Shown here: in pieces, positions 1-64,000 of the stretch
Position numbering within the stretch: the first letter of the stretch is position 1
Layout of the letters: each line of letters starts with the position of its first letter
From: Morinoia aosen
Taxonomy: Eukaryota; Arthropoda; Malacostraca; Amphipoda; Talitridae
Assembly (NCBI GenBank): GCA_030386875.1
Contig: CM059566.1
Location: 35,314,068-35,378,067 of the forward strand
Reading direction: 5' to 3'
DNA: 64,000 nucleotides
Made by a program: the position numbers and the translations under genes
Notes under the pieces: model-generated
The model's input: the letters and a program-made list of their open reading frames with translations, nothing else
The model's database searches: none
What the model was told of the DNA's origin: nothing

Positions 1-1
1 C

Positions 2-3000
2 GCCGGCGCCAACTCCTTCGTGACGGGCGGGTCCTTTGGCTCGGACGTTGTTTGTCACGTGAGTTGGAGTGTTGTTTTAATGAGAGTTGTCCGCAGCGCG
101 AGTTAGAGTGTAATAAATTCGATGTGAGAATTCAGAACACTTGAAGTAGATTTCTTTGTCTTCCAAACGTTAGTGCAATGGGCTTGTGAGAATTCCGTTT
201 GTCCGTCCCCGACATTTTTTTGAAAAGTGTAGCTTCCCACCAGTGCAGTTTCCCCTCAGGTGGCTGCCTAATAAAAACTTGAATATTGTTGTTAAGAAGC
301 CGTTCAGGTTATTCTTTAAATAAACCCACGAACAAAATGGATCTCAAACATCATGAAATGATTACACTCTCAAGTTCATTAACAGTAAACAGAGTGCGAT
401 GAAAAAAGCTGTTGAACTTTATGGAGTTATAGCTTTTGTGGAGTTAGTATTGAATTTCATTGAGTTTTGGCTTTTGTAAATATAGTATTGAATATCATTC
501 AGTGTTTGCTTTTGTAAAGTTAGTATTGAATTCCTTAGGGCATCAAGGTGTGCTGCGAGAGGCTGAAGGGTCGCATGGACGCCGTGCAGAAGTCGCTGCC
601 GGCACCTCAGGAGTGGCACGCCCTCGTGAAGACCTGCCTCGCTAGGGACGTGGACCTCAGCGAGCGCTACTGGTGGGGCGGGGGGTGTGGGTGTCGTGTG
701 GGTTTCGAGTGGGTGTGGGTGTCGAGTGGGTGTGGGTGTCGAGTGGGTGTGGGTGTCGAGTGGGTGTGGGTGTCGAGTGGGTGTGGGTGTCGAGTGGGTG
801 TGGGTGTCGAGTGGGTGTGGGTGTCGTGCGGGTGTGGGTGTCGTGCGGGTGTGGGTGTCGTGCGGGTGTGGGTGTCGTGCGGGTGTGGGTGTCGTGCGGG
901 TGTGGGTGTCGTGCGGGTGTGGGTGTCGTGCGGGTGTGGGTGTCGTGCGGGTGTGGGTGTCGTGCGGGTGTGGGTGTCGTGCGGGTGTGGGTGTCGTGCG
1001 GGTGTGGGTGTCGTGCGGGTGTGGGTGTCGTGCGGGTGTGGGTGTCGTGCGGGTGTGGGTGTCGTGCGGGTGTGGGTGTCGTGCGGGTGTGGGTGTCGTG
1101 CGGGTGTGGGTGTCGTGCGGGTGTGGGTGTCGTGCGGGTGTGGGTGTCGTGCGGGTGTCGTGGGGCGAGGATGGCACGCGGACTGAGTAACGAAACCACT
1201 AGAGCAGGCATGAACGTGGGCGAGATGAAGTCAAAGTGAGGTTAGATTTCTGGTGATGGGATACCACAGAATTGTATGTAGAAACTAGGCTAGCAGATGG
1301 AGACGAGTTTCTTTATTCTGTAATGAAAATGATCATAATTCCTCGACCCTTTATAACGAATAACGTACCCCAGAAGACGTGTGAAGTCCTATCCAAAACT
1401 TACGGGCCTGCAAACCAGTAAGACTACAATTGTTTCTATAGCTTTAAAATTGTCATGTAATGTTACTTGATGGTGGTGCGTTTGCATCGTTATGGTCTTG
1501 CTGTTTTCTCCCGTCTTTCGAAGACACAGGATGGTGCTGTATCAAAGAGAAAATATATTGTACATGTGATATTATATGAAATTATATTTCCGGTAGGGCG
1601 ACTCGTCGAGCATTGCCCATTATAAAATTGAATATTTTATATGATTTATGAAAATATCTTTAGTCTGTACCTCTTTTCATTACAGTATACCTAGGTTTGT
1701 TGTTCCCTGCATCAGTGTAACTGCCAGTGCCTGATGAATTATTTTATAACTAATGTGTTGATTGTTTCACGCGCGCGCAGGACAGCAGCAAAGGAGCACC
1801 CAGACGGCTACGTGATTTGGGCTGCCGCTGCTTTGGAGGTCGAACTTGATGCGCTCACCGGCATGTTCAAGGTGCGAGAACTGGCCCAAGTCTCGCCTCG
1901 GGCATGAGAGTACCATCTAACACACGAGTTCTCAACCTTTTTTTTTCTTCTTGCACCCCTGAAGAAATCTCTTTCGTACCTTGCACGCCCTGAAATAAAA
2001 ATTCTAACCTTTAGCCATTTTCCCACACATAATTTACCTGGACTTTTCTAGCATCCCCTGGAATATAGTCTCGCACCCCTAACGTGTGCGAGCACCCCGA
2101 TGTAGGGAACCCGTGATCTAATACGATTGCGTGGTAGTAGGAAGCGTTCAATGCATCGTTGTGTGATAGTAAGAAGCGTTCAATGCATCGTTGTGTGATA
2201 GTAAGAAGCGTTCAATGCTTCGTTGTGTGATAGTAAGAAGCGTTCAATGCTTCGTTGTGCGATAGTAGGAAACGTTCAATGCATCGTTGCGAGCTAGTAA
2301 GAAGCGTTCAATGCATCGTTGTGTGATAGTAAGAAGCGTTCAATGCTTCGTTGTGTGATAGTAAGAAGCGTTCAATGCTTCGTTGTGCGATAGTAGGAAA
2401 CGTTCAATGCATCGTTGCGTGCTAGTAAGAAGCGTTCAATGCATCGTTGTGTGATAGTAGGAAGCGTTCAATGCATCGTTGCGTGCTAGTAAGAAGCGTT
2501 CAATGCATCGTTGTGTGATAGTAGGAAGCGTTCAATGCATCGTTGTGTGATAGTAAGAAGCGTTCAATGCATCGTTGTGCGATAGTAGGAAGCGTTCAAT
2601 GCTTAGTTGCGTGGTGGTAGGAAGCGTTCAGTGGTCCGTTGCGTAGTTGTTGCAGGTACTTTTTGTTACGGTTATTGAACATCTGTAGCTCTGTTAGTGT
2701 TTTAGGGAGAGTCAACTGTGCATCCATTCAGTTATAGAATGCATCAATTAGAAGCTCTCGTAGCTGTTGGTTGCAACTGCGCTTTTGTGCCGTTTTCTCT
2801 AATTATCTATACACCATTTGTACGTACAGGAATTATTTTCAGCGTAATTGAGCACCGTTTTCGCCTCTTTTTCAAGATTCTCCGCGCGGACATCGTGGAA
2901 GACGCCGGTAGGAGTCTGTCTCCCTACGTGGACGTGGGGCAGGTGGAGGGGGCCTTTGTCATGGGCCTCGGCCTTTACTCCACCGAGGAGCTCAAGTTCA

Positions 3001-5973
3001 ACGAGGACACCGGCGAGAAAGACGTCACTGGCACTTGGGTTAGTGGATATGGGTGACCTTCACTTTGGCCGCAATTGGTAAAGCCGAAGTTCAACATTCA
3101 ACTGAACTATAAAGCTATAATTGTTCCTTCGTCCAGTTCGTCATTTTGGCGGCAGTTTCGAAGCAGGATGAATTTTACCGTGTCCTCTGATCCTTATTTT
3201 GACTGTTGTATCATAAATTCGTATGTAAAAAATAAGATATAAATCTCGAAATTCTACTGCCGTTTTGTTTTCACAAATCCGTTCATGTTATCAAAAATTA
3301 CTTTAGATTTTTCGGGTCCAGTATATAAAAAACTGTTTTTCTGGCACATAAATTAACCCATAATCAAGTTTTTCACGAGAGTAAAATTATCACGTAACAT
3401 AGTGGAACACTTGTACAAAAGTAGTCGATGATGTATCTTACATGAAATTAGCATTTCTACCAGACCGTATCCCTGGAAAGTTGTTGGTTTATTGTGATAA
3501 AATAAGGCTAGAATAACGGAATATTTTAATGCAAACTTATTCCTCCCTACGCATTGAAAAACTGAAATTATCCGCAGTTTGAATCGACCATTTGAATCAA
3601 CCATGTAAAGTGAGATTATCAAAGTTTCCCGTGTATTAAGATAGATTTTCTGTACTGGTGAATGGGCCTGGACTCTAAGCCTGCAAAATATACGCTCAAT
3701 CGGCGTGTATAGATGCGTGTATATTATCGGAGTGCATTCAGTATCAGTATATTTTCAGAATTTTACTAGTTTTAAGTTAGATTTTTTGCACTGGTGAATG
3801 GGTCTGGACTCTAAACCTAAGAAATATACGATTAACCGATGTGTGCGTTCACTGCAGGAGTACAAAGTGCCCACGGCGCTGGACATCCCGGAGGATCTCC
3901 GTGTATACTTCCTCTCCAACGCCCCCAATCCCTACGGGGTATTGAGGTCTAAAGGTGGGAAACCCTGCGTGTTGTTAGTGACCTAATTTGAGGGCGAGGA
4001 AGCCTTGCGTGTTGTTAGTGACCTAATTTGAGGGCGAGGAAACCCTGCGTGTTGTTAGTGACCTAATTTGAGGGTGAGGAAGCCTTGCGTGTTGTTAGTG
4101 ACCTAATTTGAGGATGAGGATGCCTTGCGTGTTGTTAGTGACCTAATTTGAGGGTGAGGAAACCCTGCGTGTTGTTAGTGACCTAATTTGAGGGTGAGGA
4201 AGCCTTGCGTGTTGTTAGTGACCTAATTTGAGGGTGAGGAAACCCTGCTTGTTGTTAGTGACATAATTTCAGGATCAAATTTAACGTTATGATATTAATC
4301 TGCAGTGTTCCTATTCTAAGCCTTCCTATGATTTCTACTCCTTGCAGCCAGTTGGGTATTGAATTGCAGCCAGTTGGGTATTGAATTGCAGCCAGTTGGG
4401 TTTTGAATTGCAGCCAGTTGGGTTTTGAATTGCAGCCAGTTGGGTTTTGAATTGCAGCCAGTTGGGTTTTGAATTGCAGCCAGTTGGGTTTTGAGTTGCA
4501 GCCAGTTGGGTTTTGAGTTGCAGCCAGTTGGGTTTTGAGTTGCAGCCAGTTGGGTTTTGAGTTGCAGCCAGTTGGGTTTTGAGTTGCAGCCAGTTGGGTT
4601 TTGAATTGCAGCCAGTTGGGTTTTGAATTGCAGCCAGTTGGGTTTTGAATTGCAAAAGGCGACTAACACCCTTGAGCTACAATGCTACCTAATAAAATTG
4701 TCCACGTTTCAGCGACCGGCGAGCCGCCTCTGTGCGTGTCCTACGTCCTAGTGTCCGCCCTCAGGCAGGCCGTCGCCGCCGTCCGCAGCGACGCCGGCGT
4801 TAACGGATGGTTCCCAATGCGTGAGTTGATTGCGCTCGGCGGGAGCAAAGAATGAATAAGGGAGAACGGTTTATTTCCATGTAAAGATAATACTTGGAAT
4901 TTGTAGCATTGGTTGTTAGAATGTATCGTTAAGATCTGTGGTTGATATTCACACATAGGGGGCGATGGGGTTGAGGATGTGTGGGTGAGGTTGAGGATGT
5001 GTGGGTGGGGTTGAGGATGTGTGGGTGGGGTTGAGGATGTGTGGGTGGGGTTGAGGATGTGTGGGTGGGGTTGAGGGTGTGTGGGTGGGGTTGAGGGTGT
5101 GTGGGTGGGGTTGAGGGTGTGTGGGTGGGTTTTGAGGGTGTGTGGGTGGGTTTTGAGGGTGTGTGGGTGGGTTTTGAGGGTGTGTGGGTGGGTTTTGAGG
5201 GTGTGTGGGTGGGTTTTGAGGGTGTGTGGGTGGGTTTTGAGGGTGTGTGGGTGGGTTTTGACGGTGTGTGGGTGGGTTTTGAGGGTGTGTGGGTGGGTTT
5301 TGAGGGTGTGTGGGTGGGTTTTGAGGGTGTGTGGGTGGGTTTTGAGGGTGTGTGGGTGGGTTTTGAGGGTGTGTGGGTGGGTTTTGAGGGTGTGTGGGTG
5401 GGTTTTGAGGGTGTGTGGGTGGGTTTTGAGGGTGTGTGGGTGGGTTTTGAGGGTGTGTGGGTGGGTTTTGAGGGTGTGTGGGTGGGGCTGAGGTTTTTGT
5501 TGTGGAAATGTTGCGTTGTGCGGGGTGTTGAGGTAGCGGTCGTGTAGGTCTTGCTATTGCCGTGTGTTTAGTATTATCAGTTTTGTTGATAATGTTAAGT
5601 AAAAATACCTTAAAGAAACCTGTTGCATATGAATAATTTTAAACAGAAACGTTTGTATGAAAACTGTGAATAGTAATTATTAATTTAATGAAAAACAGTA
5701 TGAAAGCGCTTTTAACACAACAATTTGAAATGAAACATTAGATGTAAGAGTTTTAATGGAAACAAATTGGTTAGAAATTGTATTTTGAGCCTGCAAAAAC
5801 TTCATACGACCAATAGTATGGAAATACATCATACAAACAAATCTGTAGGAAATCTTTTGTATGATGAATGTTTCATACGAAATAATCCTTTCTGTTCTCC
5901 AGATACACCGCTGACCGTAGAGAAGATCCAGCAGCTGTGCCTCGTTAAGCCTGAGCAGTTCAAGCTGCAGTAA
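2..5973 (+). CDS. Aldehyde oxidase-like molybdoflavoenzyme, C-terminal part (5' end outside window)
   Basis: Seven exons join in frame: 2-58, 539-672, 1781-1871, 2877-3038, 3858-3954, 4713-4820 and 5903-5973 (stop TAA), giving 239 residues. They form the C-terminal end of the molybdopterin domain of the xanthine dehydrogenase/aldehyde oxidase family, cytosolic enzymes that oxidise aldehydes and N-heterocycles. Recognisable blocks are [47 protein letters not shown] and TGEPPL. The Glu of GEPPL (codon 4721-4723) aligns with the catalytic base of the family. '[19 protein letters not shown]' is aldehyde-oxidase-like; xanthine dehydrogenases usually carry SKAVGEPPLF. All introns are GT-AG. The exon 2 acceptor could instead be at 547/548, an in-frame difference of three codons. 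The linker between exons 2 and 3 is shorter than usual. All six introns carry tandem duplications. Family assignment is firm; the aldehyde oxidase versus xanthine dehydrogenase choice is an inference from residues. Confidence 0.9.
432..538 (+). repeat. 38-bp tandem repeat ending at an exon acceptor
   Basis: Units start at 432, 470 and 508 with GCTTTTGT and run to the acceptor of aldehyde oxidase exon 2. The third, shortened unit supplies the real ...CCTTAG, while the second ends in an acceptor-like ATTCAG. The rest of this intron (59-431) shows nothing recognisable. Confidence 0.75.
685..1163 (+). repeat. 17-bp G-rich minisatellite, about 27 copies
   Basis: The array begins 12 bp after the exon 2 donor (673-674). 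It has two blocks: about 7 units containing GGGTGTCGAGT up to about 826, then about 20 units containing GGGTGTCGTGC. The strand is strongly G-skewed with GGG runs, so G-quadruplex formation is conceivable. All six reading frames stay open, giving artefactual Val/Gly/Cys or His/Pro/Thr polypeptides that I do not consider real proteins. Confidence 0.95.
1919..2121. mobile_element. hAT-like MITE remnant
   Basis: The left end reads CACGAGTTCTCAACC and the right end, read inverted, CACGGGTTCCCTAC, a terminal inverted repeat of the hAT 'GGTTCTCAACC' type. ATCTAA occurs on both flanks and may be part of an 8-bp target duplication. Similar internal text (cacccc...ctggaata) recurs at 15894-16100. It lies in an aldehyde oxidase intron. 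Confidence 0.5.
2124..2645 (+). repeat. 32-bp minisatellite, about 16 copies
   Basis: Units are built around GCGTTCAATGCATCG followed by TTGTGTGATAGTAAGAA. Variants (GCATCG/GCTTCG, GTGTG/GCGAG) repeat in blocks, suggesting higher-order duplication. It lies between aldehyde oxidase exons 3 and 4. Positions 2650-2876 show nothing further. Confidence 0.95.
3641..3846 (+). repeat. 139-bp spaced direct duplication before an exon
   Basis: About 66 bp starting at AGATTTTCTGTACTGG (3641-3707) recurs at 3780-3846. The second copy runs up to the acceptor of aldehyde oxidase exon 5 (exon start 3858). Positions 3039-3640 of this intron are AT-rich without recognised features, apart from a stretch near 3070-3120 resembling the TTAA MITE family. 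Confidence 0.7.
3955..4278 (+). repeat. 40-bp minisatellite starting at a 5' splice site, about 8 copies
   Basis: The first unit begins at the aldehyde oxidase exon 5 donor (GTGGGAAACCC at 3955). Later units contain GTGAGGAAACCC-like text in the same context, so splice-donor-like sequence is repeated every 40 bp. The exact 40-bp phase is visible from the recurrence of ACCTAATTTG. Confidence 0.9.
4343..4654 (+). repeat. 22-bp minisatellite, 14 copies
   Basis: The unit is CAGCCAGTTGGGTTTTGA plus ATTG or GTTG. The first two units have GGGTATT. The array ends about 58 bp before aldehyde oxidase exon 6 (4713). Confidence 0.95.
4958..5492 (+). repeat. 20/21-bp G-rich minisatellite, about 26 copies
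   Basis: About 8 units of GGGTGGGGTTGAGGATGTGT are followed by about 19 units with GGGTGGGTTTTGAGG. It lies in the last aldehyde oxidase intron. The GGG-rich strand is the transcribed-sense strand. Positions 5500-5900 are AT-rich with no further feature. Confidence 0.95.
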
Positions 5974-8900
5974 ATTTTCAGTCGCAATCATACCTTTATA
6001 AAGTATGCTTTCGTAAAATTAAAGCAACCCTTTTCTCTATGCATTTAGAAATCTCTATTCTGCAATTACTTTGCGTTTCGTGTAATTTTAAATTTATGGG
6101 ACTTTAAATAAGTTGCTACTAAATTTATAGTACCTCGATGACTTACTACAGATATGTAAACCAACGTCAATATTCCGTTCAAGTACCTTGATGATTATAA
6201 CTTCTTTCATCGGTCTAACTTCAACTGGGTGTATAAAGACGGTTTTTTCAAAGACTTGTTTACCAAGCTGCTACTGTATCTGTAACATGTAGAAGCTATG
6301 CAGCAGTTTGTAGTGCGGACTTGAATCTCTTTCATAGAGTTCCAGGTATTCATTTATTGCATTTACACAGGGACTAGTTCAGTTTCTTTATTTTAAGCGT
6401 TGCATTTTAGCGGTAAGCAAGGGAAATATTCCCGTTAGAGTTACGTTCCAATATGCATTTCAGTTACACTCTTAGATTCTTCTTCGGTAGTGAACAGCAT
6501 TCACATTTTTAGATCCATCATAGCTTTTCCATTGTTCTTGGTCATTTTAACCAGATCTACATTCCTTCAATTACTCGTGTTTGTTGTTTTTGTTCGTTGA
6601 AACTCGTTCCTAATTAGCTTTTGTTCTTTAATAATAAACAATTTATACAAGTATTCCTTTTACATTTCATTCCTTATTATTTATTATGAGTGACTGAAGA
6701 GCAAGCGTTCGTAGAGTTCAAAAGTATTCAATACCAGCATGTGTGTCCGGCATTTGTTTCGAGAAGTTCACTTACCTTTACCTCAATGAAAATGAGAAAC
6801 ACTAGTACAAAATGTTGTCCTAAATTCCTTTCTACTTCTTCGAATTAGCGGCTGAAACAAGATTAAACGACCTGACTGTAAGAAAATTGAGATGACGAAA
6901 TACCAAAACGGTTTTACAAAGACTAGTCAAGGGATTTTCGCGGACGTTTCCATCTTCGAAGCAACTGGAACTCGCAACAGTTCACCCATCCTCCGCTATT
7001 GCCTCTAAGGTGATATTAAAGCGCCTGACGTTCATTTCTTATTTATACACTTAATAGCATCTGCATACAGTATGTACGAGTATGGTTTCCAGCCCATTGT
7101 CGATGGGTCTGAATTATTTTTACAACTCGCGTTTTGATAAAGTTTTGAGGAGGAGTAGGTGAAAGGCCGACCCCTGCCCCCCCTCTTCCTCTCTTCCTCG
7201 CCTCCCTCCTCTAGCATTAAAGGGCGACTCCTCTACTATTATTTTTTCTCAGCTGAAAGCCTAAATACCTCGGTGAATGGTTTGACTTTACTTCACTCTT
7301 CATAATACGCTTACCGAGAGAGGTAAAAAAATTCATGAACAATTATTACGATCATCGATAAATATATTGAAGTTACTTCGTTATCAGAATCCAGTTATAC
7401 TGTTGCACCAATAAAACGCAATGCATCCTACGAGGCTCGCTTCGCAGCTCAGAAAGTGGCGCTTTCTAAACGTTTGTTGCCCTCCACAACTTCCCAGACA
7501 AATAGGTTTTAGCAAAAGCCCAGATACATCCTTACTAAGCTCGATGCCTGCGGGTAGGAAACCTACACCTTGACACCCACTCGATTTTAGTGCTCAAACG
7601 ACAGGAGACTCGCAAACGGTCGCCAGTTCTTCCATCAAAAAATGTCACCTTCCATAGCCACGTCAGTGACGACTCGATAGCCTAGATCCAAAATCACCTG
7701 ATCAGGGAAAAAAACCTCTCATACCTCTGGTAGTCCTTTGAAGAAAGTTTCCAAGCAGACTAACTTCACCTGTAGCAGCAGCAGTTCTGGTACCAGGCGC
7801 TGAACTCTTTGTGTGTAAATTGTGGAGGGAATTGCAGGCTGTTACAAAGGCCCCGACGCTGTCGGCCCTCAATTTCAAGTTCAAGCAGTAGCCATCATCT
7901 GTGCCTCACTCGATGAGCGCAACAGCGCGGCCTCTCCCCAGCTCTGCGTCACTAAAAACGCTTAGGGTGGTTAATCAACGACGAAGATATCAACACCAAT
8001 TTCATCATTGATCTCATTGAGTGAGCTTAGAAATGAACTATTTTGTAACTGTCAATACTCAAAAGCTTCCTGTTGAGTGTGACAACAATTCTCCTCTGTG
8101 ATTTTGAATCTTGAACTGGGAAGTTTTCCTTAATGATTGTTATACATTTTAGTTCTTTCGAGCAGTGTAGAAAAGAGTTTACTTGATTGCAGTGTTAGAT
8201 TTGATTATTATCACATAAAAAGGAATATTTCTTGGAAATCTTACTTCTAGGATAAAAAGGAAAACAAACACGCTAAAAATTTCAAGATAGAACCAATGTT
8301 TCGGATTAAATAAAAAACCTTTAGCTAGCTGAAAAAGAGATCGGGTTGTTAAGAATTGAAAGACTAATTGCAATTTGGGAATAATGGAAAATAAAAAAAT
8401 TACCATAGAAATACGGAAACAAAATAAAAGAACTGAAAATGTTAACAAACAATTGAAAGTTTCACCGCCGAGTCGTGTCCAATATTGGGCGGTTTTAAAA
8501 ATGTGCATAGATTTAAACATTTTGGGATGAATCCAAAATCTTGATATTTGTGCTCTGGAAAACATGGTCTTTATTATTAAAGCAGAGCTCTCTCTAACGA
8601 GTTGAATGGTTCAACTACGTTATTGCAGAAGGAGACTCCCCTTTGTTGAGATCATTGGAGTGCAATGTTGCACATGTAATATCGTTTACAGCGGTTACAC
8701 GTATACTGAAATATATGTTGAAGGTGCGCCACATCACTTCACAAGCCATGCAAGGGAGTATCCTTCACAATTATGATTAAATTCATCGATAAATTAATTG
8801 GACGATAGGCCTACCTCTAGGTTTTTTATCTCAAATTTCAAATTTTTTATTCAGCTTCAAAAAATTATGAATTAAATTTAGTTTGAGATAAAGGAAATTT

Positions 8901-9345
8901 ATAAAAAATGAATAAGAAGTATTCCTGTCGTTAAAATGATTATAGTTTTGAAAATTCCATTTATATCTTGTAGGCGGCATTGGAATAGCTCGAGCAGAAA
9001 ATATTACAATATAGAGAGCTTCAACCAAATCAAGAGAAATAACTAATCATTAGTCAAATTTGGATATTATTGCGGTATGAAAGTTCACACAAAAATATTT
9101 GTTTATTATTGCTTTTATATTTCATTCACTGTATTCAAGTCAGTGGACAGAGTTTTCAATAATTTTCAAAATAATATGACCCAAGTTGAAATAAGATTTG
9201 TTGTTTCTCGGAATTCTTTCGAACTTGAAATAAATATAAAACATGATGATAACAAAAATTTTTTGAGGAAAGAAAACTTGAATTATGTTTTCATAGACTT
9301 CTATGACTTTTCATTAAAATACATTCAAACATTATCTCGCGGGAA
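5974..9345. other. Intergenic region between aldehyde oxidase and GLYR1
   Basis: It holds the putative 3' UTR, a pyrimidine-rich run at 7171-7213 and a moderately GC-rich stretch at about 7400-7950. The latter has a 60-codon minus-strand open frame (7702-7884) that I cannot assign. From 8180 to 9340 it is very AT-rich. I see no supported gene. Confidence 0.6.
6633..6638 (+). promoter_or_regulatory. Candidate polyadenylation signal of the aldehyde oxidase gene
   Basis: This is the first AATAAA I see after the stop codon, 660 bp downstream. Distance alone makes it a weak call. Confidence 0.3.
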
Positions 9346-9349
9346 ATGT

Positions 9350-9545
9350 TTGTGTACTGTACGGTGCTGCCATCTGTTGCAGGTACAGTGGAACTAGATA
9401 CTACACGAGTAGCTAGATTTGTGTGTAAAATTTTACGGATCGTGAGTAGTTGATGAGAGTGATTTGAGTGAGTAGTGTGTATTGTGATCCGTTGAAATAA
9501 GTTACGCGGTTGTATTACTTCTTGGTCATAAAAATCAAGTATAGC
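9350..9545 (+). promoter_or_regulatory. Presumed promoter and 5' UTR of GLYR1
   Basis: This is the sequence directly upstream of the GLYR1 ATG. I see no convincing TATA box. It changes from the AT-rich upstream to mixed composition near 9345. The transcription start cannot be fixed from sequence alone. Confidence 0.3.
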
Positions 9546-12500
9546 ATGGCGCCGGCCTACGATATTGAAGACCTTGTTTGGTGAGTTATTTAATTATTTT
9601 ACAAATATTCCTAGAAGTCATTTTATTGTGTCGTTTGTACCACCGGTTAGTGTATATACAAAAGTGTTTCAGTAAAAATGCAGACTAGGATTAATTATTA
9701 TGGGATTGGTTTTTCCTGCCCGGAGATAAGAATTTCAACCCACACGTACGTACGTGCTCATTTTTTTTCTTGAACAATGTCTAAACCAATAGAAAGTTTG
9801 AACTATATTAATGGCAAGTAACAGATTTTGATAAATATTTTATTCAATTTTATTCCCTCATTTAAGCCGAGTGATATTATTAATGAGTAATGTCATTATA
9901 ATATAGATTTTGCTAACTAAACCTTACTTATTACTTGCTTTTTTGTTTGTAGGTATTTTTAAATTTCAAGTGCTTTACAACTGTATTTTTTTGTGTAAAA
10001 ATGGCATTGTTTTTTTTCACAGGGCAAAGATGAAGGGATTCTCTCCATGGCCTGGAAAGGTAGGTTGTTTGTGCAACAATTAGGGGTTCAGAGAGTTGGT
10101 TTCAGTAATTCAGTATTGGATATATTCAGTAGGCTATATATTGATTTCAGGTCTGTAGAAAAAATTATCATATAAGTTCATTATAGTATCTTAAATAAGT
10201 ATGTATGCATAGTTGGTTTACTAAATTATTTAATTTTTATGTCTTTATATCCTTGTTTTATTCTCTCATTTGTTATCTAAGTATTCATGTATTAATTTTT
10301 CAGTTTTGGTTTCTTATTATGACTTGGCTCAATTTATCTTCTGTGCATTTTTTATGATTAAGGTTCATCTATCAGTTATAGTTCTTTCTTAACTTATTTA
10401 AGTATTTAGGTTATGAATAAAAGGGTTTTCCATTTTAACTTTCATGAGAACTGTTTATATGTCAATTCTGGTTTCTGTAGCCTAATGTTTGCTGAACGCC
10501 TTTTTTTGAACAATGATTTAGCTTGAGTACATTGGTATCTTCATCTTCATATGTTCTGTAACAGCACTAATGGTAGTTATTTCAAAATTTCTTTACAATT
10601 GTGATTTTACTGCAATAATTGCATACAAGTGTGTTGGTAAAAGCATGGGTAGAAAAATTTGGTAAATCTGAAGGATATGTCAGTTATCAATTTTGTGAAT
10701 TTCGATGCCTAAGCATAGTTAATTAGATCGAAATAAACAAGTTTTCTTCTATGCACTTGCCGTCTCAAATGAGTATTTTATTAGTTATAGCGGTAAATGA
10801 CTTACCGCAACTCCAGTGTTTGAAGCGGCAAGTAATTCAAAGAGCACGTCGGACAGCAACACTGCAATGGGCACTCACTTCCAGCGCGATCATCATCAAA
10901 GACGAAACCAAACCTACCGCTATACCTCGTTAAATTCTCATTTGACAAAAAAAGTGTATAGACGAAAAGTTGTTTATTTCGATTTTATTACAATGATTCA
11001 AGCAACAAAAATTATAAAATCGACAGGTAGCTGTTTATTCGAGGGCATTCGTCATCAAAGACGAAACTAAACCTACCGCTATAAATCGTAAAATACTCAT
11101 TTGAGACGGAAAGTGCATAGAAGAATACTTGTTTATTTAGATTCAATTAATTAGGTTCAGGCACCAAAAAGTGGAAAATCGATAACTGACATATCCTTCA
11201 GATTTACCAAAAATTCAATACTTACATTTCCATTTTCAAATTATCTAAAATTTAAGATAATACTTTCACAAGTTGTGCACTAGTCTACGTCTTTCCTTGT
11301 AAATTATACACCTTATTTTTAAATCTGAGGTTGTAATTTTTCTGGAGTAAAAAATGGGTTGTGCTCAATCTTCTTTTCTTATAAACATGTTTGTAAGTGA
11401 AATATGATTGCTCTAAGTCAAGATGTTGATATGTGTTAAAAATGTGATTTAAAATTGTTCAGAATTATTACATAACAGTAATCATCTTATTTAAAGGATA
11501 GGCTGTACATCAACTAGTATGCTTCCATCATGTTTTCTTAGATGATATACGGCTGAACAAAATGCAATTTCAACACTTCTTATGTAAACTCTATATGGTG
11601 TATTTATCTGCATTGTCTTTTCATTGTTAAATGGGTACTGAACATTACTTAGTTTCATCAATGTATAAAAGTTCAAGCTCAATTAATTTGTTCCTATGGT
11701 AATATTTTAGGTTGTGGAGCCCAACAGCAATGTGAAGAAACCAAGCAAGAAAAATTGCCATTTTGTCTACTTTTTTGGCAGTGGTGACTAGTAAGTACTT
11801 TTTACAATGTTTTTTTTGCTCTCAATTTTTGGAGACATAAATTATTATTTTTTTTTGGTAGGAAAGAATATGTAATGCTAATTAGAATATAAGGTAATTG
11901 TTTATAATGTTTTTAATAATTTATGATTTACTGCAAAATGTTTTAGCTTCTGTAGTTATGTTAATCTGGTATTTTTAATCCTTTTATCGATCCAAAATTC
12001 TTTGCCATGGTTACTTATTTTTTTAAAGAGATAATATTTAAAGATGAAATTCCAAAAGTGCTTCTGGTTCTAACTTATTTCCCCTGAAAGCTGTGATATA
12101 GAGGTACATTCTTTCCTTCAGTGGTAAGTGATCCACTACTAGGGGCACCAAGAAGAATGGCTTGAACAAGCGTGTTAACTACAATTGGTTAAACTGAAGT
12201 TCAATATTCTGTTCACATTTAAAGTCAATTGTAGTAAGCAATTTTGGAAGTGTCAAATATTTATTAGATTGTGCATTCATTTAGCCTTCATTAAGTATTT
12301 ATGAAAATTGGGTTGATGACTGCAGGTTGATGACAGCAGTATTATGAAAATCACTACACCAACCACTGGTGGATTTTTTGCAGGAAATGTGTAGTTCTTT
12401 TGTGCCAGTATGCTCATCATAGTTGATGTGTAAAATTTTCTCTTTAATCTATTTTTAAAAGCATTTTATCAAAAGATAGGATTATGTTTTTAAACAATTT

Positions 12501-15500
12501 CGCTTAAAATTATTAAATTTTATTGTTTAAACTTTTGTTGGTGGCTTGTGTTGCAATAGTGTGTTTTAGTTTTCTTTATTGAGTTGTCAGTCTATATTGT
12601 AGATGATAACATGCTATTTGCATTGGCATCTGTGTTAACTATTTGTGTTTATTTAGGTATATACCATGGGAGAAATTAGACAGTAGGCTTTTAGATGCTT
12701 TTAAATAGTGATTTCAATGGTTTTGTTTTTTCAAAGTAAAATCCAATAAATCTATTTGTAAGAGTTATATTGTCTCAATGGTAGTATGATAAGCAGAAAA
12801 ATCTTTGAATGACATGTTTGTTAAAACAAATAATTGATTTTTATTGTATTTTTTTGCAGTGCTTGGATTGAAAATTCCAACCTTAAACCATTTTTCGCCT
12901 TTCGGGAGCGATTGGTGAAAGCCAACAAGACTGCACCTTTCAAAGATGCCATTATTGCCATTGATAAATACATTGAAGAATTCAACGTTAAGGTTTGTGA
13001 ACCATTACATTTCTGTGCTCATGAAAAATTTTTGTTTAATATGAAATTTTTATGCCTGTGCTGAGTAGTTAGTTACACGTATTGTAAATGACACCCTGAG
13101 GATATTTAATTGTGAAAATTTTTGGTAATTTTATTTTGGAAAACTGACTTTTTTATCTGAAAGATCCACATGTCTCATGAGAGCATAAGTGTTGACATTC
13201 AGCATATAATTTTGGGTGTTGGACATTCCTTCAATGAAGGGGTCTCCAAACTATCAAGTCTTAAGGCCATACTGATTACTTCAGTAAGTCCCAAGGACCA
13301 AAACTGCTTTAATTTTCCTGCTGTTATCAATAATTTCTATAGTAGTCACCAAATACTTAACCTGAGCAAGTGTATGCTTGCTTAATTTATTAGTTCAGAT
13401 ACTACGTGTATTGTTGATGGCTGCAGAGTAGTAGCCTAGCACATGCTTTGAGCAAGCATAAGCTTGCCAAATTCATATGTTTGATTACTATGTGTCATAT
13501 TATGTATGGTAGAAGGCTGGAGTAATCGCACTGCTGGGCCAGATTTGGCCAACGGGCTTTAGTTTTGAGATCACTGCTCTAATTTATACCTGGCACTATA
13601 CCTGTATGATCACCAAGTGTCAAAATAGACCAGAAGCCTACTGCTTCATCAACACTTGTATGTTGAGAGTACAACAGATCAGACTATGGCAACAGAAACA
13701 TGCTGAGTTGCCCATTATTGGGTTGTTCCCCCAAGTCCCTCATTATAGGCACAAATCATGAACAGGCATCAGAGTAAAAGGAAAGGATAACTAAGAGTTG
13801 ATAACATTCAAGACTGAAAATGTTTCAATGTTCAATGTTTAATTGGAAATTTCATTTAACCCCTTCCCCGGCAGAAATGTGTATACTCGCTTTCACAAAA
13901 TGTTAGTTTTTCAGTTGTCAATGAGTATACTCGTCTGTGAAATTTTACCCTAAAAAACCAGCTACATGCATATATACTCATCAATTTTAGGCCTTTGTAA
14001 GCCATTCTACGCGTGAAACGAGTATTCTCGTCAAATTGTACGCCTGGCAGAGGCGATAGGGTAGAGCTGTGGGATTTCAAAGACAGTGTTACTAGACTTG
14101 CTCCAACAGCCATTGATGTCGGATGAATGTTGTTTGCATCCACATTTCTGTTCATTTTTTTTGTAGCATTTTCAAGTGTTACACCCCAAATGTCTAGTTC
14201 AACAGAAGATTGTGAATATGAACCTTCCCTCAGAAGCTTGAATACTTCTGATAACTCTGCCAGTTCATCAGACAATGACTATTTCTCAACAATGACTATT
14301 TCTTGCCATCAGACAATGACTATTTAACTCGTTTATGCCAACAAAGGTATTTTCAAAATAAAAAGTTAACCACAAAAATGGAAAGAAAAAAGAATTACGA
14401 ACTGTTTCCATTACCAGCATCAAAAATACTACGTAGAACCAAAATGAAAAAAAATAGTCTGAAAAAGAAACATTTTCAACAAAAAAGTTGATGGGGAAGG
14501 GGTTAATACGAAGTATTTGAGTCCTATGAAATGAACTTGTTTTCAAATATATGTGTGTTGTGTTTATGCTATTAATATATCTACTCAAAAATACCTAGTT
14601 GTATGCTACAAATCTTTCTTATTAAATATAGAGGGGTTTATACTCCCAGCAGCCACTCTGTGAAGTATTTTTGTCTTCATTGTTAGATTGGCAACATTCA
14701 TAGTCAAACTCCTTGATGAGAATTTCCCAGCAGGTTTTTAGGGGGCTGGACAAAAATTGTATTCTATGATTAATTTCTACATTAAACTAAACTTGGGATA
14801 AGTTTTTTCTGAACTCAAGTTTTCTTATAACAATAATAGTTGACAAAATGCTCATTAGATCTACCCTAAGACTTCATGAAGAATATTAAATAGCTCTTAA
14901 AATACTCTGCATTTCTACTGAAAGGCTTCATGAAGAATATTAAATAGTTCACAAATACTCAGTATTCCTACCAAAAGACTTCATGAGGAAAATAAAGTAA
15001 CAAATAAAAAATGTCTCGGATCTGTGCAGCCGGGCGCAAGTCAGAGCAGCGCAGACAGTGCTCCCGAGTCTGCAGACAGCAGCCTCAGAGAGGATGACTC
15101 GAGCTCCCTTGCCTCCCCGCCCGCTACTAAGCTCAAAATCAAGCTTGCCACCAAGAAGAAAGTGAAGGTAATTTTATTTACTAACTTCATGCTATTGTGT
15201 TCAATCAAGTTAAGAGATAATTTTGATACTTGATCAAAACTGACCTATTAACACTTTGACTGCATTAGCCACTGGTGGTACAGGGAAGAAATTTTCATAA
15301 TGCTGCTGACCAACCAGTAGTCACAAACTCAATTCTCATGAATCCTTAATCATACCTAAATGAAGGCACGATTCAGTGAATGGCGTGCTATTTTCAACAT
15401 TGCTGAGTACAATTAACTGTTAATTTGAGTTGAACGTTAAACTTGAGTTTTACCTGCTGCAGTTAACGTGTTAAGTGAAAGGAATTTTTTCATTTTGTTG

Positions 15501-18500
15501 TGTAGCATAAGAGAAAAATAAACCAATCGTCAAAGAAGTGAAAGCTAGTCGATGCTGTTGTATGTTAAAAATCAGATTAGTAAAAAGTTTAGCAATAATT
15601 TCAACTGAATCATGACCAATTTTTCTTTGACTCTCTAATAATAATTACTGATTGGTTTCTCACAAAATCATTCTCATTTTTCATTATTATTTCACTCCCA
15701 AGATGTTCTGGCCAGGCTTGTGAGCTGGCAACTCATAATAAAAATTGCAGGCTTCAAGATAGGATATTTTCCCTTTAGCAGTAGGGTTGGGTAAAAAATT
15801 GAATGAAAGTCCAGTCAGTGGGCAAATCTTTGTGGGGCTGTTACCATGGTACATATTGTAGAGTTCTTTCGAAATTGTCTTTTTAGACCAGGGGTTCTTA
15901 ACATTTTTTGCACCGCACCCCTTGAAATATGAATGCCTTCATATAGCTATCATCCTTTTATTTACTGGGACTTTTCTTGCACCCCCTAAAATATAAATGC
16001 CTTCATATAGCCAATATTTACTGGGACTTTTCTTGCACCCCCTGGAATATCTTCTCACTCCCCCAGTGGGTGTGAGCATCCCAGATTAGGAACATCGTTT
16101 CAGATTGCTGGTTAGCTTCATTTGAAAAAGATTGCTGATGGAGATTGCTAGTTAGTGCATATTGTGTTTTTAATGCATTGACTGCGATGGAGTAAACTGA
16201 AGTTCAGTATTCACCCCGAAAATTTTTTAAAACCAAGCACTAACTGGGTCCATTAAATGCCATTAATTTTAAAAGATTGTTGAAACTTTTTCAAACGATC
16301 CATAGATGGGTCGTTTTGCAGCAGAAAAAACTTGAGCACAACCCACCGGTGGGTCGTATTGCAGTCAAATGTGTTAAATCAATTTATGAAATATCAAAAT
16401 GCAGAGGGAAATGTTGGTTACATTAGTTCAACTTGAAGAGCAGGTTACATAAAAAATTTCTATCTTCATCTTATATATGTTGGTAACATGGTTGACACGT
16501 ACGTGACCTTTCGATTGGGTATGGGCATTTCTCTGGTGCGCAACCTGTAATAGTTATACTCGAACCATCCCTGTTGGTGAAAACCTTAACTGTCCTCATT
16601 CAAGTATATACGATCCTCATTCAAGTATAGTTCCTGTTTTCTTTCTAGCTGAAAATACAGATGTCATTTGTGGCTCCTTCTCATCTATCATGACTTCAGA
16701 TATAAATTAGTGTTCAGAATTTTGTACTTTTTTATTTCATAAGCAAAATGATAATTATTTTATTTGGGTAAACTAGGGTTACTGGAGGCCTGGCCTGTAA
16801 TGTAGATTACCACTTGATATTCTTAGGAATGATACTTTTGAAGAGGAAGTGTGATGTGATCATGTTAATTATGTTTGGGTGTACAGAGGTTCTAAGTTTG
16901 TTTGAGGTATTTTTTCTTACTTTGTTAGATTCGAAGAAGCTTCACAAATTGTTACAAAAATGAGAATTTGAGGAATATCATGTAGGATTTCCAAGAGGGA
17001 ATTTTGCTAATTTCATGTTAGAGTTTTTGGAAATTTTGTTGGACAAATAGAAAAACTAATTAAACTATTGAAAAATTGATAACTCCAGAAAAGTTTTTGC
17101 TGCTAAATCAGTTCTTGCAAATTACCACCCAATGTATTCATGTCTGCGTTTGATATTGCAGGGTTCTTCATCTGACAGCCCGCTGGAGGGATCGACAGGC
17201 AAGAAGAGGAAATCGGAGAGCACCGGAGGCGTGTCCAGCAGCGACAAGCACGCCATCAAGAAAATGAAAGCAGAGGCCCGCATTAAGGACTCGATGCTGG
17301 CCTCGCCTTCTCTCAATGCCAAAGCCAGAGTGTCCGCCTTGCTTGACAGACCCGTGCATATCCACAGACCTGTGAGTGGCATGTTGAGTGTCTTAGTGGT
17401 GTGTTGCGTGTCTCTTGTGGCCAGAGTGTCTGCCTTGCTTGGCAAAACTGTAGCTGCTGCCAGATATTGTCTGTTTGGAGTCTGGCTGTGGTGATAAGAT
17501 GAAAAATACAGAAATATTGGCTTAGGGTTTGTTATTTTTCTGATTGTGGTGATCAGGTGGAAAATATAGAAATCTTGGTTTAGGGTTTGTTCTTATTTTG
17601 ATTGTGGGGTATGCCTGTATGTTATCAACTTGAAATTATGTTCCAAAAGTCGAAAACCATTCTGAAACTGAACACAACCTTGAAAAATATCTCTGATGAA
17701 CGCTCTCCACAGAATGGTTCCAACTGTGAAGTGCTTGGTTTGTATGTATGCATGTACGTGATTGTGTTATAGTCCTGTATGAAGTAGTAATGTACCCTGC
17801 TTCGAATGAATAGCGTCATCTCAAAACTTCATTTTAAGGTTGGGCAGGAGTACAAAAAGTAATCACTAGGAGCTAAGTCCCTCAGATCATTTTAATTAGC
17901 TTGGTTACGTAGTACAACAGAGACGAAGAATATCAGGATAGAAACATTGCAGTTTTAAGTAGTAAGTGATTAATCATGCTGAAGGCATGGTGTAGATGAT
18001 GTGCCTTAGTTGAGCGCTATTCACGAGCTGCGTCTGGGGGGAAAAAGTTATCAAGTATGAGCTGAAAAGCTAGGTGCCCTGAAATCAATAGAGTCCTGAA
18101 TGAAGTTACGGAAACTGAGGCTTGTAAGGCACGAAAATATGCTGTAAATGCTACACGGAGGGATCGCCTGTGGTTAAAATCGTTGTTACACCCTATGTGG
18201 GGCCTGAATTTACCTTCCTGGTCTTACCTGTTCAAGAATTCTTCATGTGTGCGATAGAAAGATCAGCTAATTTACTCTTGACAAGGGTATTTTTCTCTGT
18301 TGGGAATTCATTGTGTACAATTTTACAAATGTAATGAAAGGATGAACTGTTGTTGCCGAAACTACATACTACTTTCTAATTCTTTTGATTTGTAACCTAG
18401 TTTGTCATGTACTTTCATATTAGAGGCTTTATTCGTATTGTCACTTGAAAAATTTTTTGTTACAGCTTCACATTTTGTGGTTGTCCTTTGTTATGTTCAT

Positions 18501-21500
18501 TACCGTTCAAAATTTTGTACTACCGACAATTTTTTACTGTTTTTCACGAGTTTCACGTCTTGAACGTCTTAAGATTCAGATTGTGGTTTTACTGCTCAAA
18601 GTTTCACGTCTTGAAGTTTCACGTCTCGAGGTTTCACGACTTGAGGTTTCGGTTGAGGTTTCACGTCTCGAGGTTTCACGTTTCGAGGTTTCACGTTTCG
18701 AGGTTTCACGTTTCGAGGTTTCACGTCTCGAGGTTTCACGTCTCGAGGTTTCACGTCTCGAGGTTTCACGTCTCGAGGTTTCACGTCTTGAGGTTTTGGT
18801 TTTCTTTCAGCTATTATTCCTAAAACCCAAATTCACTAAGTCACGTTGTGGTTGTGACCAGGACACTCCCCCGCTGGACGTTGGCAGCGTGAGCCAGACT
18901 CTCAAAGACAAGAAGATTGAGCCGTCCAAACTCAAGTTTGGCTTCCTTGGCCTCGGCCTCATGGGCTCCGGCATTGTCAAGAACCTCCTCAACAGCGGCC
19001 ACTCCGTTAGGGTGTGGAACAGATCTTCCGAAAAGGTCAGTTCTCTTTTGAATGTCAATAATGTCAGTCGCAGTTATGCATTTCATATGGACGTCGATAA
19101 TGTCTGTTTCATGTTTTGGGTTGTGCAATTCATGTGTATTTTTGTCTAGTTTTCAATGCCTTTTTTGGGGGAGCTTGGAGTATCTGTATCAGGGTAAGTT
19201 TTGCACTTTCTAATGACTTGCAATGTGTAATTTTATTTTAAATTACTTAACATTTTACGGATACTTATTGCTTCTGGTCTAACCAGTGTTGCTCTGCAGG
19301 TTTGATCTTGCTGTGAGGCCATGGGTTGTAGAAATGCTTTCACTGCGAAGTGGTCAAGTTTTAACCCATCACTGAATGAATTGTTTTCAAAAAGTTGGAA
19401 ATGCACTCGTCACCCTTAGGGGGAAACAGCTATTGTATCTACGGGAATTAGCGCTCCCAGGGGAAAAATGTGTGAGGGCCCAAGCTGAGAGTTAGGGATG
19501 CTTCTTTTTGTTGAAATAAATGTTTTTTTATGTTAGGAGGGTCCACCTATTTTCGGTTCTCTGCTTTGTTTTTGAGCACCTAATACTGTCTTCTTTAACT
19601 TTTATCTTGTTTCATGAACTTTTTTTTAACTTACTGTTTCTATACCCCTTCTGCATAGATTCCGCATTCCCTTACCTCCATACTGAATGGTGCCTTTCTC
19701 TCTTCGAAACGCTCTTTTTTTTTTAGCGGTTTGGGAGGCTTGAACTAATCTATAATCTAATGCACTCGCCAGTAACGGCGTCCAAACTGAACACTACCAC
19801 TTGAGTGGTGTATCGAACACGTATCATACGCGGGCATTTCTTGTACAGTATGTCTCATTAGCGGTGAAATGCACTTGTCTCAGTTAATTCTTTCTATGTA
19901 CAGCAAAATTCAGGGTGTGTCATGTTCAAAACACCATGTAGTGAAGGCTTAAAATGTTTGTGGTCAAGGTGTGCTCGTTTCGAGTTGCGGATGCTGACGG
20001 TACGAGTTGAAATGAATTTTTTTTGCTGTAAAAGTAAGCTGAAAATGCGATGGTGTCCAGCAAACCTTTTTCTTTGATGGGTGAGTGGTTTTCTAACCGA
20101 TTATTGGTACTGTTTCTTACCTGTTGTTGTCACACCAATTTTTTGACGTTACTTTGATGCAATGTGAACGCTCATTTTTGAAGTATGACTTCAAATGCTT
20201 TTGAACAGTGACTTCCTCATTATGAAAGCCTCTTCTGGTGGGCTCCATGCCAAGTATCGGAAGTTTGACTGACCCGAGACCTAGTAATAACATGTAACTT
20301 CGCTTTTAAGATACTGGTTTTATATACGGGCTATAGGCCGGAGGTAAGCACCACCACATTGATATCTCGGGTTCTCGCGGAAGAATGACTCGGGTTTCAG
20401 GTGCAATTCACGGGTCTCAGGTTCAAAGGCTTCTTGGTGGTAAGTATGATCGTGCAATTTTTTCTGTATTCTCTTAGAATTTTTTCGTGGATAACACGGG
20501 GGAAAACTTATTTTAAAGTCACGAGTCTTAAGACTATGATTATTTATTTATTTCAAGATACGTTCATTGCCGTAATTCTACAAAGGAGGAAAGTGTTACG
20601 ATGCAGCTAATAAATAAATCCGCTTTCTACTCGTAACTTCAGGAACCACTGATGGAAGTAATAAATTCGACAAGGCTAGACATGGTTTTGGTGTGACATT
20701 ATAATAGAAAGGCTTCGACTGCAAGGAACGTAGTCCTTTTCTCTTTAACTCATAGCCTCTTTAACCCGAAAATATCCGCCAGTTTCCTAGCTCTTTTAGG
20801 CTATCCTGTGTACATCCGTTCAGTTCCTTTCTTAATCTTGAGAAAGTTACGTTGACCGTATTTTCTCGCGCTAAGTTTAGACATATTTTTCCGCTTATAT
20901 TCAGATACTCCGTTTTATTCGTAACAAATATAATTTTAAAATACAATTATTTGCGATTTTTTACATGGGGATCTTAGATAGTTTAATTGAAAAACAGTTC
21001 CAAATTCGAAGAAATTTTGGAAAGCAAGTATTTGGCTAAGAGTTAACCCGAGCGACGTAGCTACAGCAACACTTGTGGAAAAAGGTATGCGTGTGCACAG
21101 ATTTTGAGCCATTGCTCATGCGGTGTACAGCAGGTATGGGTGACTCCAACGGGATCGTGCCGGTCTTGTTAATGGATCGTGCCAGTCTTGTTACTGGATC
21201 GTGCCAGTCTCGTTACTGGATCGTGCCGGTCTTGTTACTGGATCGTGCCAGTCTTGTTACTGGATCGTGCCAGTCTCGTTACTGGATCGTGCCAGTCTCG
21301 TTACTGGATCGTGCCAGTCTCGTTACTGGATCGTGCCAGTCTCGTTACTGGATCGTGCCAGTCTCGTTACTGGATCGTGCCAGTCTCGTTACTGGATCGT
21401 GCCAGTCTCGTTACTGGATCGTGCCAGTCTCGTTACTGGATCGTGCCAGTCTCGTTACTGGATCGTGCCAGTCTCGTTACTGGATCGTGCCAGTCTCGTT

Positions 21501-24500
21501 ACTGGATCGTGCCAGTCTCGTTACTGGATCGTGCCAGTCTCGTTACTGGATCGTGCCAGTCTCGTTACTGGATCGTGCCAGTCTCGTTACTGGATCGTGC
21601 CAGTCTCGTTACTGGATCGTGCCAGTCTCGTTACTGGATCGTGCCAGTCTCGTTACTGGATCGTGCCAGTCTCGTTACTGGATCGTGCCAGTCTCGTTAC
21701 TGGATCGTGCCAGTCTCGTTACTGGATCGTGCCAGTCTCATTACTGGATCGTACTGGATCGCAAGGTGTGGGTATATCAGGATTAAACATAAATATACGG
21801 GAGATTTCTCTACTAGGCTTTCCACAACAAGCTCGAGGCGGCACACTCTCGGAGCCGCTTACGAGAACACGGCCAGTTTTACTTCTCGATGTTGCTGAGA
21901 GTTAGCCTGGTGCCTGTTCCCTGTAGTGTTGCATTCGGCGTTCATGTTGCAAAGGGTAAAGGGAGAAGTTCTCAGGGCTGTAATTGCGTTTACGTGGGGA
22001 AGTACTCCCCAGTTTAATTTTTCGCCGCCTGCAAGCATGCAGGCAGCGAAAAAGTTGGACTGGGTTATGTGTGGTAATAAATAATTTAAATTAGAAAAAT
22101 GGTTTTTGCTTTAGCTTTTCTGTTGTTGTTTGAATGAAATAATTTTTTGTGCGATTTTACTCACTCTGTATAAAATGTTTTGGTAATTACTGCCTGAAAA
22201 TAACTACGTCGCGTTAATTAGTGCTCCGTAACAAGCATCAGGGTCAGCCGACCGAGGCTGAGGGAGGCAGGTTTGCTATATCATCGAGGGGAAAAAAGTT
22301 TTAACCCTGAAATTTATCATATTTTGTCTTGCAAGTTTGGGAATAAAAGTGCAGCATACTTGGAACCACAACCGCGGTCGTTTTGGCGCAAAAGTTGGCT
22401 CGCATTTCTGATGCGCAGCTGGAAAACTTCTGGTTTTTCAACCCGAAATTAAACCTCTGGTTTTTTAACTCGATACCTCTCTTGGTCTACGTGTCAAGTA
22501 CTCTTATTAATAGGTGTACATGCACAGATGCAGCTTGCTACAGACGCGCCGGTACATGACCTGAATGTGTTAGATAACATAACATCAATGCGCACGCAGG
22601 GTTGGTCACATTACATGTTGAGGCGAATGACACCAGGGACAAAATGAGTTGCGTTTACGCTCAGTGAAGAAATGTCTTGTAGCATTCGTTTGGTCAGCTA
22701 GCTAGCGTAGTTCAGTGGTGTTTGGTGCTGTCCGAACGTCCTTATCTCTAGCGTGAATGGCTTTTTGTGCATTGTTTATATTCTTTCATTTGACTAGGCG
22801 TTTTGTTTATCTGCCGTATCTTTCTTCCACTCACCTCACAATGCTTCCTGTGTTTTATTCCGCCGCCCAGTTCTGTTTATTGCCTTATTTTTTATTATCT
22901 TTTCCTTGTTCCATTTTTATTTTATGTGAAGCAAAAAGTAAACCTTTCCACGTTGATGAGTTCTTCGTCTGACATGTCCAGTCTTGTTACTGGATTGTCC
23001 AGTCTTGTTACTGGATTGTCCAGTCTTGTTACTGGATCGTACCAGTCTTGTTACTGGATCGTACCAGTCTTGTTACTGGATCGTGCCAGTCTTGTTGCTG
23101 GATCATCCAGTCTTGTTACTGGATCGTACCAGTCTTGTTGATGGATCGTCCAGTCTTGTTGATGGATCGTCCAGGCTTGTTGATGGATCGTCCAGTCTTG
23201 TTGATGGATCGTCCAGTCTTGTTGCTGGTTCGTCCACTCTCGTTACTGGATCGTTTCCATTTCATGGACAGGATTATTTTCGTGAGGCTTACGGCGCTTG
23301 GTGCTTTAGCGCATTGCTTCAAATTTATGATCAGTACTGTTTCCCTCAACATTACGTTCAGTCGTTAATGTTTCCTGAAATTTTCTTCTGCTTCATAATC
23401 CTTGATGATTATTTTAGCTTGAATTTTGCACGAACATTTTCCATTTTGAAGTCTTTGTGGCTTGCGACCTCTTTTTTGACGTGACTTAGATTGATGAAAT
23501 CTCCGTTCCGTGGCCTGTGTGGTAATTTTATTGTGAAATGAATTTTGCGTTCCAATAAATTAATCGTGCAATGTTCATGAATTTATTATATGTTCTTTAT
23601 GTTCATTATAATATAATTAAAAATAATTCTGCTGCGCCAACGTTGAAGAGTTTCTCATAATTTCAAAACGCTTCCGTAGAAACTTCATTGATAACATGAA
23701 CACAAAAAAATTAGAATAAATTTATCCAAAAGCATGAATCATCCTATAATTGTTCATCAAGTTTGTCAGAAATGGTCGTTTAGCTCATTTGAGGGTTCTA
23801 GACATCAGTTTGGCCGTAAATGACCTTCAAATGCGCGGTGGAGTTACAGCTGGATAACTCGCACTCTAGTCCAGACGTTCTCAACCTTCCTCCATCCTTT
23901 ACCTTTGTGTTCTTCCATTTACCCCCTCCTCCCATACAAAATGTACACACACTTTCTTTGCATTCTCTCTCTTTCTTATTTTACAAAATTATATTTCATT
24001 GAATTATTTTTCCCCTCAGCGGGATACAGCTATTGTATCTAAGGGAATTAGCGCTCTCAGGGGGATTATGGGAGGCCCCGAACTAAAGGTTAGGGAGGTA
24101 TTTTTTTTGTTGAAATAGAATAGGTTTTTGTTTGTTTCGGACCACTTTTTTCGGTTCACTGCTGTGCTATTTTTCAGCACCTTTTTTTCTTCAAATTTTA
24201 TCTTGTTTCATTGCCTTCTTCTTTAACTCAGTTTCTATGCGCAGAAGATCTTGAGTGGGAGCACGTCATGTGCATACATTCTGCGTTCCCTTAACGCCAT
24301 CCTAAATGGTCTCTTCATCCTTCCTCTCTTTGGAACGTCTTCGTTGCGATTAGGAAGGCTTAAATTAACATCTAATATAACCTGCACACGTTATTGCGCA
24401 AAAACGAGTCCTTCAGTTGTTTCTTTATGCTTCAAAATAACGAAATGCGCAGTAAAATTTGTTAACTTTGGTTTAGTAGCGTAAATATCGATTACCTTCC

Positions 24501-27500
24501 AACATCATGAGGTGCCAGTCATTTCGTAACATACGAACGTTAGATAATGCCATATTCCTTACGTGTCACCTTGTATGAAGACGACCTTTATACACCCTTG
24601 AATATCTTGAGTGACTTCCGACGACGCAGGTTCATATGCTGATGTAATTTCAAAATATTATCAGCCAATCTCTTCAGCGCGAGGCTCTCAAACTGAGTTG
24701 GAAGTTCCGTAATGCAACTACGAGGCTTGTTTGCCTCAGTTGGCGCGGCGAAAGGTGACGATACCGCACAAATTTCACGCTTTGTGACTAAATCTCAGAC
24801 GCAGTGCGTGGGTTTCTATCGACCGCGAGTCTTGTTCCCCAGTATTCAGAAAACATTTCAGCTTTATATGACTCGCAATATTTTATATCGTAATAATTGC
24901 GGCTCAAAAATGTATGCGTTTCTGTCAGCCATTTGTTTTGCATCCTCTCAAGGAAATCACCCTATGATCTGATTTCGGTTGGACGTTCAAGTTTCGTTTC
25001 CATGGTAAAAGTTTTAGGTTTTCTCGTTCGGTTTACTTAAAAGCTCTTGAACGTTGGTCCTTAAAGTGTCCGTTTTCAAAAGGTCGTACCGTACGTTAGT
25101 GAAACCAACTCGTGTGGTCGTTTCTGGTGAACGTCGTTAGCGTCAATATTAGCACATTTTTTATTGCTATACCATGTTTCTTGTGGACAAACGCTTCATT
25201 TATCCCCGTACCTTGTTGAGCACTTGAATTTTGAGTTCAGCATAGTGGTGTGCGCATATCTTTTGATAGTGCGTTCCTATAATGAACTAGATTTCCCGAA
25301 ACTCATCGGGGCAGGTTGCTAGTATAACTTATTTTGAAGAAATGCACGTTGTAAAATGGACTTTTGTAACACATGCTATCCATAATACTGCAGAGGGGAA
25401 TTTGAAATGATTTCTGTTGGTATAAAGAGCAAATCGATTCAGTTTTACCCTGTGTTATTACTGAAGTTTTACTCTGTGCAAGCCAAAGCACGAACTACGA
25501 CAACCAAGTGAACTAGCAAACAAGGTTATCAGAATTCTGTATGAGATGAGCGTTCAGAACTTAATCGTTCAGCTGCATGCGAATGTACATCGTGTGAGCT
25601 CACAATACGCGACTGCTGGCTGCGGAACTTGTATCATTTTTCCCTTGTCTTATCTCGTGTTTTACGATGCGTTGTAATTTTATAGCCTTCTAAGTCTTCG
25701 GCGCGCTCTTGTGTCTCATTCCGGGTATGTCTGCTAATTCTCTCGGGGAATTTTATGTTACGACGGCTTTTTCTTTGAAATAGCAATATTGCTCGAGCCC
25801 ACATGAAGAAGCACGAGAAATACCAGTTACTAAACGTTCTTTTTGGACTAGATGAAGTGCTGAATGAATACCGCATTGTTCAAATCATGCTACTTCGCTG
25901 GTGTACAGGCCTTATGGTCACTGTGTCTTCGAAGAATGGTTGTTGCTGTGCAATTTGAATACGTCCGAGTCACATGGTTTATTACCATTTATTAATCCGT
26001 TTATTATGTAGGAGAGATGAGAGTGTCACTTTTTATGTTATAACTGAATTTTCTAGCGCACTTTTTCCAGTTCATTGTAACTGATGGAAATTTTCTCATT
26101 TGTATTGCACGGTGCGAAGTGCTCCTGCATTCGTCATGGACTTCATTGTCTCTGGCGTCCACAAATAATGATTTTGAATGTCATATTTTCTTTTCTTTTA
26201 TACGATGCGTTTGCATACAATTTCTTGTCGGAGACAACTGTTCCAAAACGAATTCACTTCAGTTTTATTTATAAGTGATTATGTGCCAACGCGTGCACAA
26301 TGACCATGGGACAAGTATCAACATTGAACGTTTTTACTGCACATAAAATTGCTCATTCATGCGGATTCGTAAATAATTAATAATTTTCCAGTGTTGAATT
26401 TAAACCTTCCAGAGCTTTGATTTTCTTGTAAAGCTATCGCGTTTCTTTCTTTAAAGATGAGGAAAACACGAATGAAATAAAATTTAATATACATTTTATA
26501 CGGCAATATCACATCATGGTTTACGCTTACAGTACACGAGGTCGCCGTCCTTTGGGAGCTGATTATAACACTTACGTTAACCTACCGACGGCTTCAGGAC
26601 ACAATTGGTTCACTAGCATTATTACTATTATTAGTAATGAAGGCAAGGTTCATAGGACTTAATTATTTCTTTACGTTACTTCTGAGCATTACGTCTGCTG
26701 TTGCTAGGGCAGCTGGTCGACTGTTTTGGAAGAGCCTATGTTTCGTTGGAGAGCGTAACTTACTACGCGTTATTCTCACTTAGGAAGTAGGTAGAGAATG
26801 TTCTTGACGTTGTAAACATGTTTCTCGTTCAAGTACTTGAGTCTCCTCATTGTATTTCATGACGTATTTCATCCGAGCAGCAATTGATACTCGCTACCAC
26901 GACTTGAGGCGTCCTAACTACGTAGAAGCAGATATATTGACCTACTACCCTACTCTGTTTCTCTGTCCTAACAAGTCTGCACTAACACCAAGTTGCTAGA
27001 GTGTTGCAGGCTCACGGGATTTATAACTCATATTGCCAATCGTTAGCAACTGTTCTTCTTATCCTTGGCGCTTCCCAGCCCTCCTGCCCGAACCTATTGT
27101 TATTGAGGATGCATGAAAGCACGCTGGAGCTTATATAGGTTTATTGATATCTTAACCATTGATAACACAGCTACACCTTTCTAATATATAAGTCCTAGCA
27201 CTAATCGTTCCCGCTATACCTTGTTTCACGACCTGGTCACATTTATTGCCTTCGTTTTACGGTGACATTTATACTGCTTGAGTTCTCCTGCTTTCATGCG
27301 ATCCAAACATTGTGAAGTAGCTTCCTAAAAACTGCCTTGGTTATATAGGAGGCAAACATTGACTACAGAAGTCACTGATTGTGAAGAATGACTTGTATAT
27401 TTGAATGATTTTTGTGAAGAGTGCTGTAATACGAGTACATCGAGTACATGATGCTACATAGGAACTAATCACAACGGCTAATGTAAACTCGTGCAACTAT

Positions 27501-30500
27501 TTCAAAAGGCTGCATGAAGAATGCTCGCGCCAACAGGTCTAGAGCATATTGGTACCCGACTGCCATCTACCGTAAATAGAATTATGCCAGTGCTCCCTAC
27601 TCGGAGCGTGAATAAAGTATCTCCTTACTCAATACCCGACTCGCGAACTGATGTATCTCGCGTGTTACTGAACAACTATGTCTAAAATAAGCCGTGCATA
27701 AAGTATTATGAGGGATAATAATGATCCGGCCTACGTTAATTGCTTCCCTATACTGTCAAGGCGTATTTATATTCCAATATACTCTTCTAGCGTCATTTCA
27801 AAAAGTGTTTTGTTCTCTAGAAGAATATGACTATGAATGTTACTTTGTACACTCATTCAAACTTTTCCTCATCAAAAGATGTTGTTTCATAACTTGGAGA
27901 TCTAGGATACATCATAAGCGAAAAAATCACAGCTATACGAGAAACAACCACCAAGTTTACACGAAATTACACTTATTTTCTTAGCTTTTCTGTCTTCAAC
28001 TTTCCGCGGTTTACTTTTCAGCAATAACTTCGGGGTTGAAGCTAATCATTTGTATAATAGTTGATTGGTTGGATTAATATTTGTTCTTCTATTTTTTACC
28101 TCGTTTCCTGCATTCTGAATCCGTTCCCTTAATGGCCACCATAGGCATTAAGTTTTTCTTGAACAATGCACTTCGCCTTAATAATCGCCAAAATTCAACA
28201 GTTGAATGTTAGAGATGTAAGTGAATGAACTGTACGCAGGCTAGGAAGATCTCTAATAAAGTTTTCAAATCTCGGTTTACTCTTACTTTCACTCCAACTT
28301 CACATTAAGTAACTTTTTCTGAAGCACTTACTTTAAATTCACGTAAAAATATATATGAATTTTTACTTTGACCATTATTTTCTAGTTAGAAGAAGCTCTG
28401 ACAATAAATCATAAAGTGGATTCATTGGACGACGTCGACGACGACATTGGTTCTTGGTCTTCTGTGACTGACGGGAGTGCAAATCTAGTCTCCATTTCCT
28501 TGCTCCCTTCTCGTGACAGACTTTTCTTTCTATTTGAATGGTCCTTCTTCACATCGGTGAAATCGATTCCATCGGATTTTCTCTGGGGATGGTCTTTTTT
28601 TGCCTCATTAAAATCCATCATAGCGCTGTTTGTCTTAGTTTCGATGCTATTTGTGGATGGGTTTGAGGTGTCAGGCTTGGTTCCGCGCAAACGAGTTAGT
28701 GAGGGTGAGCACTCAGCACTGCCGGATATTCCTGAATTTCCCCGGCGAGAGCTCAAGTTTGTAGATGCATCTTCAATGTTCGCCGAAATTTCGATTTCAC
28801 AATTATGCGGCTCAATTTTTACAGAAGGTATCTCCTGAGATAAAGATGATTGCGAGTTGTCTGAAAATTTCCCCTCGGGATTTTCTAGCTTTGCCGCTTC
28901 TATCTCATTCGGATGTAGCGTTTCAATGAAGACTTTCGGAATTTCATTGTGACTCAGTCCCGGAAATTCAGCTGATTTTGGTCTTTGAGGTCGGTGTGGT
29001 TTTCCCAGCAGAGGAGAAGAATGGACTTCAGGTACAGGAATACTCGTCTGGACATTAGCACTGAGTGTTCTTCTGTGCGTTTGTACGTGTCCGTTGCTAT
29101 TAGGCGTGGTAGGCTTACTTCCAGAAATGCTCAAACTTCTCGAGTGTTTCAGTGGCTTAAACTTTCCGGAAGGTTGCGGCGTTGTCAAGTGTGACGGAGA
29201 TGTCATGGGACTCTGGAGTGTTGGTGTGTTGGTCGCCCACGACTGAGCTGCTTCTTGGTATTCTGTCGTAGAAGCGCTGCAGTTCGAAACGTTTCGTGCG
29301 TGTTGTTGTACGAAGACGTTGCGTTGAGCGTTCGTCAATGTGCTGGACGGAGTGTAGAACATGTCTTCTGAGCTTTCGTTGCTCGTGCTGATTGGGGCAA
29401 GGAAGTCAAGTCGGTAATACGCATCAATACCGTGAATTTCATCGTCGAAAACGATCGAGTCTGTTCTGTTGCAGCCTCCTCCTGTACGGCAGTTTTGTAG
29501 GTAGAGGTCAGGAATATTCTCCAGTATTTTGTTGAGCGTTTTCTGCTGGTACTTGTAAGTTTCGCGTAATTTGAAGAGTTGATGGGCGCTGAATTTTCTG
29601 ACCCTTTGTCTCTGGAAGACGTAATTCTCGCTGACTTTGTTCATTTGTCCCACCGAATAATCGCGGACGCGGTTTACCTGTAAGGGAAGATGTTAAGTTG
29701 CCCGTCAGTTTCTGAGCTTTCGTAGATGAAAATTGTTGAAACATTTATTTGCATAGTTTATTATCTTTAAAATAAATAAATAAACGTTTAAAAAAAAGCT
29801 ACTGAGGTATTGTTCAAATTGAAATTTCGATAAAAATTCAACTGACTGCATGAATAATCTTGATGCAGTTAGTATTCAGGCGCGATACTTTCCTCTTCTT
29901 TCATATGCAAGCCGCAATCGTAAACAGATATTTTCTTTTGAAGCGAAACGTTGGGTGTCTGGGAATGGATTTCTGATAATAGAATTTCTGGAACTATAGC
30001 TGATATAGGAAGAGTGTTCTTACAGGCGATCGAAAAGTGGTACACGTGTAAATTCTTATCCACGTGAGAATTTATCCCTACTAACTTTGTTTAAATTTAC
30101 TCGTAAAAAACACTGTAGTAAAAACGTCTGGATTTTGGTGACGTATGAGCATCCAAATAATCCTAATAATTTTTGTTGACAGTGGTCAGAAAAAGTTTGC
30201 GAACCGAGTGAGCGTGACTGACGGTTAAAATAGTACTAATTTATAAAACTATAAAAACGTAAGAGGCTTTATAGTTCGTTGGAAATAATATTGTCATTGC
30301 CAGCCTCAAAATTGTATACTTCGCGAACGCAAGCGTTCTTCCTCAAGCCAATATCATGTAAGAAAAACAGGGCTATTCTGGTTGAAAAATTCAGCCGGTA
30401 AGATTTAACGATAGTCTCACCTGCTCTACGTATTGATCTCTGGCCGTTGTGAGCTGCTGGGTGCTGTAGTCTTTGATGCTCTGCAAATTCTTGCACTGCT

Positions 30501-33500
30501 GCGAGTAGCTCTCACTTAGGCGCTCCATTTGTTGGTAGCATCCCTCCTTGATCGAAACGACCTACACGGGACAGAAATGAAATTTTCTTAGTCTCCTTTC
30601 GTGGTCATCAGATCCTAAGTTTTAAAAGGTTGCCTTGAGTTTTTTTGGCATTGCCACAATCGTTAAATGTAAGCATGTATGTGAAAATGCATCATTCAAT
30701 AATAATAGCTTTACTTGAAGGAAATTTTTTAATAAGATTGTTATAAGCCTCGTTCTCTGTAGATGATACCACTAAATATGAAAAATTGGTTAAAATAAGT
30801 TGCTTCTAAATTTCTCATGAGAAGAAATGCATCACGACTTTGGTTGCGTGAGCATGATTCTTGAAATGAATTTCATGTATTTGTTTTCAGTGACTTAAGG
30901 CTGATGAATTTTCCATTTTTCAAAAGTTAAAGCTCTGCTTTTTCATACCTGAGAGTTGTAATTGTCTTTCAATCGGTCGAGTTGTTGCGATTTGTATGCT
31001 TCGATGCTCTCCAAAAGTTTCTTCACTTGCATGGCGCGAGACGAGAGGCGGTCGCGGCAGCAGCAGCATTCCCAGCCCATTCTGTCGAGTTACAGAATTA
31101 AGATTGTTACGAACGGGGTGAAAGTTGCGGGTCTGTTCCGAGTGCTAATAGGCCAAAGATTCTATTTTGGTCACATATCAACTAGTTTTATCTAGCGAGA
31201 GACGAATTTTGCGAATGAGAGTTAGGAGTACAAAAGGCGAAAGATTTTATTATGGTCAGATATCAACTAGTACTTTCTAGCGTGAGACGAATTTTGCGAA
31301 TGAGTTGGGGAACTCAAATGATCGAACTCACCTATCCATGATGTATCTGATGAGCTGCACGATGAGGGTTGTGAGCAGGAAAGTCATGGCACACGCCAAC
31401 CCGAAGAGTAGAGTTTCCATTTCGAATGACTGCATATCGTCAATAGTGAGCCAAAGAGATGTGGTGGACACGACGCTCGCCAAAGCATTGACAGCAATGC
31501 ACCTATATAGACCAACGTCATCCCGAGTCATGTTTTGAATCAACAGTTGACCAGATTTTAACGGCTGAATCTTGGATTCTACGAGACTTTCAGCGTCTAA
31601 GTAGGTGATTCTTTCGATCATGTACTTAAATTTTTCACTAAACCAAGGCTGCCATTCGATGTGTTCATGAGAGTAATATTCTTTCGTGGGAGAAACCCAA
31701 ATTACGCTCGGGTGTGGAGATCCCGTTGCATTACATTCAAGAAGAGCAGTTTTACCTACTCCTCTTCTCAAGGTCACGTCAGGAGGGGATATTATATCGG
31801 GAGCTACACAGTCTTGGTCATAGAGGTGGTCTTCTAACTCCCGGATAGATCTGTCGATGCCGTCAGTGCATTTTATTGGAAGTACTCCCGTAAAGGTCGT
31901 TCTGCTAGCAGTTGAAGAGAGGTAGCTCGGTAACCAGAACGCATGGCAATCGCACAACAGAGTTACGTTGGTAGCATCGAAATGCGTCAAATTCAGGTTT
32001 CTAATTGAATAAGGCAACATTCTTGTTAGCGTATGTGATATGTCTAGAATCTGCAGTTTGCTTAGTGTTGCGAGAGATTTGTCGTCGATGTTCATGAGGT
32101 CAGGGTTAGAACTCAAAACAAGTGTCTCAAGATTCCATAGATCCGAGAACGTGTAGTCACCGATTGATTTCAAACTGGTATGATGTAATTTGATTTCTTT
32201 CAGTTTAGGATTATTGATGAAAACTTTATTTGGTAAGGATGAGATATTTGTATAACTCAAATCTATTTTTTCTAATTTAAATGCTCCTCTGAAATGGTCT
32301 GGAAGAGCTTCGGAGACTTTGAGGTGAGAAAGATTGATCTCTTTTAAATTAGGCAACGATGAGAGAACTGGGAGAGTAAGGATTTCAGAGTGAGACATGT
32401 CAAGGTATTCTAGCTCAGGAAGTATGAGATACGGCGGTTGTCTCATCTTGACTCCCGTTAATATAAGCTGTCTCAAATTTGGAAGGTACACGTCCCATGT
32501 TGTCGGTTGTGTTTGTAAGTCAGTGTTATGGAGATCTAAGATTGTCAAACTTGTTGGGAAAGACGGAAGCTTTTGTAAGGGATTATTCGACATGTCTAAA
32601 CTTAAGAGATCAGTTAACGTTGATAAGTCAGCTCCTGTAATGTTATTGTGCGCTAGATTCAGCAATTGAAGATAACTCAACATCTGAAGCGAGTCAGTGT
32701 TTTTCAAATTACTATTAGTGATGCGGAGATGAGTCAGAGATCTAGGCAATGAAGGCGATTCGGTTAAATTTCCATCATATATCCTCAGTTCTTTGAGATC
32801 AGTTAGTTCAACCAGGTCTTCTCCTATGTTTTTATATCCGTACAACGTCAAAACTTTGATCCCGTCCGGAAAACTTTTGGGTAACAAGGCCGTGTCACTT
32901 GGAGAGTAGCAGGTGACTCCCGTTATGAGGCCGCACTTGCAGTCCTGAGGGCACATGCTACGGAAATTGCGATTGGTGTTGAAAGAGCCCGTGCGGCGGT
33001 CTTGAGATCTTCTTCCATTATCACGAGCCAGTGATGCGGATTCCAAGCCGAGGTCCCGCCATATCTGGGGAGCGTTTCCCATGATAGGTTTAGCTAATGG
33101 TTTTACCGCTCTATCTATGACGTTAGCGCTAGGTTTCATACCTAAAGTTTTATCCGTGATAAAGGGATTTTTGATTTCATCTTCGTTGATGTTAACGATT
33201 GTGGGTTGGGGGATGTTTGGTTGCGGCAACGACGGTGTTGACTGCTCCAGCTGCTTCCATATCCCGCCTTTAGTTTCCACAAAGCGAAGGTTAACTCGCG
33301 TGGCTCCGACGTCAGACGCCGCTTGCACAGGCCCTCCGGCCACTTGAGCCGGTCCCGTCGCAACTAGAGCCACTAAAGCGAACTGAAGCGCTGCTTCTCG
33401 TATCGCTGCCAAGACGGTGGTCGCTCCGCGTTTCCGAGCGCCCATTGTGGCTCACCGGTGGCATTCACTCCTGTAACATATCAAATGGCATATCTTAGGT

Positions 33501-36500
33501 GCTTGTTAAGGATGTTCGTACGTCCAAAAATAATATACTGAAACTGATATTACCTTATCTGTGAAGTTTACGTGAGCACTATAAATTTGATTTTTTTCGT
33601 TTTTTGAACTCGAGTTGTCTAGGGAACAGACTATTCCTAAATTTGAAGCTATCGTTATCTACTTCAGATACAATCTTATTATCTAACAGATACATAATTG
33701 ACGAGTTGTTGTATAAAGTACGGTATTATTTCGACTTGTCTTCGTAAAATGATTGCTTTTTTATTCTTTAACAATGATAGGCTTCAGTGAAAATTGCGGA
33801 ATTTCATAATAAATAGCGTAAATTCCTGGCATCCACGATCCCCTTAGGGGGGTACAACTACTGTATCTATGGAAATTAGCGCTCCCAGGAGGAGAATGTG
33901 AGGGCCCGAGCTAAAGGTTAGGTAGGCCTTTTTTTGTTAAAATAACATAGGTTTTTGTTTTGTTACGGACCATCTTTTTTTCGGTTCACTGCTGTCCTGT
34001 TTTTTCAGCACCTACTACTTTCTTCTTCAACTTTGATCTTGTTTCATGAACTTCTTTCTCATCTTACTGTTTCTGTGCCCTTTCTGCATAGATTCCACGT
34101 TCCCTTAACTCCATACTAAATGGTGCCTTCTTCCTCTCTTTGGATCTCATTTGTTGAGGATAGGGAAGCTTAAACTAACTAATAATCTAATCTATAATCT
34201 GGCGTCCACGATTAACCCTTTAAGGAGTTGCAAAGATGTCTAATCATTTTATTATATATAATGTGGTTAATGCTCTAAAAAAGGAGTTCTCGTATTATCC
34301 ATAAACAATTAGGCTTGATAAGCGCACAGTAAAGTATTGCTGAAATTGATGCTAGAATACGTTTGTCATGTACATTATAGGCATATGAAATGGGAGTATT
34401 TGAATAGATTTTATAACATTATTTAAACATTTTTATTAGATAACCATTCATAATGGTAGCCCACAGAAGGATCCCATAATGCCGATGTTGTATTCTCAGT
34501 TGAAGCTGCTGATTTTTACCCACTTTTTAGCTTACTTCGGGTAATAATTGTCACGCTGATAAATTGTAGTTTTCTTATCTAACGAATATTTCATGAAGTT
34601 CATGCTCATTTCTGAAAGATGTCATGCGTAAAGACTATACAGGTTGATTCTTTTTTTGGCTTGATGTGCAATTTCATTCACTGCTAGAGTTCGTTCACGT
34701 CGATGAAACAACATACGCATAATTCAATTACAGAGAAAGACTTTACTGAACACGTCTCAGTTCAAACCTTTTTAATCTATTGAGTCTTATCTATGTATAT
34801 TGTTGTTGAAAACGATTTTGTATCCAAGAACCTGTGCCAAACTCTGTATTGCTGGCATGCGTAATTAAAGTCAAGTATTATTTGCAGTATAAGCTTGTAA
34901 TTTTTCTACGGTTCAAACGGAGGGAACAGATAACAAAATTGTAGAGTACAAGAAAACCACTGCGGTTTTGATACAGTGCGATCTCTTAAAAAAACAAATC
35001 GCGCACAGGTGTCCTGCAATAGGAGGGAGGTAGAATTTATAGGACGAACTCCTCCCAGAAGCGCAATGCAGTTCTTATCGGACTGCCAAGATAACTGCGT
35101 CTAGGTCTGTATCGTAACCCAAGCCAGGTACCTGATCCCTCGAGAAAAAGGAAACCCTAAACGGGGAATTGGAGGGACGTGGTGAGACTGACCTCAGCTC
35201 CTGGGATTATGGGTTCATTTCAGGTTATATTACACAAAGGAGCTTTTTATAAAAGCTCCTTTGTGTAACCTTGCTGCCTTGTTATTTTTTGCTCTCCGGG
35301 TAACGTCTGTCTGATACTGTTGCACCAGTGGCTTGGTTTCCCATTCATTGTTACAGTGGCATTGTTATGCCACAGCATTGTTGGGTAGCGGAGAAATCGC
35401 TGTCGCTTTAAGGTTTACCTTATTTTTCATAATTCTACTTTCAGCTAATTTTCAATTTTCATTTGAAGTCAGGGATGCTTCAAATCAACTTGCGGTGCTT
35501 CGTTCCGCATTTTTATTTGTATTCGAATATTCTTCTAATATTGCGTGTTTTTATACAGAATTAGAGCTTTGATACATTACCCAGTATTAACCAATAAAGG
35601 AGTTTGCTTATGATTGGGTTGACTGAACTGCAAAACCAGTACTTGAAAAAAACCGACTCTACTGTATATTTCAAAGAGAATTTTTCAGAAAATGTCCGAG
35701 TTTTCGTTTGTCAATTATTGTGTGATGCGCATCAATTGGTAGACGAGTGACGGTAAAACTGTCAAATCCTTTATCTGAGAAAATGCCACCGTTGTATCGG
35801 TTCGCGTATAGAATTTCATTTTTTAGTCACAAAGTTAACTCTTTGTCAACAAGGATTATGAGGTATATTATCGCCTTTGTTGAAATTTTCAGTTGCTTTT
35901 CCGCATCAAAGCAAAGTGTGTCAGTGCTATAATGAGACGCAAGCCTTGGTATTGCGTGTGTAGCTGTGCTGTCTGTCTCTTGTTAAAGCTGCGCAGCTGC
36001 TGCAGCCGTAGAGCTCGGCTCCTTTCCTGTCTTGCCTTCACATTCTCCGCACGAGCAACTGCAGCTGTGTTTTCTTCCCTTAGTACTTGACATTTGTGTT
36101 GAAACTAGCATTTGTTTGAATAATGGTTTGAAACCTCGAACTTTGTTTTAGACATCGGCGGGGTTTGTAACCGAGCATTAGGTCATTGTACACGACATCC
36201 AACTTTGTTTTGCACATCAGCGAGCTTCGTAACTGAGCGTTTGGTCATTTGTGCGTACGCTGACATTTTGTTGTTTCTAATGTTTCACTAAGTATTTCAT
36301 GCTTGAACTTATCGATATTTTTTACTGCTAGTGTAACGTCATATTAGAGCCGTTGCTCTTGTATTGCCACGACTAATTTTTATTTTTTAATTGAAATCGT
36401 TGAAGGTTGTAAGTTGACCGAATGCTTGCGGTATAAGTTGAAACTTCCAATTATTTTTTCACTTTCGGTGACATCACGCAATTCTTGCCTGAATGCTTTC

Positions 36501-39500
36501 ACATTTCCCAATGTAATGGTCGGTTCACATTGAATTGATTTTATGTATATGTCGCATGAATGTTACGTAATGAAATCAAAGGCTAATGTTATCGTTGCGC
36601 ATGAGACAGCCCAGCTTGCGTAGTTGTCCAAGTGCGCAATTGTGAGTCGAGTTGCAGTAGCGCTGGCGGTGTCCGATCCCGCATAGTTAACGACCTTGAC
36701 CAAATTAAGCTCTTCGCGTCAACGTCCGTAAGCATTTTGAACCCCATAATTTTTATCTATAGTTTTTAAATGTAATCACTTATAAAATGATTTCATTTTA
36801 CTTGCTATTATGCGCGACACTGAGCTTTATATGCGGAAAACGGTGCAGCAAATGCGGTGTTCTGCACCAGAATTTAAGTGAAAAAACGTAACTGCACACG
36901 CTGGACAAGAACGTTTTGTTCGCTTTGCATGCACATCATCTGTTTTTATTTCAAGCTCAAATTACCTCTCACAATTTGCGCCGTGTTAAAATTTGAATAA
37001 ATATTGAATCGCTGAAGTGTGATTCGCAACTGAGGTCGCAGCCGGTGCCGCCAATTGTTGTTCACGCTCTCCTGTTGCGCTGTCAACTTGTGTTGCTGTT
37101 ACCATTGTTTGTACTCCATGGACGAGCTTTGCTTTGTGAAACGTTCTTTTCTACCTCTCACGTAGTGTAGCATATTTAACACATTGACTGTGATGGGTTA
37201 AACTGAAGTTCAATATTCAAATCAAATTTAAAATCAAAAGTGATTAGAAAATTTATAAGTACCAAACATTAACTGGGTCCATTAAATACTAATAATTTAG
37301 AAAATATTGTTAAAATTGTTCTAACGACCCATCGATGGGTCGTTTCGCAGCAGGAAAAACCTAAGCACGAGCCACCGTGGGTCGTATTGCGAGCAATGTG
37401 TTGATGAAGGCAGTTCATTTTGCAGCTGTATTTGAACCATGAACGACTAACAACTGCTGTCAACCATAATGGTCGGTCACGCTCCCTTGTTTTATGTAGT
37501 CGCAACAAAAACACCGCTAGGTAACGTGTGCTAGTTCGTATGTATGATACGAGGGTAATCATTTATAATGGTTACTCCCAATATATATACCAGCTCGTTA
37601 CTTCCCTTGCTAGCAGAGTCTCACCTTGTTCTGTATTCAGCTGGCGCTGCAGTGCATAGGGCCAGATCACGATGGGGCCCTGTCTCTATGCGCTCTGTCA
37701 CAACATTGAAAACTTCCTGACCAATGTTCTGGTGTTGGTCATTGAAGGCCTAGTTATTAAGTTAGCACGCCGCCGGCTAAACGCACGGCATTTCCAGTAC
37801 TTGTAAATCTGAAACAATGACGTGCAGGTTAAGTTATTCTATTAGATATAATCCAGGTATAAATTAGGTATCTTAGGTGTGAGTGTGACATCGGTCAATG
37901 ACCCTACTACTGGGTAATTTTAAATAATTTATTGTTTTACGTTTTCGCTTATGAATTGTGTTTTGCATGCTGGGATATATTTAAAGTAATCATGGATGGC
38001 GAACTTCGTTCTTTTTTCAAATTTCTCCGAATGAACTGTCCCGTTTTAATTAGGTGATAAATAAAACTATAGAAAGTAAATTTTCATCGTTTATAGGTAT
38101 TTATTCATGTGAGCATCCATCATTAGTAATTGTATCATACAAATTAACAAAATATTGTAACTTATCTTATTTTTGAATGTAAAAATAAGATTAAGGTACG
38201 CAGTTCATAATATTACGGACATGCTTCAATTTTTTCGATATTTAAAGACACAAGCCGGTTTCATTTGCGGTTATAATAGGTTTCTCTTAAATACATATGT
38301 TAGTGAGCTCAGTCAATTCAAAATTTATTTGGCACTACAAATTACTTGCTAATGGACTCATTTAGTTGCAGGTAAAAAGGCTAGAAAAACTTAGCACGAG
38401 ATACAAATCTGATCACTTTCACAAGAATTTAGTGCACTCCTGATTTCTGACATTTAATTGATTAAGTGCACCAAAGTTCATTTTCATACATCGGTGCCGC
38501 ACGGCGTAGAAACACAGAAGGCTTAGAAACACTCTAAATTGTGTCTCGGATGGCATCAAACGAATAGCCTGACAAAAGTACATCACACAGAGCTTGCAAT
38601 TACGAGAACAGTTTACGTGCGTAGGTAAGGCAGTGTATTTTAATTGACCAAGTATGCGTGAGAGAATTATGCTACACACGATATCCGTTGCCAAGCTCCT
38701 CTTTCTTCAGTACGGAAACTTCTGTTATGGCTTCGTTTTCTTTACATGTCAAAAATAACATTAAATTCAAAAACACTACGGTGTAGCTAAGTAATAATAC
38801 ACTGCACCTGCCACGTCTGTGTGGGATTTTAGGTAATATGGTTAGAGATTTCAAGTTCAATGCAAGCCTCGATTCACAACAACCCATGCTACACAACGAC
38901 CAGCTTCAGACTGACAGTGAGAAAAAAAGTGGACTAGAACAGAGCTGGTGGTGGTGGTGGTGGTGGTGTTGGTGGTGCAGTGGCTGGTGGTGCTTCTTCT
39001 ACACCTCCGTTTTCTGTCGATCCGCCTCCACTTCGAGTGCTTGGTCGATCCGCCTGCGCATCTTTAGGAAAACGGAAACTTCATTCGATGATGGATGATA
39101 GTAGTAAGATTATTGACAAAATTCGAATTTGTAATGTGTCAGAACCCAGCAATAGTGTAGAGATGGGGACCATTTTCCATTTACGTGCCGTGACGCAGCT
39201 GTTGTGTGGCGACACTTGAGACTGCCGGCGTTCTCGTTGTCTCTGCCATTGCTGTTTGCCTGCTCCCAGTTCTCCACCCTCCGTCCTTCTCTTGCATGCC
39301 CTCCATCTCCTCCGCTTCGCCGGCTGCAGAGCCTCCCTCCCTCTTCCCTAGGCTTTCTTCTGTATCGCGATCGGTAGTTGGTTGGTAAGCTGCTTATTAT
39401 TTCCGTATCACAGCTACGGCCGGTGGCCGCTCCTTGGTAGGCGGTTATGAAAGAATCGTGGTTGTGTAATCGCGTTCTAAGCAAAATCGTTTCTACCATC

Positions 39501-42500
39501 GCCCTACTTTGATCTTATTTGGTTTTTGCTTATGCGTTCGCCATAATGCCATCAAGGTTCTGAAGCTGCCTCTACTCACTAAGGGCCATCTGTGGCGACA
39601 GATTTTTTTGTTATGAGTAGTGAAGTTTGTCTACGATTTACTTGTAAAATATGCTGTTTTCATTACATCATTCCAATTAATCAAGTTAAATGTTTAATTA
39701 AGAGAAGTCGACACTCGGTGATTAAAATTATAGCTTGTTCACTTAAAAACAGCAGAACTTGCTTTGTATTCGTCATATGCATGAGTTTTTGAAAATATTT
39801 TCAGTGGTCAGGTATGTCTTGTAATTATTTTTGACGATAAGGTCACAATCGTATTGATAACTTCGTTGTTGTTCAGGCGGGATGCTGGAATATTCTCTCA
39901 AATTCTCTTGTTGACATTGGATACTCTTAAAAACGTGTAAATACATCAGGTAAGAGGACGGCGTCTTCTACGTGTTCAAAATAAAATATTGTGCAATATT
40001 CTTACAATTTATCGGCCGGTTTAGCATCAGGTTTTAATGAAAATATTCTCAAACTTTTTTATTCTTGCTTGCCATTCGTGACGTCTAACAAGTGTTCCAT
40101 GTTTGTTCTCCTCGTCTGTCCAATGCTGCAGCAGCGCAGGTGCCGCGTCTAACCGGCGTAGAATGCTTCATAATATGTGCTTCCTACGTGATTGTTCGTC
40201 TTCCTCATTTCTCCCCCTCAGTCAGAGGGATACAACTGTTATGTCAATGGGAATTAGCGCCCCCAGGGAGAAATGTGTGACAGCCCGAGCCTTCTTTTTC
40301 GTGAAATAAAGTTTTTTTTTTGGTTTGCCAAGGACCACATTTTTTCGGTTCACTGCTGTCCTGTTTTGTGATCAATAATACTTTCTTCTTCAACTTTTAT
40401 CTTGTTCCATAAACTTCTTTTTCAACTTACTGTTTCTATGCCCCTTCTGCATAGATTGCGCGTTACCTTATCTTAAAATAACAGCTGTTTCTGTTACCAG
40501 TCCTGAGACTTGCCTGTAAAATAACTGTTCATTCCTTTGCCAGTGCGGATATTTGCCTGCAAAATAACGGTTCATTTTATTGCCACTACGAAGATTTCTT
40601 TACGAAGTAATAGTCCTTGTTGTTGACGTCAGTGTGAAAACTCGGCTGCAAAGCAACAGTTCATTGTATCGCTAGTGTGGAGACTTACCTGCAAAATAGG
40701 TTTTCATTTCATTGCCAGTATTAAGATTTGCTTGCAAAAAACAATTCATTCTCTTGCCAGCGGGGAGATTTGCCTGTAAAATAACTTCACGCTGAATGCC
40801 TGCAAGATTTGGCTGGAAAATAATTTCATACTGAATGCCTGCAAAATAACTTCACACTGAATGTCTTGAAAAAAACTTCCCACTGAATGCTTGCAAAAAA
40901 ACTTCACGCTGAATGGCTTCAAAATAACTTTATACTTAGTGCCTGCAAAATAACTTTATACTTAGTGCCTGCAAAATAACTTTATACTTAGCCCTTGCAA
41001 AATGACTTCACACACTGAATGACTGCAAGATTTGGCTGGAAAATAACAGTCCATACTCCCACCAGTGCGGAGACTTCATTGCGGTGGGGGCGGAGGAGGC
41101 TATGACGCCTTCTGACGTCATCGCGGCGTGCGACATCACCTTCTCGTGTGTGTCTGACCCGCAGGTCGCCAAAAACGTGAGTTTTATCCTCTTGCGACGT
41201 AGCTGCGTTATTGTGTTGCTCCAGCTCTACAGCAGCTGCATATCTTGGGGAAGATGTTTGGTTTCGAGAAGGAGGTTATCTAGGCCTTCCTTCTGTGGAA
41301 ACAATAGTTTTCTTTTTTGTTTCGTTACCGATCTTCTTCTCTTGGTCCCCTCAGAGGGATGCAACTATTGTGTCTGTGGGAATTAGCCTCAAAGGGGGGC
41401 CATGTGTGGGGAGAGTTAGGTCGGCTTTCTTTTTGTCGAAGTAACACGTTTTTTGTTATGTTAAGGGCCACTTTTTTTAAAATTTCCTGTGTAACGAGAA
41501 AGCACATTGCTTCAGGGTATCAGGTTTAATACCATTGTCATGTCATGTCACGTATCTTGTCTAATACCATTGTCATGTCGCGTACTATGTCTGACGCCAT
41601 TGCCATGTCATGTACCATGTCTGATATCGTTGTCATGTCACGTACCATGATAAATACCATTGTCATGTCACGTACCATGTCTGACGCCATTGCCATGTCA
41701 CGTACCATGTCTGACGCCATTGCCATACCACTCACCATGTCTGACGCCATTGCCATGTCACGTACCATGTCTGACGCCATTGCCATGTCACGTACCATGT
41801 CTGACGCCATTGCCATGTCACGTACCATGTCTGACGCCATTGCGATGTCACGTACCATTTCTGACGCCATTGCCATGCCACTTACCATGTCTGACGCCAT
41901 TGCCATGTCACGTACCATGTCTGACGCCATTGCCATGTCACGTACATGTCTGACGCCATTGCCATGTCACGTACCATGTCTGACGCCATTGCCATGTCAC
42001 GTACCATGTCTGACGCCATTGCCATGTCACGTACCATGTCTGATGCCATTGCCATGCCACTTCCCATGTCTGACGCCATTGCCATGCCACTTACCATGTC
42101 TGACGCCATTGCCATGCCACTTACCATGTCTGATGCCATTGCCATGCCACTTACCATGTCTGACGCCATTGCCATCCCACTTACCATGTCTGACGCCATT
42201 GCCATGCCACTCACCATGTCTGACGCCATTGCCATGTCACGTACCATGTCTGACGCCATTGCCATGTCACGTACCATGTCTGACGCCATTGCGATGTCAC
42301 GTACCATTTCTGACGCCATTGCCATGCCACTTACCATGTCTGACGCCATTGCCATGCCACTTACCATGTCTGACGCCATTGCCATGTCACGTACCATGTC
42401 TGACGCCATTGCCATGTCACGTACATGTCTGACGCCATTGCCATGTCACGTACCATGTCTGACGCCATTGCCATGTCACGTACCATGTCTGACGCCATTG

Positions 42501-45500
42501 CCATGTCACGTACCATGTCTGACGCCATTGCCATGCCACTTACCATGTCTGACGCCATTGCCATGCCACTTACCATGTCTGACGCCATTGCCGTGCCACT
42601 TACCATGTCTGACGCCATTGCCATGCCACTTACCATGTCTGACGCCATTGCCATGCCACTTACCATGTCTGACGCCATTGCCATGCCACTTACCATGTCT
42701 GACGCCATTGCCATGCCACTTACCATGTCTGACGCCATTGCCATGCCACTTACCATGTCTGACGCCATTGCATGTCACGTACCATGTCTGACACCACTGG
42801 TGTGGGCGCGACAACCCAGCCGCTACCTTCAGCCAAGCGTTTCGTCCTGACCACAGATGGTGTTCGGCAACTGTGGAGTCCTGCAAGAGATGACTGCCGA
42901 CAAGGCCTACGTCGAAATGACCGGCATCGACGCTGAAACTTCCCAAGATCTCGCTGACGTGAGTCCTGTCCTTCTTTTGTCTTTTTTGGTATGGTTTGTA
43001 GTGTGTGCTTCACGTGGGCTCCTGTTTTGTATCCATCAGTTTGTCGTTTCAGTTTTGATGGTTGTTTGCATAGGATTGTTGGTATTTCTGGTGATTTTTT
43101 AGATAGGGTTATTGGTATTTCTGATGATTGTTTACATAGTATTATTGGTATTTTTGATGATATTTTAGCTGGAATCAATGTTTATGTGTGTGAACTCCCA
43201 GTTGTGCTATCTATGTGTCCGAAATTGATTTTCAATTGAAAATATTCTCAACGGTCCGTATAATATATAAAATATTTTCAATTGAAAATATTTTCAATGG
43301 TCCGTATAACTCGTTCCCATACAAATGTACGAATGCATCAAGTATTATTTATAATTGATTCTTTAAATCCTATAGCGTTGTTAGACATTTCTTTCTCAAT
43401 AGATTTACTTCCGATGCACGATGCATGTTCCTAACTGTATCATGTGTTATCATAATACTAATGTCTCAAAATGCATAACAAATGTCAAACATTATTAAAA
43501 AAATATAAAAAATATTCTTACCCTCAAAAATTTGCATAGAAACTAATTCAAGGTATGCAAGCATTCACATGTGTGTCATAAATCATTATCACTTATCACA
43601 AATATTCCTAACCATGAAGCACATCGTTATCAGAAGGTAAATGTCGCTATTAAATGTATACCAATGTCGTGTATCGTCTCAAAAATAATTTGCTGTTTGC
43701 AAAATAATAAACAGTTTTGAGGAAGGTTATCCATTTTCCCACCATTATTGCCCACTAAACCCCCACATTTTGTCAGGTTGCATTTATAGCTGATTTCGGG
43801 TAATATTTTCCTTGAAATGGATGTTTGTAGCCCGTGGAAATTCCAAACGTTGTTCTTTACCATTATCGAAAGAACACTGAAGACGGTGTCACCCAAACTT
43901 ACAAGCCCACAAGATTTTGGGAGTTGTTTAGATATTTAAATTACGTTTTAATATGCTGGTAGGTATCTAGATTACGTTATAATATCCTGGTAGGTGTCTA
44001 GATTACGTTATAACGCTTTGGTAGGTGTCTAGATTACGTTATAACACCTTGGATATCGTTACGAAGCTGATCACATCTGGTGGTGTGGCAGGCGATGACA
44101 TCAGCGGGCGGGCGGTACCTGGAGGCGCAGATCCAGGGCTCGCGGCAGCAGGCCGAGAGCGGCACCCTCGTCATCCTGGCCAGCGGAGACCGCTCCCTCT
44201 TCGACGACTGCCAGAGCTGCTTCCAGGCCATGGGCAAAAACTCTTTCTTCTTAGGTCAGGCTGTGTTTTTGATATCCAGTGTTGAACATTTCGTGTAGCA
44301 ACTTAATTGGAAAAAACTGTTTTTCTTTTTCTGTTGTGATCTGTGTGGAGGTTTTTGATTTTTAGTTGTAGGGGTTTGCATGATGGTCTGTGGATGTAGT
44401 GGTTTGCATGACAATCTGTGTTTGTAGTGGTTTGAATGATAATCCCTGGTTGTTGTAGTCTGGATGAAAAATCTGTGGTTGTAGAAGTTTAAATAATAAC
44501 CTGTGGGTGTAAAAGTTTAAATGATGATTTGTGGATGTAGTGGTCAGGACGATGGTTTTATAGTATGCTAATTTAGTGATCTAAAAGTTCCTGGCTTCTG
44601 GGGACACGTAGTTATTTGGATTCACGTCTTTGGGGCTATTTGAACATGGTGAAATTGATGGAGCGTTTTGGGGTCAGTGCTTGACGTGAGTCGAAAGTAT
44701 TTTTTAGGTCAGTGCACACACACTAAGGGCTTAACTTGCATTTTTTGAGCTTGGTAAATTTGATTCAAGCTCTCATTTTCTTCAGATCACTCCACGTTAC
44801 TGTGATAATAAGGTCTCTGTGGGCAGGCAAGGCTTGACGATGTACTTGAGTATATGAGGGCAGAGGTCAGCAGTTCGAAGGGTGCTAGTGAGATGTTTCT
44901 GAGTTGCCATGCTACCAGTTTGTGGTTATTGAGCCCTATTCTCCCCAGAATATTGGCTAAAACAAAAGTCTGTGGTATCCTGTAAATGTTTACTGGATTA
45001 AGAACAATGCAGGGTTGTCAACGATCAGGAATCTTTAGCAAAAAACACGTAGTGGTTATTTCTCATGACAATGTCTGAGCACTGTTTACGGTCTGTGCTT
45101 TATGGTCAAGTTCTTATCACTGTCCATGTGTCACCTGTGTTCGCTATATCTTAGTTTCTTATCATATTCATTCCTAACACCTACACCACATCAGCCTGTT
45201 GCAAAGGGACCACTGTAGCTTGGCTTGTTGTCAATTTTCAACGTAATCAGTTGCTTTTCTAAATTTATGGCTTTAGTTATTAGTGAAAATTGAAACGCTT
45301 TACTTAGGATATCGATATCTTATTTTTATCGGAGAAAACGCTCCCGCTTACCGCAGTTTATCACTATTCCCTGGATTAACAACTGCATTAGCTTCCATCA
45401 AAGTACGTAGCATTTCATTAAAAATATCAATGAGAATGATGCCACCTGCATTTTTCGTTTTCTGCAACGGGCCCACATAGTCTTGAAGCGTATCTGCAGT

Positions 45501-48500
45501 TGACGGGCCCCTCAGGGGGATACAACTATTGTATCTATGGGAATTAGCGCTCCCAGGGGAACCATGTGAGGGCCCGAGCTAAAGGTTAGGTAGGCTTCCT
45601 TTTTGTTGTAATAAAATAGGTTTCTGTTTCGTTACGGACCATCTATTTTCGGTTCACTGCTGTCCTGTTTTTCAGCACCTACTACTTTCTTCAACTTTTT
45701 TCTTGTTTCATGAACTTCTTTCCTAGCTTACTGTTTCTGTGCACCTTGTGCATAGATTCCGCGTTCCCTCAACTCCATACTAAATGGTGCCTTCTTCTTT
45801 CCTCTCTTGGAACATCTTTGTTGTGGTTAAGGGAGGCTAAAACTTTCTTATATAATAATAATAATCTGCAGTTGACGGGATGTTATCTGCATTAAATTCT
45901 TCTGCATGTTTGAAAAAACATGGACAAATTTATTCACATGTAGATTTAGTGTGTGAGTGATGGGGGTGATGTTTCAAGTTGAAGATTATTAAGGCCTTAA
46001 AAATATTTTATCTCTATAAAGGTTCTATTAAAACTAAAATTTTTTCCTCCAAATAGTAAAATATCGCTCAACTCATTTCCATTTCAATTTTTTCATTTAT
46101 GTTTCGTTAAATTCGCTTGTTCACGCTGAATACGCTCGTATCTAGACATTAGAGTGATCTAGCTGTGTATATGAACTTGTGGAGTTACAGTCGCTTCTCT
46201 AAGTATATAAAACTAATTATTTTCTATAGAAAGATTGGTTCTTTTTTCCTCATTGTGGGTAAATGAATTACAATTATTATCTTTACCACTCACTGTAAAA
46301 TTACTACTCAGATGGTTATAGAGAGGTTGAGAAAAAATTGCTGATAATTATATACGACCATTTAATCTTCTGTGTAAACTGTGCACGATACAATTCAAAC
46401 CTGATGACTGTGAATTCATAATTTTTTTTGCGTATTCAATTGCTAAAACGAGCAACAACGATGAATTTTACAATGTTAATTTTTCATAGATTCATCTCTT
46501 CACCAATCTCCTCTCCTGGTTTATCTTCGCCACATTGTTGGAGCACTTTCATCTTTTATTTTGTGTTTATTGTCTTTTAAGGTTTGCTTGCTCCATCTTT
46601 TTTTCAGCTGACCTGACCCATTCGTTGTGCCATCTGTTAGAATTATGTTGCGTGAACTGCAAGAGATAGGCATGCATCGGCAATGACTGGCCTCAGAAGT
46701 AATACTTGAATCACTTAGTGCCCGTACTTGAATGTCGTGAGTTGACGTTTTTTTGGCTGTGTTGAAAATCTCATTTGTTGGTAAATTGGTATCAGATTAT
46801 CTTTTCCTTTTAGGCAAAGGATGAGGATGGCACGCGAAAGCTTTACTTTCTGTGAAATATTTGCAAAAAAAAATATATTTTTGAGCTCTTTGTACACAAA
46901 TGTTGGTCATTCGTTGTAAAGTACTTGAGTGCATTGGTATATTTGGCTCTGCATCGAATGGAAAAAATATTCCAGCTCCTCGAACACAAGCTCTACCATG
47001 TGGTTTCGAACCGTGTAATGTCCTTTTTAATTTCTCTTTGTTAATTTTCTAAGACTACTATTTTTTCTTCAACTAGAAGTACGTAATTCACTATTCTGTA
47101 GTTGCGCAGGTGAATCGTTAGGATATGTGAACGATTGTACGAGTTTTCTGCTTATCTGATTATTCTCGGCTTTTTCTGGTGTCTTTTTGAGGGGTTCATG
47201 TAGATTGTACATTATAAAGCAGGATAGAGAAAAATTCCTTTCAAATTGCGTGATTGATTGCCCGTATGTGATTTGAAACGTGAGGCACCCAAACGGTGGA
47301 ATGTCAAAAATTCAAAGTGTCTAAATTTCAATTGTGTTTTATAGAAGAATTAATTTCTATTGCTCTTTAAAAAACAAAATCCCTCTTCTGCCTATGATTT
47401 TTATAAGTTAAAGGTCGAAAAATTTCAGTGGCACGTGTTGAAAAGACCACATTTCATAGCCTGCTACAGCTTTTCCTTATCAAACTTTGCAGTTTGTTGA
47501 TTTGAAAGCATAGTATGGAGGAAATGTTTTTAAAATCGTTGAAATTTTACTTCCAAAATGACGATTCGTCGAGAATCTTATTAGAAGAATAAATAGAAGA
47601 AGCTGTGTAAAAACGTATATTTATGGCTAGCGTTTCGGAATTATTAAAATTCCATCATCAGTGCTGAATCAGGAGAAAAATAAATAAAAATTTAAATCTC
47701 TATAAAAGTATGTGTATATTGGTGTGTAAACTTGTGTAGATATCTCATAGAAACTTGTATAAACTCGTACATATTTTATATATGTATGTATAAATACATA
47801 TAAATCTATATCTTTATACATATTCCATAAAATTCTGCAATTTCCAGGCGAGGTCGGGAACGCGAGCAAGATGAACTTGGTGATGCAGGTGATGGCTGGT
47901 GTGACGCTGGCAGGCCTCGCAGAGGGTATGGCGCTCGCCGACAGGGCGGGCTTGCAACAAAAAGATGTGCTAGAGATCATGGAACTCACCTCACTCGCCT
48001 GTCCCCTCATCATTGAGAAAACTAAAGGTGAGGCTGATGGTCCTCGTTGTGTGTCTACTCGTGTAAAACTGATGGCCCTTGTATGCGTGCTCTTTCTAAC
48101 CCTTTAACGCCCGCGTTTTTTACTGATGTTACTGTTATCACAACCACCATCATTAACCCTTCAACGTTCACATTTTGAACTCATATTACCTTTGTCACAA
48201 ACACCATCACTAAACTAGCACCGACATCACTACGAGGAAGAGACTGCCACTCGATAATGAACTTCGAAGAACATATTAGGGCACAAATTTCACAAAAAAT
48301 AGAATAAATTAGAGCTGTTTATGGAAGTGGATTTTGAAATCCACTTTGACGTCAAAGGGTTAAGAAAAGACACACTGTACCACAAAGGGAAAAATCTATT
48401 GAAGAATTGACACTATGCTGAAGAACTAAATGACATCAGTGTGGCCGAAGACTAAGTAGATTGCTGGTTCACACGCATTCTTAGTTGATTTAGGATTGTA

Positions 48501-50739
48501 GTGAGCACTTTGGTTATCTCTAGACGTACTCGTGTCATTCCACGCTACTCTCCTTTTGTTCATTTCGGACAAACTTGTACGGTTTTGACTCTTGAATTCT
48601 CATAAAATTTTGTAGGTAGTTTTACCATTACACTCTTTTTTGAGTCTATTTTGTTACTATACCTATTCAAATAATGATTTCATTAAGTGTTATCTATGGG
48701 AATTAGCACTCCCAGGGGAAAAATGTGAGGTCTTGAGCTGAGAGCTAGGTAGGCCTTTTTTTGTTGCAATAAAATAGTTTTTTTTTATTAAGGACCATCT
48801 TTTTTTGGTTCACTGCCGTCCTGTTTTTTTAGCATCTCTGACTTTCTGCTTCAATTTTTATCTCGTTTCATAACTTTCCTTCTTATCTTACTGTTTTTTT
48901 GCGCACGGGATCCTTTGCGGGGACACCCTTTGTGCATAGATTCCACGTTTCCTTAACTCCTTACTAAATGGTGCCTTCATTTTCCTCTCTTTGAACATCT
49001 TTGTTGTGGTAAAGAGATGCTAAAACTAATTTCTAATCAATCATTTCATTACGCGATTCAATTACACGTGTTCAAATTTTTGTAAGCAAATGAGAATCCT
49101 AATTCATTAGTCTGAATAAATCCGGAATTGTTTTTATCATCTCTCCTGTGTTAATCGAACACTAAATCTCCTTGCATTTGGTCATCTCTCGGTTACTCAG
49201 TTTCTAGAGTGAAACACAACAGTCAGAGCGACCACGAGCTCATGTGAACTTATTTCCAAACTCGAATCTTGTTCCTCGCTGCTCTATATACCTATCAAAG
49301 CTCGGAGTATACAACATTCCTCAAGTCTTAGACAACCCTCGTGCTCTGTTCCTCTTTTTGTAGTACAACTTTGTACTTTCTGTTCAAGTTTTACATATTT
49401 TTTATCTTTCCCTTTGGACTCAGTCAGTCACAAATTCAATCTTGTTGCCAAACTCTTATAACACTCGATACATTTTTGGTATTTCTATCATCAAATATGC
49501 CTTCGATTTCTGTTTATTCGAATTTCATTTCCTCATGCAAATTTCCACTTCGTGTCCCGATGGTCATTATTCTGTCGCAGTATTCCATTCAGGTGGAATG
49601 TATTCAATTTTTTTTTGATGCGCGTTTTTTTATCATAATCTTCCTCTTGAATTGAAGTCATTGTGCTTTCGCTGCAACTGGCAGAACGCTTAGGCGATTT
49701 ACAAGCGACCAAAATATCTCCGTATGAAATAAACATTAGTGTATTTCAGCCTGGTCCTGTTTAGTGACGGCGTCCAGTTCATCTCTGGCTACGTCTCTTG
49801 TAAGTTTCTTTAGGATTTCGTGATGAGTCAGGTAGGATAGTCTTACAAAACCTAATCCCTCATAAGTATCAATGCGAAAACCATGTTTTGACCGTACTCC
49901 ACTGCACCACTGCCCTTATTACGTTTATGCATGCTTCTCCATTCTTAGAGACTGGTCGTGCTTATGGGGACTCCATGAAAATATTGAATTAAGATGCCTT
50001 ATTAAATTTCAAAAAAATTTTCAAATTGTTTTATGTTTGGCAAGAGAGTAAGATCATCGCTTTTTTATCTAAAATCGTTCACTTCTCTGATGTTTTGATA
50101 TCTTTGAAATACTTCCTGTGGTAATTTTACCTCCAAATTAACAGACGAAGGCAAACAAAGTTTAGGTGAAAAATAAATAGCACCACACATCGAAACTACA
50201 TTCTCAGTTCCATTTTTTTCAACTTTAATTTTTCATTCTCAATACTTTTTGCTCATTCTACAGCCCTTACGACCACCGTTCAGTGAACTTCATAAAACCC
50301 ATAGGGGAACACGTTCAACGAGAAATGAAATGCATTAGAGCCTTTTCTTAAGGACGATATCAAAGTCTACGTAGACCAACCATTCTCAACCTTTCCTCCA
50401 TCATTGACCCCCTCGGCTTCATGTATTAAATACATAAGTCCAAAATTTGCCTTAACCAGGGGTTAAATTTACCCATGGTTGAGAATCTCTAACGTAGACT
50501 TAGGTTGACGTGGCTGCTGATTGTCTAATGTTTGAGCAGCGATCATCGAGGGCGGTTTCACGACGCACCAGGCGCTGCAGCACATGCAGAAAGACATCCG
50601 TCTCGGGCTGGCCATGGGTGACGGACTTGAGCTCCCCCTGCCGCTCACCGCCACCACGAACGAGCTGTACAAGCACGCCAAGAAGCTGGGCTACGGTGAA
50701 CACGACGTCTCCAGCGTCTATATTCGCACTCGCTTCTGA
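9546..50739 (+). CDS. GLYR1: GLYR1 / NPAC / nucleosome-destabilizing factor: PWWP reader plus beta-HAD-like domain
   Basis: Twelve exons join without phase conflict: 9546-9580, 10023-10059, 11711-11790, 12860-12992, 15030-15167, 17162-17371, 18862-19035, 41066-41176, 42857-42958, 44092-44254, 47848-48027 and 50540-50739, giving 520 residues plus TGA. The human homologue is about 553 aa. Residues 8-95 form the PWWP domain ([28 protein letters not shown]), which in this family reads H3K36-methylated nucleosomes. Residues 96-235 are a Ser/Lys-rich linker with basic nuclear-localisation-like runs ([17 protein letters not shown]); I see no AT-hook. Residues 236-520 are the dehydrogenase-like tetramerisation domain with an intact Rossmann motif GLGLMG (241-246). 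The catalytic lysine position is Asn404 in [10 protein letters not shown], so the enzyme activity is probably lost, as in the animal homologues. The first ATG starts the canonical [17 protein letters not shown]. Intron 7 (22 kb) holds an antisense gene. Exon 7 may start at 18811, adding 17 in-frame residues. Confidence 0.94.
10658..11213. mobile_element. Foldback element with about 140-bp inverted repeats
   Basis: The left arm (10661-10798) and right arm (11069-11208) are inverted copies at roughly 80% identity by eye, both beginning GGTAAATCTGAAGGATATG on their own strand. The inner right half is itself duplicated: CATCAAAGACGAAAC.. text occurs near 10895 and 11052. No coding capacity is visible. 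It lies in GLYR1 intron 2. Confidence 0.75.
12170..12396 (+). mobile_element. Degenerate TTAA-MITE copy
   Basis: It contains AAACTGAAGTTCAATATTC, TTTAAAGTCAATTGTAGT and CCACTGGTGG, matching the MITEs at 37176 and 61113, but the terminal repeats are eroded. It lies in GLYR1 intron 3. Confidence 0.4.
13856..14506. mobile_element. piggyBac-like TTAA element (non-autonomous or decayed)
   Basis: It is bounded by TTAA on both sides (13856-13859 and 14503-14506), with inverted ends CCCCTTCCCC. Inside, minus-strand codons from 14275 down to the left end form a 139-residue open frame, and the plus strand has an acidic Ser/Asp/Glu-rich stretch near 14190-14280. Neither contains a recognisable catalytic core. 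It lies in GLYR1 intron 4. Confidence 0.6.
15248..15474 (-). mobile_element. TTAA MITE, family A
   Basis: It starts TTAACACTTTGACTGCA and ends with the approximate inverse (GCAGTTAACGTGTTAA). The element is inverted relative to the 37176 copy. It lies in GLYR1 intron 5, 80 bp after exon 5. Confidence 0.7.
15894..16100. mobile_element. hAT-like MITE
   Basis: It starts CAGGGGTTCTTAACATTT and ends GATTAGGAACA. Internally TTTACTGGGACTTTTCTTG occurs twice (15958 and 16016), so part of the body is tandemly duplicated. It resembles the element at 1919-2121. Confidence 0.5.
16170..16377 (+). mobile_element. TTAA MITE, family A
   Basis: Ends are TTAATGCATTGACTGCGA and TTGCAGTCAAATGTGTTAA. It carries the internal GATGGGTCG and GGTGGGTCG motifs shared with the copy at 37176. 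Confidence 0.75.
17420..17446 (+). repeat. Partial duplicate of GLYR1 exon 6 sequence
   Basis: GCCAGAGTGTCTGCCTTGCT lies 49 bp past the exon 6 donor and copies exon text at 17328-17350 with few changes. The following roughly 60 bp is also duplicated (17486-17608). It is not an exon: it has no splice sites. Confidence 0.6.
18546..18797 (+). repeat. 15-bp minisatellite before GLYR1 exon 7, about 14 copies
   Basis: The unit is GTTTCACGTCTCGAG, with variants containing TTTCGAG or CTTGAAG. It lies 14-65 bp upstream of the two candidate exon 7 acceptors (18810 and 18861). The length is a multiple of three and the frame matching exon 7 is open throughout. Confidence 0.95.
18811..18861 (+). other. 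Possible 51-nt alternative 5' extension of GLYR1 exon 7
   Basis: The acceptor TTTTCTTTCAG at 18800-18810 has a clearly better pyrimidine tract than TGTGACCAG ending at 18861. The 51 nt between are open and in phase with exon 7 (17 residues, LLFLKPKF...CDQ). The downstream choice gives a Pro/Asp start to the linker, typical of this region. Both could be used. Confidence 0.45.
19413..19759 (+). mobile_element. SINE-like retroposon copy 1
   Basis: The head has CTATTGTATCTACGGGAATT and AGCGCTCCCAGGGG; the tail ends TATAATCTA. It is flanked by ATGCACTCGTCA (19401-19412) and ATGCACTCGCCA (19760-19771), a 12-bp target duplication with one mismatch. Confidence 0.85.
21157..21757 (+). repeat. 22-bp minisatellite with hairpin-forming units, about 27 copies
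   Basis: The unit contains CCAGTCTCGTTACTGG (inverted CCAGT/ACTGG) plus ATCGTG. The first units have CTTG instead of CTCG, and the central 20 or so units are nearly identical, suggesting recent expansion. All three plus-strand frames are open through the array because 22 bp shifts frame each unit. I do not regard these as proteins. Confidence 0.95.
22009..22063. other. Long imperfect hairpin
   Basis: Outer arms are CCAGT/ACTGG, inner arms TTTTTCGC/GCGAAAAA and GCCTGCA/TGCAGGC around a 3-nt loop. It is about 55 nt with few unpaired bases. Nothing shows whether it is transcribed separately. Confidence 0.5.
22976..23258 (+). repeat. 21-22-bp minisatellite related to the one at 21157, about 13 copies
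   Basis: Units carry CCAGTCTTGTTACTGGAT or the variant CCAGTCTTGTTGATGGAT. It has the same core as the array 1.2 kb upstream but is more diverged and includes a 21-bp subtype. Confidence 0.9.
24012..24380 (+). mobile_element. SINE-like retroposon copy 2
   Basis: It begins CCCCTCAGCGGGATACAGC, keeps GGGAATTAGCGCTCTCAGG, and ends CATCTAATATAA. It carries a small internal insertion near 24240-24275. No clear target duplication. Confidence 0.75.
28409..33445 (-). CDS. LRR-Ig single-pass membrane protein with Tyr/Gln-rich coiled cytoplasmic tail
   Basis: Four exons on the minus strand (33445-31332, 31081-30949, 30561-30421, 29677-28409) join in phase to 1218 residues plus stop. The order is: hydrophobic signal segment about residues 18-42; LRR N-cap with CPQDCKCG at 165-172; about ten leucine-rich repeats at 195-485; LRR C-cap with CDC at 498-546; Ig domain at 550-668 (C571, W583, DVGLYRC ending at C649); membrane helix about 678-700; Cys cluster CCCC at 710-713, a plausible palmitoylation site; a Tyr/Gln-rich helical repeat at 730-840; and a Ser/Thr/Pro-rich, probably disordered, tail. 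The architecture is that of LRRIG-type adhesion or receptor proteins of the cell surface. I cannot name an orthologue. No kinase, TIR or PDZ-type ending is visible. It sits entirely within GLYR1 intron 7, antisense to it. Introns are short (250-743 bp). An upstream acceptor suggests separate 5' UTR exons. Confidence 0.9.
31153..31303 (-). repeat. 84-bp tandem duplication in LRR-Ig intron 1
   Basis: Two copies of about 67 bp share ATATCAACTAGT and GACGAATTTTGCGAATGAG. The second copy ends 28 bp from the exon 1 donor (31331-31330). Confidence 0.75.
33446..33470 (-). other. 5' UTR segment and acceptor of the LRR-Ig gene
   Basis: On the minus strand, TATGTTACAG at 33480-33471 is a good 3' splice site 25 nt before the ATG. 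This implies at least one non-coding 5' exon at higher coordinates, which I could not locate. Confidence 0.45.
33840..34199 (+). mobile_element. SINE-like retroposon copy 3
   Basis: Flanked by TGGCATCCACGAT (33827-33839) and TGGCGTCCACGAT (34200-34212), a 13-bp target duplication with one mismatch. The tail ends AATAATCTAATCTATAATC. It lies about 370 bp upstream of the LRR-Ig acceptor. Confidence 0.9.
35230..35268. other. Perfect 18-bp-arm hairpin
   Basis: Arms TTACACAAAGGAGCTTTT and its exact reverse complement are separated by TAT. It is not followed by a recognisable element. It may be a recent inverted duplication or a tiny foldback element. Confidence 0.7.
37176..37404 (+). mobile_element. 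TTAA MITE, family A
   Basis: Ends are TTAACACATTGACTGTGA and GCGAGCAATGTGTTGA. Internally it has AACTGAAGTTCAATATTCA and ACCCATCGATGGGTCG, the latter a perfect 14-bp palindrome plus flanks. Confidence 0.75.
38945..38991 (+). repeat. (GGT)n-type microsatellite, interrupted
   Basis: About 47 bp of GGT/TGG repeats with a few substitutions in GLYR1 intron 7. Confidence 0.85.
40213..40478 (+). mobile_element. SINE-like retroposon copy 4, 3'-truncated
   Basis: It has GGGATACAACTG, GGGAATTAGCGCCCCCAGGG and the CTTCTGCATAGATT block, then breaks off into the degenerate repeat region instead of the TATAATC tail. Confidence 0.75.
40485..41065 (+). repeat. Degenerate tandem repeats containing copies of the GLYR1 exon 8 acceptor
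   Basis: Up to about 40770 the units are about 55 bp and include text such as TTTGCCAGTGCGGATATTTG, matching the true junction CCACCAG|TGCGGAGACTTC at 41065/41066. From 40780 to 41000 shorter units (about 26-28 bp, GCCTGCAAAATAACTT...) dominate. The array runs up to the exon. Confidence 0.8.
41347..41481 (+). mobile_element. SINE-like retroposon copy 5, 3'-truncated
   Basis: It starts CCCCTCAGAGGGATGCAAC and retains about 135 bp of the head, then ends before the 30-bp array in GLYR1 intron 8. Confidence 0.75.
41527..42790 (+). repeat. 30-bp minisatellite, about 42 copies, before GLYR1 exon 9
   Basis: The unit starts ATGTCTGACGCCATTGCCAT and ends in GTCACGTACC or GCCACTTACC. It fills most of the 1.68-kb intron 8 and stops 66 bp before exon 9. 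Because the period is a multiple of three, frames are open on both strands (decapeptide [10 protein letters not shown] and relatives); no start context or conservation supports translation. It contains no AG dinucleotide on the plus strand. Confidence 0.97.
43226..43307 (+). repeat. 43-bp direct duplication with palindromic core
   Basis: TTTTCAATTGAAAATATT followed by TCAACGGTCCGTATAA occurs twice. ATTTTCAATTGAAAAT is a perfect palindrome. It lies in GLYR1 intron 9. Confidence 0.65.
43926..44050 (+). repeat. 31-bp tandem repeat before GLYR1 exon 10, 4 copies
   Basis: Units contain GGTGTCTAGATTACGTTATA. The array ends about 40 bp upstream of the exon start at 44092. Confidence 0.85.
44345..44545 (+). 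repeat. Degenerate 31-bp tandem repeat after GLYR1 exon 10, about 6-7 copies
   Basis: Units resemble CTGTGGATGTAGTGGTTTGC. It starts about 90 bp after the exon 10 donor. Confidence 0.75.
45508..45863 (+). mobile_element. SINE-like retroposon copy 6
   Basis: It is flanked by a perfect 16-bp target duplication ATCTGCAGTTGACGGG at 45492-45507 and 45864-45879. The 3' tail here is a short (ATA)n run in place of TATAATCTAATC, which argues for a variable simple-sequence tail. Confidence 0.95.
48096..48363. mobile_element. Second MITE-like element with TAACCCTTTRACG ends
   Basis: It starts CTAACCCTTTAACGCC and ends GACGTCAAAGGGTTAA (inverted). An extra copy of the terminus lies inside at 48153. It lies 70 bp after GLYR1 exon 11. 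Confidence 0.55.
48686..49042 (+). mobile_element. SINE-like retroposon copy 7, 5'-truncated
   Basis: It lacks the first ~25 bp of the head, starting at TATCTATGGGAATTAGC. It is flanked by ATTTCATTA at 48677-48685 and 49043-49051. The truncation fits target-primed reverse transcription. A roughly 20-bp insertion lies near 48905. Confidence 0.75.
50377..50491. mobile_element. 115-bp hAT-like MITE beside GLYR1 exon 12
   Basis: Ends are CAACCATTCTCAACC and (inverted) TAGAGATTCTCAACC. The flanking 8-bp duplication is ACGTAGAC at 50369-50376 and 50492-50499. The 8-bp target site and TTCTCAACC ends are the hAT hallmark. It lies 48 bp before the exon 12 acceptor. Confidence 0.85.
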
Positions 50740-51772
50740 GCGATTCGTGTGGCACCTGGACCTTCTTGACAGTGTATAAGAGGCATCAAAATTTGCACCC
50801 CCTACAGCTACTTGTGCCGAAAGCAAGACGTCTCGTGTTATTTACCATGCAGTCCGCCGCCGCGACTGGTGTTATTTTTAGGTTGAATTAGGGTTTGTTT
50901 GAAGCACTCTTTCATCTTCTGAGTTTCCGTGATTCGTTTTGAATATCCCGTGTCCAATTTATGTATCCGTTGCATTTAAATACCAGCTACCGCTTGGAAT
51001 CCGTTTTCACATCGCGAGGATAGTTGGAATGTTACAAGCATACTCGTTAGTGCTTTTCGATCTGTGCTAACGCCACTGACACTGAGGCTTAGGCGATAAG
51101 AAGTGGGCACGTGTTAACCTAGTGAACTTTGCTCATTGCCTACATGTGTTGTAAGTGAAAGTAGGTACGCGTGCACTCTTTTTATCCCCGTATTCTGTTT
51201 GTTCATGGTAAACTCACTAATTGAAATAGGCTCGTGCTGAGACTTGCGATCCACGTATAGCTGCGTTCTTCAAGAGTTTTGTAAATATTTTTGTCTTATT
51301 TTTTTACAGTGCGTCGTCAGAAGTTCGTCCGAAAAGTTTCACCCTCCTGAATATGTTTTCACCCCAGATGCTCGTTTGCACTGCCTGATGTTCGAGGTTA
51401 CTTGTCATTTTTCCAAGGGTTGTGTCAACTTCTCCCTGTCATGCATGAATTTCCGGAAATTTAATTTTTTTCTCATTCATGCTGCCCAATTTATGTCGAC
51501 GTTATTCAGAGTTGCTGTATTTATGGTCTCCTATTGAACGATTTCAAATGTGATGTCGGTTCCGTCAGGTTGTGTGACTCTGCAATAATTTAGGTGTTTC
51601 GAAGCAGAAGAACCGGACTCGTGGATGCGCATGTTACCTGGCGTAATGATGTAATGCAAATTTTGCCGTACGGTGTTGAGTTTGGCTTGGCGAATGTACA
51701 AATTATGTCTTTTAATTTAAAGTGTAAAATTGCTTTTACTATTTTGTATAATTTTTTTAGCTTCACTTTTAC

Positions 51773-52022
51773 TAACACGTTCCCCGTGTATTGGGCCACA
51801 TGTGGACCAACATGTAAATTGCTCAATTACATGCCGGTATAAATGCACGACGTTTTATCTGTTATGCGATATTTTTTAAATGTTCTCGTGCTAATCTATT
51901 TTTCATATTCATTAGGAAGAATCAAAATTTATTCAAACTGAAAAATTGATTTTCCCATTCTGCACTTACAACCTAACTCAACCAACCGTTAACAGCCGCA
52001 GAAACGCGAGGAACGTGTTAAT
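51773..52022. mobile_element. MITE-like element with AACACGTTCC ends
   Basis: The left end is AACACGTTCCCCGTG and the right end GGAACGTGTTAA. A related, more eroded copy begins at 58136 (TTAACACGTTCTCCGTGAAT) and shares downstream text up to about 58400. Confidence 0.5.
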
Positions 52023-52424
52023 TAATGAGAGTCTGCATATTTCTTTCCTGGAATCTGCCAGAAAAATTAATTTGATGTGTAAAATGCGCGCGGATGTTGT
52101 AATATAACGTACAGCTAGATTATTGATGAACAAAACAATGTATGCCTTTTTTCTTGAAAACCTAAGGGTGTTCCTCCTACCTTGAGAATGTATTTGGCAC
52201 TGTGCGTAAGTTGGTATTGTTCGGTACGTGACGCAGTTTGGTGCTTGACATAGGTGCGATTCCGAAGTACGTCTCAATGGAAAACGCGAGTGTATCGGTT
52301 TCCCTCAACTCTTATTAAGTAAGTGGCATTCCTCAGGCAAAATTAGCCATCATGAGCAGGGACAACGCTTGCTGGTGGCTGGCTGAGCTCGTTCTTGGGG
52401 TTGGTGCCTTGATGGCTTTCTTTC

Positions 52425-52640
52425 CCGGTAGAAACGTTTCCGTAAAGTTATTATTGATGCTTTCTCCTCGGGTAGGAACGTTTCCGTAAAGTTATTATTG
52501 ATGCTTTCTCCTCTGGTTGGAACGTTTCCGTAAAGTTATTATTGATGCTTTCTCCTCGGGTAGAAACGTTACCGTAAAGTTATTGATGTTTTCTCCCCCT
52601 AGAGACGTTTCCGTAAAGTTATAATCATTTTTGATGCTTT
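52425..52640 (+). repeat. 44-bp tandem repeat, about 4.5 copies
   Basis: AACGTTTCCGTAAAGTTATT recurs at exact 44-bp spacing (CGTAAAG at 52441, 52485, 52529, 52573), then a shortened unit. Confidence 0.9.
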
Positions 52641-52768
52641 CTCGTTCTTATTCTCTTTTTCTCCCACCAACATGTTGATTCCTTACACCAAGATCCATTT
52701 ATGTTTGTTACAACTCACACGAATTTCTCTTTTCTGTATTGGTTATATGTACTTGTTCATTTGCAGCC

Positions 52769-52932
52769 TTTAACACGTTGCAAATATGACCCATCGATGG
52801 ATCGTTGGAAAATTTTTACATTTTTTTTAAATTAATGCTATTTAATATACACAGGTAATGTTAACCACTTTTGACTTTAAATTTAACTTGGATATTGAAC
52901 TTGAGTTTAACCCATCGCAGGCAACGAGTTAA
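52769..52932 (-). mobile_element. TTAA MITE, family A, short copy
   Basis: Ends are TTAACACGTTGCAAAT and GGCAACGAGTTAA. Internally it has GACCCATCGATGGATCG. Orientation is opposite to the 37176 copy. Confidence 0.65.
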
Positions 52933-53118
52933 CGTAGCTACCCCAACCTTAATGCTAAAATCAACCCACTCCCTGGGTTCCTCTTACAGTAAGTCTTTGA
53001 CAATGATGCACTTATTGAATTTTACCGCAAATTGGGATTGAAAAATTCAGAAACCTGAGTACTAAAGTGATAATGTCATTTTTGTGTACACGTCCGTTAC
53101 TTTTTATGTTTCATGCGT

Positions 53119-53771
<653 letters not shown>

Positions 53772-54313
53772 GTCTGCTGCGTAATTAGAAATAAAATGTT
53801 CGAATTAAACGACTTATTCAAGCCTGTCTTCTCATTTTTCTATCATCATTTAACTAGTGACTTAATTTTGGCTGCATATTTGAAATATTTTTTGACATGT
53901 TAGAGATGACCCTCATATGAATTTTGAAATTCTTAGTTTTTCTCATAAACAATTAATTTAATAAAATTACTTGTGTGCACAGCCAGTCAAAAGTTCCGGG
54001 ATTCGATATTTTTTTTTTAACTAAAACTTCCGGATGTGGATGAAAAACAAATACGAGAATATCCATCCTAATAGTACCTGCAGTTAAAATATTCTTGTAT
54101 TTGTGAAAATCGTATCACAGATGCGGTCATTGAGCATCCTCAATAACGTGACAGAGAGACGGACTAACTAACTGACAAACCAAGCAAGACAATTGTTCAT
54201 GATTATTTAGCGGATGTGTGGATGTGAAGTTTAAAGAAATCTTTGTCTTTAGTCTACAAAGCCCTTGAAATTTTCATACTTCAATTTCAATCAATTTACA
54301 TGACCTTAACGCC

Positions 54314-54679
54314 CCTCAGGGGGATACAACTATTGTATCTATGGGAATTAGCGCTCCCAGGGGAAAAATGTGAGGGCCCGAGCTGAGAGTTAGGTAGGCC
54401 TTCTTTTTGTTGAAATAAAATGTTTTTTTGTTATGTTAAGGACCACCTTTTTCGGTTCACTACTGTCCTATTTTCCAGCACCTTTGACTTTTTTCTTCAA
54501 CTTTTATCTTATTTCATGAACTTCTTTCCCATCTTACTGTTTCTATGCCTTTTCTGCATAGATTCCTCATTTTATCTCCATACTAAATGGTGCCTTCCTC
54601 CTTCCTCTCTTCGATACGCTCTATTTTTGCAGCGGTTAGGGAGGCTTAAACTAACTTATAATCTAATCTATAATCTAAT
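54314..54679 (+). mobile_element. SINE-like retroposon copy 8
   Basis: It has a perfect 15-bp target duplication CATGACCTTAACGCC at 54299-54313 and 54680-54694. The full head is present (CCTCAGGGGGATACAAC) and the tail is two TATAATCTAATC units. Confidence 0.95.
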
Positions 54680-54704
54680 CATGACCTTAACGCCGCTAAC
54701 TTCC

Positions 54705-55062
54705 TTTCAGGGGGACACAACTATTGTATCTATGGGATTAGCGCTCCCAGGGGGAAAATATGTGAGGGCCCGAGCTGAGAGTTAAGTAGGCCTTCTTTTG
54801 GTTGAAATGAAATGTTTTTGTTTATGTTGGGGACCACCGTTTTTTGGTTCCCTGCTGTCCTGTTTTTCGGCACCGACTATTTTCTTCTTCAACTTTTATT
54901 TTGTTTCATGAACTTCTTTCTCAGCTTACTGTTTCTTTGCCTCTTCTGCAAAGATTCCGCGTTCCCTTATCTCCATACTAAATGGTACCTTCCTCCTTCC
55001 TCTCTTTGTGACGCTCTTTTTTTTGTTGCCGGTTGGGGAGGCTTTAACATATAATCTAATCT
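54705..55062 (+). mobile_element. SINE-like retroposon copy 9
   Basis: It follows copy 8 after about 25 bp, in the same orientation, starting TTTCAGGGGGACACAAC and ending TATAATCTAATC. No clear target duplication. Confidence 0.85.
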
Positions 55063-55271
55063 TTATGCTAATTTATGGTCCCTGTATCGACTCTAGACGC
55101 TATCACGGTTCTCTTCAAACTTGTAGTACGACTTTACCTACCACAGATTTGCTCTGAAATTGTTAGATTTGATCGCCAATCTTCATAGAGTAGGTGCTGC
55201 CTCTAATAACAGTAGACTCAATACACCGATGAAACAAACGTCTCTGTAGCGTCTTCGGTGGTAAAATGTCG

Positions 55272-55275
<4 letters not shown>

Positions 55276-55314
<39 letters not shown>
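55276..55314 (+). repeat. (TAA)13 microsatellite
   Basis: Thirty-nine bp of perfect TAA/ATA repeat. A (GA)n run of about 21 bp follows at 55364-55384. Confidence 0.95.
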
Positions 55315-55315
<1 letters not shown>

Positions 55316-55705
55316 TGACTCAAACTATTTCACTGTCCACTACTGCTCTGTAGGATGCTTTCAAGAGAGAGAGAGAGAGAGAGACCTAGATGTTGGAATT
55401 ACTCATATATTCGCGATTTCAAAATTCAACGCCATTTTCGTGCGATCACCAGTTGCATGAGTAACTTATCTTTAGCGCTGAGTTTCGAGTGTTTTCACTG
55501 ACCGGTATTCATTGATTGCGTGCCAGAAACGGAAAACAATGAATTGTAAAGCTATTTTCTGCTCACTGTCTTGTGCAATTCTTTTAACCTGAATGTAATT
55601 TTCTGCATAATATGTCATTGAAATGTTTTTCGCCATGTGCGTTTTATTTCTGTATTATAAGTCTTGTTTTTCGTAATGAATGCTTCTTGTATTCCACATT
55701 AGTGC

Positions 55706-55905
55706 TGAGGAGGAATGTTCAGAACGTTTTTAGCTTAGGGTAATCATCTTTATGCTGATGAGGAATGTTCAGAACGTTTTTAACTTAGGTTAATCATCTT
55801 TATGTTGATGAGGAATGTTCAGAACGATTTTAGCTTAGGGTTATCATCTTTATGTTGATGAGGAATGTTCTGAACGATTTTAACTTAGGTTAATCATCTT
55901 TATGT
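55706..55905 (+). repeat. 50-bp tandem repeat, 4 copies
   Basis: AGGAATGTTC recurs at 55711, 55761, 55811 and 55861; units end in AATCATCTTTATGTTGATG. Alternate units share TAGCTTAGGG versus TAACTTAGG, a dimeric structure. Confidence 0.95.
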
Positions 55906-56233
55906 TAAAAATCATCCTGAGACAAATACCCGTGCACACACCTAAATTTGTGGGGGGTTTTATGTGTAGCAGTAGCGATGACCGATGATCCAGTTTCTTC
56001 ACTTTCTTACGTTAATATTTATTGAAATCTTAATTTTTATAAAACCAACGATTGGTATACAGAATTGTAGGCCTGCCTTTGGTATTTATAGTGTTAACAT
56101 CTGAAGCTGTAGCTTTTTACGTACTGGTATGAATATTTGTATCCAACAGCGTTTTATGGTTTTAGCTCCGTAAGGAAATGTCGAAAGCATACTCACCAGC
56201 ACCGAATTTAGGTCAGGGTTGCATGTGCCCATC

Positions 56234-56461
56234 TTGACACTTTGACTGCAACGTGCGCCACCGGTGGAACACGGAGGTAATTTTCTAAATACTGCTGACC
56301 GGCCAGCAGTCGCAAACTCAATTTTCATAAATATTCAGTGAAAGCTAAATAAAGGCACAATCCAGTTCATGTTTGGTATTCTCCAAATAGCTTCTACAAT
56401 TGACATTAAATTTGAGTTTGGTGTTGAACTTAGCATTTAGTAGTTGCAGCCAAAGTGTTAA
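56234..56461 (-). mobile_element. TTAA MITE, family A
   Basis: Ends are TTGACACTTTGACTGCAA and TTGCAGCCAAAGTGTTAA, the best-preserved terminal repeats of the family in this window. Internally it has GCGCCACCGGTGG. Confidence 0.8.
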
Positions 56462-57519
56462 GGTGCATTTTGTGTCCTCTTATTTTTTTTATTCAGGCTG
56501 TTGTATGATTTTTAGGGAGAGATAAATAAGTAATTCAGTTGCGGCTCTTTAATTTAAGTTTCTACTTTTATCTAAGCGCTAGCAAATTGGTGTTATCACT
56601 ACTACTATCTGGGAAATTTGTTCTTGACGGTGCCTAAGTAATTTTGTCTTATGAGAGATTGCTTCATTTTCGGGAAACGAAGTGAAAATGAGCGTATTTA
56701 CGAGGTAGCGTTGCGAATGCGTTAGTTTACCTTAATTTTCAATTTTTGCATTTCAAGGCACAGTGAAAATATGTGAAAAAATTCTTGATCTTCCTTTGTA
56801 TTCTGTTCAATGCAGCCGCAAGGCCTCGCTCAATGTGTATCGTAGTTATTATTCATATCTGAAAAGATCTCTTGAGGATTGTCAGTCATTGAAAAGATTT
56901 TAACGAGAGCGGATTGACGATCAGAATTGAAGTGTGTGTCGCTCTCTTTTGTCTAGTAAATGTCCCTGGTTTGAGACGACAGGGAAGTTTTTAAATGTGT
57001 TTTCAATTTCCTTCTACGCGTTTTTATAAATTCTTCCATGAATGATGTTCTACGTTGTCGCGCTGAAGCTGAACGTTAGAAACTAATGTACGCATTTAGA
57101 AAAAGGAATATGTCTTCAAAATCTTTTACTTGACGTAATTGCATAGTAAGAACTGCTCGTTTTTCACTCTTTCTCATCACAGGTGTTCACCATAATTTGT
57201 GTGGTAACATGTTTAATACTTGGCTTTTAAAATGTCTATTAAGCTCGTACAGCCAAACCAAAGTGGTCGCATATAAAAATCTAGCTCAGCTTCACGAATT
57301 TACGCAGTTTCATCGACTGCTGTTGTTTTCAGTGAGCGAAAATCACACATTTTCCAACAGTAATGTTACGTATTAGTAGTTTCCAAACCCAGTTTCATGA
57401 GTAAGAGCACCAGTACGAGGTCTTTTTTTATCAGAATAATTCGAGGATCTTATGTGAAAATTTCTAGAATGAAATATAATAGTTGCATTTTCACGCAGCA
57501 ATTAATACGACGAGAATTT

Positions 57520-57553
57520 ATTTATTTATATATTTATTTATTTATTTATTTAT
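57520..57553 (+). repeat. (TTTA)n microsatellite
   Basis: About 34 bp of TTTA with one TATA interruption. Confidence 0.85.
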
Positions 57554-59934
57554 GAGCTAGGGAACTGGTCGTCCTCAGTGTACCCACTGAACAGTTAAAT
57601 CACTGTTGAAAGTGTAGTCAAACTGTCGTTCGCCGAGAGTCATCGAGGTACACGAGTTACAGTCGTCATTGAGCAAGACTTACAAGTACTAATTAATTGA
57701 AAATTCTAATTTTACAAATTTCACCCCGAAATTTTATTTAAATTTTGTCTGAACTAGCTCATTTCGTCGAGGATTTATGAGTAAGCGCTCAAGCAATGTG
57801 CCTTTGGCAAACTTGTAATTAATCATGGCGCGTTGGAACAGAATCGAAATTGCTTACGTGTCATGTTTTGGGCTGAAATTCTTGTTTGAACTGGGGTGCT
57901 ATGATTCACTTAGATGTCTCAGAAGCCCGTGTTGCATAGGAGGACAACTACTGCGAGATCAAGTCAATATTTGTTCAGAAGAGATACGGTTACTTACGTC
58001 TGCTGCCCACGTTCAAGGCCTTCGAACCTGGGAAAAATGGCATGTGTCTGAGAGGTGAGCGAGAAGATAGCATGGCTGCAATCTCTAGCAGGATTGCGTG
58101 CTATAGGTTGCTTTGTGTATTTCTACGCTTCAATTAACACGTTCTCCGTGAATTGGGCCGTATGTTTACCACTAAGTACAATGTTCATTTACGTACCGGG
58201 AAAGATGAATGACGCATCATCTGTTTCGCGACCTTTTCAAAAATATCAGATATCACACGAGGTAAAATGTCATCGTGCTATTGTATAATTCATACTTCTT
58301 CGGAAGAATAACAATGCATGCAAGAAGTAAAGGCGGTTTCCCAATTCTGCCACTCACAATCTAACCAAATCACAACTGCGGAAGCTCGGTGATTGCGTCA
58401 ATAATCCAGATTACCCTTTAGACTTGAATACACTCAACATCTTCTGTCCTTTCTTGAAGAGGAACTGCAGCGGAAATTATTGTATCATTTTTTGCTATCT
58501 AAAAACTCGTCTTTGATGTTCCAGAGTTATGCCAAATTTTGACATGGTGTGATGAACGGTAATAAAGAATCCCATGCCGAGTCACGCCTCATTTTCGAAA
58601 AAAGGTTTCGAAATTTGTGCACCCCTTATTCGTCAAAACGATTCATTCTGACCACTGTTTATCGTGTGCGTTTTCACGTGTTTTGTTTCTTTTTGTGCCA
58701 TATATTTTATATCGCTTTTTACAACTCGTCTTCCAGGTGATGAAGGAGTGAAGAATTTCCATCACCCGAAGAAGATATCCATTACACATGAGAGACTCTA
58801 CAGTAAGGATGGACAACACGTGTACAATGGGTAAAAGAACATATTCCTTGGATAATTGCGAGATAGTGTCGAATGGTGAATCGAAATAAAATATGCATGG
58901 TTCCGACGTCGTGAACCATGCACCAGGTTTGGATTGAAATGCTGATGTACCATAAAGCACGACTGAGGCAGCGTCGTCTTTTGAGATGTCTTGAGTGCTA
59001 CTGGGATGGGTCCTCTGCGTCGACGTCGCAATTGATAGGCACCAGTATGAAAACATAATTGCAGCAACGATATCCCCATTGTGGCCAAAAGCTCAATGAA
59101 CTTAATTTGCTAACAGAATGGAGATCTGAAATGTGCATCATGCCGGATGCAGCGCTGATAATGCCGTCACCGTGTTCTCGTTTTGAAATGACCAACGCAG
59201 TTTTCCTTCCTGAATATTATTGGTCAGATGTTGGCACAGTATGAGAATCACGCTAAGGGCGTGATTCATATTACGGAGCAAACGCCACAGGATACTATAG
59301 CAAAGTTAACGTGTTTCATGGGAAAATCATCACTAGCCGTAATTGTTACAAATAGCGCTGCAACGATATGTCCGGAAGAGTCTTTACCTGTGCTCATGTT
59401 ACCATCTGGTTTCATTAGCTAGTGTTTTTCAAAAGCTATTTCGACGATTCAGTGTTTGTTATAGAGTTATGCCATGAACAATTGTGCAAACAATATTCTT
59501 CAAATTCTTCCAAGAAGGTTGTCCTATTAAAACTTAATGTCTGAAGTGGTTCAAGAATTTAGTGTCGATCTAAAGTCTTCAAGACAATTCACATTTAAAA
59601 AACATAAAAAGCCTATATAATTTCGCTTGCCATTCGATGTTCGTTCTATCCACCTCAATTCCTAACGCATTTCTCGCTTAAATCTTATTTTGTACTTGGG
59701 ATAAATTTTAATCAGCATTTTCCCCTAGCGATTTCTTATAATTAAGTTGGTTCGCTTCAGCCTGTGAGGATCAAGGTTAGGAAAACGCTGGGAGAGCTGC
59801 GAGGTTTATTTGGTGGAGCGGAGGTATTTAGACGAAATGCGGCGTCGAACGCCCCGCAACCTTATTCAGGCCGCTGAATAGTCATTATACGCATTGAGGG
59901 CATTGTACTGAGAATAATAATGAAGGCATCTACG

Positions 59935-60190
59935 GATGCTTTATTTCCAATCAAGCCTGATACATATCACCTTGTACATTGGATTTTTAAATGCCTTATA
60001 ACTAACGCCAGGACGCCATGACGCTTTCCCCCGGTCAAGACCGGTTCCCATTTCAGACATCTGGGTAGAGTGGGGTATTGTGCTTGGAATTTTTCTCCTA
60101 TACCCAACAGAGAAAATCGCCACCGCCAGCGCCGAGTTTCGAACCCGAGTCTCTGCCGCACGGCGGCAGAACCTCTAGCACATGGCACGA
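59935..60190 (-). mobile_element. tRNA-headed SINE, copy A
   Basis: Read on the minus strand it has a B-box-like GGGTTCGAAACTC, a body matching the 63628 copy (AATGGGAACCGGTCTTGACC; CGTCCTGGCGTTAGTTATAA) and the same 3' end GGAAATAAAGCATCC. The A-box part is eroded. Overall similarity to the other copy is roughly three quarters by eye. Confidence 0.8.
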
Positions 60191-60462
60191 GAACACACAT
60201 ACGCACAAGCCGTGGCTGCATCCTTCCACTGTGGTCTGTGCAGCTCCGTTAATATTACAGGAGGATGACAACAATTGCTGTATCACTTGTGGTAAATAAA
60301 TTCTGTTTTTCTGTTATTGTTTGTTCGTCCAATACTCGCGTTCCTTCGTAAAAGAGGTTTGAGAATGTACAAGTTCACTCATAATGTATTACTCACTCTG
60401 AGCAATATTTGGTTTTCTGTTGGGTTTCGTGTCTAAGGTTGCGCTATTTCACCTTTTAATTA

Positions 60463-60468
60463 TTTATT
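60463..60468 (-). promoter_or_regulatory. Candidate polyadenylation signal of the SLC18 gene
   Basis: AATAAA on the minus strand, about 520 bp after the stop codon. Confidence 0.35.
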
Positions 60469-60989
60469 TTCATCTTGATACGATCGCTTTTCTCAGTACT
60501 AGATACTGAATTTGGTGATGTGTTTGTGATAATGGTTAAATGTGACAGTACAGAGCATGTGGGTCGGCATGAACACCCGAAAGCCTTAAAAATTGGTTTG
60601 ATTTCCGCGTCGGTAAAAAGGCATGCGAAAAGGCCACAAAAAAGGCTAATAATAAAACAAAGATTCTCGTTAAGAACATTGATGGTGCGTGCGAATTGGT
60701 CATACATTCTAAACATTGAAAAAATTAATTATTCATTTGACATTTTCCAGGAGCATGTTTGTTCTCGTAATTTTCTTTGTTTAATCCAAAATGGTCAAAC
60801 AATGTATAAAATTTAGATCACAATTCATAAAAAATGCATATCAATCATGAAAAAAAATATTTTCTGCGAAAATTTGACTTCACGCAAGAAATGTAAAGTC
60901 TCAAATTTCTTCGTCCTGAAAAGAATCTTTACCTTCAGTACATCAATGAAGTTAGTGCTAGCAGCGAGGATAAAGAAATTAAAGGTGAC

Positions 60990-63438
60990 TTAAGGGAGCT
61001 GTTGGTAGGACAGCCTGCTGAGCTCCACGCTGTCTTTAGCTCCTGTCTTCAGCTTGTGGTTTGGCACCGCTGCTGCGGCGCGAGGTGGCGGAGTCTGGAA
61101 TGAAAACCCATTTTAACACTTTGACAGCAATAGCTGAAATTGAAGTTCAATATTCAACTCAAATTTAAAGTCAATTGTAGTGAAAATTTTGAGAATAGAA
61201 AATAATAACTGGGTCATGGCTTCAGCTAAATTTGATTTATTATTTATGAAAATCGCGTTTGTGACTACTGGTCGGTTAACATCATTATGTAAATCTCCTC
61301 CTTGGCCACCGGCGGCGCACGTTGCGGTCAGAGTGTTTAGGGTAAGAGATGTTGATGACGGCATCAAGAGGGACGATTAAACCGCCAATGAGCGCTATAA
61401 AGTGAGCATTTTCTACAAGGTTTACTCATACGTCAAGAACGGGTAACTCGCGCTGACACTTGTTTAATGCTATAACATCAGCTGAATGATTCAGTGTATT
61501 CAGTGTACTTATATCGCCAGCTTTGCTCAGTAAACAATGGATACTTCTTTTCAGTGTACTCATCGGCAACTTTACCTTGGTTCCAATGAGCGGCTGCGCG
61601 TCAAGCGTCCTGAGGATGAAGGGAGACACGAAGATGTTGAGGACAGCGAGACACCGCAACATCCAGCCAAAGCTCGTCAGCTTCATGAGCCACACGCCGA
61701 ACACGGGACCTGGAGCAGCGCAGAAGGTGGATCGTAGATCGGCAATGTTTCAGAGAAATGTATTTCATTGATAGACGGTAGATTGGCAATGTGGGTAATA
61801 TGTGAAATATGGTTCATTAGTTTTGGTAGATGGACAATGAAGATGATACGTGAAATATGTTTCATTAATTTTTTCATATTACGGTAGATTTGCAATGAAG
61901 ATGATATATGAAATGTGTTTGATTAATTTTTTCATATCACGGTAGATTTGCAATGTTGATATGTGAAATATGGTTCATTAATTTTGGTAGATTGATAATG
62001 AAGATGATACGTGAAATATGTTTCATTAATTTTATCAAAACAGCATCTCTATGTAATAGCCATGTTGATGGTAGCCATGCCTGGCTCGACACCCAATATC
62101 ACTTCAAAATGTGAAACGCTGAATTAATGCAGTGTTCAGAATTTACTTACATGCATTATATACAATTCTGCGTGAAGGTTTTGGGGAGGAAGTAATTTAT
62201 GCAATAATACTACCATGTTAACCAACTGAAACAAATAACTTCCGTTTCACATGAGTAAAGCCATTTTTTTTGTAAGCACAGGTCTTCTAGCAAATAATTT
62301 GCGCTTGATTATTTTGTTATCTATTATATTATCCTAGAGAGATATGGCTTAACCCCTTCCCGTCATAACTTTAAAAAAATGATGTGTTTAAAGTCGACAA
62401 AACCTCGTTGAGACATGAATCGTTTCGACATTTTAGTTTTTCCCATTTGTTTGATAAATTCTGTTTCCCACATTACAGAACTATTTCACGCAACACAATT
62501 CTTAATTTTTTTTCAAACCATGGTCGAGATCAGTAAAATTAACCAAGGAAAGAAAGATAGATATGACTCTAACTAACATACCAGCACAGTAGGCCACCGC
62601 CACGGCTCCCTGCGAGATGGCGTACACGGTAGCGTAGTGGGCGTGGGAGGTGAGGGAGTCGACGTGGGAGGCGAGCAGTGGGAGCAGTGATGCGTCTACA
62701 GCTCCCACTCCCAACCCCACTCCCACGTGGGGCAACGTAAGCTTGCCAACGCTGTTAGCAAACGGGATCTGAAAAGATGAACAGCTTTTTGAACATAAAG
62801 TAAGCCATTTTGATTGACTGATAGAATGCGCTTTGCACGCATGCTATTTTATGTTTATCTATTGTTATTTTGCTCTTAGCATAATGCTTTAAAGTATAAA
62901 TAGTTTATTTTTCACCAAAGCTTTATCTATGGTTTTAAGTGTATATTTCTAAAATTTTGCTGCAGTAGCATAAACTAAGATAAATTTTCCTACAAAAGGA
63001 AATATTATCCAGAAATTCGTTTATGTAAAGAAATGAATTATAAGCATCCACTTTACAACAGATATGAAGGAATTACCGTGTGGAACGCTCATTTATTAAT
63101 AGAAATGTAGCAGTTATCATCTTGAACACGCATTCGTCAACGGAAACAAGTTAATTATAATTTAGAACACTCATTCAACTACGGAAAAAGAGTAATCATA
63201 ACACACGGAAAGAAAGTAATCATAGCACACAAAAAGAGAATAATCAGAACACTCATTCATTCACTGAAATCGAGCCCTCATGATCAGCACTGACGCAGAA
63301 GGTGGAGAAAGCAACCAGTCCGCAAGCAACTGCAGCGGCGCGGGGACGTCCGTAGCTCTGCGCGGCGCCCCCCAGCAGCGTGGCAGCGGCGAAGTAAGCG
63401 ATGCTGTCAGGCAGGAACACTGCCCCCAACTCCCATCG
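60990..63438 (-). CDS. SLC18-family vesicular amine transporter-like, C-terminal part (5' end outside window)
   Basis: Four minus-strand exons (63438-63295, 62768-62582, 61709-61576, 61094-60990 with TAA) join in phase to 189 residues. They cover about the last five membrane segments of the 12-TM SLC18 proton antiporters (VMAT/VAChT type), which load transmitter into secretory vesicles. Diagnostic blocks are RWELGAVFLPDSIAYF, FCIPFA, GVGLGVGAVDASLLP, VYAIS...AYCAGP and SFGWMLRCLAVLN. The cytosolic tail ends RLSYQQLP. The TM10 acidic residue (Asp codon 62696-62694) is kept. The TM11 position that is Asp in VMAT2 (YAIAD) is Gln here (codon 62612-62610), so substrate or coupling may differ. VMAT-like versus portabella-like assignment is open. 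A tandem repeat and a MITE sit just upstream of the third and fourth exons. Confidence 0.87.
61113..61339 (+). mobile_element. TTAA MITE, family A
   Basis: Starts TTAACACTTTGACAGCAA and ends TTGCGGTCAGAGTGTTTA. It begins only 18 bp from the acceptor of the last SLC18 exon (61094), so it supplies most of that exon's upstream intronic context. Confidence 0.75.
61728..62038 (+). repeat. Degenerate 50-60-bp tandem repeat, about 6 copies
   Basis: Units contain GGTAGATTGGCAATGAAGAT and ATGTGAAATATGGTTCATTA with indels. It starts 18 bp upstream (minus-strand sense) of the third SLC18 exon visible here. Confidence 0.8.
62350..62365. mobile_element. Isolated piggyBac-like terminus
   Basis: TTAACCCCTTCCCGTC matches the end of the 13856-14506 element. 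No partner terminus is visible nearby, so it is probably a solo or truncated end in an SLC18 intron. Confidence 0.35.
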
Positions 63439-63627
63439 CTGCACTCATGGAAAGATTAGTTCGTATTGAATGTATGAAGATGATATACACACACATGGGT
63501 ATCTCGTACTATATCCTTACTGTGAATACATCACTTGATATCGGTACCGTAAAGCCCGCCTGGGCGGTAAAGTTAATGTTTATTTATTTTAATGAGTATA
63601 ACAATTAAATATTTGTTGTTTCTTGTG

Positions 63628-63900
63628 TTGTCAACGTGGCCGAGTGGTTAAGAACGCGCTCCCTTCACGTGAAGGTGACGTCAGTTCGAATCCCGGCAGG
63701 GCCGCCCGGTGATTCTCCCCGTAGGGAAAAGGGAGAACTCAGCCACAATTCCCCACTCCACCCAGGTGTCGGAAATGGGTACCGGCTTGACCGGGGGCAA
63801 CCATCATAGCGTCCTGGTGTTAGTCATAAGGCATTTGAAAAACCAATGTACGAGATAATATGTATCAAACTTAATTGATTGGAATAAAGCATCCTTTGAT
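63628..63900 (+). mobile_element. tRNA-headed SINE, copy B
   Basis: The head has a Ser/Leu-type A box GTGGCCGAGTGGTTAAG and a B box GTTCGAATCCC, about 45 nt apart, followed by a roughly 190-bp unrelated body ending GGAATAAAGCATCC. The two acceptor-stem halves do not pair, so it is not a functional tRNA gene. Confidence 0.9.
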
Positions 63901-64000
63901 ATAGTAATAATAGTGGAAATTCTACGGGACGAGTCAGGTATGAATTATTCTTGGAATGTTCATATCCGGTAAGTGAACATTTGTTGCCTGCTGAGAGGGC

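Follow-up and report, generated by a model that had tools for sequence, protein, structure and literature searches.

Tandem repeat arrays lie against the edges of exons more often than chance predicts in a 64,000-nt stretch of the Morinoia aosen genome (the whole of which we call the window), and the same is found at protein-kinase exons elsewhere in the genome; the observation is confirmed as real and as not confined to the window. The explanation that we favour, and which we regard as somewhat probable, is that exon edges are preferred places for local tandem duplications to originate or be retained, and that these, some of which include the splice site, grow into the intron.

Results

Exon models were rebuilt from reading frame, AG/GT signals and phase, keeping the exon numbers of the sequence-only reading in which the pattern had been pointed out. 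When spliced, GLYR1, AOX and SLC18 all give open frames at the sequence level. Residues 234-520 of GLYR1, a segment that takes in five junctions (exon 7/8 through exon 11/12), align without gaps with human N-PAC (2uyy), and residues 2-238 of the AOX fragment align, with three one-residue gaps, with 7px0, which we take to be a mosquito structure and which is the best match at 186 bits (next chain, 129 bits). The first GLYR1 exon was not found when the exons of the window were rebuilt, and the donor of exon 1 of the LRR-Ig gene, on the minus strand, is placed provisionally. Copies of a dispersed element are present in several GLYR1 introns. Exons as placed occupy 9.6% of the window, in agreement with the earlier estimate of about 9%.

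All the arrays that had been named near splice junctions at AOX, GLYR1, LRR-Ig and SLC18 exons exist, with distances now measured by TRF and self-BLAST (Table 1); the limit of about 140 bp proposed for them holds except on the donor side of AOX exon 6, which is at 150 bp. That the units are unrelated is true for the most part, since they mostly differ in sequence and length, but those of 21152-21752 and 22976-23254 are alike (compared by eye on the TRF consensus). The 17-bp unit of array 696-1158, searched as a dimer, has 19 or more exact places in the 2 Gb genome (29 contigs; exact-place counts are lower bounds), all of them within that array. Arrays are also present in mid intron, starting at 2127, 10893, 12311, 21152 and 22976.

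Table 1. Exons and tandem repeats placed in the window (new, not named in the sequence-only reading)
Feature	Positions	Strand	Relation to splice site or remark
AOX exon 2	539-672	+	
AOX exon 5	3858-3954	+	
AOX exon 6	4713-4820	+	
GLYR1 linker exon	15030-15167	+	placed without homolog check
GLYR1 exon 7	18811-19035	+	alternative acceptor exists
GLYR1 exon 9	42857-42958	+	
GLYR1 exon 10	44092-44254	+	
GLYR1 exon 11	47848-48027	+	
SLC18 third exon	61576-61709	-	
SLC18 exon 1	63295-63438	-	
38-bp array x3.2	412..532	+	ends 6 bp upstream of AOX exon 2 acceptor (TRF)
17-bp array x27	696..1158	+	begins 23 bp past AOX exon 2 donor (TRF)
32-bp array x16	2127..2630	+	mid intron, nearest splice site 246 bp away; counter-example
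Two-copy repeat, offset 136-137 bp	3615..3844	+	copy 2 ends 13 bp ahead of AOX exon 5 acceptor; 77/100 identity; new
40-bp array x8	3954..4273	+	first base is last base of AOX exon 5, 0 bp from donor
22-bp array x14	4342..4654	+	58 bp ahead of AOX exon 6 acceptor
21-bp array x25	4971..5486	+	150 bp past AOX exon 6 donor
53/54-bp array	14835..14990	+	39 bp ahead of GLYR1 linker exon acceptor; new
Junction-spanning dimer, GLYR1 exon 6 donor	17324..17489	+	second copy at 17420-17489 repeats exon bases 17324-17371 and the donor side
58-bp array x2.1	17487..17607	+	115 bp past GLYR1 exon 6 donor; new
15-bp array x13	18601..18796	+	14 bp ahead of GLYR1 exon 7 acceptor; 65 bp with alternative acceptor
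85-bp two-copy repeat	31147..31304	-	27 bp from provisional LRR-Ig exon 1 donor; self-BLAST, not reported by TRF
Junction-spanning array, GLYR1 exon 8 acceptor	40464..41076	+	true acceptor AG 41064-41065
30-bp array x42	41544..42796	+	60 bp ahead of GLYR1 exon 9 acceptor
33-bp array	43056..43168	+	97 bp past GLYR1 exon 9 donor; new
31-bp array	43929..44052	+	39 bp ahead of GLYR1 exon 10 acceptor
28-bp array x6	44367..44544	+	112 bp past GLYR1 exon 10 donor
57-bp dimer	48097..48213	+	69 bp past GLYR1 exon 11 donor; new
48/58-bp array	61777..62037	-	67 bp from SLC18 third exon acceptor
24-bp array x3	63181..63252	-	42 bp from SLC18 exon 1 donor; new

Enrichment was measured for TRF arrays with a period above 6, shuffled either over the window or each within its own intron. 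Within 70 bp of a splice site lie 11/20 intronic arrays, against 3.59 expected from the own-intron shuffle (p = 0.0002), and 11/22 arrays against 1.14 from the window-wide shuffle (p = 0.0002). The suspicion of more than chance is thus borne out, and the suggested comparison with positions shuffled within introns, run on the window, places the arrays closer to splice sites than the shuffled ones. With a 140-bp cut the count is 14/20 against 7.1 (p = 0.0005); AOX alone shows no significant excess at this cut (4/6 arrays against 3.6, p = 0.53). The 70-bp result is retained with an independent tandem finder (11/19 intronic arrays against 3.05), when the LRR gene is omitted along with the uncertain linker exon and the alternative exon 7 acceptor is used (10/20 against 3.5, p = 0.001), and with dispersed repeats barred from the shuffle (11/20 against 3.9). 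When arrays are collapsed to points, 16/23 fall in the first or last eighth of what is left of the intron, where 25% are expected (p = 9e-6; TRF arrays alone 13/20, p = 2e-4), and in introns with at most 700 bp of non-array sequence 6/10 do so (p = 0.02; TRF arrays alone 5/9, p = 0.049). All these window figures come from few independent introns, some shared by neighbouring arrays, and from a pattern picked after looking.

Outside the window, 40 protein-kinase exons (80 flanks), chosen by Pfam matches (PF00069) blind to repeats, were compared with pseudo-exons in arbitrary stretches. An array lies within 70 bp in 16/80 flanks against 3.0 for pseudo-exons (p = 0.0002), and within 30 bp in 13/80 against 1.9; with one duplicate locus dropped, the counts are 15/78 against 3.0 and 12/78 against 1.8 (p = 0.0002). 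Both halves of the sample agree (9/40 and 7/40 flanks within 70 bp, against 1.5 each), the duplicated locus being in the first. A stricter count on the first 20 loci, from which arrays overlapping the match were excluded, gives 7/40 within 100 bp against 1.5 (p = 0.001) and 10/40 within 400 bp against 5.6 (p = 0.06). Array coverage around 20 kinase loci is 16.6% at 0-100 bp, 14.4% at 100-200 bp and 10.2% at 200-300 bp, then 4.9-8.0% from 300 to 1100 bp, compared with 8.2% in arbitrary DNA (14 stretches totalling 140 kb, with 55 arrays and some in every stretch). The sample is a single family with exon ends approximated by the ends of Pfam matches, and by eye the match overruns the real exon end in at least two loci (L043 and, on the acceptor side, L064), and a gap of 0 therefore need not mean that the array spans the exon end.

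At five junctions the splice site position is inside the repeat unit, and at four of them more than one exon base is repeated: the GLYR1 exon 8 acceptor, the GLYR1 exon 6 donor and the kinase loci L035 and L064; at the fifth, the AOX exon 5 donor, the repeat takes in one exon base only (the last), and its 40-bp unit includes the donor position, with GT there in 5/8 copies, the true donor counted. The stretch from -37 to +11 at the GLYR1 exon 8 acceptor, which is at a measured distance of 37 bp from its array, has six upstream copies (at least 55% ungapped identity, 40464-40771), five of which keep the AG; their score is 37 against a null maximum of 32 in 20000. The GLYR1 exon 6 dimer (49/71 identity, score 40 against a null maximum of 22 in 20000) has a strong core at 17324-17348 (23/25) and a weakly aligned donor side. 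Three upstream copies at the L035 acceptor all carry CAG (score 46 against a null maximum of 26 of 3200), and at the L064 donor the end of the exon, together with GGTGAG, recurs eight more times at 42-bp spacing. Because the exon is conserved coding sequence, it is taken as the original copy at such repeats; on the evidence of alignment this is shown for GLYR1 exon 8, gapless against 2uyy, and for L035 and L064, which match PF00069, and not for GLYR1 exon 6, a linker exon.

Most arrays near a junction in the window lack such a trace. Homology to the unit, followed from the array edge toward the junction, is absent in 12/15 near-junction arrays of the window, which are thus exon-adjacent minisatellites only and not mirages, the boundary-spanning repeats discussed below. 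It is present in the arrays starting at 696 (back toward the AOX exon 2 donor, inner-flank p = 0.0007), 40474 and 61777 (a degenerate copy continuing toward the acceptor, p = 0.009), with repeated exon bases only at 40474. Extension on the far side reaches p < 0.05 under both scorings at 4971, 41544 and 63181, and under one at 696 and 18601. An echo of the exon edge at p < 0.05 was seen at only 3/40 window junctions, and above the null maximum at only 1/80 kinase flanks, a count in which the outer 10 bp of each match are excluded, hiding most of L064. The notion of seeding near exon edges is therefore backed by a few junction-containing repeats, but for 12/15 near arrays of the window such an origin is not visible.

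Discussion

Repeats of this kind have been described in amphioxus as 'mirages', in the globins BflGb6 and BflGb9 (PMC3087553, citing Adh3) and in PGBD5 (PMC3902484, citing Adh and troponin C), with normal splicing and a functional copy beside the exon, and they have been proposed as a route to new introns (PMC3087553, PMC3902484). Their unit spans the exon-intron boundary at either end of the intron, and many spare copies keep AG or GT, as here; length polymorphism between haplotypes and somatic instability also belong to the amphioxus type. The junction-containing repeats of M. aosen have units of minisatellite length in tandem (GLYR1 exon 6 as a dimer only), and a boundary-spanning unit with exon bases and splice signal is found at the GLYR1 exon 8 acceptor, L035 and L064, at GLYR1 exon 6 with a weak donor side, and at the AOX exon 5 donor with the last exon base only. 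However, most arrays here abut the junction instead of spanning it, and the amphioxus cases come gene by gene from a lancelet, whereas ours come from unrelated genes in the 2 Gb genome of an amphipod and are measured against controls. In Drosophila (PMC2891723) and in a potato RdRp gene (PMC4974935), introns or novel intron positions are reported to be gained by tandem duplication of proto-splice sites; there too a local tandem duplication carrying splice signals alters intron structure, but duplicated coding sequence makes the intron, while in M. aosen it is introns already present that acquire multi-copy arrays at their ends. The CeRep25B minisatellite of C. elegans (PMC4039745) is likewise intronic, near exons, and enriched in introns flanking alternate exons of genes with several splicing decisions, but is a single family whose unit is shared between several genes, unlike the locus-specific units here. 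Ordinary dispersed minisatellites and VNTRs match in unit length and copy number, and occur in each of the 14 arbitrary stretches, but would not be expected to show the five- to sevenfold excess seen within 30-70 bp of exon edges.

In the mechanism that we propose, tandem duplications of about 15-160 bp would form, or be preserved, more readily at exon edges than elsewhere. If such a duplication includes the junction, one copy would remain the working splice site beside the exon; the additional copies would sit in the intron with redundant AG or GT signals and may multiply. A duplication just inside the intron would yield an ordinary minisatellite abutting the exon. Slippage, template switching and unequal exchange are candidate enzymatic causes. 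Exon edges would then be birth sites and not mere places of survival, with arrays extending intron-ward, as exon-ward growth is presumably selected against. They are a favoured place, not the sole one, because arrays also lie in mid intron and in all the arbitrary stretches.

Sequence near exons is constrained and less open to insertion. Arrays might originate at any point, whether in all introns or in those that were short ancestrally, with interior indels pushing them to the ends or sparing them there, so that edges are only sites of survival. This passive retention, which we hold to be unlikely, fits the constraint, the dispersed element copies in several GLYR1 introns and the fact that a junction origin is not visible in most near arrays; coverage 300-1100 bp from kinase exons, slightly under that of arbitrary DNA, also allows for some loss away from the edge. 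Nevertheless, the enrichment persists with dispersed repeats barred and holds, weakly, in introns with at most 700 bp of non-array sequence, edge coverage is double that of arbitrary DNA, and the junction-containing repeats are left unexplained. The presence of arrays on donor and acceptor sides alike, together with the CeRep25B enrichment (PMC4039745), would suit selection for function, with arrays kept as repeated enhancers or decoy sites that tune splicing, or as spacers between splice sites. Against this improbable reading stand the mostly different units, the 98-99% copy identity reported by TRF in several arrays, which fits recent turnover, and the densities of splice-like motifs, which are not consistently higher in arrays (raw densities: one donor pattern occurs at 0.72 per kb in arrays and 0.49 per kb in introns, and two others are scarcer in arrays).

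Breakage linked to transcription or chromatin (R-loops, exon-positioned nucleosomes) could make edges fragile independently of splice sequence, as a sub-mechanism of the duplication model to which we assign a comparably small probability: two AOX donor-side arrays have sense strands exceptionally rich in G and T (GC skew 0.70 and 0.99), but across 22 arrays there is no significant skew (positive GC skew in 14/22, p = 0.29; more than half G+T in 15/22, p = 0.13). That the pattern is a fluke, a product of reader selection or an assembly artefact is very improbable. It was chosen post hoc, among few independent introns that arrays share, but its repetition in both halves of a kinase sample from elsewhere in the genome largely refutes this reading, and at GLYR1 exon 8 the copies have drifted away from the junction sequence (56-73% ungapped identity) instead of repeating it exactly.

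Junction-spanning multi-copy repeats, known in the papers examined gene by gene from amphioxus, are thus accompanied in an unrelated large genome by a repeatable excess. A broader proposition is conceivable and slightly short of an even chance: exon edges may be genome-wide birth hot spots, and mirage-type copying of junctions may be one of the principal drivers by which introns lengthen and a constant source of surplus splice sites; locus-specific arrays abutting an exon would then be found in most introns. Given the five- to sevenfold excess at edges, ordinary genome data suffice for a direct test of the places and the manner of intron growth. Many decoy splice sites may confront gene models and read alignments in the M. 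aosen genome, and copies of the exon edge that include the splice site hint at how introns grow and change.

Genes and repeats of the window

The genome comprises about 2 Gb in 29 contigs, and the window takes up 64 kb of contig C11 (35314068–35378067). Exons of the genes tabulated below were placed by reading frame, AG/GT and phase. Residues 234–520 of the GLYR1 product align without gaps to human N-PAC (2uyy; 314.8 bits) across five exon junctions, and residues 2–238 of the aldehyde oxidase (AOX) fragment align to 7px0 with three one-residue gaps (186 bits), alignments that support the predicted exon placement. The AOX match, together with features of GLYR1 and of the LRR-Ig gene, suggests that the host is an arthropod. 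Pfam matches comprise MoCoBD_2 in AOX and LRR and Ig domains in the LRR-Ig gene; the MFS_1 match of the SLC18-like gene falls below the curated cut-off, and exon 2 of this gene is similar to vesicular monoamine transporters. The GLYR1 linker exons (15030 and 17162) are tentative placements, an alternative acceptor for GLYR1 exon 7 lies at 18862, and the donor of LRR-Ig exon 1 is provisional because the next exon candidate (29677–28410) is out of phase with the preceding frame. No match was returned by an Rfam search of the window at the gathering threshold, a search of the window for a short DNA pattern, a search of the LRR-Ig protein against viral contigs, or a phage search.

Genes and copies of the dispersed element in the window
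Feature	Position	Strand	Remarks
Aldehyde oxidase gene		+	3' part
GLYR1/N-PAC gene		+	11 exons placed, numbered 2–12; first exon not found
LRR-Ig membrane protein gene	28410–33451	−	nested in a 22-kb GLYR1 intron, opposite orientation; 707-codon open frame
SLC18-like transporter gene		−	partial
Dispersed element	19413	+	
Dispersed element	24012	+	
Dispersed element	33840	+	
Dispersed element	40222–40473	+	ends one base before the TRF start of the GLYR1 exon 8 array
Dispersed element	41344	+	
Dispersed element	45508	+	
Dispersed element	48691	+	
Dispersed element	54312	+	
Dispersed element	54709	+	

The dispersed element is about 360 bp long, with nine copies (two partial), all in the same orientation; an exact 24-mer taken from it was absent from the viral and prokaryote contigs searched. 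Other dispersed repeats, about 71–77% alike, occur in both orientations at 12174, 15248, 56234 and 61113, and also at 16169 and 37175, and a perfect (GT)324 microsatellite occupies 53121–53768 (648 bp, 100% matches in TRF).

Tandem arrays lie close to splice sites

TRF (period >6, merged) delimits 22 arrays in the window, 20 of which belong to the 19 introns of the window. For eleven arrays the nearest splice site is no more than 70 bp away, where placement anywhere outside exons predicts 1.14, and the figure of 11 of 20 intronic arrays compares with 3.59 when each is shuffled within its own intron (p=0.0002 in both cases), these p-values being nominal, as the pattern was chosen after inspection and arrays share introns. 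The corresponding counts were 7 of 14 with AOX left out (1.8 expected), 6 of 8 with GLYR1 left out (2.3), 10 of 17 with the 22-kb intron left out (3.5) and 11 of 20 with dispersed repeats barred from the shuffle (3.9). AOX by itself is weak, with 4 of 6 arrays within 70 bp (1.8 expected, p=0.07) and 4 of 6 within 140 bp (3.6 expected).

With a tandem finder independent of TRF, 11 of the 19 repeats located in introns were within 70 bp (3.05 expected); it lacked the TRF arrays starting at 412, 12311, 43929 and 63181, and contributed three further dimers close to splice sites as well as a pair of dispersed elements at 54299–55072. Joining these dimers to the TRF arrays gives a set of 23, of which 17 are no more than 140 bp from a splice site (7.8 expected). 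If each repeat is reduced to a point, 16 of the 23 map to the outer eighths of what is left of the intron, where 25% are expected. An array or dimer is found in 18 of the 19 introns, counting one 14-bp dimer and, for the LRR intron, the LRR dimer.

The excess recurs at kinase exons elsewhere in the genome

A sample from outside the window was used to remove the bias of a pattern picked by eye. A Pfam kinase domain search of the same genome gave 135 matches, of which 60 were hand-chosen, blind to repeats (partial, mostly short open frames, no obvious duplicates); the first 40 provided 80 flanks, and the control consisted of 1600 pseudo-exons distributed over 14 arbitrary stretches of 10 kb. Arrays lay within 30, 70, 140 and 300 bp of the match end, our approximation of the exon end, at 13, 16, 18 and 23 flanks, against 1.88, 2.98, 5.20 and 8.64 expected (p=0.0002–0.0004); by eye, the match overruns the exon at L043 and, on its acceptor side, at L064. 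Within 70 bp, the first 20 exons have arrays at 9 of 40 flanks and the second 20 at 7 of 40 (1.49 expected for each half); of these 16 near flanks, 10 are donor-side and 6 acceptor-side by strand. L040 and L044 represent the same locus in two copies, with flanks 93% and 85% identical; when L044 is dropped, the 78 remaining flanks yield 12, 15, 17 and 22, against 1.83, 2.96, 5.17 and 8.76 (p=0.0002 each). A stricter count over the first 20 loci, in which arrays overlapping the match are ignored, gave 7 of 40 flanks within 100 bp (1.54 expected, p=0.001); with the limit widened to 400 bp the count was 10 of 40 (5.62 expected, p=0.06).

Array coverage around the first 20 loci is 16.6% at 0–100 bp, 14.4% at 100–200 bp and 10.2% at 200–300 bp, and then 4.9% (300–500 bp), 6.0% (500–800 bp) and 8.0% (800–1100 bp), while arbitrary DNA has 55 arrays in 140 kb, a coverage of 8.2%. 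Arrays are common everywhere examined, yet their frequency within 30–70 bp of the sampled kinase exons is higher by a factor of about five to seven. The claim of the sequence-only reading that arrays crowd exon edges beyond chance is borne out by the within-intron shuffle and repeated outside the window.

Several other kinase loci have in common a flank stretch, 75–79% alike, which is taken to be a dispersed element. Several kinase matches are paired, with equal or near-equal scores, about 0.08–4 Mb apart on the same contig, L040 and L044 being the one pair whose flanks were compared; such pairs are possibly recent duplications or retained haplotypes. At L043, presumably a casein-kinase-2-like exon, the exon seemingly ends at a GC donor (CAG followed by GCAAGT, oriented positions 608–616), and a tandem array begins about 10 bp inside the intron.

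Some repeats contain the splice junction

At the acceptor of GLYR1 exon 8, the stretch from −37 to +11 recurs six times upstream (40464–40771) with at least 55% ungapped identity, and AG stands at the acceptor position in 5 of 6 copies. The score of the 57-bp flank, 37, exceeds the highest of 20000 null draws (32); for the first 20 exon bases alone the echo is not significant (p=0.09). The end of GLYR1 exon 6 with its donor side (17324–17384) recurs once at 17420–17489 (49/71 identity), with a 25-bp exonic core identical at 23 of 25 positions and an exon part scoring 40, the highest of 20000 null draws being 22. The array at AOX exon 5 begins with the final base of the exon; the donor position falls inside its unit, and 5 of the 8 copies, including the true donor, have GT there. 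At L064, which we take to be a CDK-like exon, the exon end ..CTTTGCTGAGATG is followed by GTGAG, and eight further copies carry GGTGAG at 42-bp spacing; at the acceptor of L035, an exon assumed to be HIPK-like, CAG is kept in all three upstream copies. Since the coding sequence of GLYR1 exon 8 is conserved, as is that of the kinase exons, the direction there is from exon edge to repeat, an argument that does not extend to GLYR1 exon 6.

Similarity between unit and junction was scored on flanks only, array-overlapping windows being discarded as circular. Unit homology running on toward the junction was lacking in 12 of the 15 near window arrays tested, and three to five of the 15, depending on the scoring, show extension on the far side, away from the junction. 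Exon-edge echoes are likewise rare, with p<0.05 at 3 of 40 window junctions and a score above the null maximum at 1 of 80 kinase flanks. Five junctions are classed as mirage-like, that is, with a repeat unit spanning the exon-intron boundary; among them one is a dimer and another takes in just one exon base. The rest are exon-adjacent minisatellites. That all near arrays are mirages is ruled out, as most stop short of the junction.

Discussion

Tandem repeats spanning exon-intron boundaries were named mirages in the Adh3 and globin genes of amphioxus (PMC3087553) and were noted in PGBD5 (PMC3902484). Splicing is reported there as undisturbed, with length differences for Adh3 and BflGb6, and it was proposed that new introns could come about through mirages. 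Published cases of intron gain by tandem duplication also concern Drosophila (PMC2891723) and potato (PMC4974935), the latter of which may bear on the present question, as may PMC2812944, on tandem repeats and human gene structure. A term search of a Daphnia tandem-repeat paper (PMC3152781) returned no splice-distance words. Among the full-text papers that we searched and consulted, mostly outside subscription journals, we found neither a genome-wide splice-distance analysis of tandem arrays nor a multi-copy mirage outside lancelets.

Exon edges might be the places where arrays survive rather than where they are born, a reading that we consider rather improbable. Coverage at 300–1100 bp from kinase exons is slightly lower than the 8.2% of arbitrary DNA, leaving room for loss elsewhere; however, the junction copies, as well as a coverage at the edge double that of arbitrary DNA, favour birth at edges. 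The same two observations speak for the earlier proposal that arrays are seeded near exon edges, which stands only in part, given that 12 of 15 near arrays stop short. A skew in the base composition of the arrays on the sense strand, sought as a sign of transcription-linked origin, was not significant, and a purely descriptive comparison of splice-like motif density in arrays gave a mixed outcome.

All together, we lean towards the view that tandem duplications arise or survive preferentially at exon edges, local tandem duplication there being the best supported reading. A duplication spanning the junction would leave one copy functional and the others in the intron, as a mirage, and a duplication just inside the intron would give rise to a minisatellite abutting the exon.
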